Shown: piece by piece, positions 1 through 64,000 of the stretch | How the letters are laid out: every line of letters starts with the position of its first letter | Numbering within the stretch: the first letter of the stretch is position 1 | Virus record (IMG/VR): IMGVR_UViG_3300031857_012982 | Coordinates: 1 to 64,000 of that record | DNA length: 64,000 nucleotides | Direction: 5' to 3' (one strand) | Origin: a virus | The notes under the pieces: model-generated | Told to the model about the DNA's origin: nothing | Database searches by the model: none | Seen by the model: the letters and a program-made list of their open reading frames with translations, nothing else | Made by a program: the position numbers and the translations under genes

Positions 1-28
1 ACAGGCTTTTTAAATTCCGTCTTGCTAA

Positions 29-220
29 TTAGGCTGCGTTTTTCTCAGCGTTCTTAGTTTCTTGGATTTCTTTTCTTCTAGCTTTGATCAGCTTGCCAAG
101 TTCTGCTAGAGCTTTTCTAGCTCTTGTTGCTGATGCTTTAATTCCCTTTTCAGTGAATTTTTGGTTCTCTTCAGAGTACGTCTGAATAGCTGCCATTATT
201 GAGTCATGTGTATTTGACAT
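29..220 (-). CDS. Histone H1/Hc1-like small basic protein
   Basis: A 63-residue, Lys/Arg/Ala-rich, entirely helical-looking protein. The segment from about residue 26 to 53 (KGIKASATRARKALAELGKL and on) resembles the helical repeat of bacterial and chlamydial histone H1-like (Hc1) nucleoproteins, small versions of which occur in T4-like marine phages. The likely role is DNA binding or compaction, either of the phage genome or on the host nucleoid; this is inference from composition and pattern. A good ribosome binding site (AAAGGAGC) lies about 7 bases before the ATG, which supports the start. It is transcribed away from the oxygenase gene at 259. No catalytic motif, signal peptide or membrane segment is visible. 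It could instead be another small DNA-associated phage protein. Confidence 0.6.
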   Translation of the reverse strand: MSNTHDSIMAAIQTYSEENQKFTEKGIKASATRARKALAELGKLIKARRKEIQETKNAEKNAA

Positions 221-258
221 TTTTTATGCTCCTTTGTTAGATGCTAATTAATTAACAC

Positions 259-834
259 ATGCACAATGATAGCTTAGATTTCGTGGTCAAGTCAATACAA
301 AAAACACCGTTGGTAAACTTAAATGGTTTAATTTACCAAGAATACCAAGACTTTTTTGATGATATCTGGTTGGAAAAATTAAAGATAGATTTAGAAAAAT
401 TAAAATTAACCACATTAGAGAAACAAGAGAAATTGGAAAAAAGTTTTAGAAGAAGAGTAGATTATTCTGAAAAGATTAGTAAAGAACTTAATATTTTTTT
501 TAAAAATAAAAAGATAACCACATGTTTAGAAGAAATTTTTAGTATAAAATTAACTCCAGACACATCAGACATTTGGATAGATTATCCTGGTTATTATCTA
601 ATCCCGCATTTAGACGACACTAGAATTAAATTAGCCATACAAATCTATATAGGTGATCAACAACAGCCCGGCACAAGTTTGTACAGTTCTTCAAAAATTT
701 CCAGCAAAGTACACGAAATAGTGTATAAAAGGAATAAAGGATATGCTTTACTCAATAATGATAAAAGCTGGCATGCTGTACAACCAGAAATAGTAGACGG
801 ACAGAGAAGAAGCGTGTATATTAGATACAAATAA
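259..834 (+). CDS. 2OG-Fe(II) oxygenase-like protein
   Basis: A 191-residue protein with the Fe(II)/2-oxoglutarate dioxygenase signature in its C-terminal half: H117-x-D119 (in IPHLDDTRIK), a distal H172 (SWHAV) and R184 in an RRSVYIRY strand, the usual 2OG-binding arginine position. Such enzymes hydroxylate or otherwise oxidise small molecules, proteins or nucleic acids; the substrate here is unknown. The N-terminal ~95 residues are charged and helical and not recognised. The gene ends 1 base before the amidinotransferase gene and is surely co-transcribed with it, so the three genes of this trio may act on one product. Small 2OG oxygenases are common in marine T4-like phages, so a free-standing role is equally possible. 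Confidence 0.75.
   Translation: MHNDSLDFVVKSIQKTPLVNLNGLIYQEYQDFFDDIWLEKLKIDLEKLKLTTLEKQEKLEKSFRRRVDYSEKISKELNIFFKNKKITTCLEEIFSIKLTPDTSDIWIDYPGYYLIPHLDDTRIKLAIQIYIGDQQQPGTSLYSSSKISSKVHEIVYKRNKGYALLNNDKSWHAVQPEIVDGQRRSVYIRYK
266..295 (-). promoter_or_regulatory. Sigma-70-like promoter for the histone-like gene
   Basis: On the minus strand TTGACT (295-290) is followed after 18 bases by TATCAT (271-266). Each box matches five of six consensus bases. Transcription would start near 259, giving a leader of about 39 bases that contains the AAAGGAGC ribosome binding site. The promoter lies inside the start of the divergent oxygenase gene. Confidence 0.4.
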
Positions 835-835
835 C

Positions 836-1873
836 ATGAGTACTTTAGGAAAAATAAAACATTATTCTCAAATTAATCCATTAAAAGAAATATGGATTGG
901 AGATACCTATCCACAAACTTTTTATAAGCATTTTGATAATCGTACAGAAGATATTTTTTGTAAGATAACAGAAATGACACAAAAAGAATTAAAGAATATA
1001 TGTAAAATATTAGAAAATCTAGGAGTAAACGTAGTTAGACCAAAATTTGAAAACTCTGTTGACCCATATCTAGATCAACAGGGTAATCTAATAAAACCCC
1101 CAATGTGTCCTTGTGATTGGGCCATGACAATAGATGATACATTATATATAAATCCTCAATATCATTCAGGAATAGAACCGTTTCAACATGCAATAGATTC
1201 TTATAAAGATAACAATCAAAATGTTGTAATTATAGATCGATCTAAAGATCCAATAGCCTGGGTGAACTTTCCTTGTGTAGTTAGAATGGGAAGAGATATG
1301 TTTATTGATTACGATAATAGCAGACCAGAATTTAAACAAAATGCAATAATTGTTGCTGAACAACTTTCAATAAATCATAGAGTGCATATATTGAACACAG
1401 GAGATCACAGCGATGGTGTTTTTTGTCCTCTCAAAGAAAAAGAAATATTATCTAGTTTTTACAGAAACAAATATGACAAAAGTTTTCCAGAATGGAATGT
1501 TGCGTATCTAGAAGAACGCCCAATGGTACCAACTCATAATAATAATTGGTGGGTACCAGGAGCACATTTTGCAAATTATAATAAAGAAATAATAAAAGTT
1601 GCTGATACATGGTTAGGTAATCCATGGGAAACTATATTCAGTGTTAATTGTATATTAGTAGATGAAAAAAATATACTTGTAATAAAAGAAAATAAAAAAA
1701 TTTTTAAATATTTTGAAAGTATTGGTATAACACCACATGTGGCAAATTTTGATATGTGTTATTTTTGGGATAGTGGATTACATTGTTTAAGTTCGGATGT
1801 TTATAGAGAAGGCCCAATGCTAGATTATTGGCCAAGCAGAGGAGACAACGGAGTATACTATATCAATGAATAG
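836..1873 (+). CDS. Glycine amidinotransferase-like enzyme
   Basis: A 345-residue protein of the guanidino-group modifying superfamily. Three segments line up with mammalian AGAT catalytic regions: GRDMF (D154), HSDGVF (H191) and GLHCLSSDVYREG (H316, nucleophile C317). The Asp/His/Cys triad is therefore intact. Known members move an amidino group from arginine to glycine, inosamine phosphates (StrB) or lysine-type acceptors. AGAT-like enzymes have been noted in marine phages, and the acceptor here is unknown. Length is slightly below AGAT (about 420). The gene follows the oxygenase by 1 base and overlaps the next gene by 8 bases, so expression is coupled. A hydrolase activity (arginine deiminase or DDAH type) is the main alternative, but the RxG context after the Cys favours an amidinotransferase. 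Confidence 0.85.
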   Translation: MSTLGKIKHYSQINPLKEIWIGDTYPQTFYKHFDNRTEDIFCKITEMTQKELKNICKILENLGVNVVRPKFENSVDPYLDQQGNLIKPPMCPCDWAMTIDDTLYINPQYHSGIEPFQHAIDSYKDNNQNVVIIDRSKDPIAWVNFPCVVRMGRDMFIDYDNSRPEFKQNAIIVAEQLSINHRVHILNTGDHSDGVFCPLKEKEILSSFYRNKYDKSFPEWNVAYLEERPMVPTHNNNWWVPGAHFANYNKEIIKVADTWLGNPWETIFSVNCILVDEKNILVIKENKKIFKYFESIGITPHVANFDMCYFWDSGLHCLSSDVYREGPMLDYWPSRGDNGVYYINE

Positions 1874-2666
1874 TGAATTAACAGACAAATTGTGGCCGAT
1901 TTCCGACAATCATATAAAAAAATTAAAAGAACAATGGTATTCTTCTAAACAAGAAAATCCATACAAAGAAAAATTTATAAAACACGCAGATGCATGGTTT
2001 AAGTCTTCAACAATAAACGATCTTAGAGGATGGGAAGCATTTACTTGCAAAGATATCATAATAGGTTGTACAAATTTTATTGAGTCTGTTTGTTTGAAAT
2101 ATGCATGGAACATACAAATACTGCCATCTGAATACAGTTATTACTCTATAATGGGAATGAAATCAACTAACCCAGGCGAATTAAAACCTAAAATTCCATT
2201 GCTTGTCAGTGTGCCGTCTTGGAAATATTGTGATACAGATCCACACTGGAATGATATTTTAAAAGAATGTGAAGAAAAAAACATTGATATACACATCGAC
2301 GGTTGTTGGTTTCAATCTGCTAGAAAAATAGAATTTGATTTTGATCATCCAAATATTAAAAGTTTTGCTATGAGTATGTCAAAAGGTTTAGACTTAACAT
2401 GGAATAGGATTGGATTGAGATGGTCGCGACAAAGAACAACAGATTCTATCACTTTATTAAATCACTTTGGTATGTATAATGAAAATTTAACAGCTTGTGG
2501 TTATTTTTTAATGAATAATCTTGATAAAGACTATGCTTGGAATACTCATGGACAAGCACACAAGGCACTAGCAGAAAAACACGGTTTACAAGAAACCAAC
2601 AGCATACATGTTTTAAGAGATAAAGATAATAATCTATTTGGAATTGGAAAAATTTTAAGTACTTAA
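1866..2666 (+). CDS. Short PLP-dependent aminotransferase-fold protein
   Basis: A 266-residue protein with the landmarks of a fold-type I PLP enzyme: an aromatic pair after a strand (PSEYSYYS, about 88-94), D145 in IHIDGCW (the Asp that pairs with the pyridine nitrogen), and SMSKGLDLTWNRIG, where K173 is the expected Schiff-base lysine and R181 a phosphate-side residue. It is much shorter than typical class I or V aminotransferases (about 380-420): the N-terminal arm and much of the C-terminal small domain are missing or minimal. No frameshift is visible and codon use matches its neighbours, so it looks like a compact intact gene. It overlaps the amidinotransferase gene by 8 bases and stops directly against the convergent gp46 stop. 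The function is inferred only; a non-catalytic PLP-fold protein is possible. Confidence 0.55.
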   Translation: MNSELTDKLWPISDNHIKKLKEQWYSSKQENPYKEKFIKHADAWFKSSTINDLRGWEAFTCKDIIIGCTNFIESVCLKYAWNIQILPSEYSYYSIMGMKSTNPGELKPKIPLLVSVPSWKYCDTDPHWNDILKECEEKNIDIHIDGCWFQSARKIEFDFDHPNIKSFAMSMSKGLDLTWNRIGLRWSRQRTTDSITLLNHFGMYNENLTACGYFLMNNLDKDYAWNTHGQAHKALAEKHGLQETNSIHVLRDKDNNLFGIGKILST

Positions 2667-4460
2667 TTATATAACAATGTCTACGTCATTAGCGTAGCTT
2701 GTAAATCCGTTTTCTTTCACTACTTTTAGTACAGAATTTACTCGAGACACTAACTCGTCTTTGTGCGATATTAAGAATATATTTTTTGATTGTGTTCGAC
2801 TCATCTCTTTTAATACTGCCATTGAGCTTTCCACACCAGATACGTCCATACCAGCATCAATTAACTCATCTATAAACAATAAGTTGATTTGTTGATACAA
2901 TCCTTCCCACACATCTCGGAATGCCCAGCTTAAACTTAATATCAATCGATTTCTTTCTCCTCGACTTAGATTATCAAAATCTAATTCTCTGCCTAACTCT
3001 TCAATTCTCACACTCAAATCAGATAAGAATACCACTGTGTGAGGTAACTTAACTTGTGTTAGATAGAATGCTAATCGTTGATTAAGATAAGTCAAATTTT
3101 GTTCTATGATTCTAGTTCTAATAAAAGAATCTTTTGCAGTTAGTAATTTGTATAAGAACTCTTGATGTCTGTATAAGTCTTCCATCTCATTTGCTTTAGT
3201 ATAATCTATTTTTTGCACTGCTGTTTTGTTTAATTCGTCAATCTGTTCTTGATATGGATTTTCTTTAGCACGAGTTTGTTCTAGTTGTCTTTTTAAATCT
3301 TCCACAGAACCTTTATGATTATATGCTTCATCGATTGAATCATAGTATGTGTCTGGCACAGAACCCAAATCTCCAATAGCTGTTATGCTATTTTGTATTT
3401 CTTTTAATTTTGCAGACAATGTTTGTTCATATTGGGTTTGTTCCTCAAGATCTTTTTTAAGTTCGTCCACAAGATGCTCATGTTTCTCTCCATGTAAGTC
3501 TTGTTCGCAAGTAGGACAAGTGGCTTTTTCAGCATATTCTAAATCTTTTACAGTTTGTTCTTTCTGTCTAGTGGCTTTGGTTAATGAATCTTCGTGATAG
3601 CTTTTCTCTTTTTCTAAATTTCTTAGAGTTTTAGAATCATCTGTATGTTTTGCCAGTCGTTTATGATTCTCTAACTCTGTTTGGATATCTACTCGCTCTA
3701 ACTCTTCTATAGCAGATTCAAATTTCGCAATATCTTGATTCTTCTGTGTTTGCCACGCAGCACTCCTTAATTCAAATGTTTTGATAGACTCTTCTACTTT
3801 TTTATTACTAACCAAAACAGCATCTAATCGCATCTTTTCTTCTGATAATTCCTGTTTAGCCACTCGCATCTGTTCTTTTAACAGTTCTGCCTTTTCGCTT
3901 AATAGAGTTATACCTAATAACTGTTCTATAATTTCTCTTTGCTCGGCTTGTTTGGTTGCTAAGAATGGTTGTGTATAAGTGTTAAGAGCTATGATATTCT
4001 TGAACATAGCATGAGTCATACCAATTAACTTATTAATCTCTTCTTGAGTTTCTCTATTCTCTCCCTGTGCCTCATTGTTATCTTCAGTGCCATCTGCTCC
4101 TGAGTTTTGTTCCACTTCATTGATAAAGAATTTCAATACCTGCGGTTTTCTTCCTCTTTCAATCTTGTAACTTACTCCATTCTTCTCAAAATTTACAGTG
4201 ACCAACATATCTTTGCTGTTGGTTTTATTCACTAGATTGTCTCTTCTGATCTGTGTCAATGCTTCCCCAAAGAATACATAACTGATAGCATTTATGATAG
4301 TGGTCTTACCAGTACCATTTCGAGCACCTGCGTCATCACCGCCCAAATCCATGTTCTCACCAATAACCAGCACTAAATTTTTGCCAGCAAAGTTCACTGC
4401 TTGAGTATGATTACCCACGCTCATAAAGTTTTTTACTGTAAGATCTCTAATGGTTAACAT
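2667..4460 (-). CDS. 46: Recombination endonuclease subunit gp46 (SbcC/Rad50-like ATPase)
   Basis: A 597-residue SMC-type ATPase. The Walker A motif lies at about residues 45-54 (GARNGTGKTT). Long charged coiled-coil arms flank a zinc-hook CPTC at 315-318. An ABC signature (NLSRGERNRL) and Walker B (LLFIDELIDAG) lie near the C-terminus. With gp47 it forms the Mre11-Rad50-type complex that resects DNA ends, drives recombination-dependent replication and degrades host DNA in T4. The size matches T4 gp46 (560). Its ATG overlaps the gp47 gene by 14 bases, in the usual 47-46 order, so the subunits are translationally coupled. An acidic insert (about 119-136) between the lobe I strands is a local feature without obvious meaning. 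Confidence 0.95.
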   Translation of the reverse strand: MLTIRDLTVKNFMSVGNHTQAVNFAGKNLVLVIGENMDLGGDDAGARNGTGKTTIINAISYVFFGEALTQIRRDNLVNKTNSKDMLVTVNFEKNGVSYKIERGRKPQVLKFFINEVEQNSGADGTEDNNEAQGENRETQEEINKLIGMTHAMFKNIIALNTYTQPFLATKQAEQREIIEQLLGITLLSEKAELLKEQMRVAKQELSEEKMRLDAVLVSNKKVEESIKTFELRSAAWQTQKNQDIAKFESAIEELERVDIQTELENHKRLAKHTDDSKTLRNLEKEKSYHEDSLTKATRQKEQTVKDLEYAEKATCPTCEQDLHGEKHEHLVDELKKDLEEQTQYEQTLSAKLKEIQNSITAIGDLGSVPDTYYDSIDEAYNHKGSVEDLKRQLEQTRAKENPYQEQIDELNKTAVQKIDYTKANEMEDLYRHQEFLYKLLTAKDSFIRTRIIEQNLTYLNQRLAFYLTQVKLPHTVVFLSDLSVRIEELGRELDFDNLSRGERNRLILSLSWAFRDVWEGLYQQINLLFIDELIDAGMDVSGVESSMAVLKEMSRTQSKNIFLISHKDELVSRVNSVLKVVKENGFTSYANDVDIVI

Positions 4461-5469
4461 CTAAATTATTATAAATTGCCATTAATACTTTTTTATCATA
4501 GGTTTGTGAATCCACAGCTTCTAACTGTTTGATCACAATTTGATCCACAGAATCAAATTTTTCCACTTTAACCATGGGCTGATCTGCTTGATCCAACTGC
4601 TCTGGAATCAGTTGCAGTTCTCTCAATTGATATTTTTCCATGAATGTTTCTCTGATAAAATTAGCTTCTTCATAAGAAATCTTAATGTCCAATCCCACAC
4701 GCACATACATTCGTGGCGCTAATATGCTGTCAGCATCAGATAATAACTGTGATATTTTTACATTTCGATATTTTGGCATGTTAGGATAGTTGATGTATTT
4801 GGGCTGCCCACCATATTCCAGCACCATCATACCACGCTCATCATCACCAGCATCAGCATAGTTGTGCGGAAATGCATTGCCGATGTAGTGTATATTGTTT
4901 CTTATTTGTCTCTTATGGAAGTGTCCTGTGAACACGTATTCTTGATTCACAAAGTGTTCTGCTTTGATTGTGCCCACATCTGGCATGTCCACCATGGCAT
5001 TCATTTTAAAATAAGGCAATTCAAAATGTCCAAAAATATATCTCTGTTTTAAATCCTGTATCTTTCTCCATTCATCGTTGACTATCCACGGTACTATTGC
5101 CACGTCATCGGTTAATAACCAGTTATTCACTATCTCGATGTTAGGAATATTTCTACAGTATTCCATGCTGTTAATTTCTCTCTTGTCTCTGTAGAATAGA
5201 TCGTGATTGCCCATAATCACATAGACTTTTTCAAATGCTCTACCCAATCTTTCCATGTTGCTCACTGTGTAGTTCATGGTGCTGACGTTAGTAGCACTTC
5301 TGTGATGATGCCAATCTCCTAAGAATATGCAGGTTTCACATCCGTGTGCTTGAGCTTGTTCAATGAACCAATAACAGAATGCTTCTCCGTCATCATTGTG
5401 AACTCGGCTGTTGCCTTTTAATCCAAAATGTATATCAGTGAAACAAGCAGCTTTTTTAAAAAATGCCAT
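4447..5469 (-). CDS. 47: Recombination endonuclease subunit gp47 (SbcD/Mre11-like nuclease)
   Basis: A 340-residue calcineurin-like metallophosphoesterase. Metal-binding motifs appear in order: D12-x-H14 (FTDIHFG), GDW at D52, GNHD at 87-90, then GHFE and TGHFHKR in the middle of the chain. This is the Mre11/SbcD pattern, and T4 gp47 has nearly the same length (339). It is the nuclease partner of gp46 in end processing, recombination-dependent replication and host DNA breakdown. It sits between gp55, 9 bases upstream, and gp46, overlapping by 14 bases, so 55-47-46 form one minus-strand unit. Confidence 0.95.
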   Translation of the reverse strand: MAFFKKAACFTDIHFGLKGNSRVHNDDGEAFCYWFIEQAQAHGCETCIFLGDWHHHRSATNVSTMNYTVSNMERLGRAFEKVYVIMGNHDLFYRDKREINSMEYCRNIPNIEIVNNWLLTDDVAIVPWIVNDEWRKIQDLKQRYIFGHFELPYFKMNAMVDMPDVGTIKAEHFVNQEYVFTGHFHKRQIRNNIHYIGNAFPHNYADAGDDERGMMVLEYGGQPKYINYPNMPKYRNVKISQLLSDADSILAPRMYVRVGLDIKISYEEANFIRETFMEKYQLRELQLIPEQLDQADQPMVKVEKFDSVDQIVIKQLEAVDSQTYDKKVLMAIYNNLDVNH

Positions 5470-5478
5470 AGTTGGATA

Positions 5479-6408
5479 TTATTTTGTTTTGTCCTCTGTT
5501 GCAAGTGATAATTTGCCAGAATCTTTTAATTGTTTGTTTAATTCTTTAATGGCTGCCTTGCTGTAGACTTTGACTTCTCCATGCAATTCTTTTTGTCTTT
5601 TCTTTGCTGCCACAGTCTCACTTTCATTCTTAGCCTGTCGAGTATAACTTGGCATCATTTCATTCATTTCCAATATGTCATCACGAATGTTTTGATTTTT
5701 CTTCTCAATGTTTAGGATTCTTGTGAATGAGTTTGTGATAGCTGCTGTGTAATAAGCAAACGGATTCTCAGATTTAGATTCATCAAACTGTAAACCAATT
5801 TGACTCAACTGCATTAGTGCTTGTGATCTCATCTCGTCTACATAAGTGTAACCTCGCCAGTTGCTCCTTTGACTGTACCTCTCTGCTAATTTTAAAAACA
5901 TATTTGCTAGGTTAGGAGTGATCTTGCCGTGATCATTGCTGAAATGCCCGTTGCTCATACCACCCATCCAATGACTTTTGCCCACGCAAATTAATTGTCC
6001 TTTTTCGTTGATCCTATAATGTTGGAATGGAGGAAAATTAACTTTTGTATGATGATCTGCTCGAGTTTTAGGATTTTTCTTTCTCTCGCTGTCCATAGTG
6101 ATGTGATCAAACATCATCACTCGAAACACTAAATCAGTTTTTTTAACTTTTCTAGGAGATACTTCATAGTCACTCATTTTAATTCTTTTATTGCCTAATT
6201 TTTTAGCAGCTTCCCACGCTCGAGCTGTTAATCTTTTTGCTTGTATTTTTCTTGCTTTGGCAATGTTGGCATTGTTAATCTTTTTAATGTCATTAACAAT
6301 CATGTCATAATCGCTGTCTTCGGGACTAACATATGAGCAATAGGTATTCTTGCTCTTGTGTATCTCCGCCAGCAGATCGCGGTTATTTAGATAATTCACT
6401 CTTTTCAT
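5479..6408 (-). CDS. 55: Late-transcription sigma factor gp55-like
   Basis: A 309-residue protein whose region 168-260 matches T4 gp55: WRGYTYVDEM, then FDESKSENPFAYYTAAITNS and an IEKKNQNIRDD helix, a sigma-2-like segment that recognises late promoters with host RNA polymerase. T4 gp55 is only 185 residues; here about 165 residues precede the sigma core and a Lys-rich tail follows. The N-terminal extension is basic and holds DHHTKVNFPPFQHY and an HWMGGMSNGHF stretch, so it is not a simple linker. A ribosome binding site (AAGGAA) precedes the ATG. The gene is divergent from the first late structural gene, and that gene's late promoter overlaps this gene's own likely promoter, which would allow feedback. 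Confidence 0.9.
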   Translation of the reverse strand: MKRVNYLNNRDLLAEIHKSKNTYCSYVSPEDSDYDMIVNDIKKINNANIAKARKIQAKRLTARAWEAAKKLGNKRIKMSDYEVSPRKVKKTDLVFRVMMFDHITMDSERKKNPKTRADHHTKVNFPPFQHYRINEKGQLICVGKSHWMGGMSNGHFSNDHGKITPNLANMFLKLAERYSQRSNWRGYTYVDEMRSQALMQLSQIGLQFDESKSENPFAYYTAAITNSFTRILNIEKKNQNIRDDILEMNEMMPSYTRQAKNESETVAAKKRQKELHGEVKVYSKAAIKELNKQLKDSGKLSLATEDKTK

Positions 6409-6448
6409 AGTAATTCCTTATTTTTGTTGTTTGCTTTGCTGCCTGGAG

Positions 6449-6477
6449 ATTATAAAGTGCGCCTATTATGATGCCTA
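6449..6477 (-). promoter_or_regulatory. Sigma-70-like promoter for gp55-gp47-gp46
   Basis: On the minus strand TAGGCA (6477-6472) and a perfect TATAAT (6454-6449) are separated by 17 bases. Transcription would start near 6442, about 34 bases before the gp55 ATG. The -35 box overlaps the first two bases of the divergent late promoter at 6476. Confidence 0.5.
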
Positions 6478-6483
6478 TAAATA
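6476..6483 (+). promoter_or_regulatory. T4-type late promoter TATAAATA
   Basis: An exact match to the T4 late promoter consensus TATAAATA, 59 bases before the ATG of the tail-tube cap gene and in the only intergenic space of the region. It would be read by gp55-loaded polymerase and drive the baseplate block 6543-12858. It overlaps the -35 box of the divergent gp55 promoter. Confidence 0.8.
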
Positions 6484-6542
6484 TTGTTATAGTATACTGA
6501 ATTTTATATGAAAAAACAACCTATTAATAAACGGATTTAACA

Positions 6543-7448
6543 ATGGGACTATTAGACACAGCAGGCAAAGTTTTAGGTGTTATCGGCGGGGTTAATAAAG
6601 TTATCTCTTCCAATCCCACTTTAAATCGTTTATTTGGTGCAGGATTAGGCAGAGGCGCCGAAGCGTCTGATCAATTAAACACACATGCTACGTGGACCAC
6701 AAGAAACGGCCAAACAGATTTTAGAGTTAAGGTAACTTTACCATCAGAGAGTGATTTAAATAATATATTCTTTGGAGGATCTCGACAGCAATTCAAAGAC
6801 AATAAACAGAAATCACCAAACAATGTACTTTGGCCACTAGCTTCTGAAGGCGGAGTAATATTTCCTTTAACGCCAAGCATTATCATTCAACATGCTGCCA
6901 GTTACAATGCCATGGCATTGACGCACAGCAATTATCCTTTTTATGCCTATGGACACAGTGAGGTACCTTCATTCACAGTGACAGGAGAATTTCCTGTACA
7001 AAATTATGAAGATGCTCAATATTGGGTAGCCATGTTACATTTCTTTAGATCAGTGACCAAAATGTTCTTTGGAGGACAGAACGATTCTTTAAAAGGAAAT
7101 CCTCCACCGATTCTACAACTGAACGGATACGGCAGTTATGTATTCAATAATGTTCCTGTGGTAGTTACTAATTTTAACGTGGACATGAGAGCCGACGTAG
7201 ATTATATTTGTACCACACAAAGTTCTATGGTGGGCAAAGGTGGAGTAAATTTAAATTCTTTGTATAGTGATTTAAGTGCAGGAGTAGTTGCCAATCCTGA
7301 TAAGAACAACACCTGGGCTCCGGCTCTGAGCACAGTAACTCTACAATTACAACCGGTATATTCTAAAGAAACTATCAAGAAATTTAACATGAGAGATTTT
7401 GTTAATGGTCGTCTTAATGGCAGCAGCAAAGAGGTAGGATTTATCTAA
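6543..7448 (+). CDS. Baseplate tail-tube cap/initiator protein (gp48/gp54-like)
   Basis: A 301-residue virion protein. The N-terminus is a Gly/Val-rich hydrophobic segment (about 1-20). The core has the features of the T4 gp48/gp54 family: ALTHSNYPFYAYGHSEVPSF, then PVQNYEDAQYW, MLHFFRSVTKMFFGGQ, an NPPPILQLNGYGSY strand and VPVVVTNF followed by ADVDYI. T4 gp48 and gp54 cap the baseplate hub and start tail-tube polymerisation. Only one such gene is visible here, so which T4 protein it stands for is not certain. It begins the late baseplate operon and ends in a TAATG overlap with gp53. Confidence 0.75.
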   Translation: MGLLDTAGKVLGVIGGVNKVISSNPTLNRLFGAGLGRGAEASDQLNTHATWTTRNGQTDFRVKVTLPSESDLNNIFFGGSRQQFKDNKQKSPNNVLWPLASEGGVIFPLTPSIIIQHAASYNAMALTHSNYPFYAYGHSEVPSFTVTGEFPVQNYEDAQYWVAMLHFFRSVTKMFFGGQNDSLKGNPPPILQLNGYGSYVFNNVPVVVTNFNVDMRADVDYICTTQSSMVGKGGVNLNSLYSDLSAGVVANPDKNNTWAPALSTVTLQLQPVYSKETIKKFNMRDFVNGRLNGSSKEVGFI

Positions 7449-7747
7449 TGGCTCAATACAGCAACACATCTCCTTATTTTAATACATTAGAGAATAATAT
7501 TAGTTTGGATTTTTTAATCCCTAGGACTATAACAGCAGAAGCAGATGATATCTCTTACACCATTGATAGAATTTATGCTTATAGGCCAGACCTATTAGCG
7601 TATGACTTGTATGGCACACCAAGATTATGGTGGGTATTTGCTCAAAGAAATCTAGATATTATTGAAGATCCTATCTATGATTTTTCTCCAGGCAAAGTAA
7701 TACAGTTGCCTAAGTTAAGCAATTTAAAAAGTGATCTAGGCCTATAA
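7448..7747 (+). CDS. 53: Baseplate wedge protein gp53
   Basis: A 99-residue protein with the gp53 signature YRPDLLAYDLYGTPRLWWVF followed by IIEDPIYDFSPGKVIQLP. It shares the short LysM-like fold region of T4 gp53 (196 residues) but lacks the extra C-terminal part, as in many marine T4-like phages. In T4, gp53 joins neighbouring wedges around the hub. The start codon shares an A with the previous stop (TAATG), and the next gene begins 3 bases after its stop. Confidence 0.9.
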   Translation: MAQYSNTSPYFNTLENNISLDFLIPRTITAEADDISYTIDRIYAYRPDLLAYDLYGTPRLWWVFAQRNLDIIEDPIYDFSPGKVIQLPKLSNLKSDLGL

Positions 7748-7750
7748 CAA

Positions 7751-9931
7751 ATGACGATTAATTCAGATGCTATGCAAGGAGCTCCGATTGGTACTGCCAG
7801 ATGGAAGACGGCAACCGAAGAGAATGTTCTAGATAGATATGCTTCATACAATTATATTTTTACGTTATCCACAATACCTAGAGAGCAACTTTTAAATCCT
7901 ACCAGCATAATTGCGAGCAGACCTCGCGATGTTATCGCTAAATCTGCAGGCATAGGAGATGAAGGTAATTATTCTCCATTCAATGAAAAAGGACAAGTTG
8001 CTACATCGTCAGCAGCACGTTCAGGATATGTGGATAGAATGATCAATACATTAAAACCAGAAACAATAAAATCGTTAAATGAGTCCAACAAAATACTTCA
8101 AAGGGGACATGACATATTTTTTAAAAGTGTCACTATAGAAGGACTGAACGCCGCTAATGAAGAAAGAAAATTAGTAAGTTTTAACTCGTTGAATATGACA
8201 TTACAGGAACCATTTGGAATCACACTATTTGAAAAATTACGTGCTGCAGCTTTTAATAATGGGTATAGAGATTATATAGATTGTCCTTATTTGATCAAGA
8301 TAGAATTTCGAGGATTTGACACCAAAGGAAATCCTCTACAAGTTATAACTGCTAGGCACATACCAATTAAAATTGCAAGAGTAGAAATGTCTATCGATGC
8401 CGGTGGGACGAATTACGATGTGCAAGCAATGGCGTGGAACGAGTATGCAATGACAGATAAATTTTTATACACTAGAGGCACCGGCGGATCCTATACTAAT
8501 TCAACAAAAGACAAAGAACTCACAGGAGTGGATAAGAGAGCACAAACTCTCAACGGAGCTCTAACACTCTTAGAAGAGAATTTAAATGAACAACAAAAGA
8601 TAGAATTACGATACCAATTGCGAGACAACGAAGGAACACTGGATCGGTACATCATAGATGCAGCACCCGGGGTGTATCAATTCACAGAATCTAGCGGAAA
8701 CTCTAATTTTGATGAAACGAGTCCAGGACCGGGGTCTTATAAATTCACTATTAGGCCAAATCAAAGTATAGCACAAATTATACAAGACATTGTGCTACAA
8801 ACCGAGGAATATAGAAATATAGACAAGATTGTAGAAAAGTATTGGAAAGATATAGGAAACGCACAGGAATTAGAAGGACAAATAACAAATGAAGAGCTCA
8901 AAACAATGATCCCAGATTTTATGGTGCCGTGGTTCAAAATTAAAACTTCTATATACAACACCGAAGCGTTTGATAGAACAACTAAGATGCATGCTAAAAT
9001 AATACATTTCCAAGTGATTCCATATAGAATACACATATTAAATTTTGCAGTGCCAGGCCTCAGTGGTAGTCCATCATGGAATAGGAAAGCATTAAAAGCC
9101 TACAAATACATTTACACAGGAGAAAATACTCAAATATTAGATTTAAAAATTAATTACAATTATGGATTTTATCAGGCAGCATTATTGGATGGATCTAGGA
9201 AAGATGCTCAAACTGCTAGAGAGGTAAAAGATTTATCATTGGTACAATATGCTAGACAATTTGGTAACAAATCACTAGACTACCCAGAGGAGATGTTGCC
9301 AATGAGGAAATATCCAACCACAGTGAAGAACGAAGACGTATCCACAGAAGACAGAGGCAGCAGGACACAGGTAGACGGATTCATGGAATATCTAACCAAT
9401 CCTTTAGCAGACATGGTGAATGTAGAGATGACTATAATGGGAGATCCTGCATTCATAGGACAGGAAAACTATCTACCTATAGAAAGAAAAACCACGGCAA
9501 CTGAGAACGGCGGAGGTCAAGTATCAGAGCAAGTGCCAAGATACAAAGGACTTTATTGGGATAAAAATTTAGGATGTTTTAATTATGATCAAGCAGAGGC
9601 ATTCGTCACTTTAGATTTTAGATTTCCTACAGATATAAATGAAAAGAAGGGTGTAATGGATTTTCAGTCAATGGAGAATGTATTTTTTAGTGGATTGTAC
9701 AGAGTGACTAAAGTAACAAGTAATTTTGATCAAGGAAAATTTACACAAACACTAGCCCTAGTTAGATTTGACCAGCAAGGAAAAGAAATTAATGTTGTGG
9801 AAAATATAAAAATATTGTCAGATGCTAAAGAGAAACTGATAAATTCTTTGAGTGGAACATACACATTGACCAACCAAGAGCTTGATGCCAAAACACAGGC
9901 AGATAATCAACTCGGAAGTGGAGGAGCATAA
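7751..9931 (+). CDS. Virion structural protein, probable baseplate hub (gp27 position)
   Basis: A 726-residue protein without enzymatic motifs, rich in beta-strand-like segments. A central stretch (FGITLFEKLRAAAFNNGYRD, then CPYLIKIEFRGFDTKGNP and VQAMAWNEYAMTDK) looks like the tube-like hub domains of gp27/VgrG-type proteins. Position between gp53 and the gp5 spike gene also favours a hub role, since gp27 is the direct partner of gp5. The assignment rests on synteny and general pattern, not on a recognised signature. The gene is longer than T4 gp27 (391). It overlaps the gp5 gene by 1 base (TAATG). Confidence 0.55.
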   Translation: MTINSDAMQGAPIGTARWKTATEENVLDRYASYNYIFTLSTIPREQLLNPTSIIASRPRDVIAKSAGIGDEGNYSPFNEKGQVATSSAARSGYVDRMINTLKPETIKSLNESNKILQRGHDIFFKSVTIEGLNAANEERKLVSFNSLNMTLQEPFGITLFEKLRAAAFNNGYRDYIDCPYLIKIEFRGFDTKGNPLQVITARHIPIKIARVEMSIDAGGTNYDVQAMAWNEYAMTDKFLYTRGTGGSYTNSTKDKELTGVDKRAQTLNGALTLLEENLNEQQKIELRYQLRDNEGTLDRYIIDAAPGVYQFTESSGNSNFDETSPGPGSYKFTIRPNQSIAQIIQDIVLQTEEYRNIDKIVEKYWKDIGNAQELEGQITNEELKTMIPDFMVPWFKIKTSIYNTEAFDRTTKMHAKIIHFQVIPYRIHILNFAVPGLSGSPSWNRKALKAYKYIYTGENTQILDLKINYNYGFYQAALLDGSRKDAQTAREVKDLSLVQYARQFGNKSLDYPEEMLPMRKYPTTVKNEDVSTEDRGSRTQVDGFMEYLTNPLADMVNVEMTIMGDPAFIGQENYLPIERKTTATENGGGQVSEQVPRYKGLYWDKNLGCFNYDQAEAFVTLDFRFPTDINEKKGVMDFQSMENVFFSGLYRVTKVTSNFDQGKFTQTLALVRFDQQGKEINVVENIKILSDAKEKLINSLSGTYTLTNQELDAKTQADNQLGSGGA

Positions 9932-12447
9932 TGCCAGGCGATACATCAACACCCAATAGACAGAATAGAACTTCTACCTACACAGAGGTCAATCCTGGCC
10001 CCTATATCGGCATAGTGAAAGACAACGTGGATCCTTCTAAAATGGGAGGATTACGAGTGCTGATACCCAGTCTATCAGGAGTTAACGAAGGGTTTGCTGG
10101 GCAGCTCTATGATGTGCAATACCTTATGCCATTCTATGGTGCTAAGAGTACCAATGCATTGTCTGGCAGCACAGCGGGTGACGTAGCCAAATATGAAGAT
10201 GGAGCTCATTCTTATGGAATGTGGATGGTGCCCCCAGACATAGACAGTCGAGTGCTGGTTATATTTGTAGAAGGCAAAATTTCTCAGGGTTTTTGGTTTG
10301 GTTGTGTACAGGATCCTTTAACCAATCACATGATTCCAGGCATAGCAGCATCGAAAGACACAGTGGGAGAAACATCATCAGAAGATACCACACAAGATCT
10401 TAAAAGAGAAATTTATGGCACAGATATAGTGCCAGCCGGAGAAATAAACAGGAAATTATATAATTTTAGTGGAGGAGCAGGAGGCACCGATAGATTAAGG
10501 AAACCTATACATCCATTCGCAAATACTCTGAGAGAACAGGGATTGAGCCAAGACACAGTGAGAGGCACTACAACTAGCTCTGCACGTAGAGAGAGCCCTA
10601 GCGCCGTGTTTGGAATCAGCACACCAGGAAGAGTAGATCCTGAAAGAAGAAAAGCCAAATTAGGACCGGTAGATGCATTAGAAGACATACCAGTGGTAAG
10701 AAATGCTGGACACACTTTTGTAATGGATGACGGAGATGCAGTAGGAGACAATCAATTGATACGATTAAGGACCAGTTCTGGTCATCAGTTATTGATGCAT
10801 GATACAGCAGGAGTGATGTACCTAGCCAATGCTAAAGGCACTGTATGGATGGAGTTTAGTAACGATGGTGCAGTGGATATCTATGCTCAAAAAGGTTATA
10901 ACATAAGATCTGGGGGAGACATAAACTTTCACTCAGAAGGTGATATTAATATGTACGCCAATAGGAATATTAAAATTAAAGCCAACGAACATCTAGGAGA
11001 AGATCCATTAGATAGAACTATTAAAGGATTTGTCAGCATTGATGGTTCAATTATTAATCAAATAGCCAGCCGAGCAATGAATGTGACAGTGGACAAAGGA
11101 TACTACAGTCTGCGAACCGGTATGAGCATCTACACACAAGCAGCAGGTGGGCAACAAATACATCAAGCATCAGGACAAGTGCACCTAGTGGGCAGTCAAG
11201 TCCATTTTAACAGTATGCCTGCAGATCCAAATCTAGTACAACCTTTGCAAAGAACTGCTTTCAATCAACCATATGGCACAGGAACTGGAGAAGTTCAAGT
11301 TCCCGATGTTACTCCTATTCTCAAAGGATCAGTTGGAGTGATGAAACAAGACAGAAGCATACCAGGCATGTCAGGCATGCGAGTGCCAACACATGAACCA
11401 TTCCTATGGCACTATGACAATTTTAAAGCGTTTTCAGCATCTGGTAAGAGAGAAGATGCCAATGTGCCAGGCACTCTTGGATATGCAGAACAAAGAAATA
11501 GAACCAGCACAGTACCTACGGTAAGATTAGGACAATATCAAGCCGACTTAGAAAAATATATTAAGAACACGGTTCCAGGTACCACAGATGTTGCGGCTAT
11601 ACAGAAAGCCACTGCTGATTTTACACAAAACTATTCAAGTATTTTCAACTTATCAGACTCAGGACCACTGGCTATCAGACCATTACTGCCAGGAATCAGT
11701 GATGTTTCGAATCAAGTTATTAATAGAATCACAGGCATTGCAGGAGGAGAAGTAGGCAATCTATTCAAAGATCAAATATTTGTGAATCAAGCTGGCACAT
11801 TGTATACACTTGGAGACATGGGTAAAGTTATTAATAATTTGCCAGGAGGCAATGTTGTTGGCAATCTTGCTGCCACAGCACAAAATGCAGTAAACGCCAC
11901 TGTTGGAAATGTGATCAATAATGCGATCAGTAGCGGAGTTAACAGTGTAGCCAACACTGTATTTTCTAATAGTAATGTATCTGCAGTTAAAGACTTTTTC
12001 CGAGGAGATGGTATAGACACGTATGCTCTCGCAAATGATATGTCTGTAAGCTCTTTTGTAGATCCTCAAGTATTTGGAGGAGGATTGCCAGACCTATTCA
12101 AAAATGTTGGAGATATATTTGGACAGGGAGCATTCGGAAACAATGTAATATCTGGTATAAATTTAAGCAATCTATCTCCAGAAGGATTGATACAAGGACT
12201 GGGCACAGCAGCAATCAACACCGGCATAAGTATTGTGACAGATCAATTTAGAAATATTATTGGAGGAGAGATTACTTCTTTAACTAATATAACAAGTGTA
12301 CTGTCAGGAGGAATTGAAAACGTGCTAGGATCTGTGGCATCGAGTGTGGGAGATGTATGGAGTTTTGCACAAGGTGGATTTGCTTTCAGTGATGGCGCTG
12401 ATATTTTAACAGTAGCAGATTTTGGATTTGGAGGATTTGGGTGGTAG
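9931..12447 (+). CDS. 5: Baseplate central spike protein gp5-like
   Basis: An 838-residue spike protein. The N-terminal OB-like domain (about 23-120) holds GPYIGIVKDNVDPSKMGGLR and VLIPSLSG, typical of gp5/VgrG. From about 270 to 360 there is a triple-stranded beta-helix region: SSGHQLLMHDTAGVMYLA, WMEFSNDGAVDIY and GDINFHSEGDINMYANRNIK. I see no T4-type lysozyme domain between the two, so the protein looks like a spike without the built-in muramidase. The last ~250 residues are Asn/Gly/Val-rich and may form an extended or helical tail. It follows the probable hub gene by a 1-base overlap and precedes gp25. Confidence 0.8.
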   Translation: MPGDTSTPNRQNRTSTYTEVNPGPYIGIVKDNVDPSKMGGLRVLIPSLSGVNEGFAGQLYDVQYLMPFYGAKSTNALSGSTAGDVAKYEDGAHSYGMWMVPPDIDSRVLVIFVEGKISQGFWFGCVQDPLTNHMIPGIAASKDTVGETSSEDTTQDLKREIYGTDIVPAGEINRKLYNFSGGAGGTDRLRKPIHPFANTLREQGLSQDTVRGTTTSSARRESPSAVFGISTPGRVDPERRKAKLGPVDALEDIPVVRNAGHTFVMDDGDAVGDNQLIRLRTSSGHQLLMHDTAGVMYLANAKGTVWMEFSNDGAVDIYAQKGYNIRSGGDINFHSEGDINMYANRNIKIKANEHLGEDPLDRTIKGFVSIDGSIINQIASRAMNVTVDKGYYSLRTGMSIYTQAAGGQQIHQASGQVHLVGSQVHFNSMPADPNLVQPLQRTAFNQPYGTGTGEVQVPDVTPILKGSVGVMKQDRSIPGMSGMRVPTHEPFLWHYDNFKAFSASGKREDANVPGTLGYAEQRNRTSTVPTVRLGQYQADLEKYIKNTVPGTTDVAAIQKATADFTQNYSSIFNLSDSGPLAIRPLLPGISDVSNQVINRITGIAGGEVGNLFKDQIFVNQAGTLYTLGDMGKVINNLPGGNVVGNLAATAQNAVNATVGNVINNAISSGVNSVANTVFSNSNVSAVKDFFRGDGIDTYALANDMSVSSFVDPQVFGGGLPDLFKNVGDIFGQGAFGNNVISGINLSNLSPEGLIQGLGTAAINTGISIVTDQFRNIIGGEITSLTNITSVLSGGIENVLGSVASSVGDVWSFAQGGFAFSDGADILTVADFGFGGFGW

Positions 12448-12450
12448 ATT

Positions 12451-12858
12451 ATGGCATACGAAGATAAAAATAGCAATAGCAACTTAAGACAAGTGTTCAA
12501 AGGTTTCAGTTCACGAGCCGATCAAAACAATTTTAGATTGTACGATTTTGAATTAATCAAACAGGATCTTATCAATAGATTGAGTGTACGCAAAGGCGAG
12601 CGAGTGGAAAATCCTGAATTTGGCACTATAATCTATGATTGCATATTTGAACCTTTGACCAATGCTCTAAAACAAGCCATAGCCGATGACATTACACAAA
12701 ATTTAAATGCTGATCCACGTATTAGTTCATCTGATATCACTGTGAGCGAAACTGAAAAAGGCATTGCTGTACAAGCCACTATAACCTATGTACCCTACAA
12801 TATTACCGAGAAATTAACATTCTCATTCGACGAAAACTCTCTTTTACGCCTGTCTTAA
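12451..12858 (+). CDS. 25: Baseplate wedge protein gp25
   Basis: A 135-residue protein with the gp25/GPW family pattern: RLYDFELIKQDLINRLSVRK, GERVENPEFGTIIYDCIFEP, then an alternating-strand half with DPRISSSDITV. The conserved EFG segment that packs against the sheath is present. T4 gp25 (132 residues) binds the sheath and the gp6-gp7 core wedge bundle. The gene lies 3 bases after gp5 and is the last gene before the late promoter at 12879. Confidence 0.92.
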   Translation: MAYEDKNSNSNLRQVFKGFSSRADQNNFRLYDFELIKQDLINRLSVRKGERVENPEFGTIIYDCIFEPLTNALKQAIADDITQNLNADPRISSSDITVSETEKGIAVQATITYVPYNITEKLTFSFDENSLLRLS

Positions 12859-12878
12859 TCTACGCACTTAATAATATC

Positions 12879-12886
12879 CATAAATA
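12879..12886 (+). promoter_or_regulatory. Late promoter CATAAATA
   Basis: CATAAATA fits the NATAAATA late promoter form of T4-like marine phages. It sits in the 43-base gap before gp6, with a likely start near 12893 and a leader of about 9 bases. It would drive gp6 and the giant protein. Confidence 0.6.
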
Positions 12887-12901
12887 TCCGTGTATTAAAC
12901 T

Positions 12902-15900
12902 ATGTCCACTACTGATAGACAAAACCGATTGCTTGTAGCCGAAGATTGGCGCAAAATCTATACCAGTTTCCAACAAGCTGATTTTAAATCCTACGATTTT
13001 GAGACACTGAGAAGGACCATGATTGCCTATCTTAGAGAAAATTATCCAGATGATTTCAATGATTTTGTTGAGAGTTCAGAATACATTGCGCTGATAGATC
13101 TTATTGCGTATATTGCTCAGAGTTTGAGTTTTCGAGTGGATTTAAATGCTCGAGAAAACTTTTTAGAAACAGCTTCTAGAAGAAACAGCATACTGAGATT
13201 GGCACGATTAATCAATTACAATGCCAAAAGAAATCTTCCAGCCACAGGACTTTTAAAATTTCAATCAGTGTCTACCACCCAGGATGTTCGAGACAGCGGT
13301 GGCAACAGTCTAGCCAACGTTACAATTGTGTGGAATGATTCTACCAATGCTAACGCTAGAGAACAATTTATTACTATATTGAATGCAGCCAATGTGTCCG
13401 GTCAATTAATTGGAAAACCCAAAGAGTCGGGCAACATTGGTGGAATTAAGACAGAGACTTATATGGTGAATACCACTAATACAGACGTACCAGTATTCAC
13501 ATTCACTAGAGGCATAAGTGGAATAGCAAGAAACTTTGAAATAGTGCCAGCCACAATATCCGATTCAGAATCTATCTATGAACAAGCACCAGTGCCAGGC
13601 ACAGGATTCACTTATGTTTATAGAAATGATGGAGCAGGTGACTCTAGTCCTAACACAGGATTTTTTGCTCTACTGAAACAAGGATCGTTGGCCAATCTTG
13701 AATTTTCTATAACTCAACCCACAACCAACTATGTTCAATCTATCAATGTTAACAACATCAACAACATCGATGTGTGGTTGTATGAGTTAGATGATTTTGG
13801 ACAGATAGAAAAATTTTGGACCAAGGTACCCGATCTCAGTGGTAACAATGTCATCTATAACAGTTTAAATGCAGATGTTAGAGACATCTACAATGTTGTC
13901 ACTAAAACCAATGACGCAGTGGATCTTGTGTTTGGAGATGGCAACTTTTCTAACATACCATCGGGAAGATTTAGAGCATACTACAGAACCAGTGCCAATT
14001 CAAATTTCTCAGTTCAACCAGCCGACATGCAAGGCATATCATTCAGTATGTCCTACACAGATGTCAATGGAGGAGAACAGACATTAACAGTCACAGCATC
14101 TCTACAACAGAGTATCTATAATGCTGCTGCAACAGAGAGCAACGACAGTATCAAAACCAAAGCACCACAGGTATATTATTCTCAGAATAGAATGATCACA
14201 GCAGAAGATTATAATGTGGTTCCTCTATCAGCATCACAGGAAATTATTAAAATAAAATCAGTAAACAGAAGTGCCAGCGGTATTAGTAGAGCCAAAGAGA
14301 TCATAGATCCCACAGGAGCATACAGCAATGTATCAGTATTTGCTGATGACGGAATACTTTACAGAGAAGAGAGCACACCAGAATTTACTTTTACATTTAC
14401 AAATAGAAATGAGATATTAGACGTAATTAATCGATTGGTAGAACCAACATTGTCTTTATCTTCTGCTAGACAATTTTATTATATCAAGTATGACAGAAGA
14501 GATCTTAGTGCTTTAAATGCCTCTTGGGTCAGCACAACCACAGGCACCAATACTAACACAGGTTATTTTACAGCTGGTGGACCATTAGCAGTGGGAGATT
14601 TTGCAACCACTAATTTAAAATATGCTAAACCAGGAGCTCTAATTAAATTTACATCGCCAGACACAAGAAAATTTTTAAACGGCAAATTAGTATCTGCAAG
14701 TACAAACCTAGCACAGGATAGACAGTGGAGTAAAATTGCTGCAGTGGTAGGAGATGGTGCTAACGGAGGAGCAGGCAATCTAGAAACAGGAATAGGACCA
14801 ATTACATTAAATGATATAGTGCCTGAAGATGCTGAATTAGCATCAGTTATTCCTCAATTCGTAACTGTATTTGATACTGCATTGAAAACAGATTTGCAAG
14901 ATAGAATAGAAATTTATGAAGAGTTTGGTCTACGATTTGATGAAGAAAACTCTGAATGGATAGTAATAACAGGTGCTAATTTAAATTCTTCTGAAGAATT
15001 TTCTTTGAACGATACAGGAGATAATACAAACACTAATCAAGATGCTAGTTGGTGGTTTAAATTTACCAACGACGGAAATACATACACAGTAACTTCTAGA
15101 GCATTGGATTATATTTTTGAATCAGAAGCAGATAATAAATTTCATTTTGATAGTCAAGAAAGAATATACGATTATATCACAGGAACATCAGTGAAGGACA
15201 CTGTGAGAGTATTAAAAAGTAACACTGTGCCCAGCACAGGACTAGGCATAGGTTATCCAATTGATTGGCAGATTGTGGACACAGTGGAAGAATCAGATGG
15301 ATATCAAGATAATAGAAAAGTTAAAGTCGGATTTTATGACAACGACGATGATGGAGTAGTTGATAATCCAGATATTTTTGATATTGTAGTAGAACCAGAC
15401 GTATCTATCACAACAAAATTTGTATTTTTTGAAAAATATAACAGTTATGACAATATAGAAAGATACAGACCTTATTCAGCTACTAATTTTATAGTTACTT
15501 CTTTAGAATCTAATATTACAATACCGGGAGAGTACGAAGATGGACAACTATTTTATTTCTACACAGATGATGTGGTTAAAATCTACAACAGTGAAGCAAT
15601 AACATTGAACACTACTACAGATTATTATGCTAGAAGAGGCAGAAGTGCTATAGAATTCCTATATAGACACAATGCTGGACAAGGCACTAGAATAGATCCT
15701 TCTCAAACCAATATTGTTGATATCTACATGTTAGAAAGATCTTATGATCAGTTATATAGAACATGGTTATCTCAAGGTGGCACAGAACCTGCACCATCCA
15801 CATCAGATCAATTAAGAATTTCTTACTCAGGAGTATTGAATCCATTAAAAGGATTATCAGATCAAATAGTATACCATCCAGTGAAATACAAAATATTATT

Positions 15901-16381
15901 TGGATCCAAAGCAGAAGAACAATTCCAAGCCACATTCAAAGTGGTTAAAAACTCTCTAACCAATGTGACCAATGCAGTTATCAAAACTCGAGTTATACAG
16001 GCTATAAATGAATTTTTTGCTCTAAATAATTTTGATTTTGGAGATACTTTTTATTTCACAGAGTTAGCTACTTACATACACAATCAATTAGCACCAGATC
16101 TATTAACAGTGGTTATAGTACCCAATCAAAACGAACAAGCATTTGGATCATTATTCCAAATCAGTGGTGCTGCAGATGAAATTTTTATCAGTGGAGCGAC
16201 TGTGGATGATGTTGTAATCATTGATGCTATAGGTGCCAATCAGTTAGCAGCTAGCGGTACAGTTGTAACTAGTACTACTGGTACCACTACCAGCAATAGA
16301 TCAACATCGGCAGTATCATCAGTTACCACAGGAAAATCTGGATCAAGATCCAACACAGGCAGTAGCGGAACAGGATACTAG
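12902..16381 (+). CDS. 6: Baseplate wedge protein gp6-like
   Basis: A 1,159-residue protein. The first ~130 residues carry the gp6/baseplate J-like signature: YDFETLRRTMIAYLRENYPD, SSEYIALIDLIAYIAQSLSF and RVDLNARENFLETASRRNSI. Later regions include a VVFGDG-like strand (VDLVFGDGNFSNIPSGRFRA) typical of the family, and a ferredoxin-like C-terminal half ending before a Ser/Thr/Gly-rich tail of about 45 residues. T4 gp6 has 660 residues, so about 500 residues of extra beta-rich sequence are inserted (about 500-1000). gp6 dimers form the inner ring of the baseplate. It follows its own late promoter and is 2 bases from the giant gene. Confidence 0.9.
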   Translation: MSTTDRQNRLLVAEDWRKIYTSFQQADFKSYDFETLRRTMIAYLRENYPDDFNDFVESSEYIALIDLIAYIAQSLSFRVDLNARENFLETASRRNSILRLARLINYNAKRNLPATGLLKFQSVSTTQDVRDSGGNSLANVTIVWNDSTNANAREQFITILNAANVSGQLIGKPKESGNIGGIKTETYMVNTTNTDVPVFTFTRGISGIARNFEIVPATISDSESIYEQAPVPGTGFTYVYRNDGAGDSSPNTGFFALLKQGSLANLEFSITQPTTNYVQSINVNNINNIDVWLYELDDFGQIEKFWTKVPDLSGNNVIYNSLNADVRDIYNVVTKTNDAVDLVFGDGNFSNIPSGRFRAYYRTSANSNFSVQPADMQGISFSMSYTDVNGGEQTLTVTASLQQSIYNAAATESNDSIKTKAPQVYYSQNRMITAEDYNVVPLSASQEIIKIKSVNRSASGISRAKEIIDPTGAYSNVSVFADDGILYREESTPEFTFTFTNRNEILDVINRLVEPTLSLSSARQFYYIKYDRRDLSALNASWVSTTTGTNTNTGYFTAGGPLAVGDFATTNLKYAKPGALIKFTSPDTRKFLNGKLVSASTNLAQDRQWSKIAAVVGDGANGGAGNLETGIGPITLNDIVPEDAELASVIPQFVTVFDTALKTDLQDRIEIYEEFGLRFDEENSEWIVITGANLNSSEEFSLNDTGDNTNTNQDASWWFKFTNDGNTYTVTSRALDYIFESEADNKFHFDSQERIYDYITGTSVKDTVRVLKSNTVPSTGLGIGYPIDWQIVDTVEESDGYQDNRKVKVGFYDNDDDGVVDNPDIFDIVVEPDVSITTKFVFFEKYNSYDNIERYRPYSATNFIVTSLESNITIPGEYEDGQLFYFYTDDVVKIYNSEAITLNTTTDYYARRGRSAIEFLYRHNAGQGTRIDPSQTNIVDIYMLERSYDQLYRTWLSQGGTEPAPSTSDQLRISYSGVLNPLKGLSDQIVYHPVKYKILFGSKAEEQFQATFKVVKNSLTNVTNAVIKTRVIQAINEFFALNNFDFGDTFYFTELATYIHNQLAPDLLTVVIVPNQNEQAFGSLFQISGAADEIFISGATVDDVVIIDAIGANQLAASGTVVTSTTGTTTSNRSTSAVSSVTTGKSGSRSNTGSSGTGY

Positions 16382-16383
16382 AG

Positions 16384-19300
16384 ATGGCTGATTCACCTAT
16401 CAACAGCACAACTAATTACGAAGTTGTTACAGACAGTAACGGTGTGACTCTGAGAAGATCCATAGCTCATCTGCCATCGTTCTATAGAACAGACAATAAT
16501 CATAGATTTTTAACCAGCACTTTAGATCAATTAATACAACCAGGCAAATTAACAAGATTAGATGGCTATGTTGGTCGTCAATATTCTTATACTAGACAAG
16601 CAGCTGACAGTTATATCGAAGCAACCAGCGAGGACAGAGCCAATTATCAATTAGAACCTGCTGTGACCTACACAGACAAAGATACATCTTCTATCAATCC
16701 AGAAGACCAAGTTAAATTCACAGCCACCTATGATGATTATATTAATCAAATAAAATTCTTTGGTGGCAATGTTGATAATCATGATAGACTTAATAAAGAG
16801 ATAGTGTATGCATGGAATCCTGCAGTAGACTTTGACAAATTAATCAATTACAGAGAATACTATTGGTTGCCAGAAGGTCCAAATCCCATTTTAGTTTCTA
16901 ATAACGGTACAAATTCAGTTACTGAGATATCAGTGGATCATGTGGGCAACACTGCTTATACTTTCAGCACATATGATGGTGTACAAAATCCCACAATAAC
17001 ATTATACAGAGGTAACACTTACAAATTTGTATTAGATGTAGACGGTCATCCTTTCTATATTATGACCGAACCATTTACCACGGGCATAGCCGAGGATGGC
17101 AGCACATCAGTGATTTATTCTTCAGCTGTGTCAGGCAATGGCACTGAGGTTGGTATTTTAACTTTTACGGTACCATCAGATGCACCAGACATATTGTATT
17201 ATCAGTGTGGCAATCACCAAGCAATGCAGGGTATTTTAACAATTAAAACTATCACTGCTGTAACAAAAATAGATGTAGAGCACGAGATAGTAGGCACAAA
17301 GAATTATATCATGTCTTCAGGAATAAAACTGAGCAATGGTATGAAATTAAAATTTATTGATAATGTGACCAGTGCAACATATAAAAATAAAGAATTTTAT
17401 GTGGAAGGAGTGGGCGATCATATTACTCTAACAGATACTGCTCGATTAATCACACCAGAATCTTATTCTGCAGAGACCACAGAATTGTATGACACAGTGA
17501 CTTACGATAGTAGACCTTATGCAATCAGTTTTTATAGACCCGAAACACCCGATTATATCACAATCAAAAGAGACAGTCCAGATAACAATGCATGGAGTAG
17601 ATATAACCGATGGTTTCATAAATCAGTAATAAAAACATCAGACGATGTTAATGGTAATATTACCGCTTTATTAGAAACAGCTAGAGCCAAAAGACCCATA
17701 ATAGAATTTGACTCAGGCATACAATTATATGATCACGGAACAGAAGGATTAAACTCTGTGGCCTTGATTGACACAGTGACCACAGATGTGTTCTCCACAG
17801 TGGTCAACTCTTCAGGATACATTGTGGACGGTATTTCTTTAGCACATGGCATGAGAGTATTATTCACAGCAGACACCGATTCAATAGTTAAAAATAGAAT
17901 TTATAAAGTGAATTTTGTCACAGTGGGAGGTAACTCAGTAATAAATCTTACGCAAGAAGCAGATGGCATACCACAAGATGGTCAAACTGTGTATGCAGAG
18001 TTAGGAGCAAACTACCAAGGAAAAACTTTTTATTACAGTGAGTCTGAAAATGCATGGCAGCAAGGACAGACAAAAACAGCTCTAAATCAAAAACCTTTAT
18101 TTTCTTTACAGGATAATAATGATATAAAATTTAATGATCAAACAGTGTATCAAAATTCTTCTTTTGCAGGTGCTGCTGTTTTTGAATATAAAATTTCAGA
18201 AACTTCTCCTGTGGATACAGTGTTAGGATTGAGAGTAAAATACAACACTATCAATAATGTGGGAGATATTACTTTTACTTCTGATCTTGGATCGGGATCA
18301 TTCACTTATAAGAGTGGAGACAAAGTGATATCTAAAAATTTTGGCACAGGTCATGTGCATTATATTATCAGTAGAACAGAAAATGAAGCCAAAACATCTT
18401 GGATTAAACGACTTGAAGACAGCAAACAACGAGTAATAAGAACATTCATTGTTGAAGCTAATGAATTAAGATTATTTCCTATCGATGTATTTGCGAACAG
18501 TGTGGAATTGGAAGATTTAGATGTACATGTAGATGTTAACTCTAAAGTACAGAATCTAAACACAGATTATACATTAGTAGATGGAACCACAAACAAATAT
18601 ATAAAATTTTCATATGATCTTTTGGTGGGAGACATAGTTAAAATACAATGTTACAGTGCAGCCAAAAGAGTTGTCGGCAAAGGTTTATATGAAATACCAG
18701 AAAATTTATCAGTCAATCCGTTCAACGAGCAGTTGAAAGATTTTACCTTTGGACAAATATTAAATCATGTGCATGATATAAATGAAAAGAATGTTGAACT
18801 AACAGGAGATATACCTGGAGACAGTAATTTACGAGATTTGCCTGATGTAAGAACCAAAGGTGGAACCATAATACAACATTCAGCACCATTGCCTCAAGCT
18901 ATGTTCTCATTAATAGATCAGAATGCCAATGCGATTTCTGCTATAGAATATTGTTCTTTAGAATATCAAAAATTTAAAGAAGGATTTCAATCTAATATCG
19001 ATATTGGACGGTCCTATGAAGGAGATCCTGCTGCAGCAGTGGACGAAATAATCAAAACCATGCATGGTGATCGCGGAATCAGTTTTCCATTCTTCTATGA
19101 AGACATGATAGGTTACGGAGAAAAAGTCAGCACAAGAACATACACAGTACAAGACAGCACAGAAACAGAGTACGCTATTGACAGTCAGTTTGATATCAAT
19201 GTTTCCAGCAATCGAGCAGTCTATGTTTACCTTAACAACACACAATTATTACAAGGTTACGATTACACTTTTAGTGAAACCGAAGATAGTGTGAATATAA

Positions 19301-22300
19301 CTGCTGCTCTCGTTGAAGGAGATGTGATTAAAATTAAAGACTACAGTGATACCACAGGCAGTTTTGTGCCACTAACACCAACAAAGGTGGGAATATATCC
19401 TCGATTTAAACCAGAAAAAATTCTTGATGACACATATTTAGAATCAACCTACGTGATAGTGGGACACGATGGCAGCAAGACAGTGGCGTATGGAGACTAC
19501 AGAGACGATATCTTATTAGAATTAGAGAGAAGAATTTATAACAATTGTAAAATTGTTTATGATTCAGCGTTATTGCCAGAAACAGAGGTGAGACCTTCTG
19601 GATTTACACAGGGAGATTATACTATAGGTGAAATCAATAATATTTTAAGTTACGATTTCTATTCTTGGGCAGGTAGAAATGCTGTGGACTATCAAAAGAA
19701 TGAGATATATGATGATTCTAATGCTTTTACTTTTAATTACAGCAGCAATAAAGATTCTGTAAACAGCGAATATCTACCAGGACACTGGAGAGGCATATAC
19801 AATTATTTCTATGACACGGATCGACCACACACTCATCCTTGGGAAATGTTAGGACACAGTGAAAAACCCACGTGGTGGGAAGATACCTATGGTCCAGGAC
19901 CATACAGCTCGGGCAACGAATTGTTATGGAATGATCTAGCAGCAGGCTATGACAGCGGCAAAGAATCAGCTGATCCTAGATATGTCAGATCAGACTTGTT
20001 AAATTATCTACCAGTGGACGAGAATGGACAATTGCTATCACCTATAGATTCAGGATTGATAGACAATTACGTATCAGCAGGTATTAATAAAGTATGGAAA
20101 TTTGGAGATCACTCGCCGACAGAAACTGCTTGGAGAAGAAGTGCTCAATATCCTTTTGCTGTAATAAAATTATTAGCATTAACTCGACCAGCAAAATTCT
20201 TTGGATTATTTTTTGATAACAGTAGATTGGGTTTGAATGTTTCAGGTAATGTTATTGACAGTGACACAGAAGTGGCACAGAATATACGCACAGCCAAATA
20301 TCATTTGGAAACATCAACAGATAATGAAACCGGCACAACCACTCGTTATATTACCGGAGGATATCAACCGTTTGTTGTGAACTATCTAATTAAAAATGGA
20401 TTAGATCCAGCAGTATTTTTCTATGATAAAATGAAAAATCTCAATGTACAATTAGCATACAAATTGGGAGGATTCACAGACAAACAAAATTTAAGAATAT
20501 TAACAGACAGTGTTAGTCCAGGATCCACAGCTGGCTCACAGTTTATACCAGATGAGAACTATAAAATACTATTTAGAATCAGTAATCCAATAAACACATT
20601 TGAATATTCAGGAGTGCTGATAGAATTAAACACAGCCACCACAGGAGATGGCAGCACACTGGAAGGCGGATACAAAGTTATTGGTTATAACACAATCAAA
20701 CCATATTTTAAAATATTTGAACCATTAAAAAATGGCAACAGTTATTCCATTGAAGCAGGCAATGCTCGAGCAACCATTTACAAGGATTATGGAAATGTAG
20801 AAAAAGTTGTAACCTATGGCACAGTGTTCAAAGATGTCCAATCGGTAGTGAATTTCCTAACAGGATATGGAAAATATTTAGAATCACAGGGATTTGTTTT
20901 TGATAAATTTTCTAGAGAATTAAAAGAAATTGCCAATTGGGAGATGTCATCCAAAGAATTCTTATATTGGACAAGACAAGGATGGGCTCCAGGATCGGCT
21001 ATTACACTAAGTCCAGGAGCTGAAGGATTTCATCTCTCAACCAAAGACAGTGTGATAGGAAGATTAAAGAATCTACAGGGAGAATACACAGTATTAGATT
21101 CTGCTGGTAGTACAGTTAACAGCAAATCAATTAGTACAAAACGCATAGGAACCACTTTTGAAATAATCAGCAAATTTCCAGAATCAGGCATATACAATAT
21201 CACAATGAATGCTGTACAGAAAGAACACATTCTATTATTTGACAATATCACAGTGTTTTCGGATATTTTATTACAGTTAGCAACAGGATTCCGTCAACAG
21301 AGATTCCGATTAATTGGTTGGAAAACTGGAGACTGGAACGGTGATTATTATTCTCCAGGATTTGTTTTTGATGAAGCTCAAGTAGCAGCATGGACAGCTA
21401 ATACTGATTATCAAATTGGCGATACAGTAGAATACAATGCTAAATTTTACACTTCTAAAGTTAATCATAATTCTGGAAACACGTTCGAATCAGATAAATG
21501 GCAGAAGAAGAAAGAAAAACCTGCTGCACAATTAATACCTAATTTTGATTATAAAATTTCTCAGTTTAATGATTTTTATAACTTAGAGAGCAATAATTTT
21601 GATGAAGGTCAACAGAGATTGGCTCAGCATCTTACAGGATATCAATCTAGAAGTTATCTAGACAATCTTTTCCTTAACGACGTTTCTCAATACAAATTCT
21701 ATCAAGGATTTATTAGAGAAAAAGGTACTCTTAATGCTATTAATAAATTGGTTAAAGCAAAATTTTATGGAGAAAATATTGATCTTACTATCTATCCTGA
21801 ATGGATGATTCGAGTGGGAGAATTTGGAAACACAGATAATAAAAAATTTGTTCAGATTCGTATGCCTGACGATACATTTACTAATAATATACAGAGCATA
21901 GAAATATTAGACAATGTATCAGACTCGTTGGATTGGGAAAAATCTGTTAGAGTACTTACTTCTGAATTATATAATAAAACTATAGAATATAACAGTCAAG
22001 AAACTTTCTCTCTGTATGATTACACTGAAGAAGGTACAGATAAAGACACAGTTCAAAAATTTAAAACAGCAGGATATCCTAGATTACTTGATGTGGATCA
22101 CACTGCTTTTACGTCTACGGATCTGCTGAATCTTGATGTATCTTCTATAACCAAAAACGATCTAGTATGGGTAGCAAAAAAAGATAACAATGATTGGGAC
22201 GTATTAAGATTGACATCCACAGTTTTAAAAATTATTGCCATGCGATCCATTAACAATGCTACTCAATTAGAAGTGATACTAACTGGCAATCATGATTTTG

Positions 22301-25300
22301 TGGCAGGCGATTATTTCTCAATACTAAACAGTCAAAGCACACAATTAAATGGAGTGTATAAAGTATACAGCACACCTACCACAGCATCATTGATATTCAA
22401 TTACAACAAATCGAATAGAATATCCAGCACAGTGGTATTATCAGATCAATCTACTATAAACACCTATGGTAACATTTACAAATGGGTCAGCGTGAGATTT
22501 GACAGCATGGACAATGTTAATGACCGAATACCTTATAGCGTTTACAGAGATGTGGACACAGCAAATTTTGTTAATGGTGATAGAGTGTTTGCTGACAACA
22601 GTACGGGCAAATGGGCAATATATGAAAAAACAGATCCATACGAAACAAAATTATTGTTATCCCCAGATTCTGTAAACGAGCAATATTTTGGTTATCAAAT
22701 AGTTGCTAGAAATGATAGTAGAACATTAATAGTAGCATCGCCAGGTGAAGGTCAAGGACATATACATTTTCTCTATAGAGCAGAAAATCAACCAGGAAAT
22801 TTATTCTCTTCTACCAGCAGTTATGAAATGAATGACGGAAATGATGCTACATCTCGTTTGGGAGAAACTTTAACAATTAGCACTGATGAAAATTACATTG
22901 CAGCAGGAGCTCCTTACACTAATACATTAGCAAATGACGGCAGTACCAGACACGAAAATGCTGGATTAATAAAGATTTTTGCATGGAATAATGTAGACAA
23001 AAATTATTCTTTCTACAACACTGTGTTACCACCCACTGATGATAGCTCTACATTGATAGATATGAATTATGGATGGGCCTGTGCCATAGCAGAACCTTCA
23101 GATGCCAGCACAGTTTCAACTAGACCAAAATTTCTTTTTGCGTCAGCTCCTGGACTAAACAACAATTCAGGAGTGGTATATGTGCATACTCTACAAAAAG
23201 ATCTAGCAGACAGTACCATACCTGTATGGAGACAAGATTCTGCGATATACAGTACAGAATCAGGATCAGGCAAAAGATTCGGTCACAGATTAGCAGTCAA
23301 CGATAATGCAGATATAATAGCAATCAGTAGTGTTGCTCCAGGCACTGCTGGACAGGTAGAAATATTTACAAAGAATAGTGTGAATGATGATGGCAGCAGC
23401 ATAGAAGATGGCAGTACCAAACATATTTTTACTCATAGACAAACATTGAAAGGTGTAAATGCAGATGGTAGCACTCTAAACACCGCGTTTGGAGAAAGTA
23501 TTTCTATGAGCATCAACGGAGAATTGCTCGTAATATCTGCTCCTGGAAAAGATCAAGGAGAGCAAAATGATGCTGGAGCAATCTATATCTATAAATGGAA
23601 CGCTGATGGATCAACAAATACCTATACTCTACAACAGACTATTGTAGCTCCAGAGTCTTCTACTAATATGAGATTTGGATCCACAGTGCAAATTAATAGA
23701 GCAAATAATAGAATAGTGATAGGAGCTGAAAAATTTGGAAATAATAGAAGTATGCTTTTTGATAACGGAGCCACAACGTTTGATTTAGGAGATACAGATA
23801 TAGTGGATCTTAACATAGGATCTGGAGGAGTGTTTACTGCTACAAAATATGATACAGAATTTGTAATAGATGACAAATTAGTTACAACGAATGTAGATGC
23901 CAATGACGATTTTGGCAGAGGAATATTCATAACAGACACAACAGTGTTTGTAGGATCACCTCAGGATGATGTTTTAACAAACGATGGCAGCACATATAGA
24001 CTAGATGAAGGAACTGTAACAATATTTGATCTTAAAGTGAGAAATTCTTATGCATGGACGGCATTGTCTACTGAAACAAATCTTGTTAATGATAAAAAAG
24101 TAGATTCTTCTTTTATTTTTGATAGTGCAAATAATGAAATAATTGATTATTTAGATTACTATGATCCTGTCAAAGGCAGAATACTGGGTATAGCCGACAG
24201 AGAAATTAACTACAAAACTGAATGGGATCCAGCAATATACAATATCGGAACCAAAGATAAAACTGTCAATACAAAAACAGCATGGGGTGAAGAGCATGTG
24301 GGTGAAGTTTGGTGGAATATGAGCACTGTAAGGTGGGTTTGGTATGAACAACACGGTTTAGAATATCAAACTAAAAATTGGGGCAAATTATTTCCAGGAT
24401 CATCAGTGGACATATATGAGTGGGTAGAATCAACTCTGTTACCATCTGAATGGAATCTGAGAGCAGACACAGTGCCGGGATTATCACAAGGAGTCTCTGG
24501 AAAACCTCTACATCCAGACAATACAGTTTTTACAGTGAAACAAAAATACAACACTATTTCTGATAGTTTTGTTAATTATTATTATTTCTGGATAAAAAAT
24601 TCTGTATTTTTGCCGGCAAAAAATAAATCAGCCACAGAAAGAAAGAACACTACAGCATACGTGTCCAATCTAATAGAGAATCCATTAGCATCAGGAATAA
24701 AATATTATGCTATCACAGGAACAAACTCATTAATAACTTTTAATGTTAAAAATAGTTTAACTAATGATAATACAGTTCTTAATATAAATTATAAAAATAA
24801 TAATAATGAAGACACAGCACACAGTGTATGGAAATTAATTAGAGAAGGTGACAAAGATGATAGTCCAAATGCATTATTAGAGAAAAAATGGTGGGACAGT
24901 CTTGTGGGCAAAGATACGTCAGGCAACGAAGTACCAGATCTAACATTGCCAATCAACCAACGATACGGAAATAGTGTTAGACCTAGACAGAGCTGGTATG
25001 TGGATAGATTTGCTGCTCTAAAAGAAATCGTAGATTACAGTAACAGCGTACTAAAAACAAAAGAATTAGCCAACAGTATCAGTTACGCAAATTTAAATTC
25101 AGCAGATCCAGAACCCACAGAAGCTTCAGGCGAATGGGATCGTAGAGTTGAAAGTTACGCAGATTTAACATACATCGATACTAGAGATATCAGCGGCATA
25201 ATTGATGTATTAGTAGCTAGCGATGAAGAAAACAGCAAAGGTTCTTGGGCAATCTATAACTGGAATCTTACAGAATGGATAAGAACGAAAGTACAGACAT

Positions 25301-28300
25301 ATAAGACGAGCACTTATTATAGTCTAGCTGATTGGTATGCTGATGGATATGACACAAACACTGTGATTGACAAACAGGTTAACTATCAGTATGAAGTTGA
25401 GACTATAGATTTAGAAATTGGAAGAATTGTAAAAGTATTAAGAGCCGACACAGGCGGTTGGAAATTATTTGAACAAACTGCAGAAGGATTAAAAAATGTT
25501 GCCACACAAAATGGTACAATACAATTATCCAAAGCTCTGTATGACTATACTATTAAGAACACAGGATTTGATGCTGATGATACATTTGATGCTAATTTCT
25601 TTGACCAAGAACCCACAATTGAAACCAGAAATATTTTAACAGCTCTAAGAGATGATATATTTGTGGGAGATCTAAAAATAGAATACAATAATATATTCTT
25701 TATTGGATTAAGAAAAGTATTAGAAGAACAATTATACGTGGATTGGTTGAATAAATCTTCGTTTATAAACGTAACCAACAGTCTAAGACCATTAGATCAG
25801 CGTAAGACTTATAGAGTGGGTAACGAAAACTTTGTAGAAGATTACATCAATGAAGTGAAACCTTTTCATACCAAGATAAGAGAATATAGATTAGGATATA
25901 CCACTACAGAAACACAAGATGGAATCAACACAGACTTTGATCTTCCAGCATTTTATGATGGCACTCGCATTAGGAATGTAGACGTGTCGGCAGATGTAGC
26001 ATTAATGGCAAGTTACCCTTACCGTTTCTGGAGAGACAATTATAAAAAATATGTGGATTCTATTGTGGTAACCAAAGGTGGTAGTGGATATATCACTGCT
26101 CCTACAGTTACACTAGTTGGAGGAACAACCAAATCAGTGGGACCGTTCACAGTGTTGGGTAGAAGTAACAGTGGACCAACATCAGGACAATCAGGATATT
26201 TTTATCCATTGTACACAGCAGCCGCAGATGCTGATCTAGCAGACAGTCAAGAGGGCGGAACAGGTACTAGCTCATTATTCACATTCAATGAATACCCAAG
26301 CATAGAGTTTTATATGCCAGACTCTGATCAAAATACAGCCATCACAGATAGACCTACAGGATATGAAGTTTATACCACAGCAGACAATACTCAAGCCACA
26401 GCAAGAGCGATAATACAGAATGGATCTGTGACAAGAATACAACTATTAACACCAGGCAGTAACTACACAGCCACACCACGAGTAGTATTAACAGGCGGAG
26501 GTTCTGGAGGAGTTACACCAGCAGATGCTGCTCGAGCCTATGCCAATTTAAGGAATGATCTTGTGAGAGATATCTCTACCACAATCAAATTTGACCGAGT
26601 ACAATCCACAGCCACAGTGTTGGATTGGGTAGCAAATACAGCCTATGCATACAATGATCTAATTAGATATGAAGACGGATTCTATAAAGTTAACAGTGGA
26701 TTTACCAGCACAGAAGATTTCGATAACGGATTAACATATCTAACAAAATTGCGAGGCGATGAACCTTACATTACTGCTGCTGAAAGAACTCTAGGATTGT
26801 ACCAACCAGATGCTGGCATGCCAGGCAACGAGTTATCTCAAGTGATGACAGGAGTAGACTACGGCGGAGTTATGGTTACAGGATTAGCATTCAACAGTGG
26901 ACAGGGTTGGGATAGATCGCCATGGTACGATAATCCTTGGGACACATATGGTTTAAGCCGAGTGAAAACATTCTATGGAGATGGTAGCTCTACAGCATTT
27001 ACATTTGCAACTGCTCCGAGTGCGACCGATGTATACACTGTATACATAAATGGTGTGAGACAAACGTCACTGGTATTCCGAGGCGATGGATCTACCAAAA
27101 CTTTCACAGTTATACCTGATGACAGCTCTGTGGTTGGCAACGGCGATGAAATACAGTTTATACCTTTTGATGATGACGGAGTACTAACACCCACAGATGA
27201 TAAAACTCTAGATTCATTGATCAGCGGTGGTCTTTTTGGATCAGCGGTGGGAATAGCACCGTCGGATATTATATTAGAAGGAGATGGATTCATAACACCA
27301 GAAACCAGCTATGCTCCAGAAGAGAATGTGCCAGGTTCAATGTTTGACACTGTGGATATCAAAGTTTATACCACACCAGAGTCCGGCGTGCCGTTTATTG
27401 TGAACAAAAATTATATCGGTGATGGTTTAACTCTAACTTATAACATAGGACAATATCCAGGAACAGATGATTCAGTGATAGTGACTGTGGATGGTCAAAC
27501 CATGAGGCAGAATGACGAATACACAGTAGATGCTGCTGCAAAAACTATTACTTTTTTATCAACACCGGTAAGTGGCAGCAAGATATCTATCAAGAGTTTT
27601 GCTGTGTCTGGAAGTAATTACATGGTATTGAACACTTTCATTGGAGACGGATCCACAGCATCATTCACAACATCTGCTAGAGAGACTTTCCAATTGGACA
27701 GTGCGGCCAGCCAACTATATGTCACTGTAGATGGTCAACCCACAACAGCATACAATTACACAGTATCAGGCAAATTAATCACAATAACATTACATACTGG
27801 TGATGGATCTACTCTGTTGCCTCCAGCAGCAGGCAAATTAATACAGATATCATCATTCAATCAACCTGCGGGCAGTGGTAGAGCTTATGCTGAAGTTAGA
27901 AGTGAGCAGTTGACACACGATGGTACCAACAGATATACTTTGACATATCCTGCAGGTGCTATTGGACCATATTCAGGATTGACGCTTTTAGAAGTAGGCG
28001 GAAAAATATTGAGAGGACCAGACAATACCTACTATGCAGGCGATGGCAGCACCACAAGTTACAGTCTAGGCACAGATCCTGCCAACACAGTAACAGTAGC
28101 CAATGAAGTAGAAGTTTATGTCAACGGTTCTAAAAAATATCAGTTCACAGATTACACAGTGAATATCGGTACACAACAGATACAGTTTGTGTCTGCTCCA
28201 AGTGGTACAGATGTTATTGCTGTGTCTGTACTATTGGATAATCATTATTACAACGAAGGATCAGATGTGATATTAAAACCAACACAACTGGCTGCTGATG

Positions 28301-29256
28301 GAATATCTTTGTCATCTGGAGATATATTTGTGGCCATAACATTTAACAATGCTGTGGGAATGAATCAAAGAAGAGAAACGTTTGCTGGTGTTGTGTCAGG
28401 AGAATTCTATCTAGAATATACGCCTCTTAACAGTGATTATGTGTTTGTATGGTTAAATGGAGAATCATTGACACAAGGATACAACTTCCTTTTAAATGGT
28501 AATAAAATAACCATAGGTGGAATTACTGTATCAACAACAGACAGAATAGACGTGATGTATTTTGCTGCGGAGAGTGCAGTTAATGCTACAGGATTCCGAA
28601 TATTCAAAGATATGTTGAACAGAACCTTCTTCAAAAGAATCAGTGCTGATAATACCACAACATTGGCTGCAGCACTGGCAGATGATGCTATATCAATTAC
28701 AGTGGCAGATGGTAGCGTATTAGCATCTCCTCCGGGTGGATCGGTACCGGGAGTCATATTCATAGACAAAGAAAGGATTGAATACTTTATCAAATCCGGC
28801 AACACTCTATCTCAATTGAGAAGAGGCACACTAGGTACAGGTATAAAAGTACACGCAGCAGGCACACAAGTAGTGGATGCTTCAGGTTCTCAAACTGTGC
28901 CTTACGCAGAAACAGTTTACACAAAAACATCTATGGGAGATGGTAGCACCAGTATGTTCCCTACCACAATTGCAGCAGCAACACCATATGAATTGGATGT
29001 GTTTGTGGGAGGTCGAAGATTGCCATACATGAGCGAAGATGGCAGCACTGTGAACTACACAGTGGATGGCAGTACTGCAAATGTGGCACTTACTGATGCA
29101 CCAGCAGCAGATGTACAGGTAAAAATCGTACAAAAACGTGGAGTAGTATGGTATACTCAAGGAGCGGGCACTGCAGCCGATGGTAAAGGACTGCAAAAAT
29201 CAACAACTAATCAAGCAAAATTCATAGCAGGAGAACCAACAAATGTACCTGAATAA
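16384..29256 (+). CDS. Giant baseplate-associated virion protein (gp7 position, 4,290 aa)
   Basis: One uninterrupted reading frame, by far the largest gene here. The N-terminus (about 1-170), with FDKLINYREYYWLPEGPNP, and its position right after gp6 suggest the role of wedge protein gp7 (1,032 residues in T4), but the size is four times greater. Visible parts: a cupredoxin-like domain (about 185-295); a long gp7-like body with aromatic-rich segments such as HPWEMLGHSEKPTWWEDTYG; an FG-GAP/integrin-propeller-like region (about 2100-2555); a GGSGYITAPTVTLVGG strand (about 3230); and a C-terminal fibre-like part (about 3530-4240) with repeated GDGST motifs and a RRGTLGTG segment. It likely links baseplate wedges to peripheral adhesins. 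No protease, lysozyme or membrane segment is recognised. Confidence 0.8.
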   Translation: MADSPINSTTNYEVVTDSNGVTLRRSIAHLPSFYRTDNNHRFLTSTLDQLIQPGKLTRLDGYVGRQYSYTRQAADSYIEATSEDRANYQLEPAVTYTDKDTSSINPEDQVKFTATYDDYINQIKFFGGNVDNHDRLNKEIVYAWNPAVDFDKLINYREYYWLPEGPNPILVSNNGTNSVTEISVDHVGNTAYTFSTYDGVQNPTITLYRGNTYKFVLDVDGHPFYIMTEPFTTGIAEDGSTSVIYSSAVSGNGTEVGILTFTVPSDAPDILYYQCGNHQAMQGILTIKTITAVTKIDVEHEIVGTKNYIMSSGIKLSNGMKLKFIDNVTSATYKNKEFYVEGVGDHITLTDTARLITPESYSAETTELYDTVTYDSRPYAISFYRPETPDYITIKRDSPDNNAWSRYNRWFHKSVIKTSDDVNGNITALLETARAKRPIIEFDSGIQLYDHGTEGLNSVALIDTVTTDVFSTVVNSSGYIVDGISLAHGMRVLFTADTDSIVKNRIYKVNFVTVGGNSVINLTQEADGIPQDGQTVYAELGANYQGKTFYYSESENAWQQGQTKTALNQKPLFSLQDNNDIKFNDQTVYQNSSFAGAAVFEYKISETSPVDTVLGLRVKYNTINNVGDITFTSDLGSGSFTYKSGDKVISKNFGTGHVHYIISRTENEAKTSWIKRLEDSKQRVIRTFIVEANELRLFPIDVFANSVELEDLDVHVDVNSKVQNLNTDYTLVDGTTNKYIKFSYDLLVGDIVKIQCYSAAKRVVGKGLYEIPENLSVNPFNEQLKDFTFGQILNHVHDINEKNVELTGDIPGDSNLRDLPDVRTKGGTIIQHSAPLPQAMFSLIDQNANAISAIEYCSLEYQKFKEGFQSNIDIGRSYEGDPAAAVDEIIKTMHGDRGISFPFFYEDMIGYGEKVSTRTYTVQDSTETEYAIDSQFDINVSSNRAVYVYLNNTQLLQGYDYTFSETEDSVNITAALVEGDVIKIKDYSDTTGSFVPLTPTKVGIYPRFKPEKILDDTYLESTYVIVGHDGSKTVAYGDYRDDILLELERRIYNNCKIVYDSALLPETEVRPSGFTQGDYTIGEINNILSYDFYSWAGRNAVDYQKNEIYDDSNAFTFNYSSNKDSVNSEYLPGHWRGIYNYFYDTDRPHTHPWEMLGHSEKPTWWEDTYGPGPYSSGNELLWNDLAAGYDSGKESADPRYVRSDLLNYLPVDENGQLLSPIDSGLIDNYVSAGINKVWKFGDHSPTETAWRRSAQYPFAVIKLLALTRPAKFFGLFFDNSRLGLNVSGNVIDSDTEVAQNIRTAKYHLETSTDNETGTTTRYITGGYQPFVVNYLIKNGLDPAVFFYDKMKNLNVQLAYKLGGFTDKQNLRILTDSVSPGSTAGSQFIPDENYKILFRISNPINTFEYSGVLIELNTATTGDGSTLEGGYKVIGYNTIKPYFKIFEPLKNGNSYSIEAGNARATIYKDYGNVEKVVTYGTVFKDVQSVVNFLTGYGKYLESQGFVFDKFSRELKEIANWEMSSKEFLYWTRQGWAPGSAITLSPGAEGFHLSTKDSVIGRLKNLQGEYTVLDSAGSTVNSKSISTKRIGTTFEIISKFPESGIYNITMNAVQKEHILLFDNITVFSDILLQLATGFRQQRFRLIGWKTGDWNGDYYSPGFVFDEAQVAAWTANTDYQIGDTVEYNAKFYTSKVNHNSGNTFESDKWQKKKEKPAAQLIPNFDYKISQFNDFYNLESNNFDEGQQRLAQHLTGYQSRSYLDNLFLNDVSQYKFYQGFIREKGTLNAINKLVKAKFYGENIDLTIYPEWMIRVGEFGNTDNKKFVQIRMPDDTFTNNIQSIEILDNVSDSLDWEKSVRVLTSELYNKTIEYNSQETFSLYDYTEEGTDKDTVQKFKTAGYPRLLDVDHTAFTSTDLLNLDVSSITKNDLVWVAKKDNNDWDVLRLTSTVLKIIAMRSINNATQLEVILTGNHDFVAGDYFSILNSQSTQLNGVYKVYSTPTTASLIFNYNKSNRISSTVVLSDQSTINTYGNIYKWVSVRFDSMDNVNDRIPYSVYRDVDTANFVNGDRVFADNSTGKWAIYEKTDPYETKLLLSPDSVNEQYFGYQIVARNDSRTLIVASPGEGQGHIHFLYRAENQPGNLFSSTSSYEMNDGNDATSRLGETLTISTDENYIAAGAPYTNTLANDGSTRHENAGLIKIFAWNNVDKNYSFYNTVLPPTDDSSTLIDMNYGWACAIAEPSDASTVSTRPKFLFASAPGLNNNSGVVYVHTLQKDLADSTIPVWRQDSAIYSTESGSGKRFGHRLAVNDNADIIAISSVAPGTAGQVEIFTKNSVNDDGSSIEDGSTKHIFTHRQTLKGVNADGSTLNTAFGESISMSINGELLVISAPGKDQGEQNDAGAIYIYKWNADGSTNTYTLQQTIVAPESSTNMRFGSTVQINRANNRIVIGAEKFGNNRSMLFDNGATTFDLGDTDIVDLNIGSGGVFTATKYDTEFVIDDKLVTTNVDANDDFGRGIFITDTTVFVGSPQDDVLTNDGSTYRLDEGTVTIFDLKVRNSYAWTALSTETNLVNDKKVDSSFIFDSANNEIIDYLDYYDPVKGRILGIADREINYKTEWDPAIYNIGTKDKTVNTKTAWGEEHVGEVWWNMSTVRWVWYEQHGLEYQTKNWGKLFPGSSVDIYEWVESTLLPSEWNLRADTVPGLSQGVSGKPLHPDNTVFTVKQKYNTISDSFVNYYYFWIKNSVFLPAKNKSATERKNTTAYVSNLIENPLASGIKYYAITGTNSLITFNVKNSLTNDNTVLNINYKNNNNEDTAHSVWKLIREGDKDDSPNALLEKKWWDSLVGKDTSGNEVPDLTLPINQRYGNSVRPRQSWYVDRFAALKEIVDYSNSVLKTKELANSISYANLNSADPEPTEASGEWDRRVESYADLTYIDTRDISGIIDVLVASDEENSKGSWAIYNWNLTEWIRTKVQTYKTSTYYSLADWYADGYDTNTVIDKQVNYQYEVETIDLEIGRIVKVLRADTGGWKLFEQTAEGLKNVATQNGTIQLSKALYDYTIKNTGFDADDTFDANFFDQEPTIETRNILTALRDDIFVGDLKIEYNNIFFIGLRKVLEEQLYVDWLNKSSFINVTNSLRPLDQRKTYRVGNENFVEDYINEVKPFHTKIREYRLGYTTTETQDGINTDFDLPAFYDGTRIRNVDVSADVALMASYPYRFWRDNYKKYVDSIVVTKGGSGYITAPTVTLVGGTTKSVGPFTVLGRSNSGPTSGQSGYFYPLYTAAADADLADSQEGGTGTSSLFTFNEYPSIEFYMPDSDQNTAITDRPTGYEVYTTADNTQATARAIIQNGSVTRIQLLTPGSNYTATPRVVLTGGGSGGVTPADAARAYANLRNDLVRDISTTIKFDRVQSTATVLDWVANTAYAYNDLIRYEDGFYKVNSGFTSTEDFDNGLTYLTKLRGDEPYITAAERTLGLYQPDAGMPGNELSQVMTGVDYGGVMVTGLAFNSGQGWDRSPWYDNPWDTYGLSRVKTFYGDGSSTAFTFATAPSATDVYTVYINGVRQTSLVFRGDGSTKTFTVIPDDSSVVGNGDEIQFIPFDDDGVLTPTDDKTLDSLISGGLFGSAVGIAPSDIILEGDGFITPETSYAPEENVPGSMFDTVDIKVYTTPESGVPFIVNKNYIGDGLTLTYNIGQYPGTDDSVIVTVDGQTMRQNDEYTVDAAAKTITFLSTPVSGSKISIKSFAVSGSNYMVLNTFIGDGSTASFTTSARETFQLDSAASQLYVTVDGQPTTAYNYTVSGKLITITLHTGDGSTLLPPAAGKLIQISSFNQPAGSGRAYAEVRSEQLTHDGTNRYTLTYPAGAIGPYSGLTLLEVGGKILRGPDNTYYAGDGSTTSYSLGTDPANTVTVANEVEVYVNGSKKYQFTDYTVNIGTQQIQFVSAPSGTDVIAVSVLLDNHYYNEGSDVILKPTQLAADGISLSSGDIFVAITFNNAVGMNQRRETFAGVVSGEFYLEYTPLNSDYVFVWLNGESLTQGYNFLLNGNKITIGGITVSTTDRIDVMYFAAESAVNATGFRIFKDMLNRTFFKRISADNTTTLAAALADDAISITVADGSVLASPPGGSVPGVIFIDKERIEYFIKSGNTLSQLRRGTLGTGIKVHAAGTQVVDASGSQTVPYAETVYTKTSMGDGSTSMFPTTIAAATPYELDVFVGGRRLPYMSEDGSTVNYTVDGSTANVALTDAPAADVQVKIVQKRGVVWYTQGAGTAADGKGLQKSTTNQAKFIAGEPTNVPE
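16936..17265 (+). other. Cupredoxin-like domain inside the giant virion protein
   Basis: Residues about 185-295 of the giant protein form a beta-sandwich-like segment with TITLYRGNTYKFVLDV, then H222 in DGHPFYIM, and YYQCGNHQAMQG, where C275, H278 and M281 follow in C-x2-H-x2-M spacing. This is the type 1 copper loop spacing of amicyanin. All four usual copper ligands (His, Cys, His, Met) are present. Copper binding is inferred. Confidence 0.65.
22677..24051 (+). other. FG-GAP/integrin-propeller-like region of the giant protein
   Basis: Residues about 2100-2555 contain repeated blades of the form FG-x-x-(8-20)-hydrophobic-A-P-x-G-(n)-G-x-(V/I)-x-(I/V/F): SRLGETLTISTDENYIAAGA, KRFGHRLAVNDNADIIAISS, TAFGESISMSINGELLVISA, MRFGSTVQINRANNRIVIGA and DDFGRGIFITDTTVFVGSP. 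At least five blades are readable. Such propellers often mediate binding to surfaces or partner proteins. Confidence 0.65.
26970..29100 (+). repeat. GDGST motif repeats in the C-terminal fibre-like part
   Basis: The motif GDGST or its close variants followed by an aromatic or beta-strand recurs at least eight times (GDGSSTAF, GDGSTKTF, GDGSTASF, GDGSTLLP, GDGSTTSY, GDGSTSMF, EDGSTVNY, VDGSTANV). Each is followed by a strand and often by YVNG or VDGQ, a pattern common in trimeric phage fibre and adhesin shafts. The bases differ between copies, so the repeats are old rather than recent DNA duplications. Confidence 0.6.
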
Positions 29257-29929
29257 ATACAACGCAATGACAGAACAAGAAAATAACAAAAATACTCAGC
29301 AAGAGCAGAACAATAAAAAGCCACAGGATCATTCCGGCATTAAAATGGAAGGACATATTAAAATATGGGATCCTTCTACAGGTGAAGTTATTGTGGACAA
29401 AAGAAATGCTATTCATTATGAGAACATGAGCATAGCATTGGCTAACAGTCTTGCAAATAAGAGCACAGGATTCGTTCATGAAATGGCATTCGGTAACGGT
29501 GGAACCACAGTGGATCCCACAGGTATTATAACATATCTAACACCCAACACCACAGGAACCAATGCATCACTGTATAATCAAACCTATTACAAAGTTGTGG
29601 ATGATAATTCAGCTACCAACAAAGACACTACCAGAAACAAAATGGAGATTCGTCACACTGCGGGAAACAAATACACAGACATAGTGGTAACTTGCACACT
29701 GGATTACGGTGAACCCACAGGACAAGAAGCATTTGATAACACAACCAATTTTAATGGTGATTTCGTATTTGACGAGTTAGGATTAAAATCTTGGGAAGGC
29801 ACAGAAAATGGAACATCTAATAAATTATTGACTCATGTGATATTCCATCCTGTACAAAAAAGTTTAAACAGACTGATACAAATTGATTATACTTTAAGGA
29901 TACAATCGTTAACAACATTTACGGAATAA
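29243..29929 (+). CDS. Virion structural protein of unknown role
   Basis: A 228-residue protein. The ATG at 29243 is preceded by AGGAG with 9-base spacing and overlaps the giant gene by 14 bases; an in-frame ATG at 29267 has no ribosome binding site. The N-terminus is Gln/Asn/Lys-rich and low complexity. The body has KMEGHIKIWDPSTGEVIVDK, then FVHEMAFGNGGTTVDPTGI, typical of small T4-like marine phage tail proteins, and ends in alternating strands. No enzyme motif is present. It is co-transcribed with the fibre gene 5 bases downstream and may connect the giant protein to fibres; this is positional inference. Confidence 0.65.
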   Translation: MYLNKYNAMTEQENNKNTQQEQNNKKPQDHSGIKMEGHIKIWDPSTGEVIVDKRNAIHYENMSIALANSLANKSTGFVHEMAFGNGGTTVDPTGIITYLTPNTTGTNASLYNQTYYKVVDDNSATNKDTTRNKMEIRHTAGNKYTDIVVTCTLDYGEPTGQEAFDNTTNFNGDFVFDELGLKSWEGTENGTSNKLLTHVIFHPVQKSLNRLIQIDYTLRIQSLTTFTE

Positions 29930-29934
29930 AATAA

Positions 29935-31155
29935 ATGGCTTATACAGTTAACAAATCTAATACTGCAGCATCGCCCAATCAGTACACAGTACAAGATTCT
30001 ATTTTGAATACACAAACAGATCTAGAATTTGTGGGCAAAGGTTATGCTGGATACGGAGAAGTAATTGCAGAAAATTTTCTACACCTACTAGAAAACTTTT
30101 CTAACACTTCAGCTCCAGGAAAACCCATCAAAGGTCAGTTATGGTATGATGAATCATCTGCAAAAATAAAAGTTTACACAGGATCTTCGTTTCAACCAGT
30201 GGGTGGAGCAACCTATTCATCAGTGGCACCGGCAGGATTGAATGCAGGAGACCTTTGGATTGACAGCGACACGCAACAATTATTCTTTAATAATGGAGCT
30301 GCAAACGTACTGGTAGGACCACCAGCTTCTTCAGGAACAATAAACGGTTTCGTTTACAGCACCATATCAGACAGCAGTGACAATGAAAGAAACATCACTA
30401 GAGTTTTCAACAGTGATGTGCAGGTAGCCATAATCAGTGATACCAGCTTCACACCCAAAGTGGCAATATCAGGTTTCGCTACTATTACAAAAGGTATAAA
30501 TTTATCTACTGTTGTAACAGGATCAAAATTTACAGGCACAGCCACAAACTCAGATGCATTGGGAGGAGAAGCTGCTGGATCATATCTTAGAATTGACGGC
30601 GCAAGTACCAGCTCCACTACAAGATCTTTATCAATAATAAATGATGTAGGATTGACCATAGGAGCAGACAGTGATTTTAGAATATTGATAGATCCGCTAG
30701 GAGTTCACATGCAGAATAACACAGTGGACGAAGACATAATATTTAGAGTGAACGATGGTGGAGTCGTTACCACAGTAATGACACTAGATGGAACCACAGC
30801 TCGAGTAGGAATTGGAACCAGTTCTCCTACAACTAAATTAGATGTAGTAGGCACAGTGAATGCTACTGCCTTCACAGGACCTATCACCGGAACAGTAAAT
30901 TCTTCTGAAATTAATATTCTAGCTTCTGGTACATTGGTATTTGAAGGATCTTCGGATGATATCTATGAAACTACACTAACAGTGGCAGATCCCACAGCTG
31001 ACAGAACAATAACTTTACCAAATAGATCAGGCACAGTGATAACGTCAGGAGATTCAGGCACTGTAACTGCTGCAATGTTAGCCAGTACGGTAACTTTGCA
31101 AATATTAGATTCTACAGGAACGGTATTAAAAACCATCTACGGCGCGGGTGCTTAA
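29935..31155 (+). CDS. Tail fibre-like protein, paralogue 1
   Basis: A 406-residue protein and the first of three paralogues in this window (others at 37164 and 41162). The shared N-terminal ~130 residues read MAYTVNKSN, GKGYAGYGEVIAENFLHLLE, PIKGQLWYD, KVYTGSSFQPVGG and GDLWIDSDTQQLFF. This part probably attaches the protein to the virion. The C-terminal half differs from the other copies: DFRILIDPLG, VGIGTSSPTTKLDVVGTVNA and a final helical tip (MLASTVTLQILDSTGTVLK), a fibre-shaft style with likely trimerisation. Variable C-termini on a common base suggest different receptor specificities. Confidence 0.7.
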   Translation: MAYTVNKSNTAASPNQYTVQDSILNTQTDLEFVGKGYAGYGEVIAENFLHLLENFSNTSAPGKPIKGQLWYDESSAKIKVYTGSSFQPVGGATYSSVAPAGLNAGDLWIDSDTQQLFFNNGAANVLVGPPASSGTINGFVYSTISDSSDNERNITRVFNSDVQVAIISDTSFTPKVAISGFATITKGINLSTVVTGSKFTGTATNSDALGGEAAGSYLRIDGASTSSTTRSLSIINDVGLTIGADSDFRILIDPLGVHMQNNTVDEDIIFRVNDGGVVTTVMTLDGTTARVGIGTSSPTTKLDVVGTVNATAFTGPITGTVNSSEINILASGTLVFEGSSDDIYETTLTVADPTADRTITLPNRSGTVITSGDSGTVTAAMLASTVTLQILDSTGTVLKTIYGAGA

Positions 31156-31180
31156 TACTGTATGGAAAATATTGTATTAA

Positions 31181-31209
31181 TTGACAGCAATAACAAATAC
31201 ATTTATAAT
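31181..31209 (+). promoter_or_regulatory. Perfect-consensus sigma-70 promoter
   Basis: TTGACA (31181-31186), a 17-base spacer and TATAAT (31204-31209) match the bacterial housekeeping consensus at all twelve positions with ideal spacing. It lies in the 74-base gap between fibre paralogue 1 and the gene at 31230. Transcription would start near 31216, leaving a leader of about 14 bases. Confidence 0.8.
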
Positions 31210-31229
31210 ATTATAGAGAGACTATAAAA

Positions 31230-32207
31230 ATGGCAGTTCGTAAACCTTTATATTATGATAGCGGAAATCTAAGAGAGATGACCGATGAGCAGATAGCTCA
31301 AATCAAAGCTAGAATGTTCTGGTCATACGTGTCAAATCCTTCTGTGGCACTAACAGTGGTTAACTCAGGTGGCACTCTAGGCACTATAACAGATACTAGA
31401 TTACAAGCGGGAGCAGTCAGTACAAGTGCTTCTTCAACTCCAACAGAAGCAGAGACGGCTGAACCCAGCATAGTGAATGTGGCAATTGCTAGAATACAAC
31501 AGACCATAGCATCAGATCCAAATCCTGCTACCACGCCCACACAATACCCTGCCTACTACACAGCAGATGGCAACGTTAGAGCAATGAATCTACAGGACAT
31601 GTATGATACTTTTGCTATAGAAGTTTTCGACGGTGGATGGACGGCTGCAGATGGATCCACAGTATTTCCTTCATTGCTTGCTGCAGAAATATACACCATA
31701 CATACAACCACTTCCTTAACAGGTTACACAGCAGTGCCAGGACCAGATGGCAGCACCATAATACCGATATTCTCAGACACTCGAGCTGATGTAGCAGCTT
31801 ATGATGCAGGAAACATACCTGAAGATCAAGACCAACCAACCACCATACAAGATTATTATTTGTTAAAAAAAGATATTCCTGCTCTACCTGCTCTGCCTTC
31901 AATGGTTAGAGTCAATACTGACGGCAACGTGGTTGCCATGACAGGTGCAGCCATAGACACTGCTATAGGAGCAGCAATTAGATATTTGATACAGGCTGAA
32001 ACAGGATATAAAATACGTTACGAGTATGGAGTGAATGGGTCAGGCACAGGTACACCAGTTGGGTCGGCCATGACTGACAGTCGTTTGGATGGTTCAGGCA
32101 ATTATCAAACTCTATATGTTGGAGCAGATGATTACAGAGCTCAAGAATTTCCTGATGGTTCTCAACAGGTAATCAATGTATACACTTTAAAAGCAAGAGT
32201 GGATTAA
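31230..32207 (+). CDS. Virion structural protein (T4-like marine phage family)
   Basis: A 325-residue protein starting MAVRKPLYYDSGNLREMTDE, an N-terminus I associate with a conserved structural protein of T4-like cyanophages and pelagiphages. The rest is Ala/Thr-rich with ADGSTVFPS and PDGSTIIP motifs like those in the giant protein, and it ends in strand-rich sequence (QVINVYTLKARVD). No enzymatic motif is seen. It follows a perfect sigma-70 promoter rather than a late promoter, which is odd for a virion gene. Its stop overlaps the next start (TAATG). Confidence 0.65.
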   Translation: MAVRKPLYYDSGNLREMTDEQIAQIKARMFWSYVSNPSVALTVVNSGGTLGTITDTRLQAGAVSTSASSTPTEAETAEPSIVNVAIARIQQTIASDPNPATTPTQYPAYYTADGNVRAMNLQDMYDTFAIEVFDGGWTAADGSTVFPSLLAAEIYTIHTTTSLTGYTAVPGPDGSTIIPIFSDTRADVAAYDAGNIPEDQDQPTTIQDYYLLKKDIPALPALPSMVRVNTDGNVVAMTGAAIDTAIGAAIRYLIQAETGYKIRYEYGVNGSGTGTPVGSAMTDSRLDGSGNYQTLYVGADDYRAQEFPDGSQQVINVYTLKARVD

Positions 32208-32695
32208 TGAATTTAGATAAAGGAAAGTTTATTAATGCAGTATTTGCCAGCAGCAAAAAGAAATTAATTCTAGCAATTTGGCAAGACATCGAAACCAAAC
32301 AACAGCACGAAATAGCAATAGAAACAGATCTTAACAATAAAATGTATGTTAAATTATTAGAAACTTTCACCACAGACGAGATTTCTACAATGACAGATCA
32401 AAAACGCAAACATGCAGCAAAAAGTTGGGAATTAATAGTGAAAGATATTGCTGAAAAATATGGTTTAATATATGATCCTTCAGCAACTAATCCTCAAGAC
32501 AAATTGGTTATAGATCATTTATTCAATCCTCCAGAGGGAGAAGCAGGTATGGAATTATTATTCAATACTAAATTAAAAATATTTGATCTTCCACAAGTAA
32601 CTCAATCCACTAATTCTGAATTAAAGAAAAAACTTAGAGAAGCAAAAACTCCTTTAGAATCTCTATATATTGCCGGAAAATTTCTATACGAATAG
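32207..32695 (+). CDS. Conserved hypothetical protein
   Basis: A 162-residue, Lys-rich, largely helical protein that I cannot assign. Features: a strand-rich start (KLILAIWQDIETKQQHEIAI), an internal ETFTTDEISTMTDQKRKHAA helix and a C-terminal KKLREAKTPLESLYIAGKF helix. It is coupled to the upstream virion gene by TAATG, so it may be an assembly factor or minor virion protein. Its 3' end overlaps the convergent glycosyltransferase gene by 12 bases, marking the boundary of the minus-strand module. Confidence 0.6.
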   Translation: MNLDKGKFINAVFASSKKKLILAIWQDIETKQQHEIAIETDLNNKMYVKLLETFTTDEISTMTDQKRKHAAKSWELIVKDIAEKYGLIYDPSATNPQDKLVIDHLFNPPEGEAGMELLFNTKLKIFDLPQVTQSTNSELKKKLREAKTPLESLYIAGKFLYE

Positions 32696-33382
32696 ATTAT
32701 ATTTTGCCCAATCATGAGGATGATTATCCATGTGGGTAAAATGAACAAATTTAATTTCAGGATAAAATTCATTGCCTAAGAACATATAAGGATTACCGGT
32801 TACTTCGTTATAGCGACGATTTAACATAGTTAATGTATGACGTGCAAAATGTCTTTCTCGAGCTTCCATTCTACAGAACCATGCTTTCGGCAGTGTTACT
32901 AGTTTTAATTGTTCTCTCACAGAATCTTCTATAAAATGCTGTTCGCCATTAACTGGTCCAGATGTATAACCTTCTTCGATATATTTCTTTTGCCAATGTA
33001 TAGGGTCTTTTATAAACTTTTTATAAATGTAATGACAATCACGAGGATAGTATTTGTAGAATCCACCATTGATAGTAAATCTTTCTTTTTCTTCACCTTT
33101 AAGATCTCTCCACCAACCGGGTGCAGCTAAGAATTCTCCAGGCTGTATGGGATATTCAAATATTTTTTTATAATCATTGATTAATAGTATATCAATATCT
33201 ATGACACAAATAGGTTCATCTTGTTCCAGAGTCATGCCATACATTTTGTTCCATTGTAATTTAATGTTGTCAGACATAGGAGATCTGATCCAATGAAACT
33301 CATATTCGGGTAATTTAGATTCCAAATATTTCTCATATTCAGGTCCGTATCTATCACCAATTCTAACTGCTATTATTTTCAT
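32684..33382 (-). CDS. Glycosyltransferase-like protein (GT8-like, DxD)
   Basis: A 232-residue protein beginning MKIIAVRIGDRYGPEYEKYL, with D62-I-D64 in CVIDIDILLIND, the sugar-nucleotide/metal DxD of GT-A glycosyltransferases. Later INGGFYKYYP and a C-terminal HFTHMDNHPHDW give the His-rich end often seen in such phage enzymes. It is related to the gene at 34563 (same start pattern MxIxxVxxGDxYxxEY and DxD), so the module holds two copies of one family. Donor and acceptor are unknown. It is last in a five-gene minus-strand unit, coupled to the methyltransferase gene by TAATG. Confidence 0.7.
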   Translation of the reverse strand: MKIIAVRIGDRYGPEYEKYLESKLPEYEFHWIRSPMSDNIKLQWNKMYGMTLEQDEPICVIDIDILLINDYKKIFEYPIQPGEFLAAPGWWRDLKGEEKERFTINGGFYKYYPRDCHYIYKKFIKDPIHWQKKYIEEGYTSGPVNGEQHFIEDSVREQLKLVTLPKAWFCRMEARERHFARHTLTMLNRRYNEVTGNPYMFLGNEFYPEIKFVHFTHMDNHPHDWAKYNLFV

Positions 33383-34563
33383 TATATTTTTTTGATAGCC
33401 ATTTGATTATTTTTTGGTAAATTTAATATCTCTATGTTTTTAGAATATTTTTTTAAGAAATTGTCCACAGCAGGTTTAGGAGTTAAGTTAATATCTTCGT
33501 TGATTTCATTAGTATTAAAATTTTTAGATTGCCAACCATGTGCATCATCAATTAAGATTATTCCGTTTGTTGATAACATGTTATAACTTAATTCGAGATC
33601 ATTACTCACAGTGTTTGATCGATGATCACCATCGATGTAAACAAAATCAAACTGTCTTTTAATTTCAATCATATGATTTAATGTTTCTAAGGATGAAAGT
33701 TTGTGGAAACATATATTTTTTTTATTTTTGCATATAGATAAATTGTTTCGCCAATTTTTTTCTACTTGATCAAAGTAATTCTGTTCAAGATCATAGACCG
33801 AGCTATTAAATGGATCTATTGTGTCTATTTTTAAATCAGCATAGTGATCTGCCAACCAAAGTGTATATCTTCCTTCAAATGTACCTATTTCTAAAACGTT
33901 CTTAGGAAGTCCGTGATTTTTAAAAAGATATTTGGTATTTTCTATCGCTGATTTGGTCCAATCTGTGTTAAAAACATATTGATTAAATTTAGCAACATAT
34001 TCTTGTATGGACATTCTTGGTCTGTCAAAGTTTTTTATATCACCTCTGTAATAAATGTATCTCCAGCTGTAAGGGTCTTCAGGTCTTTTCCCTACCAAAT
34101 ACAGCATAGGATCATCATTTATCCATCCAGACTGTTTAGGGAATAAAGTTTTAGATATGTTTTCTCCTGGATTTCTAGAGATAAAATAAAAATCATATTT
34201 TTTCATTTCTTTGCAATCATTATTGAAAAGTATATTTGAAGCATCAAGATAAATTTTTTTTAGTAACCACCATGGTGTGAGTTTGGAGTATTTTGGGTTT
34301 GCAAAAAATTTAGTGCAACATCTTATTACATTCTCTTTGTATTTGCCACCATTAACTGCAGTGCATGAATAAGCTGGTTCCCCATTGATAATAGCACACA
34401 TAAAATATTCATCATCATTGGATCGAATAGCTTTGTCTGCTTTTTTTTGTTTAGCGATGTGTTGCAGATATTCAAACTCGTTATATAATTGATCTCCAAC
34501 CATGTATGTTACGTCAAATTTTAAGTTATTTTTTTCAATTTGATAATTCTGTTCAAAATACAT
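33382..34563 (-). CDS. Two-part protein with C-terminal class I SAM methyltransferase
   Basis: A 393-residue protein. I place the start at 34563, where TAATG couples it to the upstream stop; a second possible ATG lies 12 bases earlier. Residues about 205-393 are a Methyltransf_24-type Rossmann domain: NVLEIGTFEGRYTLWL (motif I, 223-237), IDTIDPF, FVYIDGDHRSNTVSND and IILIDDAHGW. Residues 1-200 are a separate domain I do not recognise, with paired Cys (RCC, about 81-83) and an aromatic-rich PEDPYSWRYIYYRGDIKNFD end. Neighbours are two glycosyltransferases, so O- or N-methylation of a glycan is plausible but unproven. Confidence 0.75.
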   Translation of the reverse strand: MYFEQNYQIEKNNLKFDVTYMVGDQLYNEFEYLQHIAKQKKADKAIRSNDDEYFMCAIINGEPAYSCTAVNGGKYKENVIRCCTKFFANPKYSKLTPWWLLKKIYLDASNILFNNDCKEMKKYDFYFISRNPGENISKTLFPKQSGWINDDPMLYLVGKRPEDPYSWRYIYYRGDIKNFDRPRMSIQEYVAKFNQYVFNTDWTKSAIENTKYLFKNHGLPKNVLEIGTFEGRYTLWLADHYADLKIDTIDPFNSSVYDLEQNYFDQVEKNWRNNLSICKNKKNICFHKLSSLETLNHMIEIKRQFDFVYIDGDHRSNTVSNDLELSYNMLSTNGIILIDDAHGWQSKNFNTNEINEDINLTPKPAVDNFLKKYSKNIEILNLPKNNQMAIKKI

Positions 34564-35231
34564 TATTCTACCCAATAGTCTTTAATCCAAGAATTAATTT
34601 CTTGCTGTTTGCTGCCATGATTCAATATACATACCTCATACTCTTTTCTCAATTTCTCAGGAGTGGTATCTTTGCCAAATCTAACACCTTGCCAATAAGA
34701 ATAAGCAATGGAGGTAGGCAATAAGTCTACCTGCACAGGTTCATTGAAAAGATATCTGTCTATACCTTGATATTTGAACAATATCATGTCTTTATTTTTT
34801 TGAAAATAATCGTGTACTTCTAAACCTTGATTATCTTGCCATTTCATTATAGAGGAGTTATACAATGTTGGAAATTTTTCTGTAGCTCTGGGAGAAACAT
34901 ACCCTTCTTTCCATTGTGAATATAAAACAGATAGTGTTCTTGTTTTTACTGAGAACAAACGTTCTAAGGGATTGAGTATTAATACATCAAGATCAAATAG
35001 TATATTTTCTCCTTGATTGAATAATTTTAAAAGATCTAACTTTAACCACCAATGTGTAAGATCAGTTTTAATTTTTACAATGTTAACTTCTTTTCTAATA
35101 TCCGTAGAATTTTCAGTGTAACAATAGAAATTAAATGGTTCTCCATGAGAATTTTTTAATACCATGGAATACAACCTATTCACGTATTCAGCAGAATACT
35201 TGTCTCCCCATTTCACGCACACTATATTCAT
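34563..35231 (-). CDS. Glycosyltransferase-like protein (GT8-like, DxD)
   Basis: A 222-residue protein with start MNIVCVKWGDKYSAEYVNRL and a D80-L-D82 motif in ILFDLDVLILNPL, preceded by WWLKLDLLKLFNQGENI, the usual helix before the DxD of GT8-like enzymes. A late CILNHGSKQQEINSW segment supplies the C-terminal His. It is a paralogue of the gene at 32684. The acceptor is unknown; in this position it most likely works with the downstream methyltransferase. A 25-base gap separates it from the PP-loop gene. Confidence 0.75.
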   Translation of the reverse strand: MNIVCVKWGDKYSAEYVNRLYSMVLKNSHGEPFNFYCYTENSTDIRKEVNIVKIKTDLTHWWLKLDLLKLFNQGENILFDLDVLILNPLERLFSVKTRTLSVLYSQWKEGYVSPRATEKFPTLYNSSIMKWQDNQGLEVHDYFQKNKDMILFKYQGIDRYLFNEPVQVDLLPTSIAYSYWQGVRFGKDTTPEKLRKEYEVCILNHGSKQQEINSWIKDYWVE

Positions 35232-35256
35232 GAATATATTATAGCAGTTTGATTAA

Positions 35257-36051
35257 TTAATTAAAAGAATATTTTGTTATATCGCTAATTTTTGCTTGAG
35301 AAAATGCTTTTTTTCTTTCTTGGCAATTTCTACAATTACCACAATGATCTTCATTTTCTGAAACATCACAAGATTTTGTTTGGTATAACTCATTTAATAA
35401 ATTCATTTTATCATATAACTGTATGATTTCCATGTCATTTAAATTGCGAAATGGCCGAACCATAGAATAAAAACTTTTTTGTAGCTCATTGAATTCTACC
35501 ATGCTGTTTGTAAAAGGTATAGGAAGATTAAAATTCTCTATGGCATAATTTAATGTTTCGTATTTTTTTGCATTGTCTTTGACATATACAGGTAATTGTC
35601 CTCGAGTAATTAATCCTTTGCTCCATCCACTCTCCGTCAGCATCTCCATGGTTTCTTCGTGTATCTTGCTGTATCCTGCAATGCTATATTTTACGGAAGG
35701 AAATCTATTTAAAATTTTTTTACTTTGTTCTAGATGCATTTGTTTATGTATAGTGAATGATTCATTGCCAATTTCAAACTTGTGTATACCACCTAATCTT
35801 TTGAAGCTATCCTCATGATTTTTTTTACTATATAATTTTTTAGAATTATTTTTAAAATTTCCATATGCGTCCATAGATATAAATCCAAATATTATATTTT
35901 TAATGCCATAAAGCTCTTTAGCAATCAAAGCCACTAGAGTAGATTTTATACCTCCACTGAACAGGACTACTATTTTGTCCTCAGTATTGATTTGTGGGAA
36001 CTCTGCAAGATCAAATATCTTTTTATTTTTTAATTTATAAGAACTATCCAT
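35257..36051 (-). CDS. QueC-like PP-loop ATPase with four-Cys zinc site
   Basis: A 264-residue protein. I use the ATG at 36051, which overlaps the upstream stop by 8 bases; a longer frame would start at 36117. The PP-loop reads VVLFSGGIKSTLVAL (32-38), and the C-terminus has C228-x8-C237-x2-C240-x2-C243 followed by ERKKAF, the zinc-site spacing of 7-cyano-7-deazaguanine synthase QueC. The PP-loop Asp of SGGxDS is replaced by Lys, so chemistry may differ. No QueD, QueE or DNA transglycosylase is visible in the window, so a deazaguanine pathway is not supported here. An adenylating or amide-forming role on a module product is an alternative. Confidence 0.6.
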   Translation of the reverse strand: MDSSYKLKNKKIFDLAEFPQINTEDKIVVLFSGGIKSTLVALIAKELYGIKNIIFGFISMDAYGNFKNNSKKLYSKKNHEDSFKRLGGIHKFEIGNESFTIHKQMHLEQSKKILNRFPSVKYSIAGYSKIHEETMEMLTESGWSKGLITRGQLPVYVKDNAKKYETLNYAIENFNLPIPFTNSMVEFNELQKSFYSMVRPFRNLNDMEIIQLYDKMNLLNELYQTKSCDVSENEDHCGNCRNCQERKKAFSQAKISDITKYSFN

Positions 36052-37060
36052 TGTCAACTTTCTCTTCAGTGTGATGCCACAGTGTTTTTTGTGGTATCTT
36101 CTTTCCTTTTGATTCAATTACGTGAACCTGTGATCCTGTGCATCTCTGATGACATATAGATCCTAAATCTTCGTACATTGTTTTTAACCAATCATTGAAC
36201 ACTTCATCATTTAATATTTCAAAAATGCCTCTATGATGCAATGATATAGTGTATTTATCTTTGTGTATTTTCCAATTATTTGATTTGTAAAATTTTGATG
36301 CAGTCCAACAGCAAGGGAATAATCTACCCCATGAATCCACATAAATCTCTTTTCTGTGTTTGTGAAGACAGATCAGTGGTCCTCGGTGTTGCATGTGTTC
36401 TATATTAAATCTATCTGCTGTGGGAGGATAGATTGATTTCTTTTTATTGTTTTTATCTTCATATAAAAAGGGTTTTTTAAAATCTTTAAATCGAGCAGAT
36501 ATTTTTAAAACAAAATCAGAGAAGCCCATTTCTTTAGCGATATTTTCAGCTTCTTCCACTTGATGTTCATTATGAAAAAAAGGTATAAAAAACCATTTGG
36601 CATTAGCACCGGTGCTTATGAATGCTCGAGCATTATCCATTAGTTTATTCCATTTTACTCCTATACGATATAGATGATTGGTATCTTCTAATCCATCGAT
36701 GTGAAATTCCACAAAAGATTTAGGAGTTTTTTTATAAATTTCTCCCAGCTCTTGCCAAAATTCTGTAGTTCTTATACCTCCATTAGTGCTGAGTGTTATC
36801 AATATATCGGGATTAGATTCTAGAACGTATCGATGTATCTTTAAGAGATCTGTTGCCACTGCTGGATCACCAAAATTGCCACAAAATTTAATTTTTTTTA
36901 ATTGAGCAATAAAATCTGATGAAAAGAATTTTTTAAAATCATTGAATGAAATCTCCGACTGATTATCCAGTATAATAGGGTTATTGGTTCTAGAACACAT
37001 AGGACATTTAGCGTTGCAACGGCTGGTTAATTCTATGTGTACTGAGTCTATTTTATCCAT
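36044..37060 (-). CDS. Radical SAM protein with C-terminal SPASM-type domain
   Basis: A 338-residue protein starting MDKIDSVHIELTSRCNAKCP. I chose the ATG at 37060 because the -10 box lies six bases before it; an ATG 15 bases upstream is also in frame. The [4Fe-4S]-binding C15-x3-C19-x2-C22 motif is intact, followed by FCGNFGDPAV (in place of GGEP) and LSTNGG. The C-terminus carries cysteines typical of an auxiliary-cluster SPASM domain (LICLHKH, LFPCCW and ICHQRC). Such enzymes do radical chemistry on peptides, sugars or cofactors. It opens the minus-strand module with the PP-loop, methyltransferase and glycosyltransferases. Its domain order is the reverse of the five radical SAM proteins at 46.9-54.0 kb. 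Confidence 0.85.
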   Translation of the reverse strand: MDKIDSVHIELTSRCNAKCPMCSRTNNPIILDNQSEISFNDFKKFFSSDFIAQLKKIKFCGNFGDPAVATDLLKIHRYVLESNPDILITLSTNGGIRTTEFWQELGEIYKKTPKSFVEFHIDGLEDTNHLYRIGVKWNKLMDNARAFISTGANAKWFFIPFFHNEHQVEEAENIAKEMGFSDFVLKISARFKDFKKPFLYEDKNNKKKSIYPPTADRFNIEHMQHRGPLICLHKHRKEIYVDSWGRLFPCCWTASKFYKSNNWKIHKDKYTISLHHRGIFEILNDEVFNDWLKTMYEDLGSICHQRCTGSQVHVIESKGKKIPQKTLWHHTEEKVDNG

Positions 37061-37066
37061 GCTTAT

Positions 37067-37095
37067 ATTATACATTTATATATGGACAACAGCAA
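37067..37095 (-). promoter_or_regulatory. Sigma-70-like promoter for the minus-strand module
   Basis: On the minus strand TTGCTG (37095-37090), a 17-base spacer and a perfect TATAAT (37072-37067) lie directly before the radical SAM gene. Only six bases separate the -10 box from the ATG at 37060, so the transcript may start at or next to the start codon. A TATAAATG late-like octamer (37081-37074) overlaps the spacer. Confidence 0.5.
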
Positions 37096-37163
37096 GGGTC
37101 TATTGGACTAATATGCTCATATAAACTAAAAGACCCAATCTACGGAAAGACAATAAATACGGT

Positions 37164-38666
37164 ATGGCTTATATTGTTAACAAAACAGACGGTACAGTAC
37201 TCACAACAATCGTAGATGGTACAATTGATAACACCACTTCATTAACACTTTTTGGTAAGAGTTATTCAGGATTTGGAGAATTATTAAACGAAGATTTAGT
37301 AAGATTATTAGAGAATTCAGCATCTACATCTAGTCCAGCAGCACCATTGAGAGGTGAGCTTTGGTTTGATACGTCAACCAATCAATTAAAAGTTTATGAT
37401 GGTTCTTCATTTAAACCAGCCAGTGGAGCCAAATCACAAGCTACAGCACCAACATCTCCTACAGCAGGAGATCTTTGGGTGGACAGTGATGACAAACAAT
37501 TATTTTTCTACACAGGATCTGCATGGCAGTTGGCAGGACCAGTTTACACAGATGGACAACAATTATCAGGATTCAAAATTGAAACGGTGGGCAGTTCAGG
37601 CGGAGATAAAGTTATTGCTTCTATGTATTCTGGTACAATTAGAGTCGCAGTACTGAGTGCCAGTGCATTCACACCATCAGCAGGTTCACCATCAAGCACT
37701 CCATTATTAACCAATGGCTTTGCACAAATATATCCAGGTATAACATTAAATTCAAACATCAGTGCTGAGTTCTCAGGCACAACAACCACAGCAACTAATT
37801 TAAATATTTCTGGAACATCAAATCCATCAGGCACAGTGATTGCCGGCGGCAACTTCATGAGAAAAGATACAGCACAAACCACTCAAGGTGCTATCACAAT
37901 CGATGACAATGCTGGTATTATCGTTGGAGAGAATCAAGAAGGTGAGATCAATGTCAGCTCAAATAATTTAATAATTGCCAACACATCAGAAGACAAAAAT
38001 ATTTCTTTAAAAGTTAACAATGGTGGTTCCGCAGTGGAAGCCATCACAATAGATGGTGATAACAGCAGAGTGGGTATTTTTACAACATCACCTACTGTAC
38101 CGTTAGAGATCACAGGTAACGTTAAGATCACAGGTAACCTATCAGTATCAGGAGAGTATGATACCACTTCTACAACTAATGTGTTGATGAATGATGTATT
38201 TGTTAAATTAAACAATGGCAATAATTCAAATGTTGATTCTGGAATAGTAGTAGAGAGAGATTCTAGCAGAGAATCAAAACTTTATTACAATGCCACAGCA
38301 GGTTATTGGGTAGCAGGCAAAAGCGAGAGTGGAACATATTCGCAAATCATTCGAGATGAAGACACAGTTACAGATGGCAATGCTAACACAGGAAAAGTTT
38401 TAAAGACCACAGCTGGTGGTAATGTTAAAGTAACCACGCTAACACTGGCAGCGGTAGGATCAGTTTCAGCCACAGACACATCAAATTTAAATGTACCAAC
38501 CACAGGAGCAGTAGCAGAATCTATCAAAAAATGGGGAGGTAGTTATATTACACCTGATGCTGGTTCCACAGGAAACACTGTTGCTGGCAATAGATATGTT
38601 GAGACAGTAGCCCCAACTAGTGGTCAAGGCGCAGACGGGGATCTTTGGTTCGTTAGGGAGGCATAA
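37164..38666 (+). CDS. Tail fibre-like protein, paralogue 2
   Basis: A 500-residue protein sharing its first ~130 residues with the genes at 29935 and 41162: MAYIVNKTDGTVL, FGKSYSGFGELLNEDLVRLL, APLRGELWFD, KVYDGSSFKPASG and GDLWVDSDDKQLFF. The middle has GIIVGENQEG, VGIFTTSPTVPLEITGNVKI and a coiled or strand-rich shaft; a conserved segment TTNVLMNDVFVKLNNG also appears in paralogue 3 as TTLAVEDNFIELNLG. It probably forms a fibre or adhesin with variable tip. No strong ribosome binding site is seen (GGAAAG lies 14 bases upstream). It reopens the structural region after the inserted minus-strand module. Confidence 0.7.
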   Translation: MAYIVNKTDGTVLTTIVDGTIDNTTSLTLFGKSYSGFGELLNEDLVRLLENSASTSSPAAPLRGELWFDTSTNQLKVYDGSSFKPASGAKSQATAPTSPTAGDLWVDSDDKQLFFYTGSAWQLAGPVYTDGQQLSGFKIETVGSSGGDKVIASMYSGTIRVAVLSASAFTPSAGSPSSTPLLTNGFAQIYPGITLNSNISAEFSGTTTTATNLNISGTSNPSGTVIAGGNFMRKDTAQTTQGAITIDDNAGIIVGENQEGEINVSSNNLIIANTSEDKNISLKVNNGGSAVEAITIDGDNSRVGIFTTSPTVPLEITGNVKITGNLSVSGEYDTTSTTNVLMNDVFVKLNNGNNSNVDSGIVVERDSSRESKLYYNATAGYWVAGKSESGTYSQIIRDEDTVTDGNANTGKVLKTTAGGNVKVTTLTLAAVGSVSATDTSNLNVPTTGAVAESIKKWGGSYITPDAGSTGNTVAGNRYVETVAPTSGQGADGDLWFVREA

Positions 38667-38671
38667 TCACC

Positions 38672-40123
38672 ATGCCAATTATTACTAAAACATTCACATA
38701 CACAGGAACAACTCAGCAGGCCACAATTCCAGCTGGAGCATCTTCAGTAACTTTTTATATCTGGGGAGGAGCAGGTGGTGGCGGCGGTGGAGACAGTGCT
38801 GGCCCAGGTAGAGCAGGAGCAGCAGGACATTATGCTACAGGTACTATAGATCTTACATCACACGTGGGATCAACTTTAACGTTGGGAGTAGGCGGAGGAG
38901 CTGGTGGAAAAAGTAATGGTAGAAGTTTAACAGGATATTCAGGCGGTATAGGTGGAACACAAGGACCTTCTGGATCATCAGGTGCTGGTGGAGGTGGAGG
39001 TGGAGCCACAGTAATAAGAATTGGAGCTACAGATATGGCCATAGCAGGTGGTGGCGGTGGTGGCGGAGGAGATGGACAACACAGTACAGGAACAGACGGA
39101 ATTAACAGTAACGATCCTACTCTAGCATCACCAGGCACACTAGGAGAAAACGGAGCCGACCACTCGGGAGATGGTGCAGGAGCTGGAGCTGGTGGTGGTG
39201 GAACAGATGGCGGAAGAAGCGGCAACGGACCAGGAGGAGATGATGGAGCCACAGGAGGATATTCAGGTTCAAATTTAATACCAGTCGGAGGCACACAAAA
39301 TAATGGTTCAGGCACAGTGCCATATACAGGTTCAGGATATTATCAATCAGGAGTAGCTGTGGGAGGAACGTCAGGTTCTGCAGGCGGAAATGGACTGGCA
39401 ATATTGGTATTCAATGTTAGTGTAGAATCAAAAATTAAAGTAAGCAATGCATGGAAATCTATAACTGCAATGAAATTTAAAAAAGCAGGAGTATGGAAAG
39501 ATATCACAGCAGCCTATGTTAAAATAAACGGTGTATGGAAAGCTATATTCAATTCAGGAATAAATTTTGCAAGCACTGCTGCAGGATTTGGAGATAATAC
39601 AGGCAATCCTTCTTCAGGCACACCAGGATCAGGTGGAACAAGTGGGGGTGGAGGAGGTGGATGCTCTATTATCTGCACTAAATTACACGAATTAGGTTAT
39701 CTATCAGATGAGATCTATCAAGCAGATGAGCTTTTTGGACACTGGCTAAGACAGACAGATCCTGATGCTTATTATGGATATTTAAAATGGGCACGAGTAG
39801 TTGTGGATTGGATGAGCAACGAAGGTCCACAATGTATGTTCTGGATTCAAAATAAAGCCCAAAGAAATGCTCGTCAAAGAGAAATGGCTGTGAGATGGGC
39901 AAGAAGAATTGCCACTCCATGGGCTCAGCACATGGCTTACAAAATGGGAGTGTTAAAAGAAGATAATCGAGCAGGCAGATGGATAATGAATATTGGAATC
40001 TCTGTAAGCAGAATTGTGGGAAAATTTGTTAAACATACTAACCAGCCTACAAAAAATGTAGCCATAGGTTATACTATGTGGGCAATGTTTGGATTATTAT
40101 ACATAATAGCAGGAGTAAAATAA
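38672..40123 (+). CDS. Glycine-rich adhesin-like virion protein with helical C-terminal domain
   Basis: A 483-residue protein in three parts. The N-terminus starts PIITKTFTYTGTTQQATIPA and a strand ending in SVTFYIWGG. Residues about 35-235 are a Gly-rich polyglycine-helix-like domain like those that form receptor-binding tips in T4-like phages (gp38 type). Then come two KxxGVWKxI repeats (about 265-290) typical of phage fibres. After a GGGGGG linker, residues about 333-483 form a helical domain (CTKLHELGYLSDEIYQADEL, AYYGYLKWARVVVDWM), ending in an apolar helix (MWAMFGLLYIIAGVK). The hydrophobic end could be a membrane segment or packing helix. AGGGAGG precedes the ATG. The receptor is unknown. 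Confidence 0.65.
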   Translation: MPIITKTFTYTGTTQQATIPAGASSVTFYIWGGAGGGGGGDSAGPGRAGAAGHYATGTIDLTSHVGSTLTLGVGGGAGGKSNGRSLTGYSGGIGGTQGPSGSSGAGGGGGGATVIRIGATDMAIAGGGGGGGGDGQHSTGTDGINSNDPTLASPGTLGENGADHSGDGAGAGAGGGGTDGGRSGNGPGGDDGATGGYSGSNLIPVGGTQNNGSGTVPYTGSGYYQSGVAVGGTSGSAGGNGLAILVFNVSVESKIKVSNAWKSITAMKFKKAGVWKDITAAYVKINGVWKAIFNSGINFASTAAGFGDNTGNPSSGTPGSGGTSGGGGGGCSIICTKLHELGYLSDEIYQADELFGHWLRQTDPDAYYGYLKWARVVVDWMSNEGPQCMFWIQNKAQRNARQREMAVRWARRIATPWAQHMAYKMGVLKEDNRAGRWIMNIGISVSRIVGKFVKHTNQPTKNVAIGYTMWAMFGLLYIIAGVK

Positions 40124-40956
40124 TGGGAATATCAGTTGAACAATATCTACATGACAGACAGGCCTGTGCTCAATGTCGAGAGCATGGCGATGAAGAACAT
40201 TGTGTCTCTACACTATTGAGCAGAGAAGACAATTGTATTTTTTACAATGCTATACTGGCATATCATCTTCCAACAAGATCTCGAGATGCAGCATTTACCC
40301 CAGAAGAAGGCAACTTAAATGCACAAAGAGATTTCGTGCTGTTGCAAGGATTGAGAGACAGTGTGTATGAAGATAAGATGATAGAATACTATGTGAGATC
40401 AGAAAAAATAGTAACACAAATTAAAGGCATACACAAAAATGATCAAACTGTGTGGAGTGGTTATTATGAGAGATATGTGAGAGCTATTCTAAATTCTTTA
40501 AGAAATGGTAATAAGAGTGAGGCTATTGTAAAAACAGCTGAAATGTTGGAAGCACTGGAATATACTAATGGACGAGTAATCTGCACTTGGTTAAGGAATA
40601 ATGGTTTATTTTCTGCAGAAGATCTTGCAATTGATACCGAATTTAGTGTACAATATTTGAGTGACAATACCAAAATAGGTTATTGGTTATGGGCATGCCC
40701 ACTGGTACAATATATGGAAAGAAATTATAGAAACAATATTGATTCTCTGTTTGTAAAAACTGTTAGAATCATTGCTCAAGCTAGAGCTAATGAGATTTCT
40801 CATCAAGTAGGATCTAGATCTAGAGGTGATATGCTGGGTAAAATAGTTAGAATAATAGGAGAGAGTGCTTGTTTTGTGTTGGGTTCTATCGCTAGACCTT
40901 TTACAGAAGAGAAATTTAAACATTGGCTGTCTATGTACAGCTCAAAAATAGGATAA
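40123..40956 (+). CDS. Hypothetical protein with N-terminal Cys/His cluster
   Basis: A 277-residue protein. The ATG at 40123 shares its A with the previous stop and has GCAGGAG upstream, so I reject a longer frame from 40078. Near the N-terminus is a possible metal site, CAQCREHGDEEHC. The remainder is helical and Arg-rich, with an aromatic KIGYWLWACPLVQYMERNY segment and a C-terminal helix. I do not recognise a family. The C-terminal tail (ARPFTEEKFKHWLSMYSSK) resembles the style of the helical domain of its upstream neighbour. Its place between fibre genes suggests a virion or assembly protein. Confidence 0.6.
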   Translation: MGISVEQYLHDRQACAQCREHGDEEHCVSTLLSREDNCIFYNAILAYHLPTRSRDAAFTPEEGNLNAQRDFVLLQGLRDSVYEDKMIEYYVRSEKIVTQIKGIHKNDQTVWSGYYERYVRAILNSLRNGNKSEAIVKTAEMLEALEYTNGRVICTWLRNNGLFSAEDLAIDTEFSVQYLSDNTKIGYWLWACPLVQYMERNYRNNIDSLFVKTVRIIAQARANEISHQVGSRSRGDMLGKIVRIIGESACFVLGSIARPFTEEKFKHWLSMYSSKIG

Positions 40957-40975
40957 TTAATAAGGAGATACAACA

Positions 40976-41155
40976 ATGGCAATAACAAAACAACAGGTGG
41001 CAGATTATATCAATGCCAATTATCAAACTGCTCTTTCAGAAGAAGATCTAGTTAAAATAGATCAAGCATTAACGCCTGAGCTGGCAGCGATTTTAATCAA
41101 GTTACTAGGAGATGTAAGTTTCTTAGTGCATGTGAGAGATAACGAAAGCAATTAA
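40976..41155 (+). CDS. Small helical protein (59 aa)
   Basis: A short gene with a strong ribosome binding site (AAGGAG, 8 bases before the ATG) and in frame with nothing else. It encodes a 59-residue acidic helical protein (MAITKQQVADYINANYQ, then EEDLVKIDQALTPELAAILI). No family is recognised. It lies between a hypothetical gene and fibre paralogue 3, 6 bases before the latter, so it is probably co-expressed with virion proteins. Confidence 0.6.
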   Translation: MAITKQQVADYINANYQTALSEEDLVKIDQALTPELAAILIKLLGDVSFLVHVRDNESN

Positions 41156-41161
41156 AAAAGA

Positions 41162-42787
41162 ATGTCTTATACCATAAACAAAACCGATGGAACTAAACTA
41201 GTAGTACTGAAAGACGGTACAGTGGATATCACCACTACGGATTTGGCTCTATTCGGAAAAAGTTATGCAGGATTTGGTGAAAGATTAAACGAAAACTTCG
41301 TTAAAATGTTGGAAAATTTTGCCAACACCACAGCACCTGCTAATAAAATTCGAGGTCAATTATGGTATGACACTCTAACCAATCAAATCAAAGTTTGGAA
41401 TGGCAATAAATTTAAACCAGTAGGATCCAGCACCAATGCTAGCAGTGCTCCAACCAATGCCAATCTAGGAGACACATGGTTTGATACCAATAATCTTCAG
41501 CTGTATGTTTATAATGGCACTGCATGGACTTTGATTGGTCCTACCACAGTGGCAGGTTCAGGCAATACATCAGTGGTATCAGATTCTATCAGAGACAACG
41601 TAGGTGTATTCAAGTCGGTTCTAAAATTTGTAACCAATGACATTATAGTGGCCATGGTGAGTGCAGAAGAATTTATACCTCTCACAGCTATCACAGGATT
41701 TGCCACAATATATAAAGGTATCACACTTTCAACATCAGTGAGTCAGGCTAGATTCAAAGGTATAGCTACCACAGCACAGAATTTAATATTAGCGGATTTA
41801 ACCACAGTGGTACCAGCAGATAATTTTGTAAGAGCTGATGTCAATGACACTATGGCAGGTACACTGACTATATTCAATGATGGCGGAATGAGTTTAGGAG
41901 CAGGAGCAGATTTAACAGTCAGCGTGTCAGGTGGACAGGATGTGGTTTTTCAGAACAATACACTAAACGGAGACATAATTTTCAAAGTCAATGATGGCGG
42001 AGTGACCAAAACTGTGCTAACCATGGATGGCAGCGAAGGTGTAATCAAAGACCTTGTGGTGCAAAATTTAACAGTAACAGGAACAGAAACAATATTCAAT
42101 ACCACCACACTGGCAGTGGAAGACAACTTTATAGAATTAAACCTTGGCATATCTGGTGCGGCTTTCATGCCCAATTACACAGGATTAAAAGTCAACCGAG
42201 GAGAAACATCCACAGCTCTCGAATCAGATCTGTATTGGGTATGGGATGAAACATTTGCAGACGATTTTACAACCATATATGGCAACACTGGCGGAGCATG
42301 GACAGCATTCCGATCACAGGGCAACATCAATGACTCGGCTCCAACACTGGTAGATATTCGAGCCAACATAGTGCATGGTCGAGCTACCACAGCACAGTAC
42401 GCAGATCTTGCAGAAAGATACGCAGCAGACATGCTATTAGAAGCAGGCGATGTAGTGATACTTGGAGGCTCACAAGAAGTAACCAAATCTACACAAGAGT
42501 TAGATACTCGAGTATTTGGAGTGGTATCAGAATCTCCAGCATTTTTAATGAACAACGACGCAGGCAACAATGATTCACACCCTATGATAGCATTAAAAGG
42601 CAGAGTACGAGTAAAGGTAGAGGGTGTTGGTAAAGCAGGAGATCGTATTGTAAGCAGCAGTACGGCTGGTATAGCTAGAGTGGCAGATCTAGCAGAATGC
42701 ACTGCTTTTAATGTATTAGGACGACTAATTCAAGATAAATACTCGCAACAGACACAATTAACAGAGTGTGCAATAGGAGTTAAGTAA
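41162..42787 (+). CDS. Tail fibre-like protein, paralogue 3, with autochaperone-like C-terminus
   Basis: A 541-residue protein with the same N-terminal module as the genes at 29935 and 37164 (MSYTINKTDGTKLV, FGKSYAGFGERLNENFVKML, KIRGQLWYD, KVWNGNKFKPVG). Its C-terminal ~150 residues are different: YADLAERYAADMLLEAGDVV, GVVSESPAFLMN, ALKGRVRVKVEGVGKAGDRI and GRLIQDKY. This pattern is seen at the end of many phage fibre proteins and resembles intramolecular chaperone or autoproteolytic tail domains, but I cannot confirm a cleavage site. It is likely a receptor-binding fibre that folds with help from that domain. Confidence 0.7.
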   Translation: MSYTINKTDGTKLVVLKDGTVDITTTDLALFGKSYAGFGERLNENFVKMLENFANTTAPANKIRGQLWYDTLTNQIKVWNGNKFKPVGSSTNASSAPTNANLGDTWFDTNNLQLYVYNGTAWTLIGPTTVAGSGNTSVVSDSIRDNVGVFKSVLKFVTNDIIVAMVSAEEFIPLTAITGFATIYKGITLSTSVSQARFKGIATTAQNLILADLTTVVPADNFVRADVNDTMAGTLTIFNDGGMSLGAGADLTVSVSGGQDVVFQNNTLNGDIIFKVNDGGVTKTVLTMDGSEGVIKDLVVQNLTVTGTETIFNTTTLAVEDNFIELNLGISGAAFMPNYTGLKVNRGETSTALESDLYWVWDETFADDFTTIYGNTGGAWTAFRSQGNINDSAPTLVDIRANIVHGRATTAQYADLAERYAADMLLEAGDVVILGGSQEVTKSTQELDTRVFGVVSESPAFLMNNDAGNNDSHPMIALKGRVRVKVEGVGKAGDRIVSSSTAGIARVADLAECTAFNVLGRLIQDKYSQQTQLTECAIGVK

Positions 42788-42788
42788 A

Positions 42789-43814
42789 ATGGGTTATGTA
42801 GCAGGCGATAGAATTACCGTAACAGAATACAATCAGCAATTATTAAGTAATGCTACACTTGGAGGATATGGTATCAATCATATCATAGGACAAGGAGAAT
42901 TGTATCATGGTTTAGGAGAAGTAGGAGTAACCGCAATATCCCAAGGACAAGAAGTCACTGCCACTCAATGGAATTCACTGTTCACTGCTATGGATAACCT
43001 AGCCAACCATACCAATGACACTCTAACTTCCACAAGTCAAAGATCCGCAGGTGACCTTATCGAAGTTAAATCCGCTCTAATAGCAGATCTACAAACTCTA
43101 GCAGCATCGGTACAGGCAGGTTGTCCCAATGCCACAGCATTAACTACCACAGCAGCTCAGCAGACCACAGCAGCATCGGCTCGTTGGAACGTGTCTCATA
43201 TCGTAGAGCAATCAATCACATTTAATGCTCCTGATGCAATGAGATGGTTTTTTAATGCGGGAGGAAAAATACAGATCAACGTGACCAGAACCAGTAACTC
43301 AGGCAACGTAGCATCTGCAAAAGACCAAGCCATTGATGACTTAATCGATTCACTGGGAGATTTTAAAATCAAATCTCAATCATCAGAATATTCCAATGAT
43401 GGATCAACTAATACAAACACCCTAGGAGACGGCAGCTCAGCCTATGATTTAAACATTGGTTTTTACGATCTTACTACCAACTATCAAACCATACTGATAT
43501 TAAGACAAGACTGGCAGACCTATGAGTTTATGAACATTAAAATTGAAGCAAAATTAGATGCTGCTCCAGGCACAGCAATGACAATGACTGTGAGAACCTC
43601 TCTGTTAGATCCATTTATTGATGGATCATCAGCTGCAACAGCAGACAACACATATACCTCAGGCAACACAGCATCGGTAGATCAGTATGCCAACTGGATT
43701 GGTGTTACCAACGTAGTTTTATACTTTGTAAATCCTACCACAGCAGAAGGATTGAACACAGTATACACACCTGCCTCATCAGCAGTGATTTCCAACAATA
43801 TCGTTACAATATAA
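42789..43814 (+). CDS. Virion structural protein with fibre-type N-terminal motif
   Basis: A 341-residue protein. It begins GYVAGDRITVTEYNQQLLSN, a GDxIT-x-x-(D/E)YN pattern common at the start of phage tail proteins, followed by repeats of T-A-x-x-x-N (VTATQWNSLFTAMDNLANHT). The middle has a strand-rich part with YSNDGSTNTNTLGDGSSAYD. The C-terminus has YANWIGVTNVVLYFVNP. No enzyme motif is seen. An AGGAG lies upstream of the ATG and the gene is 1 base after fibre paralogue 3. It ends the structural block; the accessory operon begins about 50 bases later. Confidence 0.65.
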   Translation: MGYVAGDRITVTEYNQQLLSNATLGGYGINHIIGQGELYHGLGEVGVTAISQGQEVTATQWNSLFTAMDNLANHTNDTLTSTSQRSAGDLIEVKSALIADLQTLAASVQAGCPNATALTTTAAQQTTAASARWNVSHIVEQSITFNAPDAMRWFFNAGGKIQINVTRTSNSGNVASAKDQAIDDLIDSLGDFKIKSQSSEYSNDGSTNTNTLGDGSSAYDLNIGFYDLTTNYQTILILRQDWQTYEFMNIKIEAKLDAAPGTAMTMTVRTSLLDPFIDGSSAATADNTYTSGNTASVDQYANWIGVTNVVLYFVNPTTAEGLNTVYTPASSAVISNNIVTI

Positions 43815-43828
43815 AATATTTTACCAGG

Positions 43829-43857
43829 TTGATTTTTTCCATAATTAGCTGTACAAT
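43829..43857 (+). promoter_or_regulatory. Sigma-70-like promoter for the 16 kb accessory operon
   Basis: TTGATT (43829-43834), a 17-base spacer and TACAAT (43852-43857) lie in the only gap between the structural block and the accessory operon. Six bases separate the -10 box from the ATG at 43864, so the transcript would start at or beside the start codon, as at 37060. Confidence 0.5.
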
Positions 43858-43863
43858 TGAGCT

Positions 43864-44178
43864 ATGGATATACGATCCCTCAAACAGCAATCTGATCACA
43901 GTTTTAATCTAGCAGTGGCTAAAAAGAATGCTCTAGAACGAGCAAAAAGTCGACAACTGTTTGCTTATAAAGATCATCTATTTCGTGCTGATGCTGATAC
44001 CATAAATCTTGTGCATGCCTTGAAGCAGAACAATAGGAAGTTTTTTCTTCTAGATGCTAACGACAATCCTTGTGAAATTGCTAATCCAGAAGAATTCTTA
44101 CAGTTGTTAATAGAACGTAATCAAGAGACTCTTAATCAATATCATCAATTGCAAGAGCAATTAAAGAGCAAGGAGTAA
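43864..44178 (+). CDS. Hypothetical coiled-coil protein
   Basis: A 104-residue charged protein. It opens with a helix (DIRSLKQQSDHSFNLAVAKK), has a strand-turn part (LFRADADTINLVHALKQNNR, FFLLDANDNPCEI) and ends in a Gln/Glu-rich coiled coil. The layout is faintly like small phage fibre-assembly or DUF4376-type proteins, which is weak evidence. It is first in the accessory operon, with no clear ribosome binding site and a promoter directly upstream; the next gene starts 1 base after its stop. Confidence 0.55.
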   Translation: MDIRSLKQQSDHSFNLAVAKKNALERAKSRQLFAYKDHLFRADADTINLVHALKQNNRKFFLLDANDNPCEIANPEEFLQLLIERNQETLNQYHQLQEQLKSKE

Positions 44179-44179
44179 T

Positions 44180-44938
44180 ATGTCCACAGGAGCATTAATC
44201 TATTGTTTTAACTCTGAACAAGTACAGTATCATAGAACGACTAATTTTTGTATCGAATTAATAAAAAAGAATCTATCGTTACCTGTGACTGTAGTCACTA
44301 ACAATGCAACCAAAGAACATATTAAAGGTACAGATTCGTTAGTCGTAATAGATAATCAAAAGAACAATCAACGTTTTTATAAAGATAGAACGATACCTTG
44401 GTACAATCTTGAGAGATCTCATTCTTATGATTATTCACCCTATGATACTACTGCACTGTTAGATTCTGATTATTTTGTTTATACTAAGAACTTATTAGAA
44501 ACAATCAACAGCAGTTACGAATTTCTTCTGCATGACCGAGTGCATGATTTAACTGGTCGAGGCAGTTTTGAATACAATAATAGAAGTATGATACCGTTGG
44601 TATGGGCCACAGTAACCGTTTTTAAAAAAACACAGAGAGTAAAAAAAATATTTGATATGATCAAACACATACAACAAAATTATAGGTATTTCTGTAAACT
44701 ATACAGAATAGATTTTGCTAATTTTAGGAATGATTATGCTTTTGCCATGGCATTAAATCAGCTGGATGGATTCAATCAACAGTATTTCATGCCCACTGCT
44801 ATGAGCATGATACCCACAGATACCAAAGTTTTAAAAATAGATCACACAGGCATTATATTTCAATACGATAAATTTGTTAATCTAGTCACAGAACAGGATG
44901 TGCATGTGTTAGACAAGGAGATTCCGATTAATGTCTAA
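44180..44938 (+). CDS. Glycosyltransferase-like protein
   Basis: A 252-residue protein of GT-A-like layout: a first strand (GALIYCFNSEQVQYHRT), a second (LPVTVVTNN) and DTTALLDSDYFVYTKN with a D-S-D motif at about 95-97. This is the arrangement of phage-encoded sugar transferases, though family-level assignment is not secure. The C-terminal part has MIPTDTKVLKIDHTGIIFQY. It appears related in plan to the following gene, suggesting duplication. It overlaps that gene by 8 bases. Acceptor and donor are unknown. Confidence 0.55.
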   Translation: MSTGALIYCFNSEQVQYHRTTNFCIELIKKNLSLPVTVVTNNATKEHIKGTDSLVVIDNQKNNQRFYKDRTIPWYNLERSHSYDYSPYDTTALLDSDYFVYTKNLLETINSSYEFLLHDRVHDLTGRGSFEYNNRSMIPLVWATVTVFKKTQRVKKIFDMIKHIQQNYRYFCKLYRIDFANFRNDYAFAMALNQLDGFNQQYFMPTAMSMIPTDTKVLKIDHTGIIFQYDKFVNLVTEQDVHVLDKEIPINV

Positions 44939-45728
44939 AGGTTTTCTATGGTTTGCACAGAACAATGCTACCACTGATTATGCTAAAATTAGTGTGGAGT
45001 TAGCTAAATCTATTAAACTCATTAATAGAGATAATAATATTTGTGTAATAGTAGATAAGAATACTGCTTTGAACAGTGAATATATAGATCAAGTTGTTGT
45101 ATTAAAAGATGATGCCAGTGCAAACGCTGAAACTAAATTTGCCAATGAGCACAAGGCTTTTCGATTATCTCCATTTACTCACACTATAAAACTTGAAGCA
45201 GACATGTTGTTCACTGCCAATACTGACTGGTGGTGGCATCATCTATGTCAGCACGATCTTGTGTTTGCAGTCAATTGTAGAAATTATAAAGATAAGATAG
45301 TTAAAAATACACCTTATAGAAGACTATTTCAATTGAATCATCTGCCTGATATCTACAACGGATTAACATATTTTAGACGCAGTCAACGAGCTATGAAATT
45401 TTTTGATATTTGCCAATCAATCACAGAAAATTGGACTGCTGTACGAGAACAATTATTAATAAATTGTCATGATCTATACCCCACCACCGACGTAGTCTAT
45501 GCTCTAGCATATAGAATAATGGATCCTTTTAATCACAATTTAATAGATTATCCATGGTTTAAATTTATACATGGAAAATCTTCTGTGAATGAGATAACTG
45601 TAGCTGCTGATCAGTACAACTATCTTTATCCCGTAAAGTTAGCAGACAGAATCTATCTTGGAGGTAAGAGATTGGACAGAATTTGGCATTATCATGACAA
45701 AAAACTAATGGACACTATAAATGGATGA
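44931..45728 (+). CDS. Glycosyltransferase-like protein, related to its neighbour
   Basis: A 265-residue protein. It begins KGFLWFAQNNATTDYAKISV, then NICVIVDKN, and HTIKLEADMLFTANTDWWWH in which E-A-D-M replaces the usual DxD. That segment, with RLSPFTHTIKLEADML, is a pattern of GT-A-like enzymes in marine phages that often keep only one acidic residue. A GLTYFRRSQRAMKFFDICQS helix follows. It overlaps both neighbours by 8 bases, so the four genes from 44180 to 46934 are tightly coupled. Whether it is catalytic is open. Confidence 0.5.
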   Translation: MSKGFLWFAQNNATTDYAKISVELAKSIKLINRDNNICVIVDKNTALNSEYIDQVVVLKDDASANAETKFANEHKAFRLSPFTHTIKLEADMLFTANTDWWWHHLCQHDLVFAVNCRNYKDKIVKNTPYRRLFQLNHLPDIYNGLTYFRRSQRAMKFFDICQSITENWTAVREQLLINCHDLYPTTDVVYALAYRIMDPFNHNLIDYPWFKFIHGKSSVNEITVAADQYNYLYPVKLADRIYLGGKRLDRIWHYHDKKLMDTING

Positions 45729-46059
45729 AATATTCAAAGCATTAAATAGTTTTAAATCAACATCTGTTAATGATAACTTTTATATCGAAGTTAGAAACAA
45801 AGAAATAATAACTCTATGCAGAGAACCAAACGATAATACTGTTAAAATTTCACAACAGGACTATAAATTTCTATTAGACAAAGGTATAGAACGTTTCGTA
45901 TACGATCATGGAATCGTAAAAAAACCTAAAAAGAAAACACAAAGAGTTTTTGAAACCTTAAAAAAAGATATGCAAGGATACAATTTACAAGACAATGATC
46001 CTTATTGGCCTATAGAGATAGTGAAAGGAGGTTATACATGGCAAACACCGTGCGAGTAA
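45721..46059 (+). CDS. Hypothetical protein
   Basis: A 112-residue Lys-rich protein with a strand-helix beginning (NDNFYIEVRNKEIITLCREP, VKISQQDYKFLLDKGIERFV) and a basic KKPKKKTQRVF stretch. I cannot assign a family. It overlaps the gene before by 8 bases and the gene after by 22 bases; the downstream ribosome binding site (AAAGGAGG) lies inside its own coding end, a sign of tight coupling rather than of an unreal gene. It could be a small partner of the glycosyltransferase-like proteins. Confidence 0.55.
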   Translation: MDEIFKALNSFKSTSVNDNFYIEVRNKEIITLCREPNDNTVKISQQDYKFLLDKGIERFVYDHGIVKKPKKKTQRVFETLKKDMQGYNLQDNDPYWPIEIVKGGYTWQTPCE

Positions 46060-46934
46060 CTGATTTAGATTTTGTTTTTATTAGCTACAGAGAGCCCAAT
46101 GCTGATGAAAATTATGCTGATCTATTGAACATAGTGCCATGGGCAAAAAGAATACACGGAGTTAAGGGATTTGATAATGCTCATAAGGCTGCTGCTGAAC
46201 TAGCAGAGACAGATTTCTTTATCAGTATTGATGGAGACAATAGAATAGATCCTTTATTCCTATTACAAACTCTAGACTGGACTAAAACTAATCCTGCTGC
46301 TGTGCATCGTTGGAGAGCAAGAAACATTATTAATGGATTAGTGTATGGCAATGGAGGTATTGTGGGATGGCCTCGCAAAACCTGTTTGAACATGCGTACT
46401 CACGAAAATGCTGTGGATGAACGAGCCAAAATAGATTTTTGTTGGACTGTGCCACATGAGAATTTGCACAATGTATATTCTACAACACACATTAACCATA
46501 CTCCTGAACAGGCTTTTATTGCAGGATGGAGAGAAGGTGTAAAAATGAGTCTCAACAATGGACAGAAAGTGGATCCCGGCCTGTTCATGCAAACAATTCC
46601 TCAAAACAATCTAAGAAATTTAGTCACATGGATGAGTGTGGGTGCTGATGTGGACAACGGACGATGGGCTATGTTGGGTGCTAGATGTGGCTGTTATATG
46701 GCCACAATAGATTCAAACTATGATGTTACACTGGTTAGAGATTTAGAATTCATGAGCGACAAATTTTCCCGCATGATGTATGATATAGAATCTGATATTA
46801 TAGCTCATGGCAACTCTTTACGACAGAGATTGGGATTGCCTGTGGCAGATTTTGATGCAGAACAGAGTCGATTCTATAAGTTTTGTCAACAACCTTACAG
46901 AAACAAAGGAGTACAAGATCGTGAAAGCAAGTGA
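46038..46934 (+). CDS. GT2-like glycosyltransferase domain protein
   Basis: A 298-residue protein. The start is the ATG at 46038, preceded by a strong AAAGGAGG (46024-46031); an upstream in-frame ATG at 46005 lacks one. The N-terminal half reads LDFVFISYREPNADENYADL, HGVKGFDNAHKAAAELAETD and FFISIDGDNRIDPLFLL with D65-G-D67, the plan of a family 2 glycosyltransferase. The rest holds PRKTCLNMRTH and a helical tail. The same N-terminal pattern returns at 58402 without the acidic motif. Likely a transfer of sugar to a surface or virion acceptor; not proven. Confidence 0.65.
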   Translation: MANTVRVTDLDFVFISYREPNADENYADLLNIVPWAKRIHGVKGFDNAHKAAAELAETDFFISIDGDNRIDPLFLLQTLDWTKTNPAAVHRWRARNIINGLVYGNGGIVGWPRKTCLNMRTHENAVDERAKIDFCWTVPHENLHNVYSTTHINHTPEQAFIAGWREGVKMSLNNGQKVDPGLFMQTIPQNNLRNLVTWMSVGADVDNGRWAMLGARCGCYMATIDSNYDVTLVRDLEFMSDKFSRMMYDIESDIIAHGNSLRQRLGLPVADFDAEQSRFYKFCQQPYRNKGVQDRESK

Positions 46935-48303
46935 TTACAAACACAATGCTGATCAAGCACAGAAAAAATTAAACACAGTTAGCCCAAGTTTCTGTCTTGC
47001 GAAATGGAATCAGGTATCATTGCACCTGCCTACAGGATTAACCAACTCTTGTTATCATCCTCCACTGCATGAAATAGATGCAGGAGCATTGGCTCAAAAT
47101 CCTGCTGCTCTGCACAACACTGCACAGAAGATTGTAGAGAGACGACAGATGATTGCGGGAGAACGACCCGAAGGATGCTCCTATTGTTGGAAACTCGAAG
47201 ACGCTGGAGAGATGAGTGATCGCCACTATCGTAGTGGAGAACCATGGGCCATGCAGGATTTTGACAAGATAACGCAAGATCCTCTCAATGTTCAGCACAC
47301 ACCTTCGTATGTGGAAGTGAATTTTAACAATGCTTGCAATCTAAAATGCAGCTATTGTTCACCACAATTCAGCACCACGTGGGGCAAAGAGATAGATATC
47401 TATGGAGAATATCCTACCCATCCAGCACACAATGCACCCGAACACTTCATGGGTCGTAGAAAACCCATACCCAACAGAGAAAACAATCCCTATGTGGAAG
47501 CATTTTGGCGATGGTGGCCCGAATTGTATAAGAATTTAAAACATTTTCGCATGACTGGTGGAGAACCCATGATGGATAACAACACTTATCGAGTGTTTGA
47601 TTATATTATATCACATCCAAAACCTGATCTACATTTGAATGTTACATCTAATATGTGTCCACCCACAGACAAATTAAAGAATCAGTATTTTGATGCTGTC
47701 AAAAGAATGTGTTTAGATGAGAGCATCGAGCATTTCATGCAATTTGTATCTGTGGATGCTCATGGACCTCGTGCTGAATATATCCGACATGGTATGAATT
47801 ACAATCGTTTAATGGATAATGTGGATGAATTTTTAACTCGCATACCTGGACGCAACAGTGTGAGCTTTATTATAACCTATAATAATCTCAGTGTAACATC
47901 ACTGGATCGATTATTAGTGGATATTCGTCAATTGAGACAGAAACATTCTTCTACCTATCAGCGAGTGTGGTTCGACATACCTCTACTGCGTCAGCCAGCA
48001 TGGCAGCAGATCACTCTGCTTCCGGAAAGTTATCAAAGTATACACGAGAAAAACATAGAGTATATGAAACAGTACCAAGAGAACACTGATTCAGACAAGA
48101 AAGATTATGCTGTGTTTAAGGACTTTGAGATTCAAAAAATGCTGCGCAATCTTGCTTACTGGCGCAAACACACAGAAACAAATAATACGCAAAAAAAGAA
48201 TTTTTACGCATTTTTTGCAGAACATGATCGCAGGAGAGGTACGAGCTTTGAAAGAACATTTCCTGAGATGCAGGAATTTTGGCAGGAGTGTAAGAGTTTA
48301 TGA
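46921..48303 (+). CDS. Radical SAM protein 1 of 5, N-terminal twitch/SPASM-like domain
   Basis: A 460-residue protein. I place the start at a GTG (46921) with AAAGGAG nine bases before it; a longer frame from 46807 lies inside the previous gene. The N-terminal ~130 residues have a cysteine set SFCLAKW (C25), SCYHPP (C44) and EGCSYCW (C86, C89), which I read as an auxiliary-cluster twitch domain placed before the core. The core has C139-x3-C143-x2-C146 (CNLKCSYC), FRMTGGEPMM and NVTSNM, then a TIM-barrel-like remainder. A C-terminal HDRRRGTSFERTFPEM segment recurs in its paralogues. It overlaps both neighbours. Substrate unknown. Confidence 0.85.
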   Translation: MKASDYKHNADQAQKKLNTVSPSFCLAKWNQVSLHLPTGLTNSCYHPPLHEIDAGALAQNPAALHNTAQKIVERRQMIAGERPEGCSYCWKLEDAGEMSDRHYRSGEPWAMQDFDKITQDPLNVQHTPSYVEVNFNNACNLKCSYCSPQFSTTWGKEIDIYGEYPTHPAHNAPEHFMGRRKPIPNRENNPYVEAFWRWWPELYKNLKHFRMTGGEPMMDNNTYRVFDYIISHPKPDLHLNVTSNMCPPTDKLKNQYFDAVKRMCLDESIEHFMQFVSVDAHGPRAEYIRHGMNYNRLMDNVDEFLTRIPGRNSVSFIITYNNLSVTSLDRLLVDIRQLRQKHSSTYQRVWFDIPLLRQPAWQQITLLPESYQSIHEKNIEYMKQYQENTDSDKKDYAVFKDFEIQKMLRNLAYWRKHTETNNTQKKNFYAFFAEHDRRRGTSFERTFPEMQEFWQECKSL

Positions 48304-48950
48304 AAACAATAGGATTCTTTGGAGATAGTTTCTGTGCCGGCAGAGAACCCGAGAGCTGGTGTGTATTATTAGCCAATCAATTAAATGCTCGAATAGTGCA
48401 TTGGGGAGAACCTGGACGAAGTATATGGACTACTTTCTTTAAATTTAATCAATTGAACAAAACAAATAGATTACCTGATATCTGTGTTTTGTGTTATACA
48501 GAACCTTATAGATTGTATCATCCATCTTTAATACTTTCTGCTAATACTGCTCCTATGAAAGGAGTAGATCCTAAAATTTATGAAGCTCTAGAACAATATT
48601 TTATACATTTACACAGCTATGACAAAGATGAATTGTGTTATGAATATGCTCTAAAATGGTTTGATCATGATGTTCTATCTAAAATAAAGAATAAAACAAT
48701 TGTACAAACGTGGAGTTTTCGACCATTTGAACAATCAAAAAAAGATGCTGGTATAAAATTAAACAGTGGAATATTCGTTGATGAGAGCATGTATGCTCTA
48801 TCATTGAATCATGAATTAAATTTTTTACCTGGCAGAGGTGCTACCATGCCATGGGGCAAAGGCATAATCAACCATATGAGTGCTGAACAAAATAAACTTT
48901 GGGCTGATAAAGTTTATACAGCAATTAAAAACAATGAATCCAGATCTTGA
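48300..48950 (+). CDS. SGNH/GDSL-like hydrolase
   Basis: A 216-residue protein. The first strand reads KTIGFFGDSFCAGREPESWC, a GDS block with S10 as likely nucleophile, followed by the G-block WGEPGRSIWTTF. Near the C-terminus INHMSAEQNKLWADKVY places H192 where SGNH enzymes have their catalytic His. The usual Asn block is not clear. SGNH proteins are esterases or O-acetyl hydrolases and transferases of sugars or peptidoglycan, so a role in editing a glycan fits the operon. It overlaps the radical SAM genes before (4 bases) and after (17 bases). Confidence 0.7.
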   Translation: MKTIGFFGDSFCAGREPESWCVLLANQLNARIVHWGEPGRSIWTTFFKFNQLNKTNRLPDICVLCYTEPYRLYHPSLILSANTAPMKGVDPKIYEALEQYFIHLHSYDKDELCYEYALKWFDHDVLSKIKNKTIVQTWSFRPFEQSKKDAGIKLNSGIFVDESMYALSLNHELNFLPGRGATMPWGKGIINHMSAEQNKLWADKVYTAIKNNESRS

Positions 48951-50283
48951 ATATCGTAAACAAATATTAGATTCTCTATCTCCCAGTTTCTGTGGAGCCA
49001 AATGGTACAATGCTACCATATGGTTGGGATCTGGCATGACTACCAGTTGTCATCATCCACCTGCACATCGAGTGGATGTAGAAAAATTAAAAGATAATCC
49101 TCGATTATTGCACAACACTCCTCAAAAGAAACAGGATCGTGCTAAAATGATTGCTGGTGAAAGACCTGCAGGTTGTGAATATTGCTGGAAAATAGAAGAC
49201 ATGGGCAGAGATGCTGTGAGTGATAGAGTATATAAAAGTAAAATTTATCCAGATGCAGAATTAGAAAGAGCATTCAATACTCCTATCACAGAAGACATTA
49301 ATCTCAAAACTCTAGAGATTGCTTTTGATAGAACATGTAATTTTGCTTGTTCTTATTGTAATCCTGCATTTAGTACCACATGGGTAAGAGATATAAAACA
49401 AAATGGTCCTTATAAAGATTTAATATCAGATGGTAGAAATCATTTTACTCATCCTCATGATGGTGCACAATTGTACAAAGACACAGAAGAAAATCCCTAT
49501 GTGGAAGCATTCTTTCGATGGTGGGAGACAGATTTACACAAAACTCTAGATGAATTAAGAATCACAGGCGGAGAGCCCATGATGAGTCCTTCTTTGTGGA
49601 GATTATTAGATTGGTTTGAAACACAGGGAGAACGAATTAATCCCAATATGAGATTGGCCATTAACTCTAACTTAGTACCCAAGGCAGAATTATTTGAAAA
49701 ATTTGTAGATAAATGTAAAAAAATAAAAAATTTACATATCTATACTTCCAATGAATCAACGTATGCTCATTCAGATTATATTAGAGATGGAATGAATTAT
49801 ACTAATTGGTATGTAAATTTTGTTAATGTAATTAATCAAATAAGACCTGCAGGACTGCACAACATGTGTACAGTAAATGCTCTGTGTCTAGAATCATTAC
49901 CTCAGTTTTTAGATGTTATTATAAGAAATAAATTAGATGCTAAAAGAGTTTATGGAGTAGATGTAAACTTTACTTTAAACATACTGAGATTTCCTAGTTT
50001 TCAATCGCCTTTAGTATTGCCAGATTATCTAAGAACAGAATTCAAAGACAATTTATCACAATGGCTAGACACAAATATAGCTCATTGCGAGTTTATGGAA
50101 GTATCTCATGTGCAAAGATTAATAGATTATCTAGATGTGGTTAAAACACCTCATTCTGAAGCATTTGATTTACCAAGACTAAGGTCTGATTTCAAAAATT
50201 TCTATAAACAATACGATGTAAGAAGAGGCAAAGATTTTGCAAAAACATTCACAAGAATAGGAGAGTGGTACCGTGGCTTATGA
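48934..50283 (+). CDS. Radical SAM protein 2 of 5, N-terminal twitch/SPASM-like domain
   Basis: A 449-residue paralogue of the protein at 46921. I use the ATG at 48934 (MNPDLEYRKQ); the longer frame runs into the SGNH gene. N-terminal Cys set: SFCGAKW (C20), TSCHHPP (C39), AGCEYCW (C81, C84). Core cluster motif CNFACSYC (C135, C139, C142), then RITGGEPMM and AINSNL. The shared phrases NPYVEAFFRWW (NPYVEAFWRWW in protein 1), YIRDGMNY and a final RRGKDF-x-KTF show it is closest to protein 1. Substrate unknown. It overlaps the next radical SAM gene by 11 bases. Confidence 0.85.
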   Translation: MNPDLEYRKQILDSLSPSFCGAKWYNATIWLGSGMTTSCHHPPAHRVDVEKLKDNPRLLHNTPQKKQDRAKMIAGERPAGCEYCWKIEDMGRDAVSDRVYKSKIYPDAELERAFNTPITEDINLKTLEIAFDRTCNFACSYCNPAFSTTWVRDIKQNGPYKDLISDGRNHFTHPHDGAQLYKDTEENPYVEAFFRWWETDLHKTLDELRITGGEPMMSPSLWRLLDWFETQGERINPNMRLAINSNLVPKAELFEKFVDKCKKIKNLHIYTSNESTYAHSDYIRDGMNYTNWYVNFVNVINQIRPAGLHNMCTVNALCLESLPQFLDVIIRNKLDAKRVYGVDVNFTLNILRFPSFQSPLVLPDYLRTEFKDNLSQWLDTNIAHCEFMEVSHVQRLIDYLDVVKTPHSEAFDLPRLRSDFKNFYKQYDVRRGKDFAKTFTRIGEWYRGL

Positions 50284-51565
50284 GTATGGGGCTAAAGAGC
50301 CTGAAAAATTAAAAATTAAGGACATGACTGAACGTCAGAAAGAGTTATTGTTAGATAGTAAAACTTTCTGTATGCTGCCTTGGATGCATATACATTCGTA
50401 TCCGGATGGTCGAGCCTATCCTTGTTGTTTTGCATTAGATTCTTATCCTATTGGTGATTTGAATAAGAGTTCTATGGAAGAAGTATTCAACGGAGAAGCA
50501 ATGAAAGAGATGAGAACGAACATGTTAGAGAATAAAACTTCTAAGCAATGTGCAAAATGTTATGATCAAGAAAAAGCCGGTTTCTTCAGTATGAGATTGA
50601 GTTCAAATAAACATTTTGGACACAATATAGGATTAACAGATGCTACACAGCCAGACGGTACTGCTGATTTTATAATCAAATATTGGGATATAAGATTTAG
50701 TAATCTTTGTAATTTTGCTTGTAGAAGTTGTGGCACGTGGTTTAGTTCTAATTGGTACGAGGATCATAAAAAACTCACAGGAGCTCCTCCCCCACATGCA
50801 AAAATTATGCGAGTAGGCAGATCAGAGAATGATATATGGGAACAGTTATTGCCACAAATAGATCATATGGAACAGATTTATTTTGCTGGAGGAGAACCCC
50901 TGATCATGGAAGAACATTATAGAATTTTAAAAGAATTAGATCGTAGAAAGTTATATCACGTGAGATTAACTTACAATACAAATTTTAGTAAATTAACTTT
51001 TAAAGATATGGATGTCTTAGAATTATGGAACAAATTTCACACAGTATCAATAGGTGCTAGTTTAGATGCTGAAGGGGAAAGAGCCGAAGTTATAAGAAAA
51101 GGCACAGTATGGAAGGATATTGTAGAAAATAGAAAAAGAATGATAGAAGTTTGTCCAAAGGTAGATTTCTATATCAGTGCTACAGTTAGCATGATCAATG
51201 CATTACATATTCCAGACTTTCATAGAAGTTGGGTTGAACAAGGTCTTATTAAACCTCAAGATTTTAATTTTAATCTATTACAAATGCCAAAATGGCAAAG
51301 AATGGATAATTTACCCAAGGAATATAAAGAACGTATTGAAAAGAAATATCTTGCACATATAGAATGGTTAAAAGACAAAGATCATTTAACTAGAGCAACC
51401 AAAGGTTTTGAGAGTGCATTAAAATGGATGAACATGACCGACAATACAAAAAATTTACCTATGTTTTTTGAATTATCAAAAAAATATGATAATATCAGAG
51501 GAGAAAGTTTAGTAAAAACATTTCCAGAGCTGACAGAATTATTCGAAAAATATGAAAAAAATTAA
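50273..51565 (+). CDS. Radical SAM protein 3 of 5, N-terminal twitch/SPASM-like domain
   Basis: A 430-residue protein. N-terminal domain: TFCMLPWMHIHSYPDGRAYP followed by CCFALD (C33, C51-C52) and KQCAKCYDQE (C93, C96), which resembles the auxiliary-cluster part that usually sits at the C-terminus of SPASM proteins. Core: C146-x3-C150-x2-C153 (CNFACRSC), IYFAGGEPLIM and TYNTNFS. A GASLDAEGERAEVIRKG segment follows, as in peptide-modifying family members. It ends in RGESLVKTFPELTELFEK, the C-terminal phrase of this paralogue set. It is followed by a 14-base overlap with the next copy. Confidence 0.87.
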   Translation: MAYEYGAKEPEKLKIKDMTERQKELLLDSKTFCMLPWMHIHSYPDGRAYPCCFALDSYPIGDLNKSSMEEVFNGEAMKEMRTNMLENKTSKQCAKCYDQEKAGFFSMRLSSNKHFGHNIGLTDATQPDGTADFIIKYWDIRFSNLCNFACRSCGTWFSSNWYEDHKKLTGAPPPHAKIMRVGRSENDIWEQLLPQIDHMEQIYFAGGEPLIMEEHYRILKELDRRKLYHVRLTYNTNFSKLTFKDMDVLELWNKFHTVSIGASLDAEGERAEVIRKGTVWKDIVENRKRMIEVCPKVDFYISATVSMINALHIPDFHRSWVEQGLIKPQDFNFNLLQMPKWQRMDNLPKEYKERIEKKYLAHIEWLKDKDHLTRATKGFESALKWMNMTDNTKNLPMFFELSKKYDNIRGESLVKTFPELTELFEKYEKN

Positions 51566-52856
51566 ACCTACAGAAGGTAACCGAACGTTTTGTATGGCGC
51601 CTTGGACACATACCTATCTCTCTCCGCAAACAGAGAGAAGAATGTGTTGTGCTTCTAGAGAACCAGCTCAAAGTTTTCGTCAATACATCGACAGAGAAGG
51701 TGATTTAAAAGAATATAATCCTGAAACACTGGAACAGCATTGGAACAACGAGCATATGCGTAGTGTGCGAAAAAGAATGATGGCAGGAGAAACTCTGCCA
51801 GAATGTCAGGTATGCAATGATAAACTACTCAATACTGATGTTTATAGAGATTACTTTAATAATCTTTTCCGTCACAAGATAGATGATGCTTTTGAAAAGA
51901 CCGATAATACAGGTTATACAGAGATGAAGACTGTGAGTTTTGATTATCGTTTCAATAATCTTTGTAATTTTAAATGCCGTCAATGCGGAGATATGCTAAG
52001 TTCTAGTTGGGAATCAGAACAAAGAAACTATGATATGTGGTCACCAGAACGTCAACCTTGGATGGCATCTCCACTAAGACAACAAATTTCTTTCTTTCAA
52101 GACAGCACAGTAGTCATGGAATTTATGAATGCCATAGAAGAAAAACGTATGGAAGAGATTTATTGGGTAGGCGGAGAACCTTTAATGTGGGATATACACT
52201 GGAACGCTATGGCTAGAATCATTGATTTAAAATTCAGCGATAAAGTTTATGTAAGATACAATACCAATTTAAGTCGTACAGAATTTAAAGGTAAAAAACT
52301 CTTTGAATTATTAAGACAATTCCGCGATTGGCAAGTGTGTGCTTCTATTGATGGTACAGGAGAGATTGGAGAGTACATTAGAACAGGATTAAACTACAAA
52401 AAATTTATAGAAAATTTTAAAGAAGGATTAGCTGTAGCTCGTAACAAAAGACAGATGCAATTAGACTTTACAATTACAATGCCTGGCCTACAAGAAATTC
52501 CTAATATGTTTGATCTATCTCAACAATTAAATGCTAAACTTTTAACCAAAGTTACATTTGCATTTGATTCTCAGCAGATAATGAGTCCAATGTGTCTGCC
52601 AAAAACTTTATTAAATGAAATTATAGATGAAAATCTAGCTTATATTCGACCTAGAGCAACTCCTCTACAACAAAGTTTAATAGATGTATTGGAGAATATG
52701 AAAACTCGTCCTACATTTTGGGAAGAATACCCCAAAGCAGAAATAGGTATTCGCAGCGGCAAAACAAGATGTGAACGAATTGATGCTATTCGAAGCACAG
52801 ATATTAAAAAAATATTAACGGATAAAAGATTATTAGAATGGTGGAAAAATATATAA
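51552..52856 (+). CDS. Radical SAM protein 4 of 5, N-terminal twitch/SPASM-like domain
   Basis: A 434-residue protein. N-terminal cysteines: RTFCMAPWTHTYLSPQTERR with MCCASRE (C14, C32-C33) and ECQVCNDKLL (C85, C88). Core: C138-x3-C142-x2-C145 (CNFKCRQC), IYWVGGEPLMW and RYNTNLS, then CASIDGTGEIGEYIRTGLNY. Unlike its siblings the C-terminus ends in TDIKKILTDKRLLEWWKNI rather than the KTFPE phrase. It overlaps the next copy by 19 bases. The five copies are clearly different in sequence, so each may have its own substrate or step. Confidence 0.87.
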   Translation: MKKIKPTEGNRTFCMAPWTHTYLSPQTERRMCCASREPAQSFRQYIDREGDLKEYNPETLEQHWNNEHMRSVRKRMMAGETLPECQVCNDKLLNTDVYRDYFNNLFRHKIDDAFEKTDNTGYTEMKTVSFDYRFNNLCNFKCRQCGDMLSSSWESEQRNYDMWSPERQPWMASPLRQQISFFQDSTVVMEFMNAIEEKRMEEIYWVGGEPLMWDIHWNAMARIIDLKFSDKVYVRYNTNLSRTEFKGKKLFELLRQFRDWQVCASIDGTGEIGEYIRTGLNYKKFIENFKEGLAVARNKRQMQLDFTITMPGLQEIPNMFDLSQQLNAKLLTKVTFAFDSQQIMSPMCLPKTLLNEIIDENLAYIRPRATPLQQSLIDVLENMKTRPTFWEEYPKAEIGIRSGKTRCERIDAIRSTDIKKILTDKRLLEWWKNI

Positions 52857-54010
52857 AATCTAATATGTGTGTGCTGCCATGGACACATCTAGAAGTAGAT
52901 GTTAATGGTTCCGCATCGCCTTGCTGTCTTTATAAAGGAGAAATAGGAGATTATAAAGTTTATCGAGATAATCTTGATACTATACAGAATTCAGAATATA
53001 TGAATGATTTAAGAGCTCAATTCCGCCGAGGTGAACGTCCTGCAGGTTGCAGTAATTGTTGGCAGGAGGAAGACGCTGGCAAAATCAGTAAAAGAATGAA
53101 TTCTATCTATAAAATGAAAAATAGTTTACAAAATTGGACACCAGAAACAACGCCCACTTTAAAATTTATTGATTTTAAACTAGGCAATGTGTGTAATTTA
53201 AAATGTCGTATATGCGGCAGTTGGAGCAGTTCAAAATGGGCTCAGGAAGAGATTGCCTATGGTCCAAATCCTCTAGCAAAGAAACAATTAGATGAAGGAC
53301 AATGGCCCAAACGAAATCCTGCTTTCTTTGAAGATATTAAACCTGTATTAAAAGATGTAGAATATTTTGAGTTTACAGGTGGTGAGCCTTTTATGATAGA
53401 AAATCATTTTAAAATATTAGAACACTGTGTGGAACAAGGTTATGCTCGCAATCAAGATATACATTATAATACCAATGGCACACAATTGCCTGATCGAAGA
53501 GTGTTTTGGTTATGGAGCCAATTTAAACATGTAGAAATTGCATTCAGTATTGACGACACAGGAGCAGCGTTTGAATATCAACGTCATCCTGCTAAGTGGG
53601 AACAAGTCAAAGAGAATTTAAAAGAATTTAATATAAGATCCACACTTACAGGCAATACTGATTTTCAAATCTGTTCCACAATTAATATCTTTAATATATT
53701 AAATTTAGACACTTTAGTCGAATGGGTTAAAGAATTTAATCCTAAATTCCTATATATTAATACTCTATTTGATCCTGAATATTTTAATGTACAAACACTA
53801 CCTATAGAACTAAAAAAGATAGTAACAGAAAAATATAAAAATATAAAAGAATTAGATACTATAATCGGTTATATGAATAGTGCAGATCGATATTCTGATA
53901 CTATACACGAACAAAGAAAGAAAAGAATACTGCAAGCAGATCGATACAGAGAAGAAAATTTTGCTGAGGTTTTTCCAGAGTTAAATAATTTTTTAAAGAT
54001 ATATGAGTAA
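52838..54010 (+). CDS. Radical SAM protein 5 of 5, N-terminal twitch/SPASM-like domain
   Basis: A 390-residue protein, the shortest of the set. N-terminal cysteines: NMCVLPWTHLEVDVNGSASP then CCLYKG (C11, C29-C30) and AGCSNCWQEEDAGK (C71, C74). Core: C119-x3-C123-x2-C126 (CNLKCRICGSWSSSKW), FEFTGGEPFMI and YNTNGTQ, then AFSIDDTGAAFEYQRHPAKW. The final REENFAEVFPELNNFL matches the C-terminal phrase of copies 1-3. This copy is the most like free-standing marine bacterial twitch radical SAM proteins in plan. It overlaps the following SGNH-like gene by 8 bases. Confidence 0.87.
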   Translation: MVEKYIKSNMCVLPWTHLEVDVNGSASPCCLYKGEIGDYKVYRDNLDTIQNSEYMNDLRAQFRRGERPAGCSNCWQEEDAGKISKRMNSIYKMKNSLQNWTPETTPTLKFIDFKLGNVCNLKCRICGSWSSSKWAQEEIAYGPNPLAKKQLDEGQWPKRNPAFFEDIKPVLKDVEYFEFTGGEPFMIENHFKILEHCVEQGYARNQDIHYNTNGTQLPDRRVFWLWSQFKHVEIAFSIDDTGAAFEYQRHPAKWEQVKENLKEFNIRSTLTGNTDFQICSTINIFNILNLDTLVEWVKEFNPKFLYINTLFDPEYFNVQTLPIELKKIVTEKYKNIKELDTIIGYMNSADRYSDTIHEQRKKRILQADRYREENFAEVFPELNNFLKIYE

Positions 54011-54812
54011 AATTTTCTTATCAGGTGGTTGCAGTTTTACATATGGACACGAGTTGTCTGATGATAAAAACGGAAAAATACCTTCTCAAAAGACTTGGGC
54101 AGCACTATTGGCTAAAAATATTCCAGCAGATTATAAAACAGTAGCATGGGCAGGATCAGGTAATGCAGGCATAGCAAGACGAGTATTTGAATATATTTCA
54201 CAAAACAAAGAACAAGATATATTTGTTTCTATTATGTGGACTTTTGTTTCACGCTATGATTGGGCAATGCCTAGGAATGCAGTATTAGAAAAAACAAGAT
54301 GGGCTACAATTACTCCCTGGGACACATCAGATAATCAAGCAGAAGTACAAAAAACATTGGCTGCTAGTGAACCACAATTGGAAATATGGAAAACAAGAAG
54401 AGAAACTTTAAGAAATACAGGAGTAGGACCATTTGCTGATGCTCTTTATAAACATGCAGCTAATCAATATCATGAAGCTTATCTCAGTTGGAAGAGTATC
54501 GTTTGGTTACAAAATATACTGGAAAAAAAGAAAATAAAATATATGTTTACTCTAGCTGATAATACTCTATTTTACAATGAGCTGGAACCATTGAATAGAG
54601 TTGATCCTTTATTAAATGCGTTGTATAATGAAATAGACTTCAGTCGATGGTTTGTATTTGGAGAAAGACATATGGGATTCAATCAATGGGCAGTATTGAA
54701 TGATTATCCACGTGGTACCACACATCCTTTGGATGAAGCACATAGAGATTCAGCAAAATTAATGAAAGATAAATTTTTTGAAATTTATACTAAAAAACAG
54801 GAGGCACTATGA
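54003..54812 (+). CDS. SGNH-like hydrolase
   Basis: A 269-residue protein. The start reads SKIFLSGGCSFTYGHELSDD, a GCSFTxG block with S11 as likely nucleophile, common in phage SGNH proteins. WAGSGNAGIARRVFEY supplies the Gly block, and GTTHPLDEAHRDSAKLM holds the His end (H241, H247). It is not closely like the SGNH protein at 48300, so the operon carries two different members bracketing four of the radical SAM genes. Removal or transfer of acyl groups on a glycan or peptide is plausible. It overlaps a 34-residue gene by 4 bases. Confidence 0.7.
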   Translation: MSKIFLSGGCSFTYGHELSDDKNGKIPSQKTWAALLAKNIPADYKTVAWAGSGNAGIARRVFEYISQNKEQDIFVSIMWTFVSRYDWAMPRNAVLEKTRWATITPWDTSDNQAEVQKTLAASEPQLEIWKTRRETLRNTGVGPFADALYKHAANQYHEAYLSWKSIVWLQNILEKKKIKYMFTLADNTLFYNELEPLNRVDPLLNALYNEIDFSRWFVFGERHMGFNQWAVLNDYPRGTTHPLDEAHRDSAKLMKDKFFEIYTKKQEAL

Positions 54813-54913
54813 TACAATGGATAAAAAATTTAATAAACAAAATTCGATTAGAGCGACAATATCGTAAGAGATTGAAAGAGTTAAAAAAGAAAGATCCTTT
54901 CATCTACAAATAA
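54809..54913 (+). CDS. Cationic micropeptide (34 aa)
   Basis: A very short gene that overlaps the SGNH stop as ATGA and has CAGGAGG upstream with good spacing. It is followed 1 base after its stop by the carbamoyltransferase gene. The product has a start MIQWIKNLINKIRLERQYRK and ends in PFIYK: 12 Lys/Arg against 3 acidic residues, net about +9, with hydrophobic residues spaced as in an amphipathic helix. It could be membrane-active, a small binding partner, or a substrate of the neighbouring enzymes; none of these is proven. The placement and ribosome binding site make it more than a chance frame. Confidence 0.55.
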   Translation: MIQWIKNLINKIRLERQYRKRLKELKKKDPFIYK

Positions 54914-54914
54914 A

Positions 54915-56405
54915 ATGAGAATATTAGGAATTAATTGTCTAAATCACGATGCTGCTATGGCTGTGGTTGAAGATGGAGAAATCCTATGGGCGGCACATGC
55001 AGAAAGATACAGCAAAGATAAGAATGATCACTATCTCAATTGGCAAATAGTAAATGAAGCTCGCGAATACGGACCATGGGACAAAGTGGTTTATTATGAA
55101 AGACCTCTGTTAAAGAAAACTCGACAAGCCCGTGCTGGTCAATGGTCAGAAGTTTTTTCTCGAACAAATATACCACAAAATTATTTAGATGCGTTTGGAA
55201 TACGAATAGATGAATATGTGAGTCATCACGAATCTCATGCTGCTGCAGGATTTTTTACATCTCCGTTCTATGATGCAATGGTACTAACAGTGGATGCCAT
55301 AGGAGAATGGGATACCACTTCGATATGGCAAGCTCAAGGCAAACGATTAGATCTATGCTACAAAATCAAATATCCTCATTCATTGGGTTTACTCTATTCA
55401 GCGTTTACACAGAGAGTAGGACTCAAACCTGCTGAAGAAGAATATATTCTAATGGGCATGGCAGCATATGGAGAACCTAGATATGTGGCAGAAATCTATA
55501 GAGACCTTGTGGATAGAGATGGAGATTTTGCATTAAAGAAAAATTTACATAAAGGATTGGGCAATTGGTTACCAGAAGCTGATCCTATGGACCTAGCAGC
55601 CAGTATACAAAAAGTTACGGAACGAGAATTAGAAAAATTATGGCGTAAGACTCGACAGTACATACCTGCAAGTCAAATAGCAGTTAGTCGATACGGCAAC
55701 AAAAGAAATCTAGTGTATGGTGGTGGTGTGGCTCTTAATTGTGTGGCCAACAGTAAATTGGCCAATCTAGGATTATTTGACAACATATGGATCATGCCTA
55801 ACCCAGGTGATGCCGGCAGTTCCATTGGTTGTATTGCAGCCGCTGAACGAAAACATATCCATTGGCGTCATCCTTTCCTAGGACACAACATAGAAGGGGA
55901 ATATCCTGTGGATCACTTAATAAAAGAATTAGAAAAAAATCGTATGGTAGGAGTAGCGAATGGCAGAGCTGAATTTGGACCACGAGCACTTGGTAATAGA
56001 TCATTGCTGGCAGATCCACGTGGCAATGATATCAAAGATTTGGTAAATCGTATCAAACAAAGACAGGAATTTCGACCATTTGCACCCGCTATACTAGAGG
56101 AGGATTTACATGAATATTTTGAGGTGCCTAAGTGCGTTGTAAACACCCCTTATATGCAATTTATAGGCATTTGTAAGCATGGTAAAGACTTTCCTGCCAT
56201 TGTGCATCATGACGGTACAAGTCGTGTGCAAACAGTGAATAAAACGCAGAATCCAGGCTTTTACCAACTGTTAAAAACATGGAAGGAAAAAACCGGATGT
56301 CCAATGCTGTTAAACACATCACTGAATATCAAAGGTGAACCCATAGTGAATGATATCAAGGATGCGGAACGCTTCGAAACCAAGTATAATGTAAGAGTAT
56401 GTTAA
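54915..56405 (+). CDS. NodU/CmcH-family carbamoyltransferase
   Basis: A 496-residue protein with the family's landmarks: GINCLNHDAAMAVVEDG (H11, D12), VSHHESHAAAGFF (H104, H105, H108), LTVDAIGEWDTTS, YILMGMAAYGEP, VYGGGVALNCVANSKL, MPNPGDAGSSIG and GRAEFGPRALGNRSLLADPR. These enzymes transfer carbamoyl from carbamoyl phosphate to hydroxyl groups of sugars, Nod factors, antibiotics or tRNA-like targets. It is slightly shorter than most relatives (about 550-600) and ends soon after GEPIVNDIKDAERF. Being next to an epimerase and an aminotransferase argues for a sugar acceptor. It overlaps the next gene by 7 bases. Confidence 0.9.
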   Translation: MRILGINCLNHDAAMAVVEDGEILWAAHAERYSKDKNDHYLNWQIVNEAREYGPWDKVVYYERPLLKKTRQARAGQWSEVFSRTNIPQNYLDAFGIRIDEYVSHHESHAAAGFFTSPFYDAMVLTVDAIGEWDTTSIWQAQGKRLDLCYKIKYPHSLGLLYSAFTQRVGLKPAEEEYILMGMAAYGEPRYVAEIYRDLVDRDGDFALKKNLHKGLGNWLPEADPMDLAASIQKVTERELEKLWRKTRQYIPASQIAVSRYGNKRNLVYGGGVALNCVANSKLANLGLFDNIWIMPNPGDAGSSIGCIAAAERKHIHWRHPFLGHNIEGEYPVDHLIKELEKNRMVGVANGRAEFGPRALGNRSLLADPRGNDIKDLVNRIKQRQEFRPFAPAILEEDLHEYFEVPKCVVNTPYMQFIGICKHGKDFPAIVHHDGTSRVQTVNKTQNPGFYQLLKTWKEKTGCPMLLNTSLNIKGEPIVNDIKDAERFETKYNVRVC

Positions 56406-57343
56406 AAATATTGGTAACAGGTGGTGAAGGTTTTATAGGCGGTTGGATTGTGGAAAAATTGTCTCAGATGGGACATAGAGTTACTACTCTAGATTCTGGA
56501 GAAACCTATGATGTGATTGAAAGGCAAGATCTAGATAGATTATGCCGTTGGAGACAGAGGAATTGGAAACGAGTTACAAAAATATCAGGCAATGTGACCA
56601 TGCCTTTGGATCGTGTGTGGTTGAAAAAACAAGATATTGTGATACATCTAGCATCTTATCCCAGAGCTAGAATAGTGCATGATCATCCAGAAATGGGAGT
56701 AGAGAACATAGTGGTAGGTACCACAGGAATGTTACAAGATTGTGTGGAGTATGGTGTAAAAAGATTTGTTTATGTTTCTTCCAGTATGATATATGGAGAT
56801 TTTGCAGATGGAGCAGATGAAAAAACTGCACCAAATCCTATCAATATCTACGGAGAAGCCAAGTTAACAGGAGAAAGATTAACGCAACAATTTAATAGAT
56901 CATTTGGATTGGAATATGTGATAGCAAGGCCCAGCGGAGTATACGGAGCAGGTGATATTCCAGATAGAGTATTAAGTAAATTTTTTGATGCTGCTATGAA
57001 TAATCAAAATATTTCAGTGCATGGTGCTGATAATCGAGTGGACTTTACCTACGTAGAAGATGCAGCAGACGGTATTATTCGTTGTGCTCTAGAAAAACAA
57101 GCAGCCAATAAAATTTTTAATATTACAGCAGGCAGTGCAAACAGTTTAGGAGAAGCAGCCAAAAAAATTATTCAATTAACAGGTAGTAAGAGTCAGATTA
57201 AAGACACAGGAAAAAATAAATTATATCCCAATAGAGGCACGTTAGATGTATCTCAAGCACAACAATTATTAGGATATAGGCCTCAACACAGTTTTGATCA
57301 AGGTATTGCAAAGTATTATGAGTGGTTACAAAATAAAATTTAA
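56399..57343 (+). CDS. NAD-dependent sugar epimerase/dehydratase
   Basis: A 314-residue extended SDR protein: GGEGFIGG at 8-15 (NAD-binding), a conserved HLAS (83-86), SSSMIYG with the catalytic Ser, and Y151-x3-K155 (IYGEAK). RPSGVYGAGD and FTYVEDAADGI are typical of UDP/GDP-sugar epimerases and dehydratases. The exact reaction (4-epimerisation, 4,6-dehydration, or other) cannot be read from this. The paralogue at 59727 has the same motifs. It overlaps the carbamoyltransferase gene (7 bases) and the aminotransferase gene (26 bases), so the three form one unit for a modified sugar. Confidence 0.88.
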   Translation: MLKILVTGGEGFIGGWIVEKLSQMGHRVTTLDSGETYDVIERQDLDRLCRWRQRNWKRVTKISGNVTMPLDRVWLKKQDIVIHLASYPRARIVHDHPEMGVENIVVGTTGMLQDCVEYGVKRFVYVSSSMIYGDFADGADEKTAPNPINIYGEAKLTGERLTQQFNRSFGLEYVIARPSGVYGAGDIPDRVLSKFFDAAMNNQNISVHGADNRVDFTYVEDAADGIIRCALEKQAANKIFNITAGSANSLGEAAKKIIQLTGSKSQIKDTGKNKLYPNRGTLDVSQAQQLLGYRPQHSFDQGIAKYYEWLQNKI

Positions 57344-58412
57344 CGGATTAGATAGAATCTATTCTCACTATAAAACAGAGCTGGATGCAGCAGCCAAAGA
57401 AGTGTGGCGCACAGGCAATGTATTAATAGGTAGAAAAAAAGAAGATTCAGAATTGGGTATATTTGAAGATTTAATAGCCAACTATGTGGGCAGAGAATAT
57501 GCTGTGGGAGTACAGAGCTGTACAGATGCTCTTTATTTTGCTCTAAGAGCTCATGACATAGGATCAGGTAAAACAGTAATATGTCCAGCATTATCTTTCC
57601 TGAGCACAGCAACAGCTATTAAACGTACAGGTGCTGCAGTTGAGTTTGTTGATGTTGGAGAAGATGGTCAGATTGGTGAGCTTGGAGATATCAAAGCCGA
57701 TGCTCTAGTGTATGTAAATCTATATGGTAATCTAGCCGACTATGATAGATTGAAACAGCATTGTCGTAAAAATAAAATATTATTGATAGAAGATGCTGCT
57801 CAGTCTTTAGGAGCATATTATAAAAAATCACAATCTGGCAATCTAGGAGATATCAGTGTGCTAAGTTTCTCTCCTGTAAAAAATCTTCCAGCATTCGGCA
57901 ACGGTGGCATGATATTAACAGATGATAAAAAAATAGCAGAAAAATGTCTAGCTCTGAGATATCATGGAGTAAATGGAGAAGATGTAGAGCATGGGTATAA
58001 TTCTGTAATGTCAGAAAGCCAAGCTGCACAATTGAATGTATTAATGATGGATTTTAATACTTTGCAAGACAGAAGACAGCAAGTTAGAGATCAATATAAT
58101 CAGCATTTAAAAAAATTATTAAATGTTAAAACTATCGATACACAAACAAACACAATAGGTTCTAATCACAAATTAGTAATATTATGCAAAGATAGAGATA
58201 GTTTAAAAGAATTTCTCTCTAACAAAGGCATAGAAACACAAATACACTATAATGAAATATTGCCTCACACAAAATACTTCAATAATAAAAATTCTTTCCC
58301 TAATGCTGAAAGAATTTCAAAAGAATGTTTGAGTCTTCCAATCTATCCACATTTAAAAAAGAATGAGATCAAATATATTTGTGATATGATAGGAGAATTT
58401 TATGGCTTTTGA
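57318..58412 (+). CDS. DegT/DnrJ/StrS-family aminotransferase
   Basis: A 364-residue PLP enzyme. I start it at the ATG at 57318, since an earlier in-frame ATG lies inside the epimerase end. Motifs: SCTDALYFAL (about 67-76), VYVNLYGNLADYD, IEDAAQSLGAYY (D159 and Q162), SFSPVKNLPAFGNGG with Schiff-base K188, and a C-terminal SLPIYPHL. The family aminates keto-sugars made by dehydratases, as in dTDP- or UDP-aminosugar pathways. Together with the epimerase it would build an aminosugar. Length is near the usual 370-390. It overlaps the next gene by 11 bases. Confidence 0.92.
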   Translation: MSGYKIKFNGLDRIYSHYKTELDAAAKEVWRTGNVLIGRKKEDSELGIFEDLIANYVGREYAVGVQSCTDALYFALRAHDIGSGKTVICPALSFLSTATAIKRTGAAVEFVDVGEDGQIGELGDIKADALVYVNLYGNLADYDRLKQHCRKNKILLIEDAAQSLGAYYKKSQSGNLGDISVLSFSPVKNLPAFGNGGMILTDDKKIAEKCLALRYHGVNGEDVEHGYNSVMSESQAAQLNVLMMDFNTLQDRRQQVRDQYNQHLKKLLNVKTIDTQTNTIGSNHKLVILCKDRDSLKEFLSNKGIETQIHYNEILPHTKYFNNKNSFPNAERISKECLSLPIYPHLKKNEIKYICDMIGEFYGF

Positions 58413-59730
58413 TTGTATCTGTATAGATTTTAAAAATAATAAAAGTGAACAAAATATAAAGAATATTAAAAAAGTATTTCCTTATGCGAGAGTTATACCA
58501 TTCCTACAGAGCTATTACGAAATAATACAATCTCAAATCTCATCTTGCAGCACAAGATATCTATGGTTGCTTTCTAGTTTAATTGATTATCGAGATTTTG
58601 ATTTTGGATTTATACCTGAACAATTCCAAGAAAAACAAATTCATGTTTGGTCAATAGAAGGACAGAAAGAAGGTGATACATTCTTAATACCAAAAAAATT
58701 TACAGAACAACAAATAGAGTATCTACGAGATTATAAAGATATTAACTATCATACAGCAAATAACATACACTATGATTATGATATTGCAGAATCTCCTTAC
58801 GATTTAAGTAATAACATTGATTGTTTAGAAAGAGTATCAGGACCTGCTGGCAAATATGTTAAACATTTTGAAAAGAAAAATGATAAAAAAATATATCCTT
58901 CTTATTGGGAAGATCTAAAAATTTATATTGATGGTACTACATTCTATGTACCAAATGCAGCCGTAGATAAGATTCATACACAAATATATGACTATCATCT
59001 ATTGTATCGATTGCAAAATAATCTAGAAAAAGATTGTTTTGATATTGCCTTTATATCTAATAGAGAACCATTTGAAGAAGACAATTACAATCTATTAAAA
59101 GAGCATCTACAAAAGAATAATTTAAAAAATAGATTATATTGGGTGCGAGGAGTAGATGGAAGAACAGCAGCATATAAACAAGCAGCCGAACAATCCAGCC
59201 AAGAATATTTTTATGCTGTATTTGCAAAAAGCCAAGTGGACAAAAATTTTATGTTTAATTACACTGTAGATAGAGCAAAAAATAAAAGACATTATATATT
59301 TCACGCAAGATTATGCGAACTTGGATTAGAATATGGTACATTTAATATCAATCTTTTTTCTCGATCTTTATGTCTCGATACTCCAGATACTCCAGGCCTG
59401 GATTTTACTCTTTATAGCAAACATGAAGTTGTACCTATAGTGGCAAACACAGCATTATTGTGCCCAGACAACTATACAGCATGGAAAAATGCTTTTAGAG
59501 AAGTTAGCAAATTAATATTATGGAATAAGCAACGTCCTACAGTGGAAACAGGATATAGAATTGAAAAATGGTTGTCTACAGATAATACATGGCTAAAACG
59601 AGGAGCACATGATGCTAAAAAATTTGTGGAAGATTCTAATTTCGATATTGTAAAGATAGAAGAGACTTATTCTTGGAAGTTCACTAAAGAAACTTTTTCT
59701 AAATTATATCCTGCAGAGCAGAGCTATTAA
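58402..59730 (+). CDS. Two-domain GT2-like protein lacking the acidic motif
   Basis: A 442-residue protein. Residues about 213-290 (FDIAFISNREPFEEDNYNLL, VRGVDGRTAAYKQAAEQSSQ, EYFYAVFAKSQVDKNFMF) match the N-terminal domain of the protein at 46038, but the DGDNRID segment there is AKSQVDK here (about 275-281). Residues 1-100 look like another, more distant copy (FDCICIDFKN, STRYLWLLSSLIDYRDFDFG). It is therefore a tandem domain protein that has lost a catalytic-looking acidic pair in at least one domain. It may bind rather than transfer sugar. It ends convergently with the minus-strand epimerase gene, with the stops overlapping as TTAA. Confidence 0.55.
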   Translation: MAFDCICIDFKNNKSEQNIKNIKKVFPYARVIPFLQSYYEIIQSQISSCSTRYLWLLSSLIDYRDFDFGFIPEQFQEKQIHVWSIEGQKEGDTFLIPKKFTEQQIEYLRDYKDINYHTANNIHYDYDIAESPYDLSNNIDCLERVSGPAGKYVKHFEKKNDKKIYPSYWEDLKIYIDGTTFYVPNAAVDKIHTQIYDYHLLYRLQNNLEKDCFDIAFISNREPFEEDNYNLLKEHLQKNNLKNRLYWVRGVDGRTAAYKQAAEQSSQEYFYAVFAKSQVDKNFMFNYTVDRAKNKRHYIFHARLCELGLEYGTFNINLFSRSLCLDTPDTPGLDFTLYSKHEVVPIVANTALLCPDNYTAWKNAFREVSKLILWNKQRPTVETGYRIEKWLSTDNTWLKRGAHDAKKFVEDSNFDIVKIEETYSWKFTKETFSKLYPAEQSY

Positions 59731-60698
59731 AAATTAAGATTATCGCGGTAAAATTTTTGTTTTAGGAACCAATCAATATATTCTGGTATGCCTTGCTCAA
59801 TATCAATCATTGGTTGAAATCTTAAAAGATTAACTGCTTTGTCGCTGTTTAATGTATCTCTATTAGGATAAAATTCATCATGTGGTTTAGTATTAATTTT
59901 AACACTGCCTATTTTTGATTGGATTATTTCTGCAGCTTCCATTATTCGACGACCGCGTCCTCTAGTGCAATTAAAAATTTCATCCACTACATCTGATAGA
60001 GTAGCTCTAACAAAATACTCTGCCACATCTTCTACGTGAGAAAAATCTAATTTATTGTCCGGTCCTTGCACAGTCATTTCTTTTTTAGTTAATGCGTTTT
60101 TAACTAACTGACTTATTACTCTCACAATCATATCAGGACAGCCATATAAAGCCGAAGGTCTCATTATTACATAGTTTAATCCGTGTAATCTTCTCCAAAC
60201 TTTACACATGAGTTCTCCTTGATACTTGTAAGAACCATATAGAGTATTAGGACTTGGAGTGACAGTTTCATCTGGTATCTGTTCTTTAAAATCTCCATAA
60301 ACCATGCTGCTGGAAGAAAATACAATTTTTTTTACTTGATGCTTAACACATAAATCTAAAATATTTGCTGTGGCTGTAATCATATTGCCTGTAGCATCAT
60401 CAATATTACTTTGCACCATTTTAGCATTGGGATAAGTGCCTAAATGTATTACTCTTTCTGGTTGAAATTCTGCGAAAGTTTTTTCCATGAATTCTTTGTC
60501 TTCTATTCTTCCTACAAATGTACGATCGTTGGCTGCAATAGTTTTTCTTAAATCTAATATTGGAAAGTATTCCCAATCAGGAAAAGCATTATATTGATGA
60601 TAACAATCTACCACACCAACCATGTGTCCTTCTTTTTTTAATCGTTGGCTAACTCTACTGCCAATAAAACCATGTCCTCCAAGTATTAGAATGTTCAT
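59727..60698 (-). CDS. NAD-dependent sugar epimerase/dehydratase
   Basis: A 323-residue extended SDR protein: GGHGFIGSR at 7-15, HLGTYPNAK, SSSSMVYGDF, Y154-x3-K158 (LYGSYK), RPSALYGCPD and FSHVEDVAEYF. It is a paralogue of the gene at 56399 with the same motif plan, encoded in the opposite direction and in another transcription unit. The product sugar is unknown. It overlaps the deacetylase start by 4 bases (ATGA), so the two work as a pair: an N-acetyl sugar could be epimerised and then deacetylated. The gene ends in 4 overlapping bases with the convergent glycosyltransferase-like gene. Confidence 0.88.
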   Translation of the reverse strand: MNILILGGHGFIGSRVSQRLKKEGHMVGVVDCYHQYNAFPDWEYFPILDLRKTIAANDRTFVGRIEDKEFMEKTFAEFQPERVIHLGTYPNAKMVQSNIDDATGNMITATANILDLCVKHQVKKIVFSSSSMVYGDFKEQIPDETVTPSPNTLYGSYKYQGELMCKVWRRLHGLNYVIMRPSALYGCPDMIVRVISQLVKNALTKKEMTVQGPDNKLDFSHVEDVAEYFVRATLSDVVDEIFNCTRGRGRRIMEAAEIIQSKIGSVKINTKPHDEFYPNRDTLNSDKAVNLLRFQPMIDIEQGIPEYIDWFLKQKFYRDNLNF

Positions 60699-61342
60699 GC
60701 TATCAGTTGATATTGTATAGAGAATGTTTCTGCTATTTTATTCTCTCCTAAAAAAGATCCTCTATATCGATTGTAGTTTATAATTTGTTCTATATTCTGT
60801 TGCGAAAAATAAGACTTATAACATCTTAGAGCTTGTTGTTTTTGTTCTAAATGTTCTGTTATATCCACATATAGATTTGTTTTAAAATTACTGTAGTGCA
60901 GATTATAAGGAGTTTGATCCATACACCAAAATTCTTTAAAAAATTTTCGAGACAAACTCTGTGCTAATTCATAACATATTCTATGTTCTTGATGAGAATC
61001 TTCTCGCCAATGAGATATTAATACATCATATCCTTTGGATATTCCTTCCACTGCTGTTATTAAATTATTGTTTAATGTTAAATTAGGACGACCATTACTG
61101 TGTAGAGGAGTGTTATAAAATTCAACAGTATGTTTTAAAACTTTTTGACTATTTTCTAATTCGGATTTTACAACGGTTTCATTCCTGTTTTTGTTAATTT
61201 CTACAGAAGGTCTTATCATGATACAGTTGGTTACTGTACCACTATTTTGTATGATTTTAGATATTAAACCGCCGCAGGCAGATTCTGCATCGTCTGGGTG
61301 AGCTGTGAGTATAAAGAATTTTCTTTTGTAAAATTCATTCAT
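60695..61342 (-). CDS. PIG-L/LmbE-family deacetylase
   Basis: A 215-residue protein. The zinc-site motifs are intact: AHPDDAE (H15, P16, D17, D18) and SHWREDSHQEHR (H111, D115, H117, H120). The family removes N-acetyl groups from GlcNAc-containing substrates (GlcNAc-PI, mycothiol and bacillithiol precursors, antibiotics). In this context the likely target is an N-acetylated sugar handled by the epimerase 4 bases downstream. Length is typical. It is itself coupled by ATGA to the gene at 61339. A small free sugar or a lipid-linked sugar cannot be distinguished. Confidence 0.9.
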   Translation of the reverse strand: MNEFYKRKFFILTAHPDDAESACGGLISKIIQNSGTVTNCIMIRPSVEINKNRNETVVKSELENSQKVLKHTVEFYNTPLHSNGRPNLTLNNNLITAVEGISKGYDVLISHWREDSHQEHRICYELAQSLSRKFFKEFWCMDQTPYNLHYSNFKTNLYVDITEHLEQKQQALRCYKSYFSQQNIEQIINYNRYRGSFLGENKIAETFSIQYQLIA

Positions 61343-61683
61343 TTAAAAGTTTTATCCAACAACTTGTTAGTCTTTGATTCCATGTCTGCTTTTAATTTAG
61401 GAATATCAAATTTAAGATCCACATGTTTAACGTTGGCATAATTGCTATTAATATATCTTTTTAGAGTTTCAGCAATTTTAGATTCAGTTTTTTTTGATTG
61501 TAGCTCTTTTTCTACGTCATAATGTATGGTGACATTATTTTTTAATGTAATGTCACACCATTTAACATAGCCTATAGGCATGTTGCTGTATTTGATGCCT
61601 TCTAGAACTTCTGGCCACTCTTTAACAAATTCTGATGTTAATTGAACCCAAGTTTGTTTAGTTCTTGGCAGTTTCCTTGCCAT
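61339..61683 (-). CDS. Conserved hypothetical protein
   Basis: A 114-residue Lys-rich protein without a recognised fold. It has TWVQLTSEFVKEWPEVLEGI and WCDITLKNNVTIHYDVEKEL, then a helical basic C-terminus. I associate genes of this style with the unit found beside the sliding set 62.2-61.7 kb in T4-like marine phages, but I cannot give a function. It overlaps the upstream gene by 26 bases and the deacetylase by 4 bases, so it belongs to the same transcript from the promoter at 62555. Confidence 0.6.
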   Translation of the reverse strand: MARKLPRTKQTWVQLTSEFVKEWPEVLEGIKYSNMPIGYVKWCDITLKNNVTIHYDVEKELQSKKTESKIAETLKRYINSNYANVKHVDLKFDIPKLKADMESKTNKLLDKTFK

Positions 61684-62182
61684 TGGATTTTTTATTAGGT
61701 TTAGGTTTTTTACTGATAACTATATCTTCTTTAACTGCTAACTCGCTTACTGATATTTTTAAATCATCAGCAATCATTTGATTCAGCTTATCCAAAGGAA
61801 TTTTACCCTCATCTCCTGCACCATAAGTTACAATAATATCTTTAGTAGGCATTTTTTTAAGATAGTTTTCTATATGTAATAGTGCTAGCATATTCGGACC
61901 ATCTGGAAAAGCTAACCTAGCAATATGAGTTCCTAATTCAAAACTAGCTTGTCCTTCAGGACTTTCTAATGCTCTCATTAGAGATTCGCGATGAATATCT
62001 GACAAGAATTTAGGACCTATCACCAAACAAGACTCTGGTTCTTTTGGCAATGTTCTAAAAATTATTGCCACTTGAGCTCCATCTTGTTTTAGGACTCCCA
62101 GATGTTTAAGATTTTTGACAGCCTGGGTTTTCGCACCTGTGTTAGCAGCATCCATTACTAACTTATCGTATAAGTTTAGCAT
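61658..62182 (-). CDS. Conserved phage hypothetical protein
   Basis: A 174-residue protein. The centre has QVAIIFRTLPKEPESCLVIG, LSDIHRESLMRALESPEGQA and IVTYGAGDEGKIPLDKLNQM; the end is a Lys-rich tail (KKPKPNKKSNGKETAKN) that could bind nucleic acid. I see no catalytic motif. It starts 3 bases after the upstream gene and is part of a minus-strand operon. The pattern fits a conserved, unassigned protein of T4-like marine phages. Confidence 0.6.
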   Translation of the reverse strand: MLNLYDKLVMDAANTGAKTQAVKNLKHLGVLKQDGAQVAIIFRTLPKEPESCLVIGPKFLSDIHRESLMRALESPEGQASFELGTHIARLAFPDGPNMLALLHIENYLKKMPTKDIIVTYGAGDEGKIPLDKLNQMIADDLKISVSELAVKEDIVISKKPKPNKKSNGKETAKN

Positions 62183-62185
62183 TAT

Positions 62186-62497
62186 CTATTTTCCTGCGGC
62201 TGCTGGTGCTTCCGCTGTTTTGTTTTCTTCTGGTTTGGTTTCTGGTGCTACTTTAGCAAGAAACATTTGAAGTTTATTATACACAAGTCCAACAGTGGCC
62301 ATTTCGTTGGCTCTGAATGCGCCTCTTGTAGATGCCACATCAATGATTGTACCAATGTTTTTTAAATCAGCAATAGTTAAATCATTAGCTGGTTGTCCTT
62401 GTGGTGGTGTTGTTTGTGTTGTTGATGCTGATTGAGTTGCGGCAGCCGCTTTTGGCGCTTTAACTTCAGCTTCTTTTTTAGTTTTTTTTGTTGTCAT
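62186..62497 (-). CDS. Small conserved phage protein, Ala/Lys-rich flanks
   Basis: A 103-residue protein with low-complexity ends (Lys/Ala/Thr-rich start, Pro/Ala/Glu-rich end) around a helical core: LTIADLKNIGTIIDVASTRG and FRANEMATVGLVYNKLQMFL. This core occurs in small proteins of T4-like cyanophages and relatives; function is not known to me. A TTAGGAG ribosome binding site lies before the ATG and a sigma-70-like promoter (62555-62527) further upstream, so this is the first gene of a five-gene unit ending in the epimerase. Confidence 0.65.
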   Translation of the reverse strand: MTTKKTKKEAEVKAPKAAAATQSASTTQTTPPQGQPANDLTIADLKNIGTIIDVASTRGAFRANEMATVGLVYNKLQMFLAKVAPETKPEENKTAEAPAAAGK

Positions 62498-62526
62498 TTT
62501 TTCTCCTAAATTGCAATTAGACTAAT

Positions 62527-62555
62527 ATTGTAACAAAATTAGTTAGCGAGGTCAA
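62527..62555 (-). promoter_or_regulatory. Sigma-70-like promoter for the 62.5-59.7 kb unit
   Basis: On the minus strand TTGACC (62555-62550), a 17-base spacer and TACAAT (62532-62527) each match five of six consensus bases. The transcript would start near 62520, giving a leader of about 23 bases with TTAGGAG before the ATG at 62497. It would also transcribe the deacetylase and epimerase. Confidence 0.6.
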
Positions 62556-62564
62556 CAACCAAAT

Positions 62565-62828
62565 CTATGAGTTCTGAGCCATACCACTCAATACAAATAG
62601 TGTAAGATCGCTGGGCTCTTCAAAAGCAATTGTGGTAAAGATATCCACTCTGTCACCTGTGTGTTTAATATCATTTACCAATGCAAATCGTCCTGCACAG
62701 TTGGAATAAATCCAACGAGCCAATTTTTGACTTTGGTATTCGTGTTGATTTGGTAAAGAAATAGATTTAAAATGTGGAGGTATTCGATCTAGTTTTCTTG
62801 GATGAAAGTTTTTAGCATTAATCCTCAT
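62565..62828 (-). CDS. Conserved hypothetical protein
   Basis: An 87-residue protein. The N-terminus is basic (RINAKNFHPRKLDRIPPHFK), followed by a helix with KLARWIYSNCAGRFALV and strands (GDRVDIFTTIAFEEPSDLTL). No family is recognised. Its start overlaps the metallopeptidase/VWA gene by 11 bases, so the two are coupled and may act together, as a regulator or partner; this is positional inference. Confidence 0.6.
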   Translation of the reverse strand: MRINAKNFHPRKLDRIPPHFKSISLPNQHEYQSQKLARWIYSNCAGRFALVNDIKHTGDRVDIFTTIAFEEPSDLTLFVLSGMAQNS

Positions 62829-64000
62829 AATTCACCGTCATTCCAAATGGTGCTTGTATGTTTCTTTCGTAACTGTTATTAATTAAGAATATAGTATCGC
62901 AATAATCTTTGTCACCCCAGCTGTCAAATGGCCAACCATCTGTAAACATGATGAATTTTTTAGGTTCAATACCTTCTTCTTTCATGAAATCCCAATTACA
63001 CATAAAATCAGTACCACCACCTGAACCTATCACATAATCTGTAAGTTCATCCATATTGTCTGGTGTGAATATTTTAGGATTGAATACTTTGGTATCAAAC
63101 GACCAAAGATGTATTTTAAAGTCTTTGTATTGTTCCATTATGCCGCGAATCTCGCCTAAGAAATCTCTACATTGTTGTTCACTAATAGAACCTGAAGCAT
63201 CAATGGCCAAACATATATCAATAGAATCAGTATTGATCATGCCTGGCAACACAGCATCCATGTGCCAGCTTCTTCTGCTGGGTTTCATGAATGTGTAATC
63301 ACTCTTCATTGTGCTCAATATTTGTTGTTGAATAATTTCTCTCCAGTTTAATTTAGGTTCTGTAAGATCAGCAATCATTCTTTGAATACTGCCTGGTAGA
63401 TTACCTGCACCTGTGCTCTGTGCTGCTGACATCATGGCTTCTTTGATCTCATCTTTGATTTTTTTAAGTTCTTCTTTGGTATACACAGGTTTTCCACTTT
63501 GTCCTTGACCTTGACCCTCTTTGTTCTTGTCTTTGCTTTCTCCTTCGCCCTGTCCTTGACCTTTGCCCCAATCAATATGTTCGTCTAATAATTCACCTAA
63601 TTTTTTAAGATCCACTTTGTTCTTTTTAACCTGTTTCATTAGATCATCATAGATCTTTTCTGAAGCCCAATCTTTGTATTTGTCGTCTTGGAAACCTTTA
63701 TTCTCACCTTTTTTACCTTTGGGCATTTCACCAATTCTATAATCCACTAGTATTTGGTTCACAGCATAGTCACAGGCAATATTCCAAATCTGTGGATCTC
63801 TACCTTCAGATCTCAACATCATATGTTCAAATACATTGTGTAGCACTTCATGTCCAAATAGGAATTCAGTTTCTTTGGGAGTTAGACTGTCTATGAATTT
63901 GATGTTGTAAAAAAAGTGTCTGCCATCAGTGGCTGCTGTAGGACACCAATCATCAGCATTCACTATTTTAAGTCTTGTAGCAAGATTGCCAAAGAAAGGA
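62818..64000 (-). CDS. Metallopeptidase-like plus VWA domain protein (5' end outside window)
   Basis: The frame stays open to the end of the window, and residues PFFGNLATRLKIVNADDWCP read as native upstream sequence, so the true start lies outside. The GTG at 63963 is not the start. The N-terminal visible part has PTAATDGRHFFYN and an HEVLHNVFEH zincin-like HExxH, the pattern of DUF2201-type putative metallopeptidases. A Gly/Gln/Lys-rich linker (about 145-160) and helices follow. The C-terminal part has IDICLAIDASGSISEQQ, a VWA MIDAS motif (DxSxS), and GGTDF. Such proteins occur in T4-like marine phages with unknown role, possibly proteolysis or assembly of a complex. Confidence 0.8.
   Translation of the reverse strand, partial: PFFGNLATRLKIVNADDWCPTAATDGRHFFYNIKFIDSLTPKETEFLFGHEVLHNVFEHMMLRSEGRDPQIWNIACDYAVNQILVDYRIGEMPKGKKGENKGFQDDKYKDWASEKIYDDLMKQVKKNKVDLKKLGELLDEHIDWGKGQGQGEGESKDKNKEGQGQGQSGKPVYTKEELKKIKDEIKEAMMSAAQSTGAGNLPGSIQRMIADLTEPKLNWREIIQQQILSTMKSDYTFMKPSRRSWHMDAVLPGMINTDSIDICLAIDASGSISEQQCRDFLGEIRGIMEQYKDFKIHLWSFDTKVFNPKIFTPDNMDELTDYVIGSGGGTDFMCNWDFMKEEGIEPKKFIMFTDGWPFDSWGDKDYCDTIFLINNSYERNIQAPFGMTVNYED

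Follow-up and report, generated by a model that had tools for sequence, protein, structure and literature searches.

Sugar genes in phage genomes tend to be catalogued as an unordered assortment of auxiliary genes. Pelagimyophages and other T4-like marine phages have been described as carrying a host recognition cluster (HRC), for which modification of the host surface was proposed (PMC7029224). Cyanophages carry LPS gene clusters that sit near hli03 or phoH, not at the fibres, and whose function was left open by the authors (PMC3037559), and the radical SAM (rSAM) genes of a T4-like environmental genome have been discussed as Fe-S metabolism, not as a glycan module (PMC5332604).

We analysed positions 1-64,000 of IMG/VR record IMGVR_UViG_3300031857_012982 (64,000 nucleotides, hereafter the window), which comes from an uncultivated, T4-like, aquatic phage in which a glycan-type module (43864-61342) adjoins tail-fibre genes. 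The module is an HRC of a kind known from earlier work on T4-like marine phages, so the general idea has precedent. An earlier note had placed a phage pathway for a decorated aminosugar or glycan here, and all the gene families it named were found in place on long intact ORFs. The features are as follows.

32684-37075, minus strand: second glycan-type block with two glycosyltransferase-like ORFs, a methyltransferase (PF13578), a QueC-like ATPase (PF06508) and an rSAM (PF04055)
41162-43814, plus strand: two fibre-like genes (41162-42787 and 42789-43814), directly upstream of the module, named from sequence and position
43820-43857, plus strand: putative promoter-like element (TTTACCA..TTGATT-17-TACAAT); its imperfect inverted repeat extends into the following ORF's start codon
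43864-44178, plus strand: small ORF, no family match, first gene of the run, conserved in 28 loci
44180-44938, plus strand: GT_44180, GT8-like glycosyltransferase homologue (hhalign 99.7% to GT_44931; D95 and D97 invariant)
44931-45728, plus strand: GT_44931, GT8/glycogenin-fold glycosyltransferase by predicted fold and profile match
45721-46059, plus strand: small ORF, no family match, found in 23 loci
46038-46934, plus strand: GT_46005, GT-A-fold glycosyltransferase-like (start 46038 preferred over the TTG at 46005)
46807-48303, plus strand: N-Twitch rSAM1 (NF033640, 322 bits)
48300-48950, plus strand: SGNH-like protein 1 (GDSF motif only), optional in relatives, 16 loci
48880-50283, plus strand: N-Twitch rSAM2 (NF033640, 286 bits)
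50273-51565, plus strand: N-Twitch rSAM3 (NF033640, 419 bits; PF13186 SPASM at the N-terminus)
51552-52856, plus strand: N-Twitch rSAM4 (NF033640, 307 bits)
52838-54010, plus strand: N-Twitch rSAM5 (NF033640, 377 bits)
54003-54812, plus strand: SGNH-like protein 2 (S11, G51, N54 and H241 invariant over 26 homologues)
54915-56405, plus strand: NodU/TobZ-type O-carbamoyltransferase (PF02543, 3.5e-47; PF16861, 2e-54)
56399-57343, plus strand: SDR1, nucleotide-sugar epimerase type, variable slot (PF01370, 7.6e-42)
57294-58412, plus strand: DegT sugar aminotransferase, 3-amino type by similarity, variable slot (PF01041, 1.3e-79)
58402-59730, plus strand: protein whose C-terminal half is a relative of GT_46005 without the DGD motif (hhalign 99.5%)
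59727-60698, minus strand: SDR2, nucleotide-sugar epimerase type, variable slot, always with PIG-L (PF01370, 4.8e-40)
60695-61342, minus strand: PIG-L zinc de-N-acetylase (PF02585, 4e-11)

Toward the module the gene order runs from hub, gp25 and wedge genes through a 4290-aa ORF to the fibre-like genes, which places the fibre island at the baseplate/VrlC end. The protein p31230 shares 40% identity with a Mosig protein near VrlC; the 4290-aa ORF showed no homology to VrlC at E 1e-4. The contig, a 70.8-kb fragment, ends at 70,822, and the right boundary of the HRC (neck gene gp14) lies beyond it. While all the families named by the earlier note fall within 43864-61342, related genes extend past these limits, in the second glycan-type block and in one more Twitch rSAM at contig 65264-66382. 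Among isolated phages the contig has no nucleotide-level relative, and an Rfam search of 32000-64000 gave no match. MAG bins with module-bearing contigs carry several unrelated taxon names, so binning is no guide to the host.

The promoter-like element is kept in ~15 relatives in which the fibre coding sequence just 5' of it is not kept, and it is unique in the contig (53 bits, versus 11.6 for the next best site). An RNA hairpin at this position is weak (z -1.1 to -3.4 across 7 variants), and a sigma70 scan showed no enrichment over shuffled sequence. In a check for late timing together with the fibres, no TATAAATA was seen ahead of the module, and a weak GATAAATA was seen ahead of the fibre gene at 42789.

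The glycosyltransferase (GT)-like genes have no Pfam match, and their assignment comes from predicted structures and alignments in which the DxD-type acids are invariant. The GT_44931 model (AF2, pLDDT 94) has glycogenin as its top Foldseek match (E 2e-8, TM 0.53), and the protein has a PDB profile match at E 2.7e-5. The GT_46005 model (AF2, pLDDT 94) reaches Z of up to 10.1 against GT-A enzymes, with an invariant DGD; this protein had zero matches among 50,697 phage records. Both are thus, by confidently predicted fold, GT-A enzymes, with GT_44180 as their homologue and the 58402-59730 protein as a degenerate relative. All five rSAMs (46807-54010) match NF033640, "twitch domain-containing radical SAM", at 286-419 bits (cut-off 170 bits), and all carry CxxxCxxC. 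The true start of rSAM1 is probably downstream of 46807, because the ORF overlaps the preceding gene. Against isolated phages, rSAM1 found matches of 23% only, in two Vibrio phages. We know of no substrate for a Twitch rSAM of the NF033640 family.

The NodU protein has both family domains, with HHxxHA and EFGPRAL motifs. DegT carries the SFxPxK lysine motif and lies nearest to 3-aminosugar aminotransferases (QdtB 5e-49 and WbpE 1e-40, versus ArnB 2e-24). The best PDB matches of SDR1 are MoeE5 and GalE-type epimerases, and YxxxK is present in both SDR1 and SDR2. PIG-L has BshB-like PDB matches, with AHPDD and a His-rich stretch conserved. The two SDRs, DegT, NodU and PIG-L all match curated profiles with family motifs, in line with the earlier note, which also named glycosyltransferase-like genes and an rSAM array. 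Its two SGNH hydrolases are less secure: the label comes from motifs (GDSF/GCSF and a late His), the S, G, N and H of the second protein are invariant, and neither had a significant family match in profile searches, nor the second a PDB match. We considered the SDRs as 4,6-dehydratases and rejected this on motif reading: such enzymes carry a DE pair at a position where both proteins read SSSM(I/V)YG. The ORFs examined lack a sugar-nucleotide synthase, a 4,6-dehydratase and an N-acyltransferase, and the 64-kb window showed no Gfo/Idh/MocA dehydrogenase to accompany DegT. The sugar pathway is incomplete and must therefore draw on host NDP-sugars.

Comparison of ~160 viral loci separated a fixed part of the module from a changing one. 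In 48 non-redundant loci (rSAM1 <90% identical; n=43 for upstream and n=33 for downstream counts), GT_46005 lies upstream of the rSAM1 homologue in 39/43, GT_44931 in 36/43 and GT_44180 in 35/43, and the two fibre-like genes lie 5' of it in 30/43 and 26/43. Downstream follow rSAM2 (26/33), rSAM3 (27/33), rSAM4 (23/33), rSAM5 (23/33) and NodU (18/33). The conserved core thus consists of three GTs, five orthologous N-Twitch rSAMs, an SGNH-like protein and NodU, positioned right after the fibre genes and 3' of the conserved promoter-like element. The slot beside it holds 11 gene combinations in 23 relatives, drawn from SDR1, DegT, Gfo/Idh/MocA and SDR2 with PIG-L; near relatives lack SDR1, DegT or the SDR2 and PIG-L pair in many combinations. 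SDR2 and PIG-L are perfectly linked, both present in 10/23 relatives and both missing in 13/23. Gfo/Idh/MocA occurs in 6/23; the sugar-type cassettes in the slot of relatives include a cupin, and Gfo/Idh/MocA with DegT as a WbpB/WbpE-like pair.

The aminosugar genes are therefore optional cassettes and not core. The earlier note had stressed them; they form the swappable part, and it is the core that follows fibre genes in most loci while the sugar genes vary. Its broader claim is partly supported: the enzymes are best read as a sugar or glycan pathway that includes aminotransfer, deacetylation and O-carbamoylation, and the extra sugar genes in the slot of relatives and the SDR2-PIG-L linkage agree with this, but the pathway is incomplete.

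The core also has a chromosomal counterpart. In Bdellovibrionota, a GT_46005 homologue neighbours a Twitch rSAM in 9/9 genomes, 27-3986 b separating the two, at sites remote from phage genes and any fibre, with GT2, QueC-like and rSAM genes around the pair. Since the two are adjacent in all nine, the rSAM array and the GTs probably form one pathway. An open-access literature search combining Bdellovibrio, radical SAM and glycosyltransferase found nothing relevant. Cellular relatives of GT_46005 from Rhodobacterales share their cassettes with further GTs, and some genomes have them inside T6SS loci, a context which could indicate a protein acceptor. TssC occurs in 11/11 genomes carrying such relatives (10 Rhodobacterales and one Paraburkholderia MAG), but shares a contig with the relative only in G008 (~8 kb apart) and G011 (~48 kb); on one annotated plasmid the relative lies inside the T6SS cluster. 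We treat the T6SS link as a lead, not a claim.

From the families, folds, synteny, slot variation and rSAM-GT linkage we infer substrates, an order of steps and a target. The locus is probably a glycan-building and glycan-decorating module within the HRC. Its swappable enzymes (SDR1 and DegT; SDR2 with PIG-L; Gfo/Idh/MocA with DegT in relatives) would edit host-made nucleotide sugars, which yields a sugar in epimerised, amino or de-N-acetylated form. Transfer of sugars onto an acceptor would fall to the three GTs, the five Twitch rSAMs would then perform radical chemistry on sugar or acceptor, NodU would attach an O-carbamate, and the SGNH-like proteins may attach or remove an acyl group, so that the glycan product would vary among related phages in a serotype-like manner. 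Against this reading stand the often peptide-modifying nature of Twitch/SPASM rSAMs, the incomplete sugar pathway, the lack of an encoded envelope-export step and the T6SS setting of some GT_46005 relatives. The highest hydrophobic 19-mer of the module scores 1.32, and no flippase or lipid-linked initiating phosphoglycosyltransferase was found in 7-8 records; because all parts are soluble and these two functions were not found, the glycan would be built either on a lipid-linked host precursor or on fibres of the phage itself. Tentatively, and with a slight preference, we favour the host's lipid-linked envelope precursor, whose modification would block rival phages.

The module might instead glycosylate the virion itself, at its tail fibres or further proteins, with cytosolic GTs joining a sugar to fibre residues and rSAM, NodU and SGNH proteins tailoring it, to alter receptor binding or hide the fibre. 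We hold this to be rather unlikely, although in most relatives the module comes directly after a pair of fibre-like genes on the same strand; it has its own conserved promoter-like element, and the same rSAM-GT pair lies beside GT2 genes in Bdellovibrionota chromosomes. GT_44931 resembles glycogenin, a protein glucosyltransferase, but that fold is common to many LPS GT8 enzymes. The solubility of all module parts and the missing flippase and phosphoglycosyltransferase would suit a virion target, yet O-antigen GTs are likewise soluble and could rely on host export. The T6SS loci of some GT_46005 relatives, as relatives of contractile tails, also speak for it.

A role of the rSAM array in modifying peptides or proteins (RiPP-like or the fibre backbone), the sugar genes being unrelated passengers of a hypervariable region, seems improbable. 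It would fit the independent variation of sugar genes and rSAM core, and Twitch/SPASM rSAMs have been characterised mainly as peptide-modifying enzymes (PMC11002830). On the other hand, unsystematic inspection brought up no short, conserved ORF that could be a precursor, and the rSAMs accompany the same three GTs in phages and GT_46005 homologues in the fibre-free Bdellovibrionota loci. It is very improbable that DegT, PIG-L, NodU, rSAMs and GTs make a diffusible aminoglycoside-like small molecule. These families do overlap with the aminoglycoside biosynthesis toolkit, the best PDB matches being NovN, GdmN and TobZ (antibiotic enzymes) for NodU and a scyllo-inositol transaminase for DegT; however, no cyclitol (2-deoxy-scyllo-inosose) synthase was noticed in the scan of the module genes, fibre genes rather than exporters or resistance genes are the conserved neighbours, and a secreted product would be of little gain to a lytic phage.

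DNA hypermodification, in which NodU would carbamoylate 5-hydroxymethylcytosine (5hmC) and the remaining enzymes supply additional groups so that the DNA escapes restriction, has a precedent in a phage NodU-type enzyme acting on 5hmC DNA (PMC8670742) and could draw on the QueC-like and QueE-like genes of the contig, but is disfavoured, and scarcely probable: NodU is 25-27% identical to that enzyme and, at the discriminating positions (G421 and R423 in TobZ numbering, PMC8670742; mapped here by motif), it and 29/29 relatives keep the G and R of ALGNRS, which are C and T in the DNA enzyme, the thymidylate-synthase family occurs in only 3/15 related records, many of them fragments, and carbamoyltransferases of unmodified contigs were found beside glycosyltransferases (PMC8670742).

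We thus return to a glycan module, and compare it with known systems. The idea of a host-surface change by such genes has been published before for T4-like marine phages (PMC7029224), and cyanophage LPS gene clusters are likewise known (PMC3037559). The HRC shares with our locus a large variable island past the baseplate genes, with tail fibres, glycosyltransferases and rSAM cassettes, but its description (PMC7029224) contains in the main text no ordered core of five Twitch rSAMs and three GTs and no NodU or PIG-L cassettes, the word "carbamoyl" being absent there. Pelagibacter phage Mosig EXVC030M (MT647606) has sugar and rSAM genes between fibre and VrlC genes at 54-74 kb, including an aminotransferase 34% identical to DegT, a carbamoyltransferase 33% identical to NodU, three MoaA-like rSAMs and an epimerase, but no homologue of the Twitch rSAM array or of GT_44931 and GT_46005 at E 1e-4. 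The cyanophage clusters (S-SSM7, P-SSM2) resemble it in being phage-carried sugar genes, with carbamoyltransferases 28-30% identical to NodU, and the T4-like environmental genome (PMC5332604) in its many (12) rSAM genes. For the fixed rSAM core and its counterpart in Bdellovibrio-like bacteria we found, as far as our search went, no earlier description. With some reserve, we raise the possibility that Twitch rSAM and GT_46005 form an undescribed radical-SAM glycan-editing system common to T4-like phages (where a carbamoyltransferase accompanies five ordered rSAMs and three GTs) and Bdellovibrionota chromosomes, which phages pair with swappable aminosugar cassettes to give serotype-like surface or fibre glycans. 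The tight pairing of a Twitch rSAM with one GT family in both gives a concrete clue to rSAM action on glycans or glycoproteins, and a core distinguishable from swappable cassettes opens an ordered pathway to testing. The 3-amino kind of DegT, and its pairing with Gfo/Idh/MocA in relatives, recall the WbpB/WbpE 3-aminosugar pathway, from which the window itself differs in lacking that dehydrogenase. A complete O-antigen locus was considered and rejected: unlike a Wzx/Wzy-type locus, the module has no membrane-type hydrophobic segment, and neither the initiating phosphoglycosyltransferase PF02397 (0/7 records) nor the flippase PF01943 (0/8 records) was found. If the product sits on the fibres or the host envelope, cassette swapping would parallel O-antigen variation on the phage side.

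Curated profiles confirmed the gene families that the earlier note had assigned to a pathway for a decorated aminosugar or glycan at 43864-61342, except the two SGNH hydrolases, supported at the motif level only, and the glycosyltransferase-like genes, which no Pfam model matches. ORFs are mechanical calls, and for proteins without a profile match "fibre" and "SGNH" are labels read from sequence. Built on alignments of 35-39 homologues, the AlphaFold2 models of GT_46005 and GT_44931 each reached a pLDDT of 94. GT_44931 resembles the GT8 enzyme glycogenin in structure (Foldseek E 2e-8, TM about 0.53) and by profile (E 2.7e-5), and GT_44180 is its homologue (hhalign 99.7%). GT_46005, whose DGD motif is invariant in the alignment of homologues, bears only a distant likeness to GT-A enzymes (TM about 0.35, best Z 10.1), glycosyltransferases heading its structure matches and nucleotidyltransferases appearing among the next rows. 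In orf_58402 the C-terminal half is a member of the GT_46005 family that has lost the DGD motif, so this protein may be non-catalytic.

The window comprises bases 1-64000 of a 70,822-base IMG/VR record. Its gp46/gp47-like recombination genes, hub, gp25, baseplate wedge protein, 4290-aa ORF and several fibre-like genes in series identify a T4-like myophage. Beside gp46/47, at 259-2666 (+), lie oxygenase-like, amidinotransferase/deiminase-like and aminotransferase-like ORFs. Outside the module, the contig carries a sixth Twitch radical SAM (rSAM) gene at 65264-66382 (-) (L007 5264-6382), adjoining a MoxR-like ATPase/vWA-like gene pair, and a QueE-like rSAM gene at its end, 70084-70821 (-) (L007 10084-10821).

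Viral loci were collected from incomplete, partly redundant metagenomic contigs in two separate searches, with rSAM1 (79 loci) and the carbamoyltransferase NodU (80 loci). Gene order in 48 non-redundant rSAM1 loci is conserved as fibre, GT_44180, GT_44931, GT_46005, rSAM1, rSAM2, rSAM3, then rSAM4/rSAM5, often closed by NodU, with core proteins about 25-90% identical. The start of rSAM1, which overlaps GT_46005 by 128 bases, is uncertain. Since the best window match of an rSAM falls at its own ordered position in most loci, the five appear to be distinct lineages of long standing, not recent copies.

The stretch between NodU and the right-flank genes is variable. Among 23 relatives with NodU less than 95% identical, 11 combinations of SDR1, DegT, Gfo/Idh/MocA, SDR2 + PIG-L and orf_58402 were found, which shows that the aminosugar slot is optional. 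SDR2 and PIG-L were both present in 10 relatives and both missing in the other 13 (nominal P 9e-7, shared ancestry ignored). Some relatives carry a Gfo/Idh/MocA + DegT pair, the arrangement known for WbpB/WbpE in the making of 3-aminosugars. The DegT of the window is nearest to QdtB/WbpE-type aminotransferases; both observations support an aminosugar slot.

A scan of bacterial genomes with GT_46005 as sole query returned some phage contigs binned into MAGs and otherwise two prominent cellular contexts. In nine mutually related genomes (Bdellovibrionota or Bdellovibrio-like, one MAG being named just "bacterium"), a Twitch rSAM gene lies 27-3986 bases from the GT_46005 homologue; because rSAM was not used in the scan, this association is independent, with the reservation that the genomes share ancestry and contain 6-33 Twitch-rSAM profile matches each, some below cut-off. 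In places more than 10 such matches crowd into a 30-kb stretch (G014:C1:745-775 kb). Among the genes around the homologues are GT2 transferases, a QueC-like ATPase and an rSAM resembling the window gene at 36044-37075; the window has this ATPase/rSAM pair too, at 35257-37075 (-). Similar sets lie near GT_46005 homologues in the Bdellovibrionota loci L195 and L193, and relatives of the ORF at 1866-2666 turn up in rSAM-bearing Bdellovibrionota loci as well. In Rhodobacterales, GT_46005 homologues sit in a cassette with other glycosyltransferases and without rSAM, on one annotated plasmid within a T6SS cluster; a genome-wide check found the T6SS link to be partial only. In L204 (Rhodobacter sp. 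CZR27 plasmid), L187 and L199 the cassette also includes a caspase-family protein, in some cases within T6SS loci.

Upstream of the module lies one further feature:

43820-43857, promoter-like element of 38 bp, with an imperfect inverted repeat running into the ATG at 43864

It is single-copy in the contig, about 15 related phages have kept it, and it may act as a regulated promoter or form a hairpin at the start codon. No module ORF has a membrane-like segment, and profile searches of the contig and 6-7 related records found neither PF02397 nor PF01943; export is therefore host-borne or not needed. Of the two targets proposed earlier, we lean slightly towards the host surface, and do not claim it. 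The module's own conserved promoter-like element and its Bdellovibrionota counterpart speak for a function separate from the fibres; placement beside the fibres favours the virion. DNA modification is unlikely: a NodU-type enzyme carbamoylating 5hmC is described (PMC8670742), but the window NodU is only 25-27% identical to it and has G and R at two ALGNRS positions (equated with TobZ G421 and R423 by motif, not structure) where the DNA enzyme has C and T, and members of the thymidylate-synthase family occur in 3/15 related records, a case qualified by the fragmentary contig.

GT_46005 had no match in isolated phages (50,697 phage records). Within these records and the open-access literature, the following are, as far as shown, new: the ordered rSAM/GT/NodU core, the way it is set apart from a swappable aminosugar slot, the conserved element upstream of it and its counterpart in Bdellovibrionota. 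Already on record are LPS clusters and carbamoyltransferases in cyanophages (PMC3037559) and a T4-like genome carrying 12 rSAM genes (PMC5332604), and the host recognition clusters of PMC7029224 share with the window their glycosyltransferases and rSAM cassettes.

Follow-up and report, generated by a model that had tools for sequence, protein, structure and literature searches.

The question raised by this locus is what five consecutive radical SAM genes do in a virus, and on what substrate their products act. The window, meaning the whole stretch of DNA that was analysed, comprises bases 1-64000 of a virus record of 70,822 bp. The five genes, designated A to E, are co-directional open reading frames on the + strand at 46921-54010, exactly where the initial annotation had placed five coupled genes: A at 46921-48303, B at 48934-50283, C at 50273-51565, D at 51552-52856 and E at 52838-54010. 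Start positions were chosen by agreement with those of the orthologues; the GTG start of A at 46921 fitted them better than did the opening of the maximal frame at 46807, and the ATG at 48934 was preferred for B over a frame opening at 48880. Overlaps of 11, 14 and 19 bases were found for B-C, C-D and D-E, respectively, and a 216-aa gene (48300-48950, +) encoding an SGNH/GDSL-like protein, recognised by eye and without a Pfam match, sits between A and B and overlaps both. The record, a fragment, encodes a gp6-like protein with 34-37% identity to those of jumbo phages such as Phosso, Atu_ph07 and RaK2, and its homologous baseplate wedge and fibre genes, the genes that were compared, assign it to the T4-like jumbo phages. 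A single copy of the T4 late-promoter sequence TATAAATA was found in the window; it is located at 6476, ahead of a + strand run of structural genes. One copy is too little to prove late expression, and the shorter TATAAAT is uninformative.

The CxxxCxxC motif starts at residues 139, 135, 146, 138 and 119 of A to E, in agreement with the 119-146 range first read from the sequence. In the alignment of the five proteins, the N-terminal Cys of a CxxxW element, a second Cys, a CxxC pair, the three core Cys and GGEP were invariant, with the N-terminal cysteines spaced as C-x17/18-C-x40/51-C-x2-C and the second Cys present as CC in C, D and E. The same Cys and GGEP positions were also invariant across the ortholog alignments, indicating that the motif set described in the initial annotation is not a product of chance. 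The AlphaFold2 model of C was confident (pLDDT 91, pTM 0.88), and its core matched the radical SAM enzymes CteB, BlsE, anSME, viperin and MoaA in Foldseek (E down to 2e-6). The invariant CxxxCxxC and these matches to partial TIM-barrel cores place A to E in the radical SAM superfamily.

SPASM and twitch domains bind extra Fe-S clusters and normally follow the core. The Pfam SPASM model PF13186 exceeded its cut-off at the N-terminus of C (residues 33-97) and E (residues 11-75) and was marginal, just below the cut-off, for D. A profile built from the N-termini of C and E gave the C-terminal twitch of BtrN (residues 166-237, E 3e-4) as its best PDB match, with the cluster cysteines lined up. The corresponding profile of A and B had no PDB match by itself and aligned to the C/E profile (hhalign E 5.5e-9). 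Together, the BtrN match and this alignment indicate that the four-Cys N-terminal domain of A to E is, as predicted from sequence, a twitch domain placed before the core, and the SPASM/twitch type proposed initially was thereby upheld. BtrN, an AdoMet radical dehydrogenase with a twitch domain that acts in the butirosin pathway and whose four cysteines fully ligate the [4Fe-4S] auxiliary cluster (PMC6231123), carries its twitch after the core, whereas in A to E it precedes the core, so that only the domain and not the domain order is shared. The radical SAM gene at 36044-37075 (-) has its extra cysteines on the C-terminal side, as annotated; it scored only 45 bits against NF033640, and its C-terminal domain gave a weak result when compared directly (E 0.01, probability 4%).

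Novelty of the front-placed twitch was not supported. NF033640 (NCBIfam, N_Twi_rSAM, "twitch domain-containing radical SAM protein") has a curated cut-off of 170 bits, and A to E matched nearly the full profile with 322, 286, 419, 307 and 377 bits, respectively. By these scores all five belong to NF033640, and since they lie far above its cut-off the architecture is not new. The family model makes no mention of a five-member cassette, and no reaction of a family member was found in the literature. A viperin-type antiviral nucleotide synthase was rejected as the identity of A to E, which scored too low against the viperin family (at most 28.5 bits against the NF038283 cut-off of 180).

Searching viral contigs with the alignment of the five proteins gave at least 557 relatives, and a more specific search with B orthologues gave at least 591; the best 80 were used in each case, those of the B search having 59-93% identity. 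The B loci lean towards relatives of the B gene in the window, and related sequences among them are not independent. Within these best 80 of at least 591, A was upstream of B in 77/77 loci with enough flank, and C, D and E were all downstream in 56/56. The gene order in 53 B loci was ABCED in 21 and ABCDE in 19, the rest being minor variants. This near-invariant co-occurrence supports the idea of a five-step pathway put forward in the initial annotation. In a tree of 356 family members, the five genes fell into five separate clades, each covering 43-80 loci (about 80 for A); the clades of A and B were supported at 0.998, that of C at 0.91 and those of D and E at about 0.72. Recent tandem duplication was rejected on the basis of these separate orthologous clades and the 21-34% identity of B to E with A, indicating that the five are old paralogues. 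The cassette was also found in viral records of 250-347 kb. The five-gene cassette is a recurrent and apparently undescribed unit of enzymes whose family already has a name.

The genes upstream of A follow a fixed order, all on the + strand: a tail-fibre-like virion protein (f4, 41162-42787) with a weak match to Peptidase_G2 (chaperone; PF11962, E 2.7e-4), a member of a virion protein family found beside the fibre (f2, 42789-43814), a small conserved protein (f3, 43864-44178), two GT8-type glycosyltransferase-like proteins (f1, 44180-44938 and 44931-45728) whose profile weakly resembles glycogenin (E 0.003), a protein of about 110 aa (f6/f15 family, 45721-46059) and f0 (46005-46934), the end of which overlaps the start of A. 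From its AlphaFold2 model (pLDDT 92.6) and its Foldseek relatives chondroitin polymerase, WrtF, RmlT and SunS, f0 is predicted to be a GT-A fold glycosyltransferase. In the same best 80 of at least 591 B relatives, f0, f1, f2, f3 and f4 were upstream of B in 77/77, 75/77, 74/77, 72/77 and 69/77 loci, respectively. The homologues of f4 and f2 (gp360 for the latter) in Pseudomonas phage PA5oct are annotated ESI-MS/MS, i.e. they were seen in virions. The protein of about 110 aa was rejected as a small precursor peptide; in its alignment it was conserved over its full length, with neither a leader/core pattern nor a hypervariable core.

Downstream of E, likewise on the + strand, are an SGNH-like protein (f10, 54003-54812; by eye, without a Pfam or NCBIfam match), an O-carbamoyltransferase of the NodU/TobZ/NovN type (f8, 54915-56405; PF16861 and PF02543, with PDB matches to novobiocin carbamoyltransferase, GdmN and TobZ), an NDP-sugar dehydratase/epimerase of the SDR type (56399-57343; PF01370, closest in NCBIfam to dTDP-glucose 4,6-dehydratase, below cut-off), a PseC-like DegT/DnrJ sugar aminotransferase (57294-58412; PF01041, E 1.3e-79; TIGR03588, 182 bits, below cut-off) and, by family clustering, a second glycosyltransferase-like gene of the f0 family (58402-59730). 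The carbamoyltransferase was downstream of B in 56/56 of the B loci (best 80 of at least 591). When loci were instead collected by f0, the fibre and glycosyltransferase block was also found with partial radical SAM sets (0-4 genes) or none. Where the f0 loci extended for 9 kb or more downstream, f8 accompanied all of those having at least five radical SAM genes (9/9) and none of those lacking such genes (0/9), indicating that it belongs with the cassette and that the glycosyltransferase block is independent of the cassette. The same distribution, 9/9 of the five-gene loci and 0/9 of those without radical SAM genes, was observed for f10.

No cultured phage with the cassette was found among 50,697 phage records, in which f0 and f1 had zero matches and the only matches to A or C were in Vibrio phages K566/K567 (23-24% identity), whose five NF033640-like genes are of another kind. 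In bacteria, the hits were often single C-like members, mainly from Bacteroidota and Bdellovibrionota. Occurrence of the genes alone in unrelated contexts would speak against a unit; such single bacterial genes and the partial phage sets were indeed found, but the five-gene set itself recurs as a unit. Bacterial relatives sometimes adjoin carbamoyltransferase, GT2 or SDR genes (L106, L129, L116 and L100), and no one partner dominated in a Pfam census of the genes around these bacterial members. In one Bacteriovoracaceae contig, members of all five types were clustered near the genes for ribosomal protein L27 and obg, a position indicating a chromosomal cluster. In the Bdellovibrionota locus L103, A to E types were clustered in the chromosome without f0 or f1. 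B-type genes were detected in 11/192 genomes of Bdellovibrionota at a strict threshold, and one Elusimicrobiota genome had 82 family matches, many of them fused to TPR arrays.

Marine T4-like phages with several radical SAM genes have been documented before: one environmental genome has 12 (PMC5332604), and radical SAM "cassettes" are described in pelagimyophages (PMC7029224). The passages concerned in these two papers contain no fixed-order five-gene set, permuted domain, linkage to carbamoyltransferase or glycosyltransferase genes, or function, and further papers note radical SAM genes in phages for which no function is established. In the part of the literature covered by our search, no paper was found on the five-gene unit, its partners or its function, nor on carbamoyltransferase and radical SAM genes together in phage genomes. 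The presence of several radical SAM genes in a marine phage is likewise not supported as novel. A parallel was found in Sinorhizobium phage Phosso, in which four radical SAM genes lie directly behind the homologue of f4; unlike A to E, its radical SAM/SPASM genes have the conventional core-first order and score under the NF033640 cut-off. Conventional genes behind the same fibre gene point to repeated recruitment of radical SAM chemistry to this position, although the same picture could arise from a variable cargo slot.

The position of the cassette behind tail-fibre and sugar-transfer genes suggests that it probably builds or decorates an unusual sugar. The explanation we favour, at somewhat under an even chance, is that a five-step radical pathway makes or decorates a carbamoylated amino sugar, which the glycosyltransferases attach, probably to the tail fibre. 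Gene content, gene order, linkage, motifs, the permuted twitch, the GT-A fold of f0 and the carbamoyltransferase family are established by the analysis, whereas we infer the substrate class, step order, sugar product and fibre attachment as follows. A nucleotide amino sugar would be made by the dehydratase at 56399 and the aminotransferase at 57294, or taken from the host, and A to E would remodel this sugar, or a short glycan carrying it, in five successive C-H steps, e.g. dehydrogenation, deoxygenation or epimerisation. The 5'-deoxyadenosyl radical would arise at the SAM cluster of each enzyme, and the cluster of the N-terminal twitch may take up or supply an electron, as proposed for BtrN. 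The carbamoyltransferase and the SGNH-like proteins would add or trim acyl or carbamoyl groups, and the three glycosyltransferases (f1, f1 and f0) would transfer the product, with the f4/f2 fibre proteins as the most likely acceptors.

This glycan explanation is supported by the linkage of the unit and its recurrence in the 250-347 kb records, by the sugar-chemistry neighbours (f0, f1, f8, the dehydratase and the PseC-like aminotransferase), by f8 following the radical SAM set rather than the fibre block, by the carbamoyltransferase, GT2 or SDR genes beside bacterial relatives, by the fact that the N-terminal domain finds its best PDB sequence match in BtrN, an aminocyclitol dehydrogenase, and by the mass-spectrometric identification of the PA5oct homologues of f4/f2 as virion proteins. 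On the other side, none of the cassette enzymes has a close relative of solved structure with a sugar substrate, the Foldseek core matches include the peptide-modifying CteB and anSME besides BlsE, viperin and MoaA, the A to E cluster of L103 is found without f0 or f1, and the radical SAM/SPASM genes of Phosso match peptide maturases best, if weakly. Closeness to the fibre genes may also mark nothing but a variable cargo slot.

The strongest rival is the direct modification of protein, in which A to E would cross-link, epimerise or oxidise side chains of the fibre or another virion protein and the glycosyltransferases would have a separate job. Among SPASM/twitch enzymes of solved structure, the majority have peptide substrates. 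CteB and anSME are among the core fold matches, the module is tied to fibre genes, Phosso has its SPASM genes behind the same fibre gene, and the TPR arrays fused to C-like relatives in the Elusimicrobiota genome are long and of a usually protein-binding kind. We nevertheless consider it unlikely, given the strict link of A to E to the carbamoyltransferase and the glycosyltransferases; moreover, no RRE match was found in family scans of the set, and none of the ORFs of at least 80 aa was recognised as a precursor-like peptide carrying a variable core. The glycan might also be destined for the host surface during infection, e.g. for superinfection exclusion, rather than for the virion. Phage glycan-modifying gene sets often alter the host envelope, and aminosugar and carbamoyl genes would fit O-antigen-type products, but the window revealed neither a flippase or polymerase nor any membrane O-antigen gene, the co-directional position behind structural genes suggests late expression, and the glycosyltransferase block stays with the fibre even where radical SAM genes are absent, making this alternative similarly improbable.

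Very unlikely, in our estimate, is a free small molecule (a nucleotide analogue, cofactor, aminocyclitol-like or guanidino compound) acting on the host or on rivals. The BtrN twitch and the TobZ-like carbamoyltransferase recall aminocyclitol antibiotics, the core also matches viperin, and an amidinotransferase-like gene is located at 836-1873, with a family member inside one module (L046); against this, the viperin scores reach 28 of the 180 bits at the cut-off, no exporter was seen, and glycosyltransferases are the most constant partners. The partial sets of 0-4 genes behind the same glycosyltransferase block and the single C-like genes of many bacteria would fit a hypervariable cargo slot that gathered paralogues with their own substrates rather than one pathway. 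Such a slot is hard to reconcile with separate ancient orthologous groups, with C, D and E complete in 56/56 loci, and with two dominant orders across 59-93% identity, and it is given very little weight.

What seems new here is the unit and its partners, whereas the enzyme family and the front twitch were already known. For a phage, five enzymes that are sensitive to oxygen and consume SAM represent a heavy burden, yet they are kept whole in many divergent uncultured contigs, and if they act in sequence they would form an unusually long radical SAM run in a single pathway, in viruses. It is conceivable, though doubtful, that phages widely carry a pathway in which five obligate radical SAM reactions follow one another on a single glycan, and that the resulting sugar, of a kind not known in cells, decorates the fibre and controls adsorption or evasion. 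The glycan explanation, if true, would suggest that many "radical SAM auxiliary metabolic genes" of marine viromes are virion-decorating rather than host-metabolism genes, and the strict partners, three glycosyltransferases and one carbamoyltransferase, make the question directly testable. Beyond the window, the same record carries another NF033640 gene above cut-off at 65267-66376 (-) and ends in an additional radical SAM fragment.

A further gene of the N_Twi_rSAM family (NCBIfam NF033640), in which the twitch domain lies N-terminal to the radical SAM core, was found apart from the A-E cassette and slightly beyond the window end of the same virus record (G000:65267-66376, minus strand, equivalent to L009:12265-13383; 249 bits). 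In bacteria, genes of all five types (A to E) were clustered together on a Bacteriovoracaceae chromosome (L103:4049-16045), where they adjoin rpmA and obg and where the phage glycosyltransferases were absent from the cluster. One Elusimicrobiota genome bin (G026; L097-L112) contained 82 N_Twi_rSAM matches, many of them tandemly arranged as fusions with long TPR arrays, in ORFs of 600-1200 aa.

Among phages, five N_Twi_rSAM-like genes were found in the sequenced Vibrio phage K566 (L328), one of which is annotated as hypothetical. Sinorhizobium phage Phosso carries a cupin-domain gene and four radical SAM genes directly behind its fibre gene (L340:10999-18739); these four differ in having the conventional order, with the core first. 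Phosso is cultured and offers an accessible laboratory system. The auxiliary genes reported as ahbD in Baltic viruses, with 261 instances of which few carry both expected domains (PMC9301287), may be misnamed N_Twi_rSAM genes.

The tail-fibre-like family f4 has three members in this one phage, at 29935, 37164 and 41162 of the plus strand. The first two are separated by a minus-strand block (32684-37075) that includes methyltransferase-like (judged by eye), QueC-like and radical SAM genes, in which the QueC-like gene (35257-36117) adjoins the radical SAM gene at 36044. Together with a gene at the record end resembling QueE by eye (70085-70822), it may indicate 7-deazaguanine chemistry.

The amidinotransferase-like protein encoded at 836-1873 (plus strand) matched arginine:glycine amidinotransferase/SxtG over its C-terminal part, and a relative in locus L046 is placed between A and the upstream glycosyltransferase gene f0. 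Against a chance expectation of 8.7 copies, the T4 late-promoter-type sequence TATAAATA occurred only once in the window, at 6476-6483 of the plus strand, shortly upstream of the plus-strand structural run starting at 6543.
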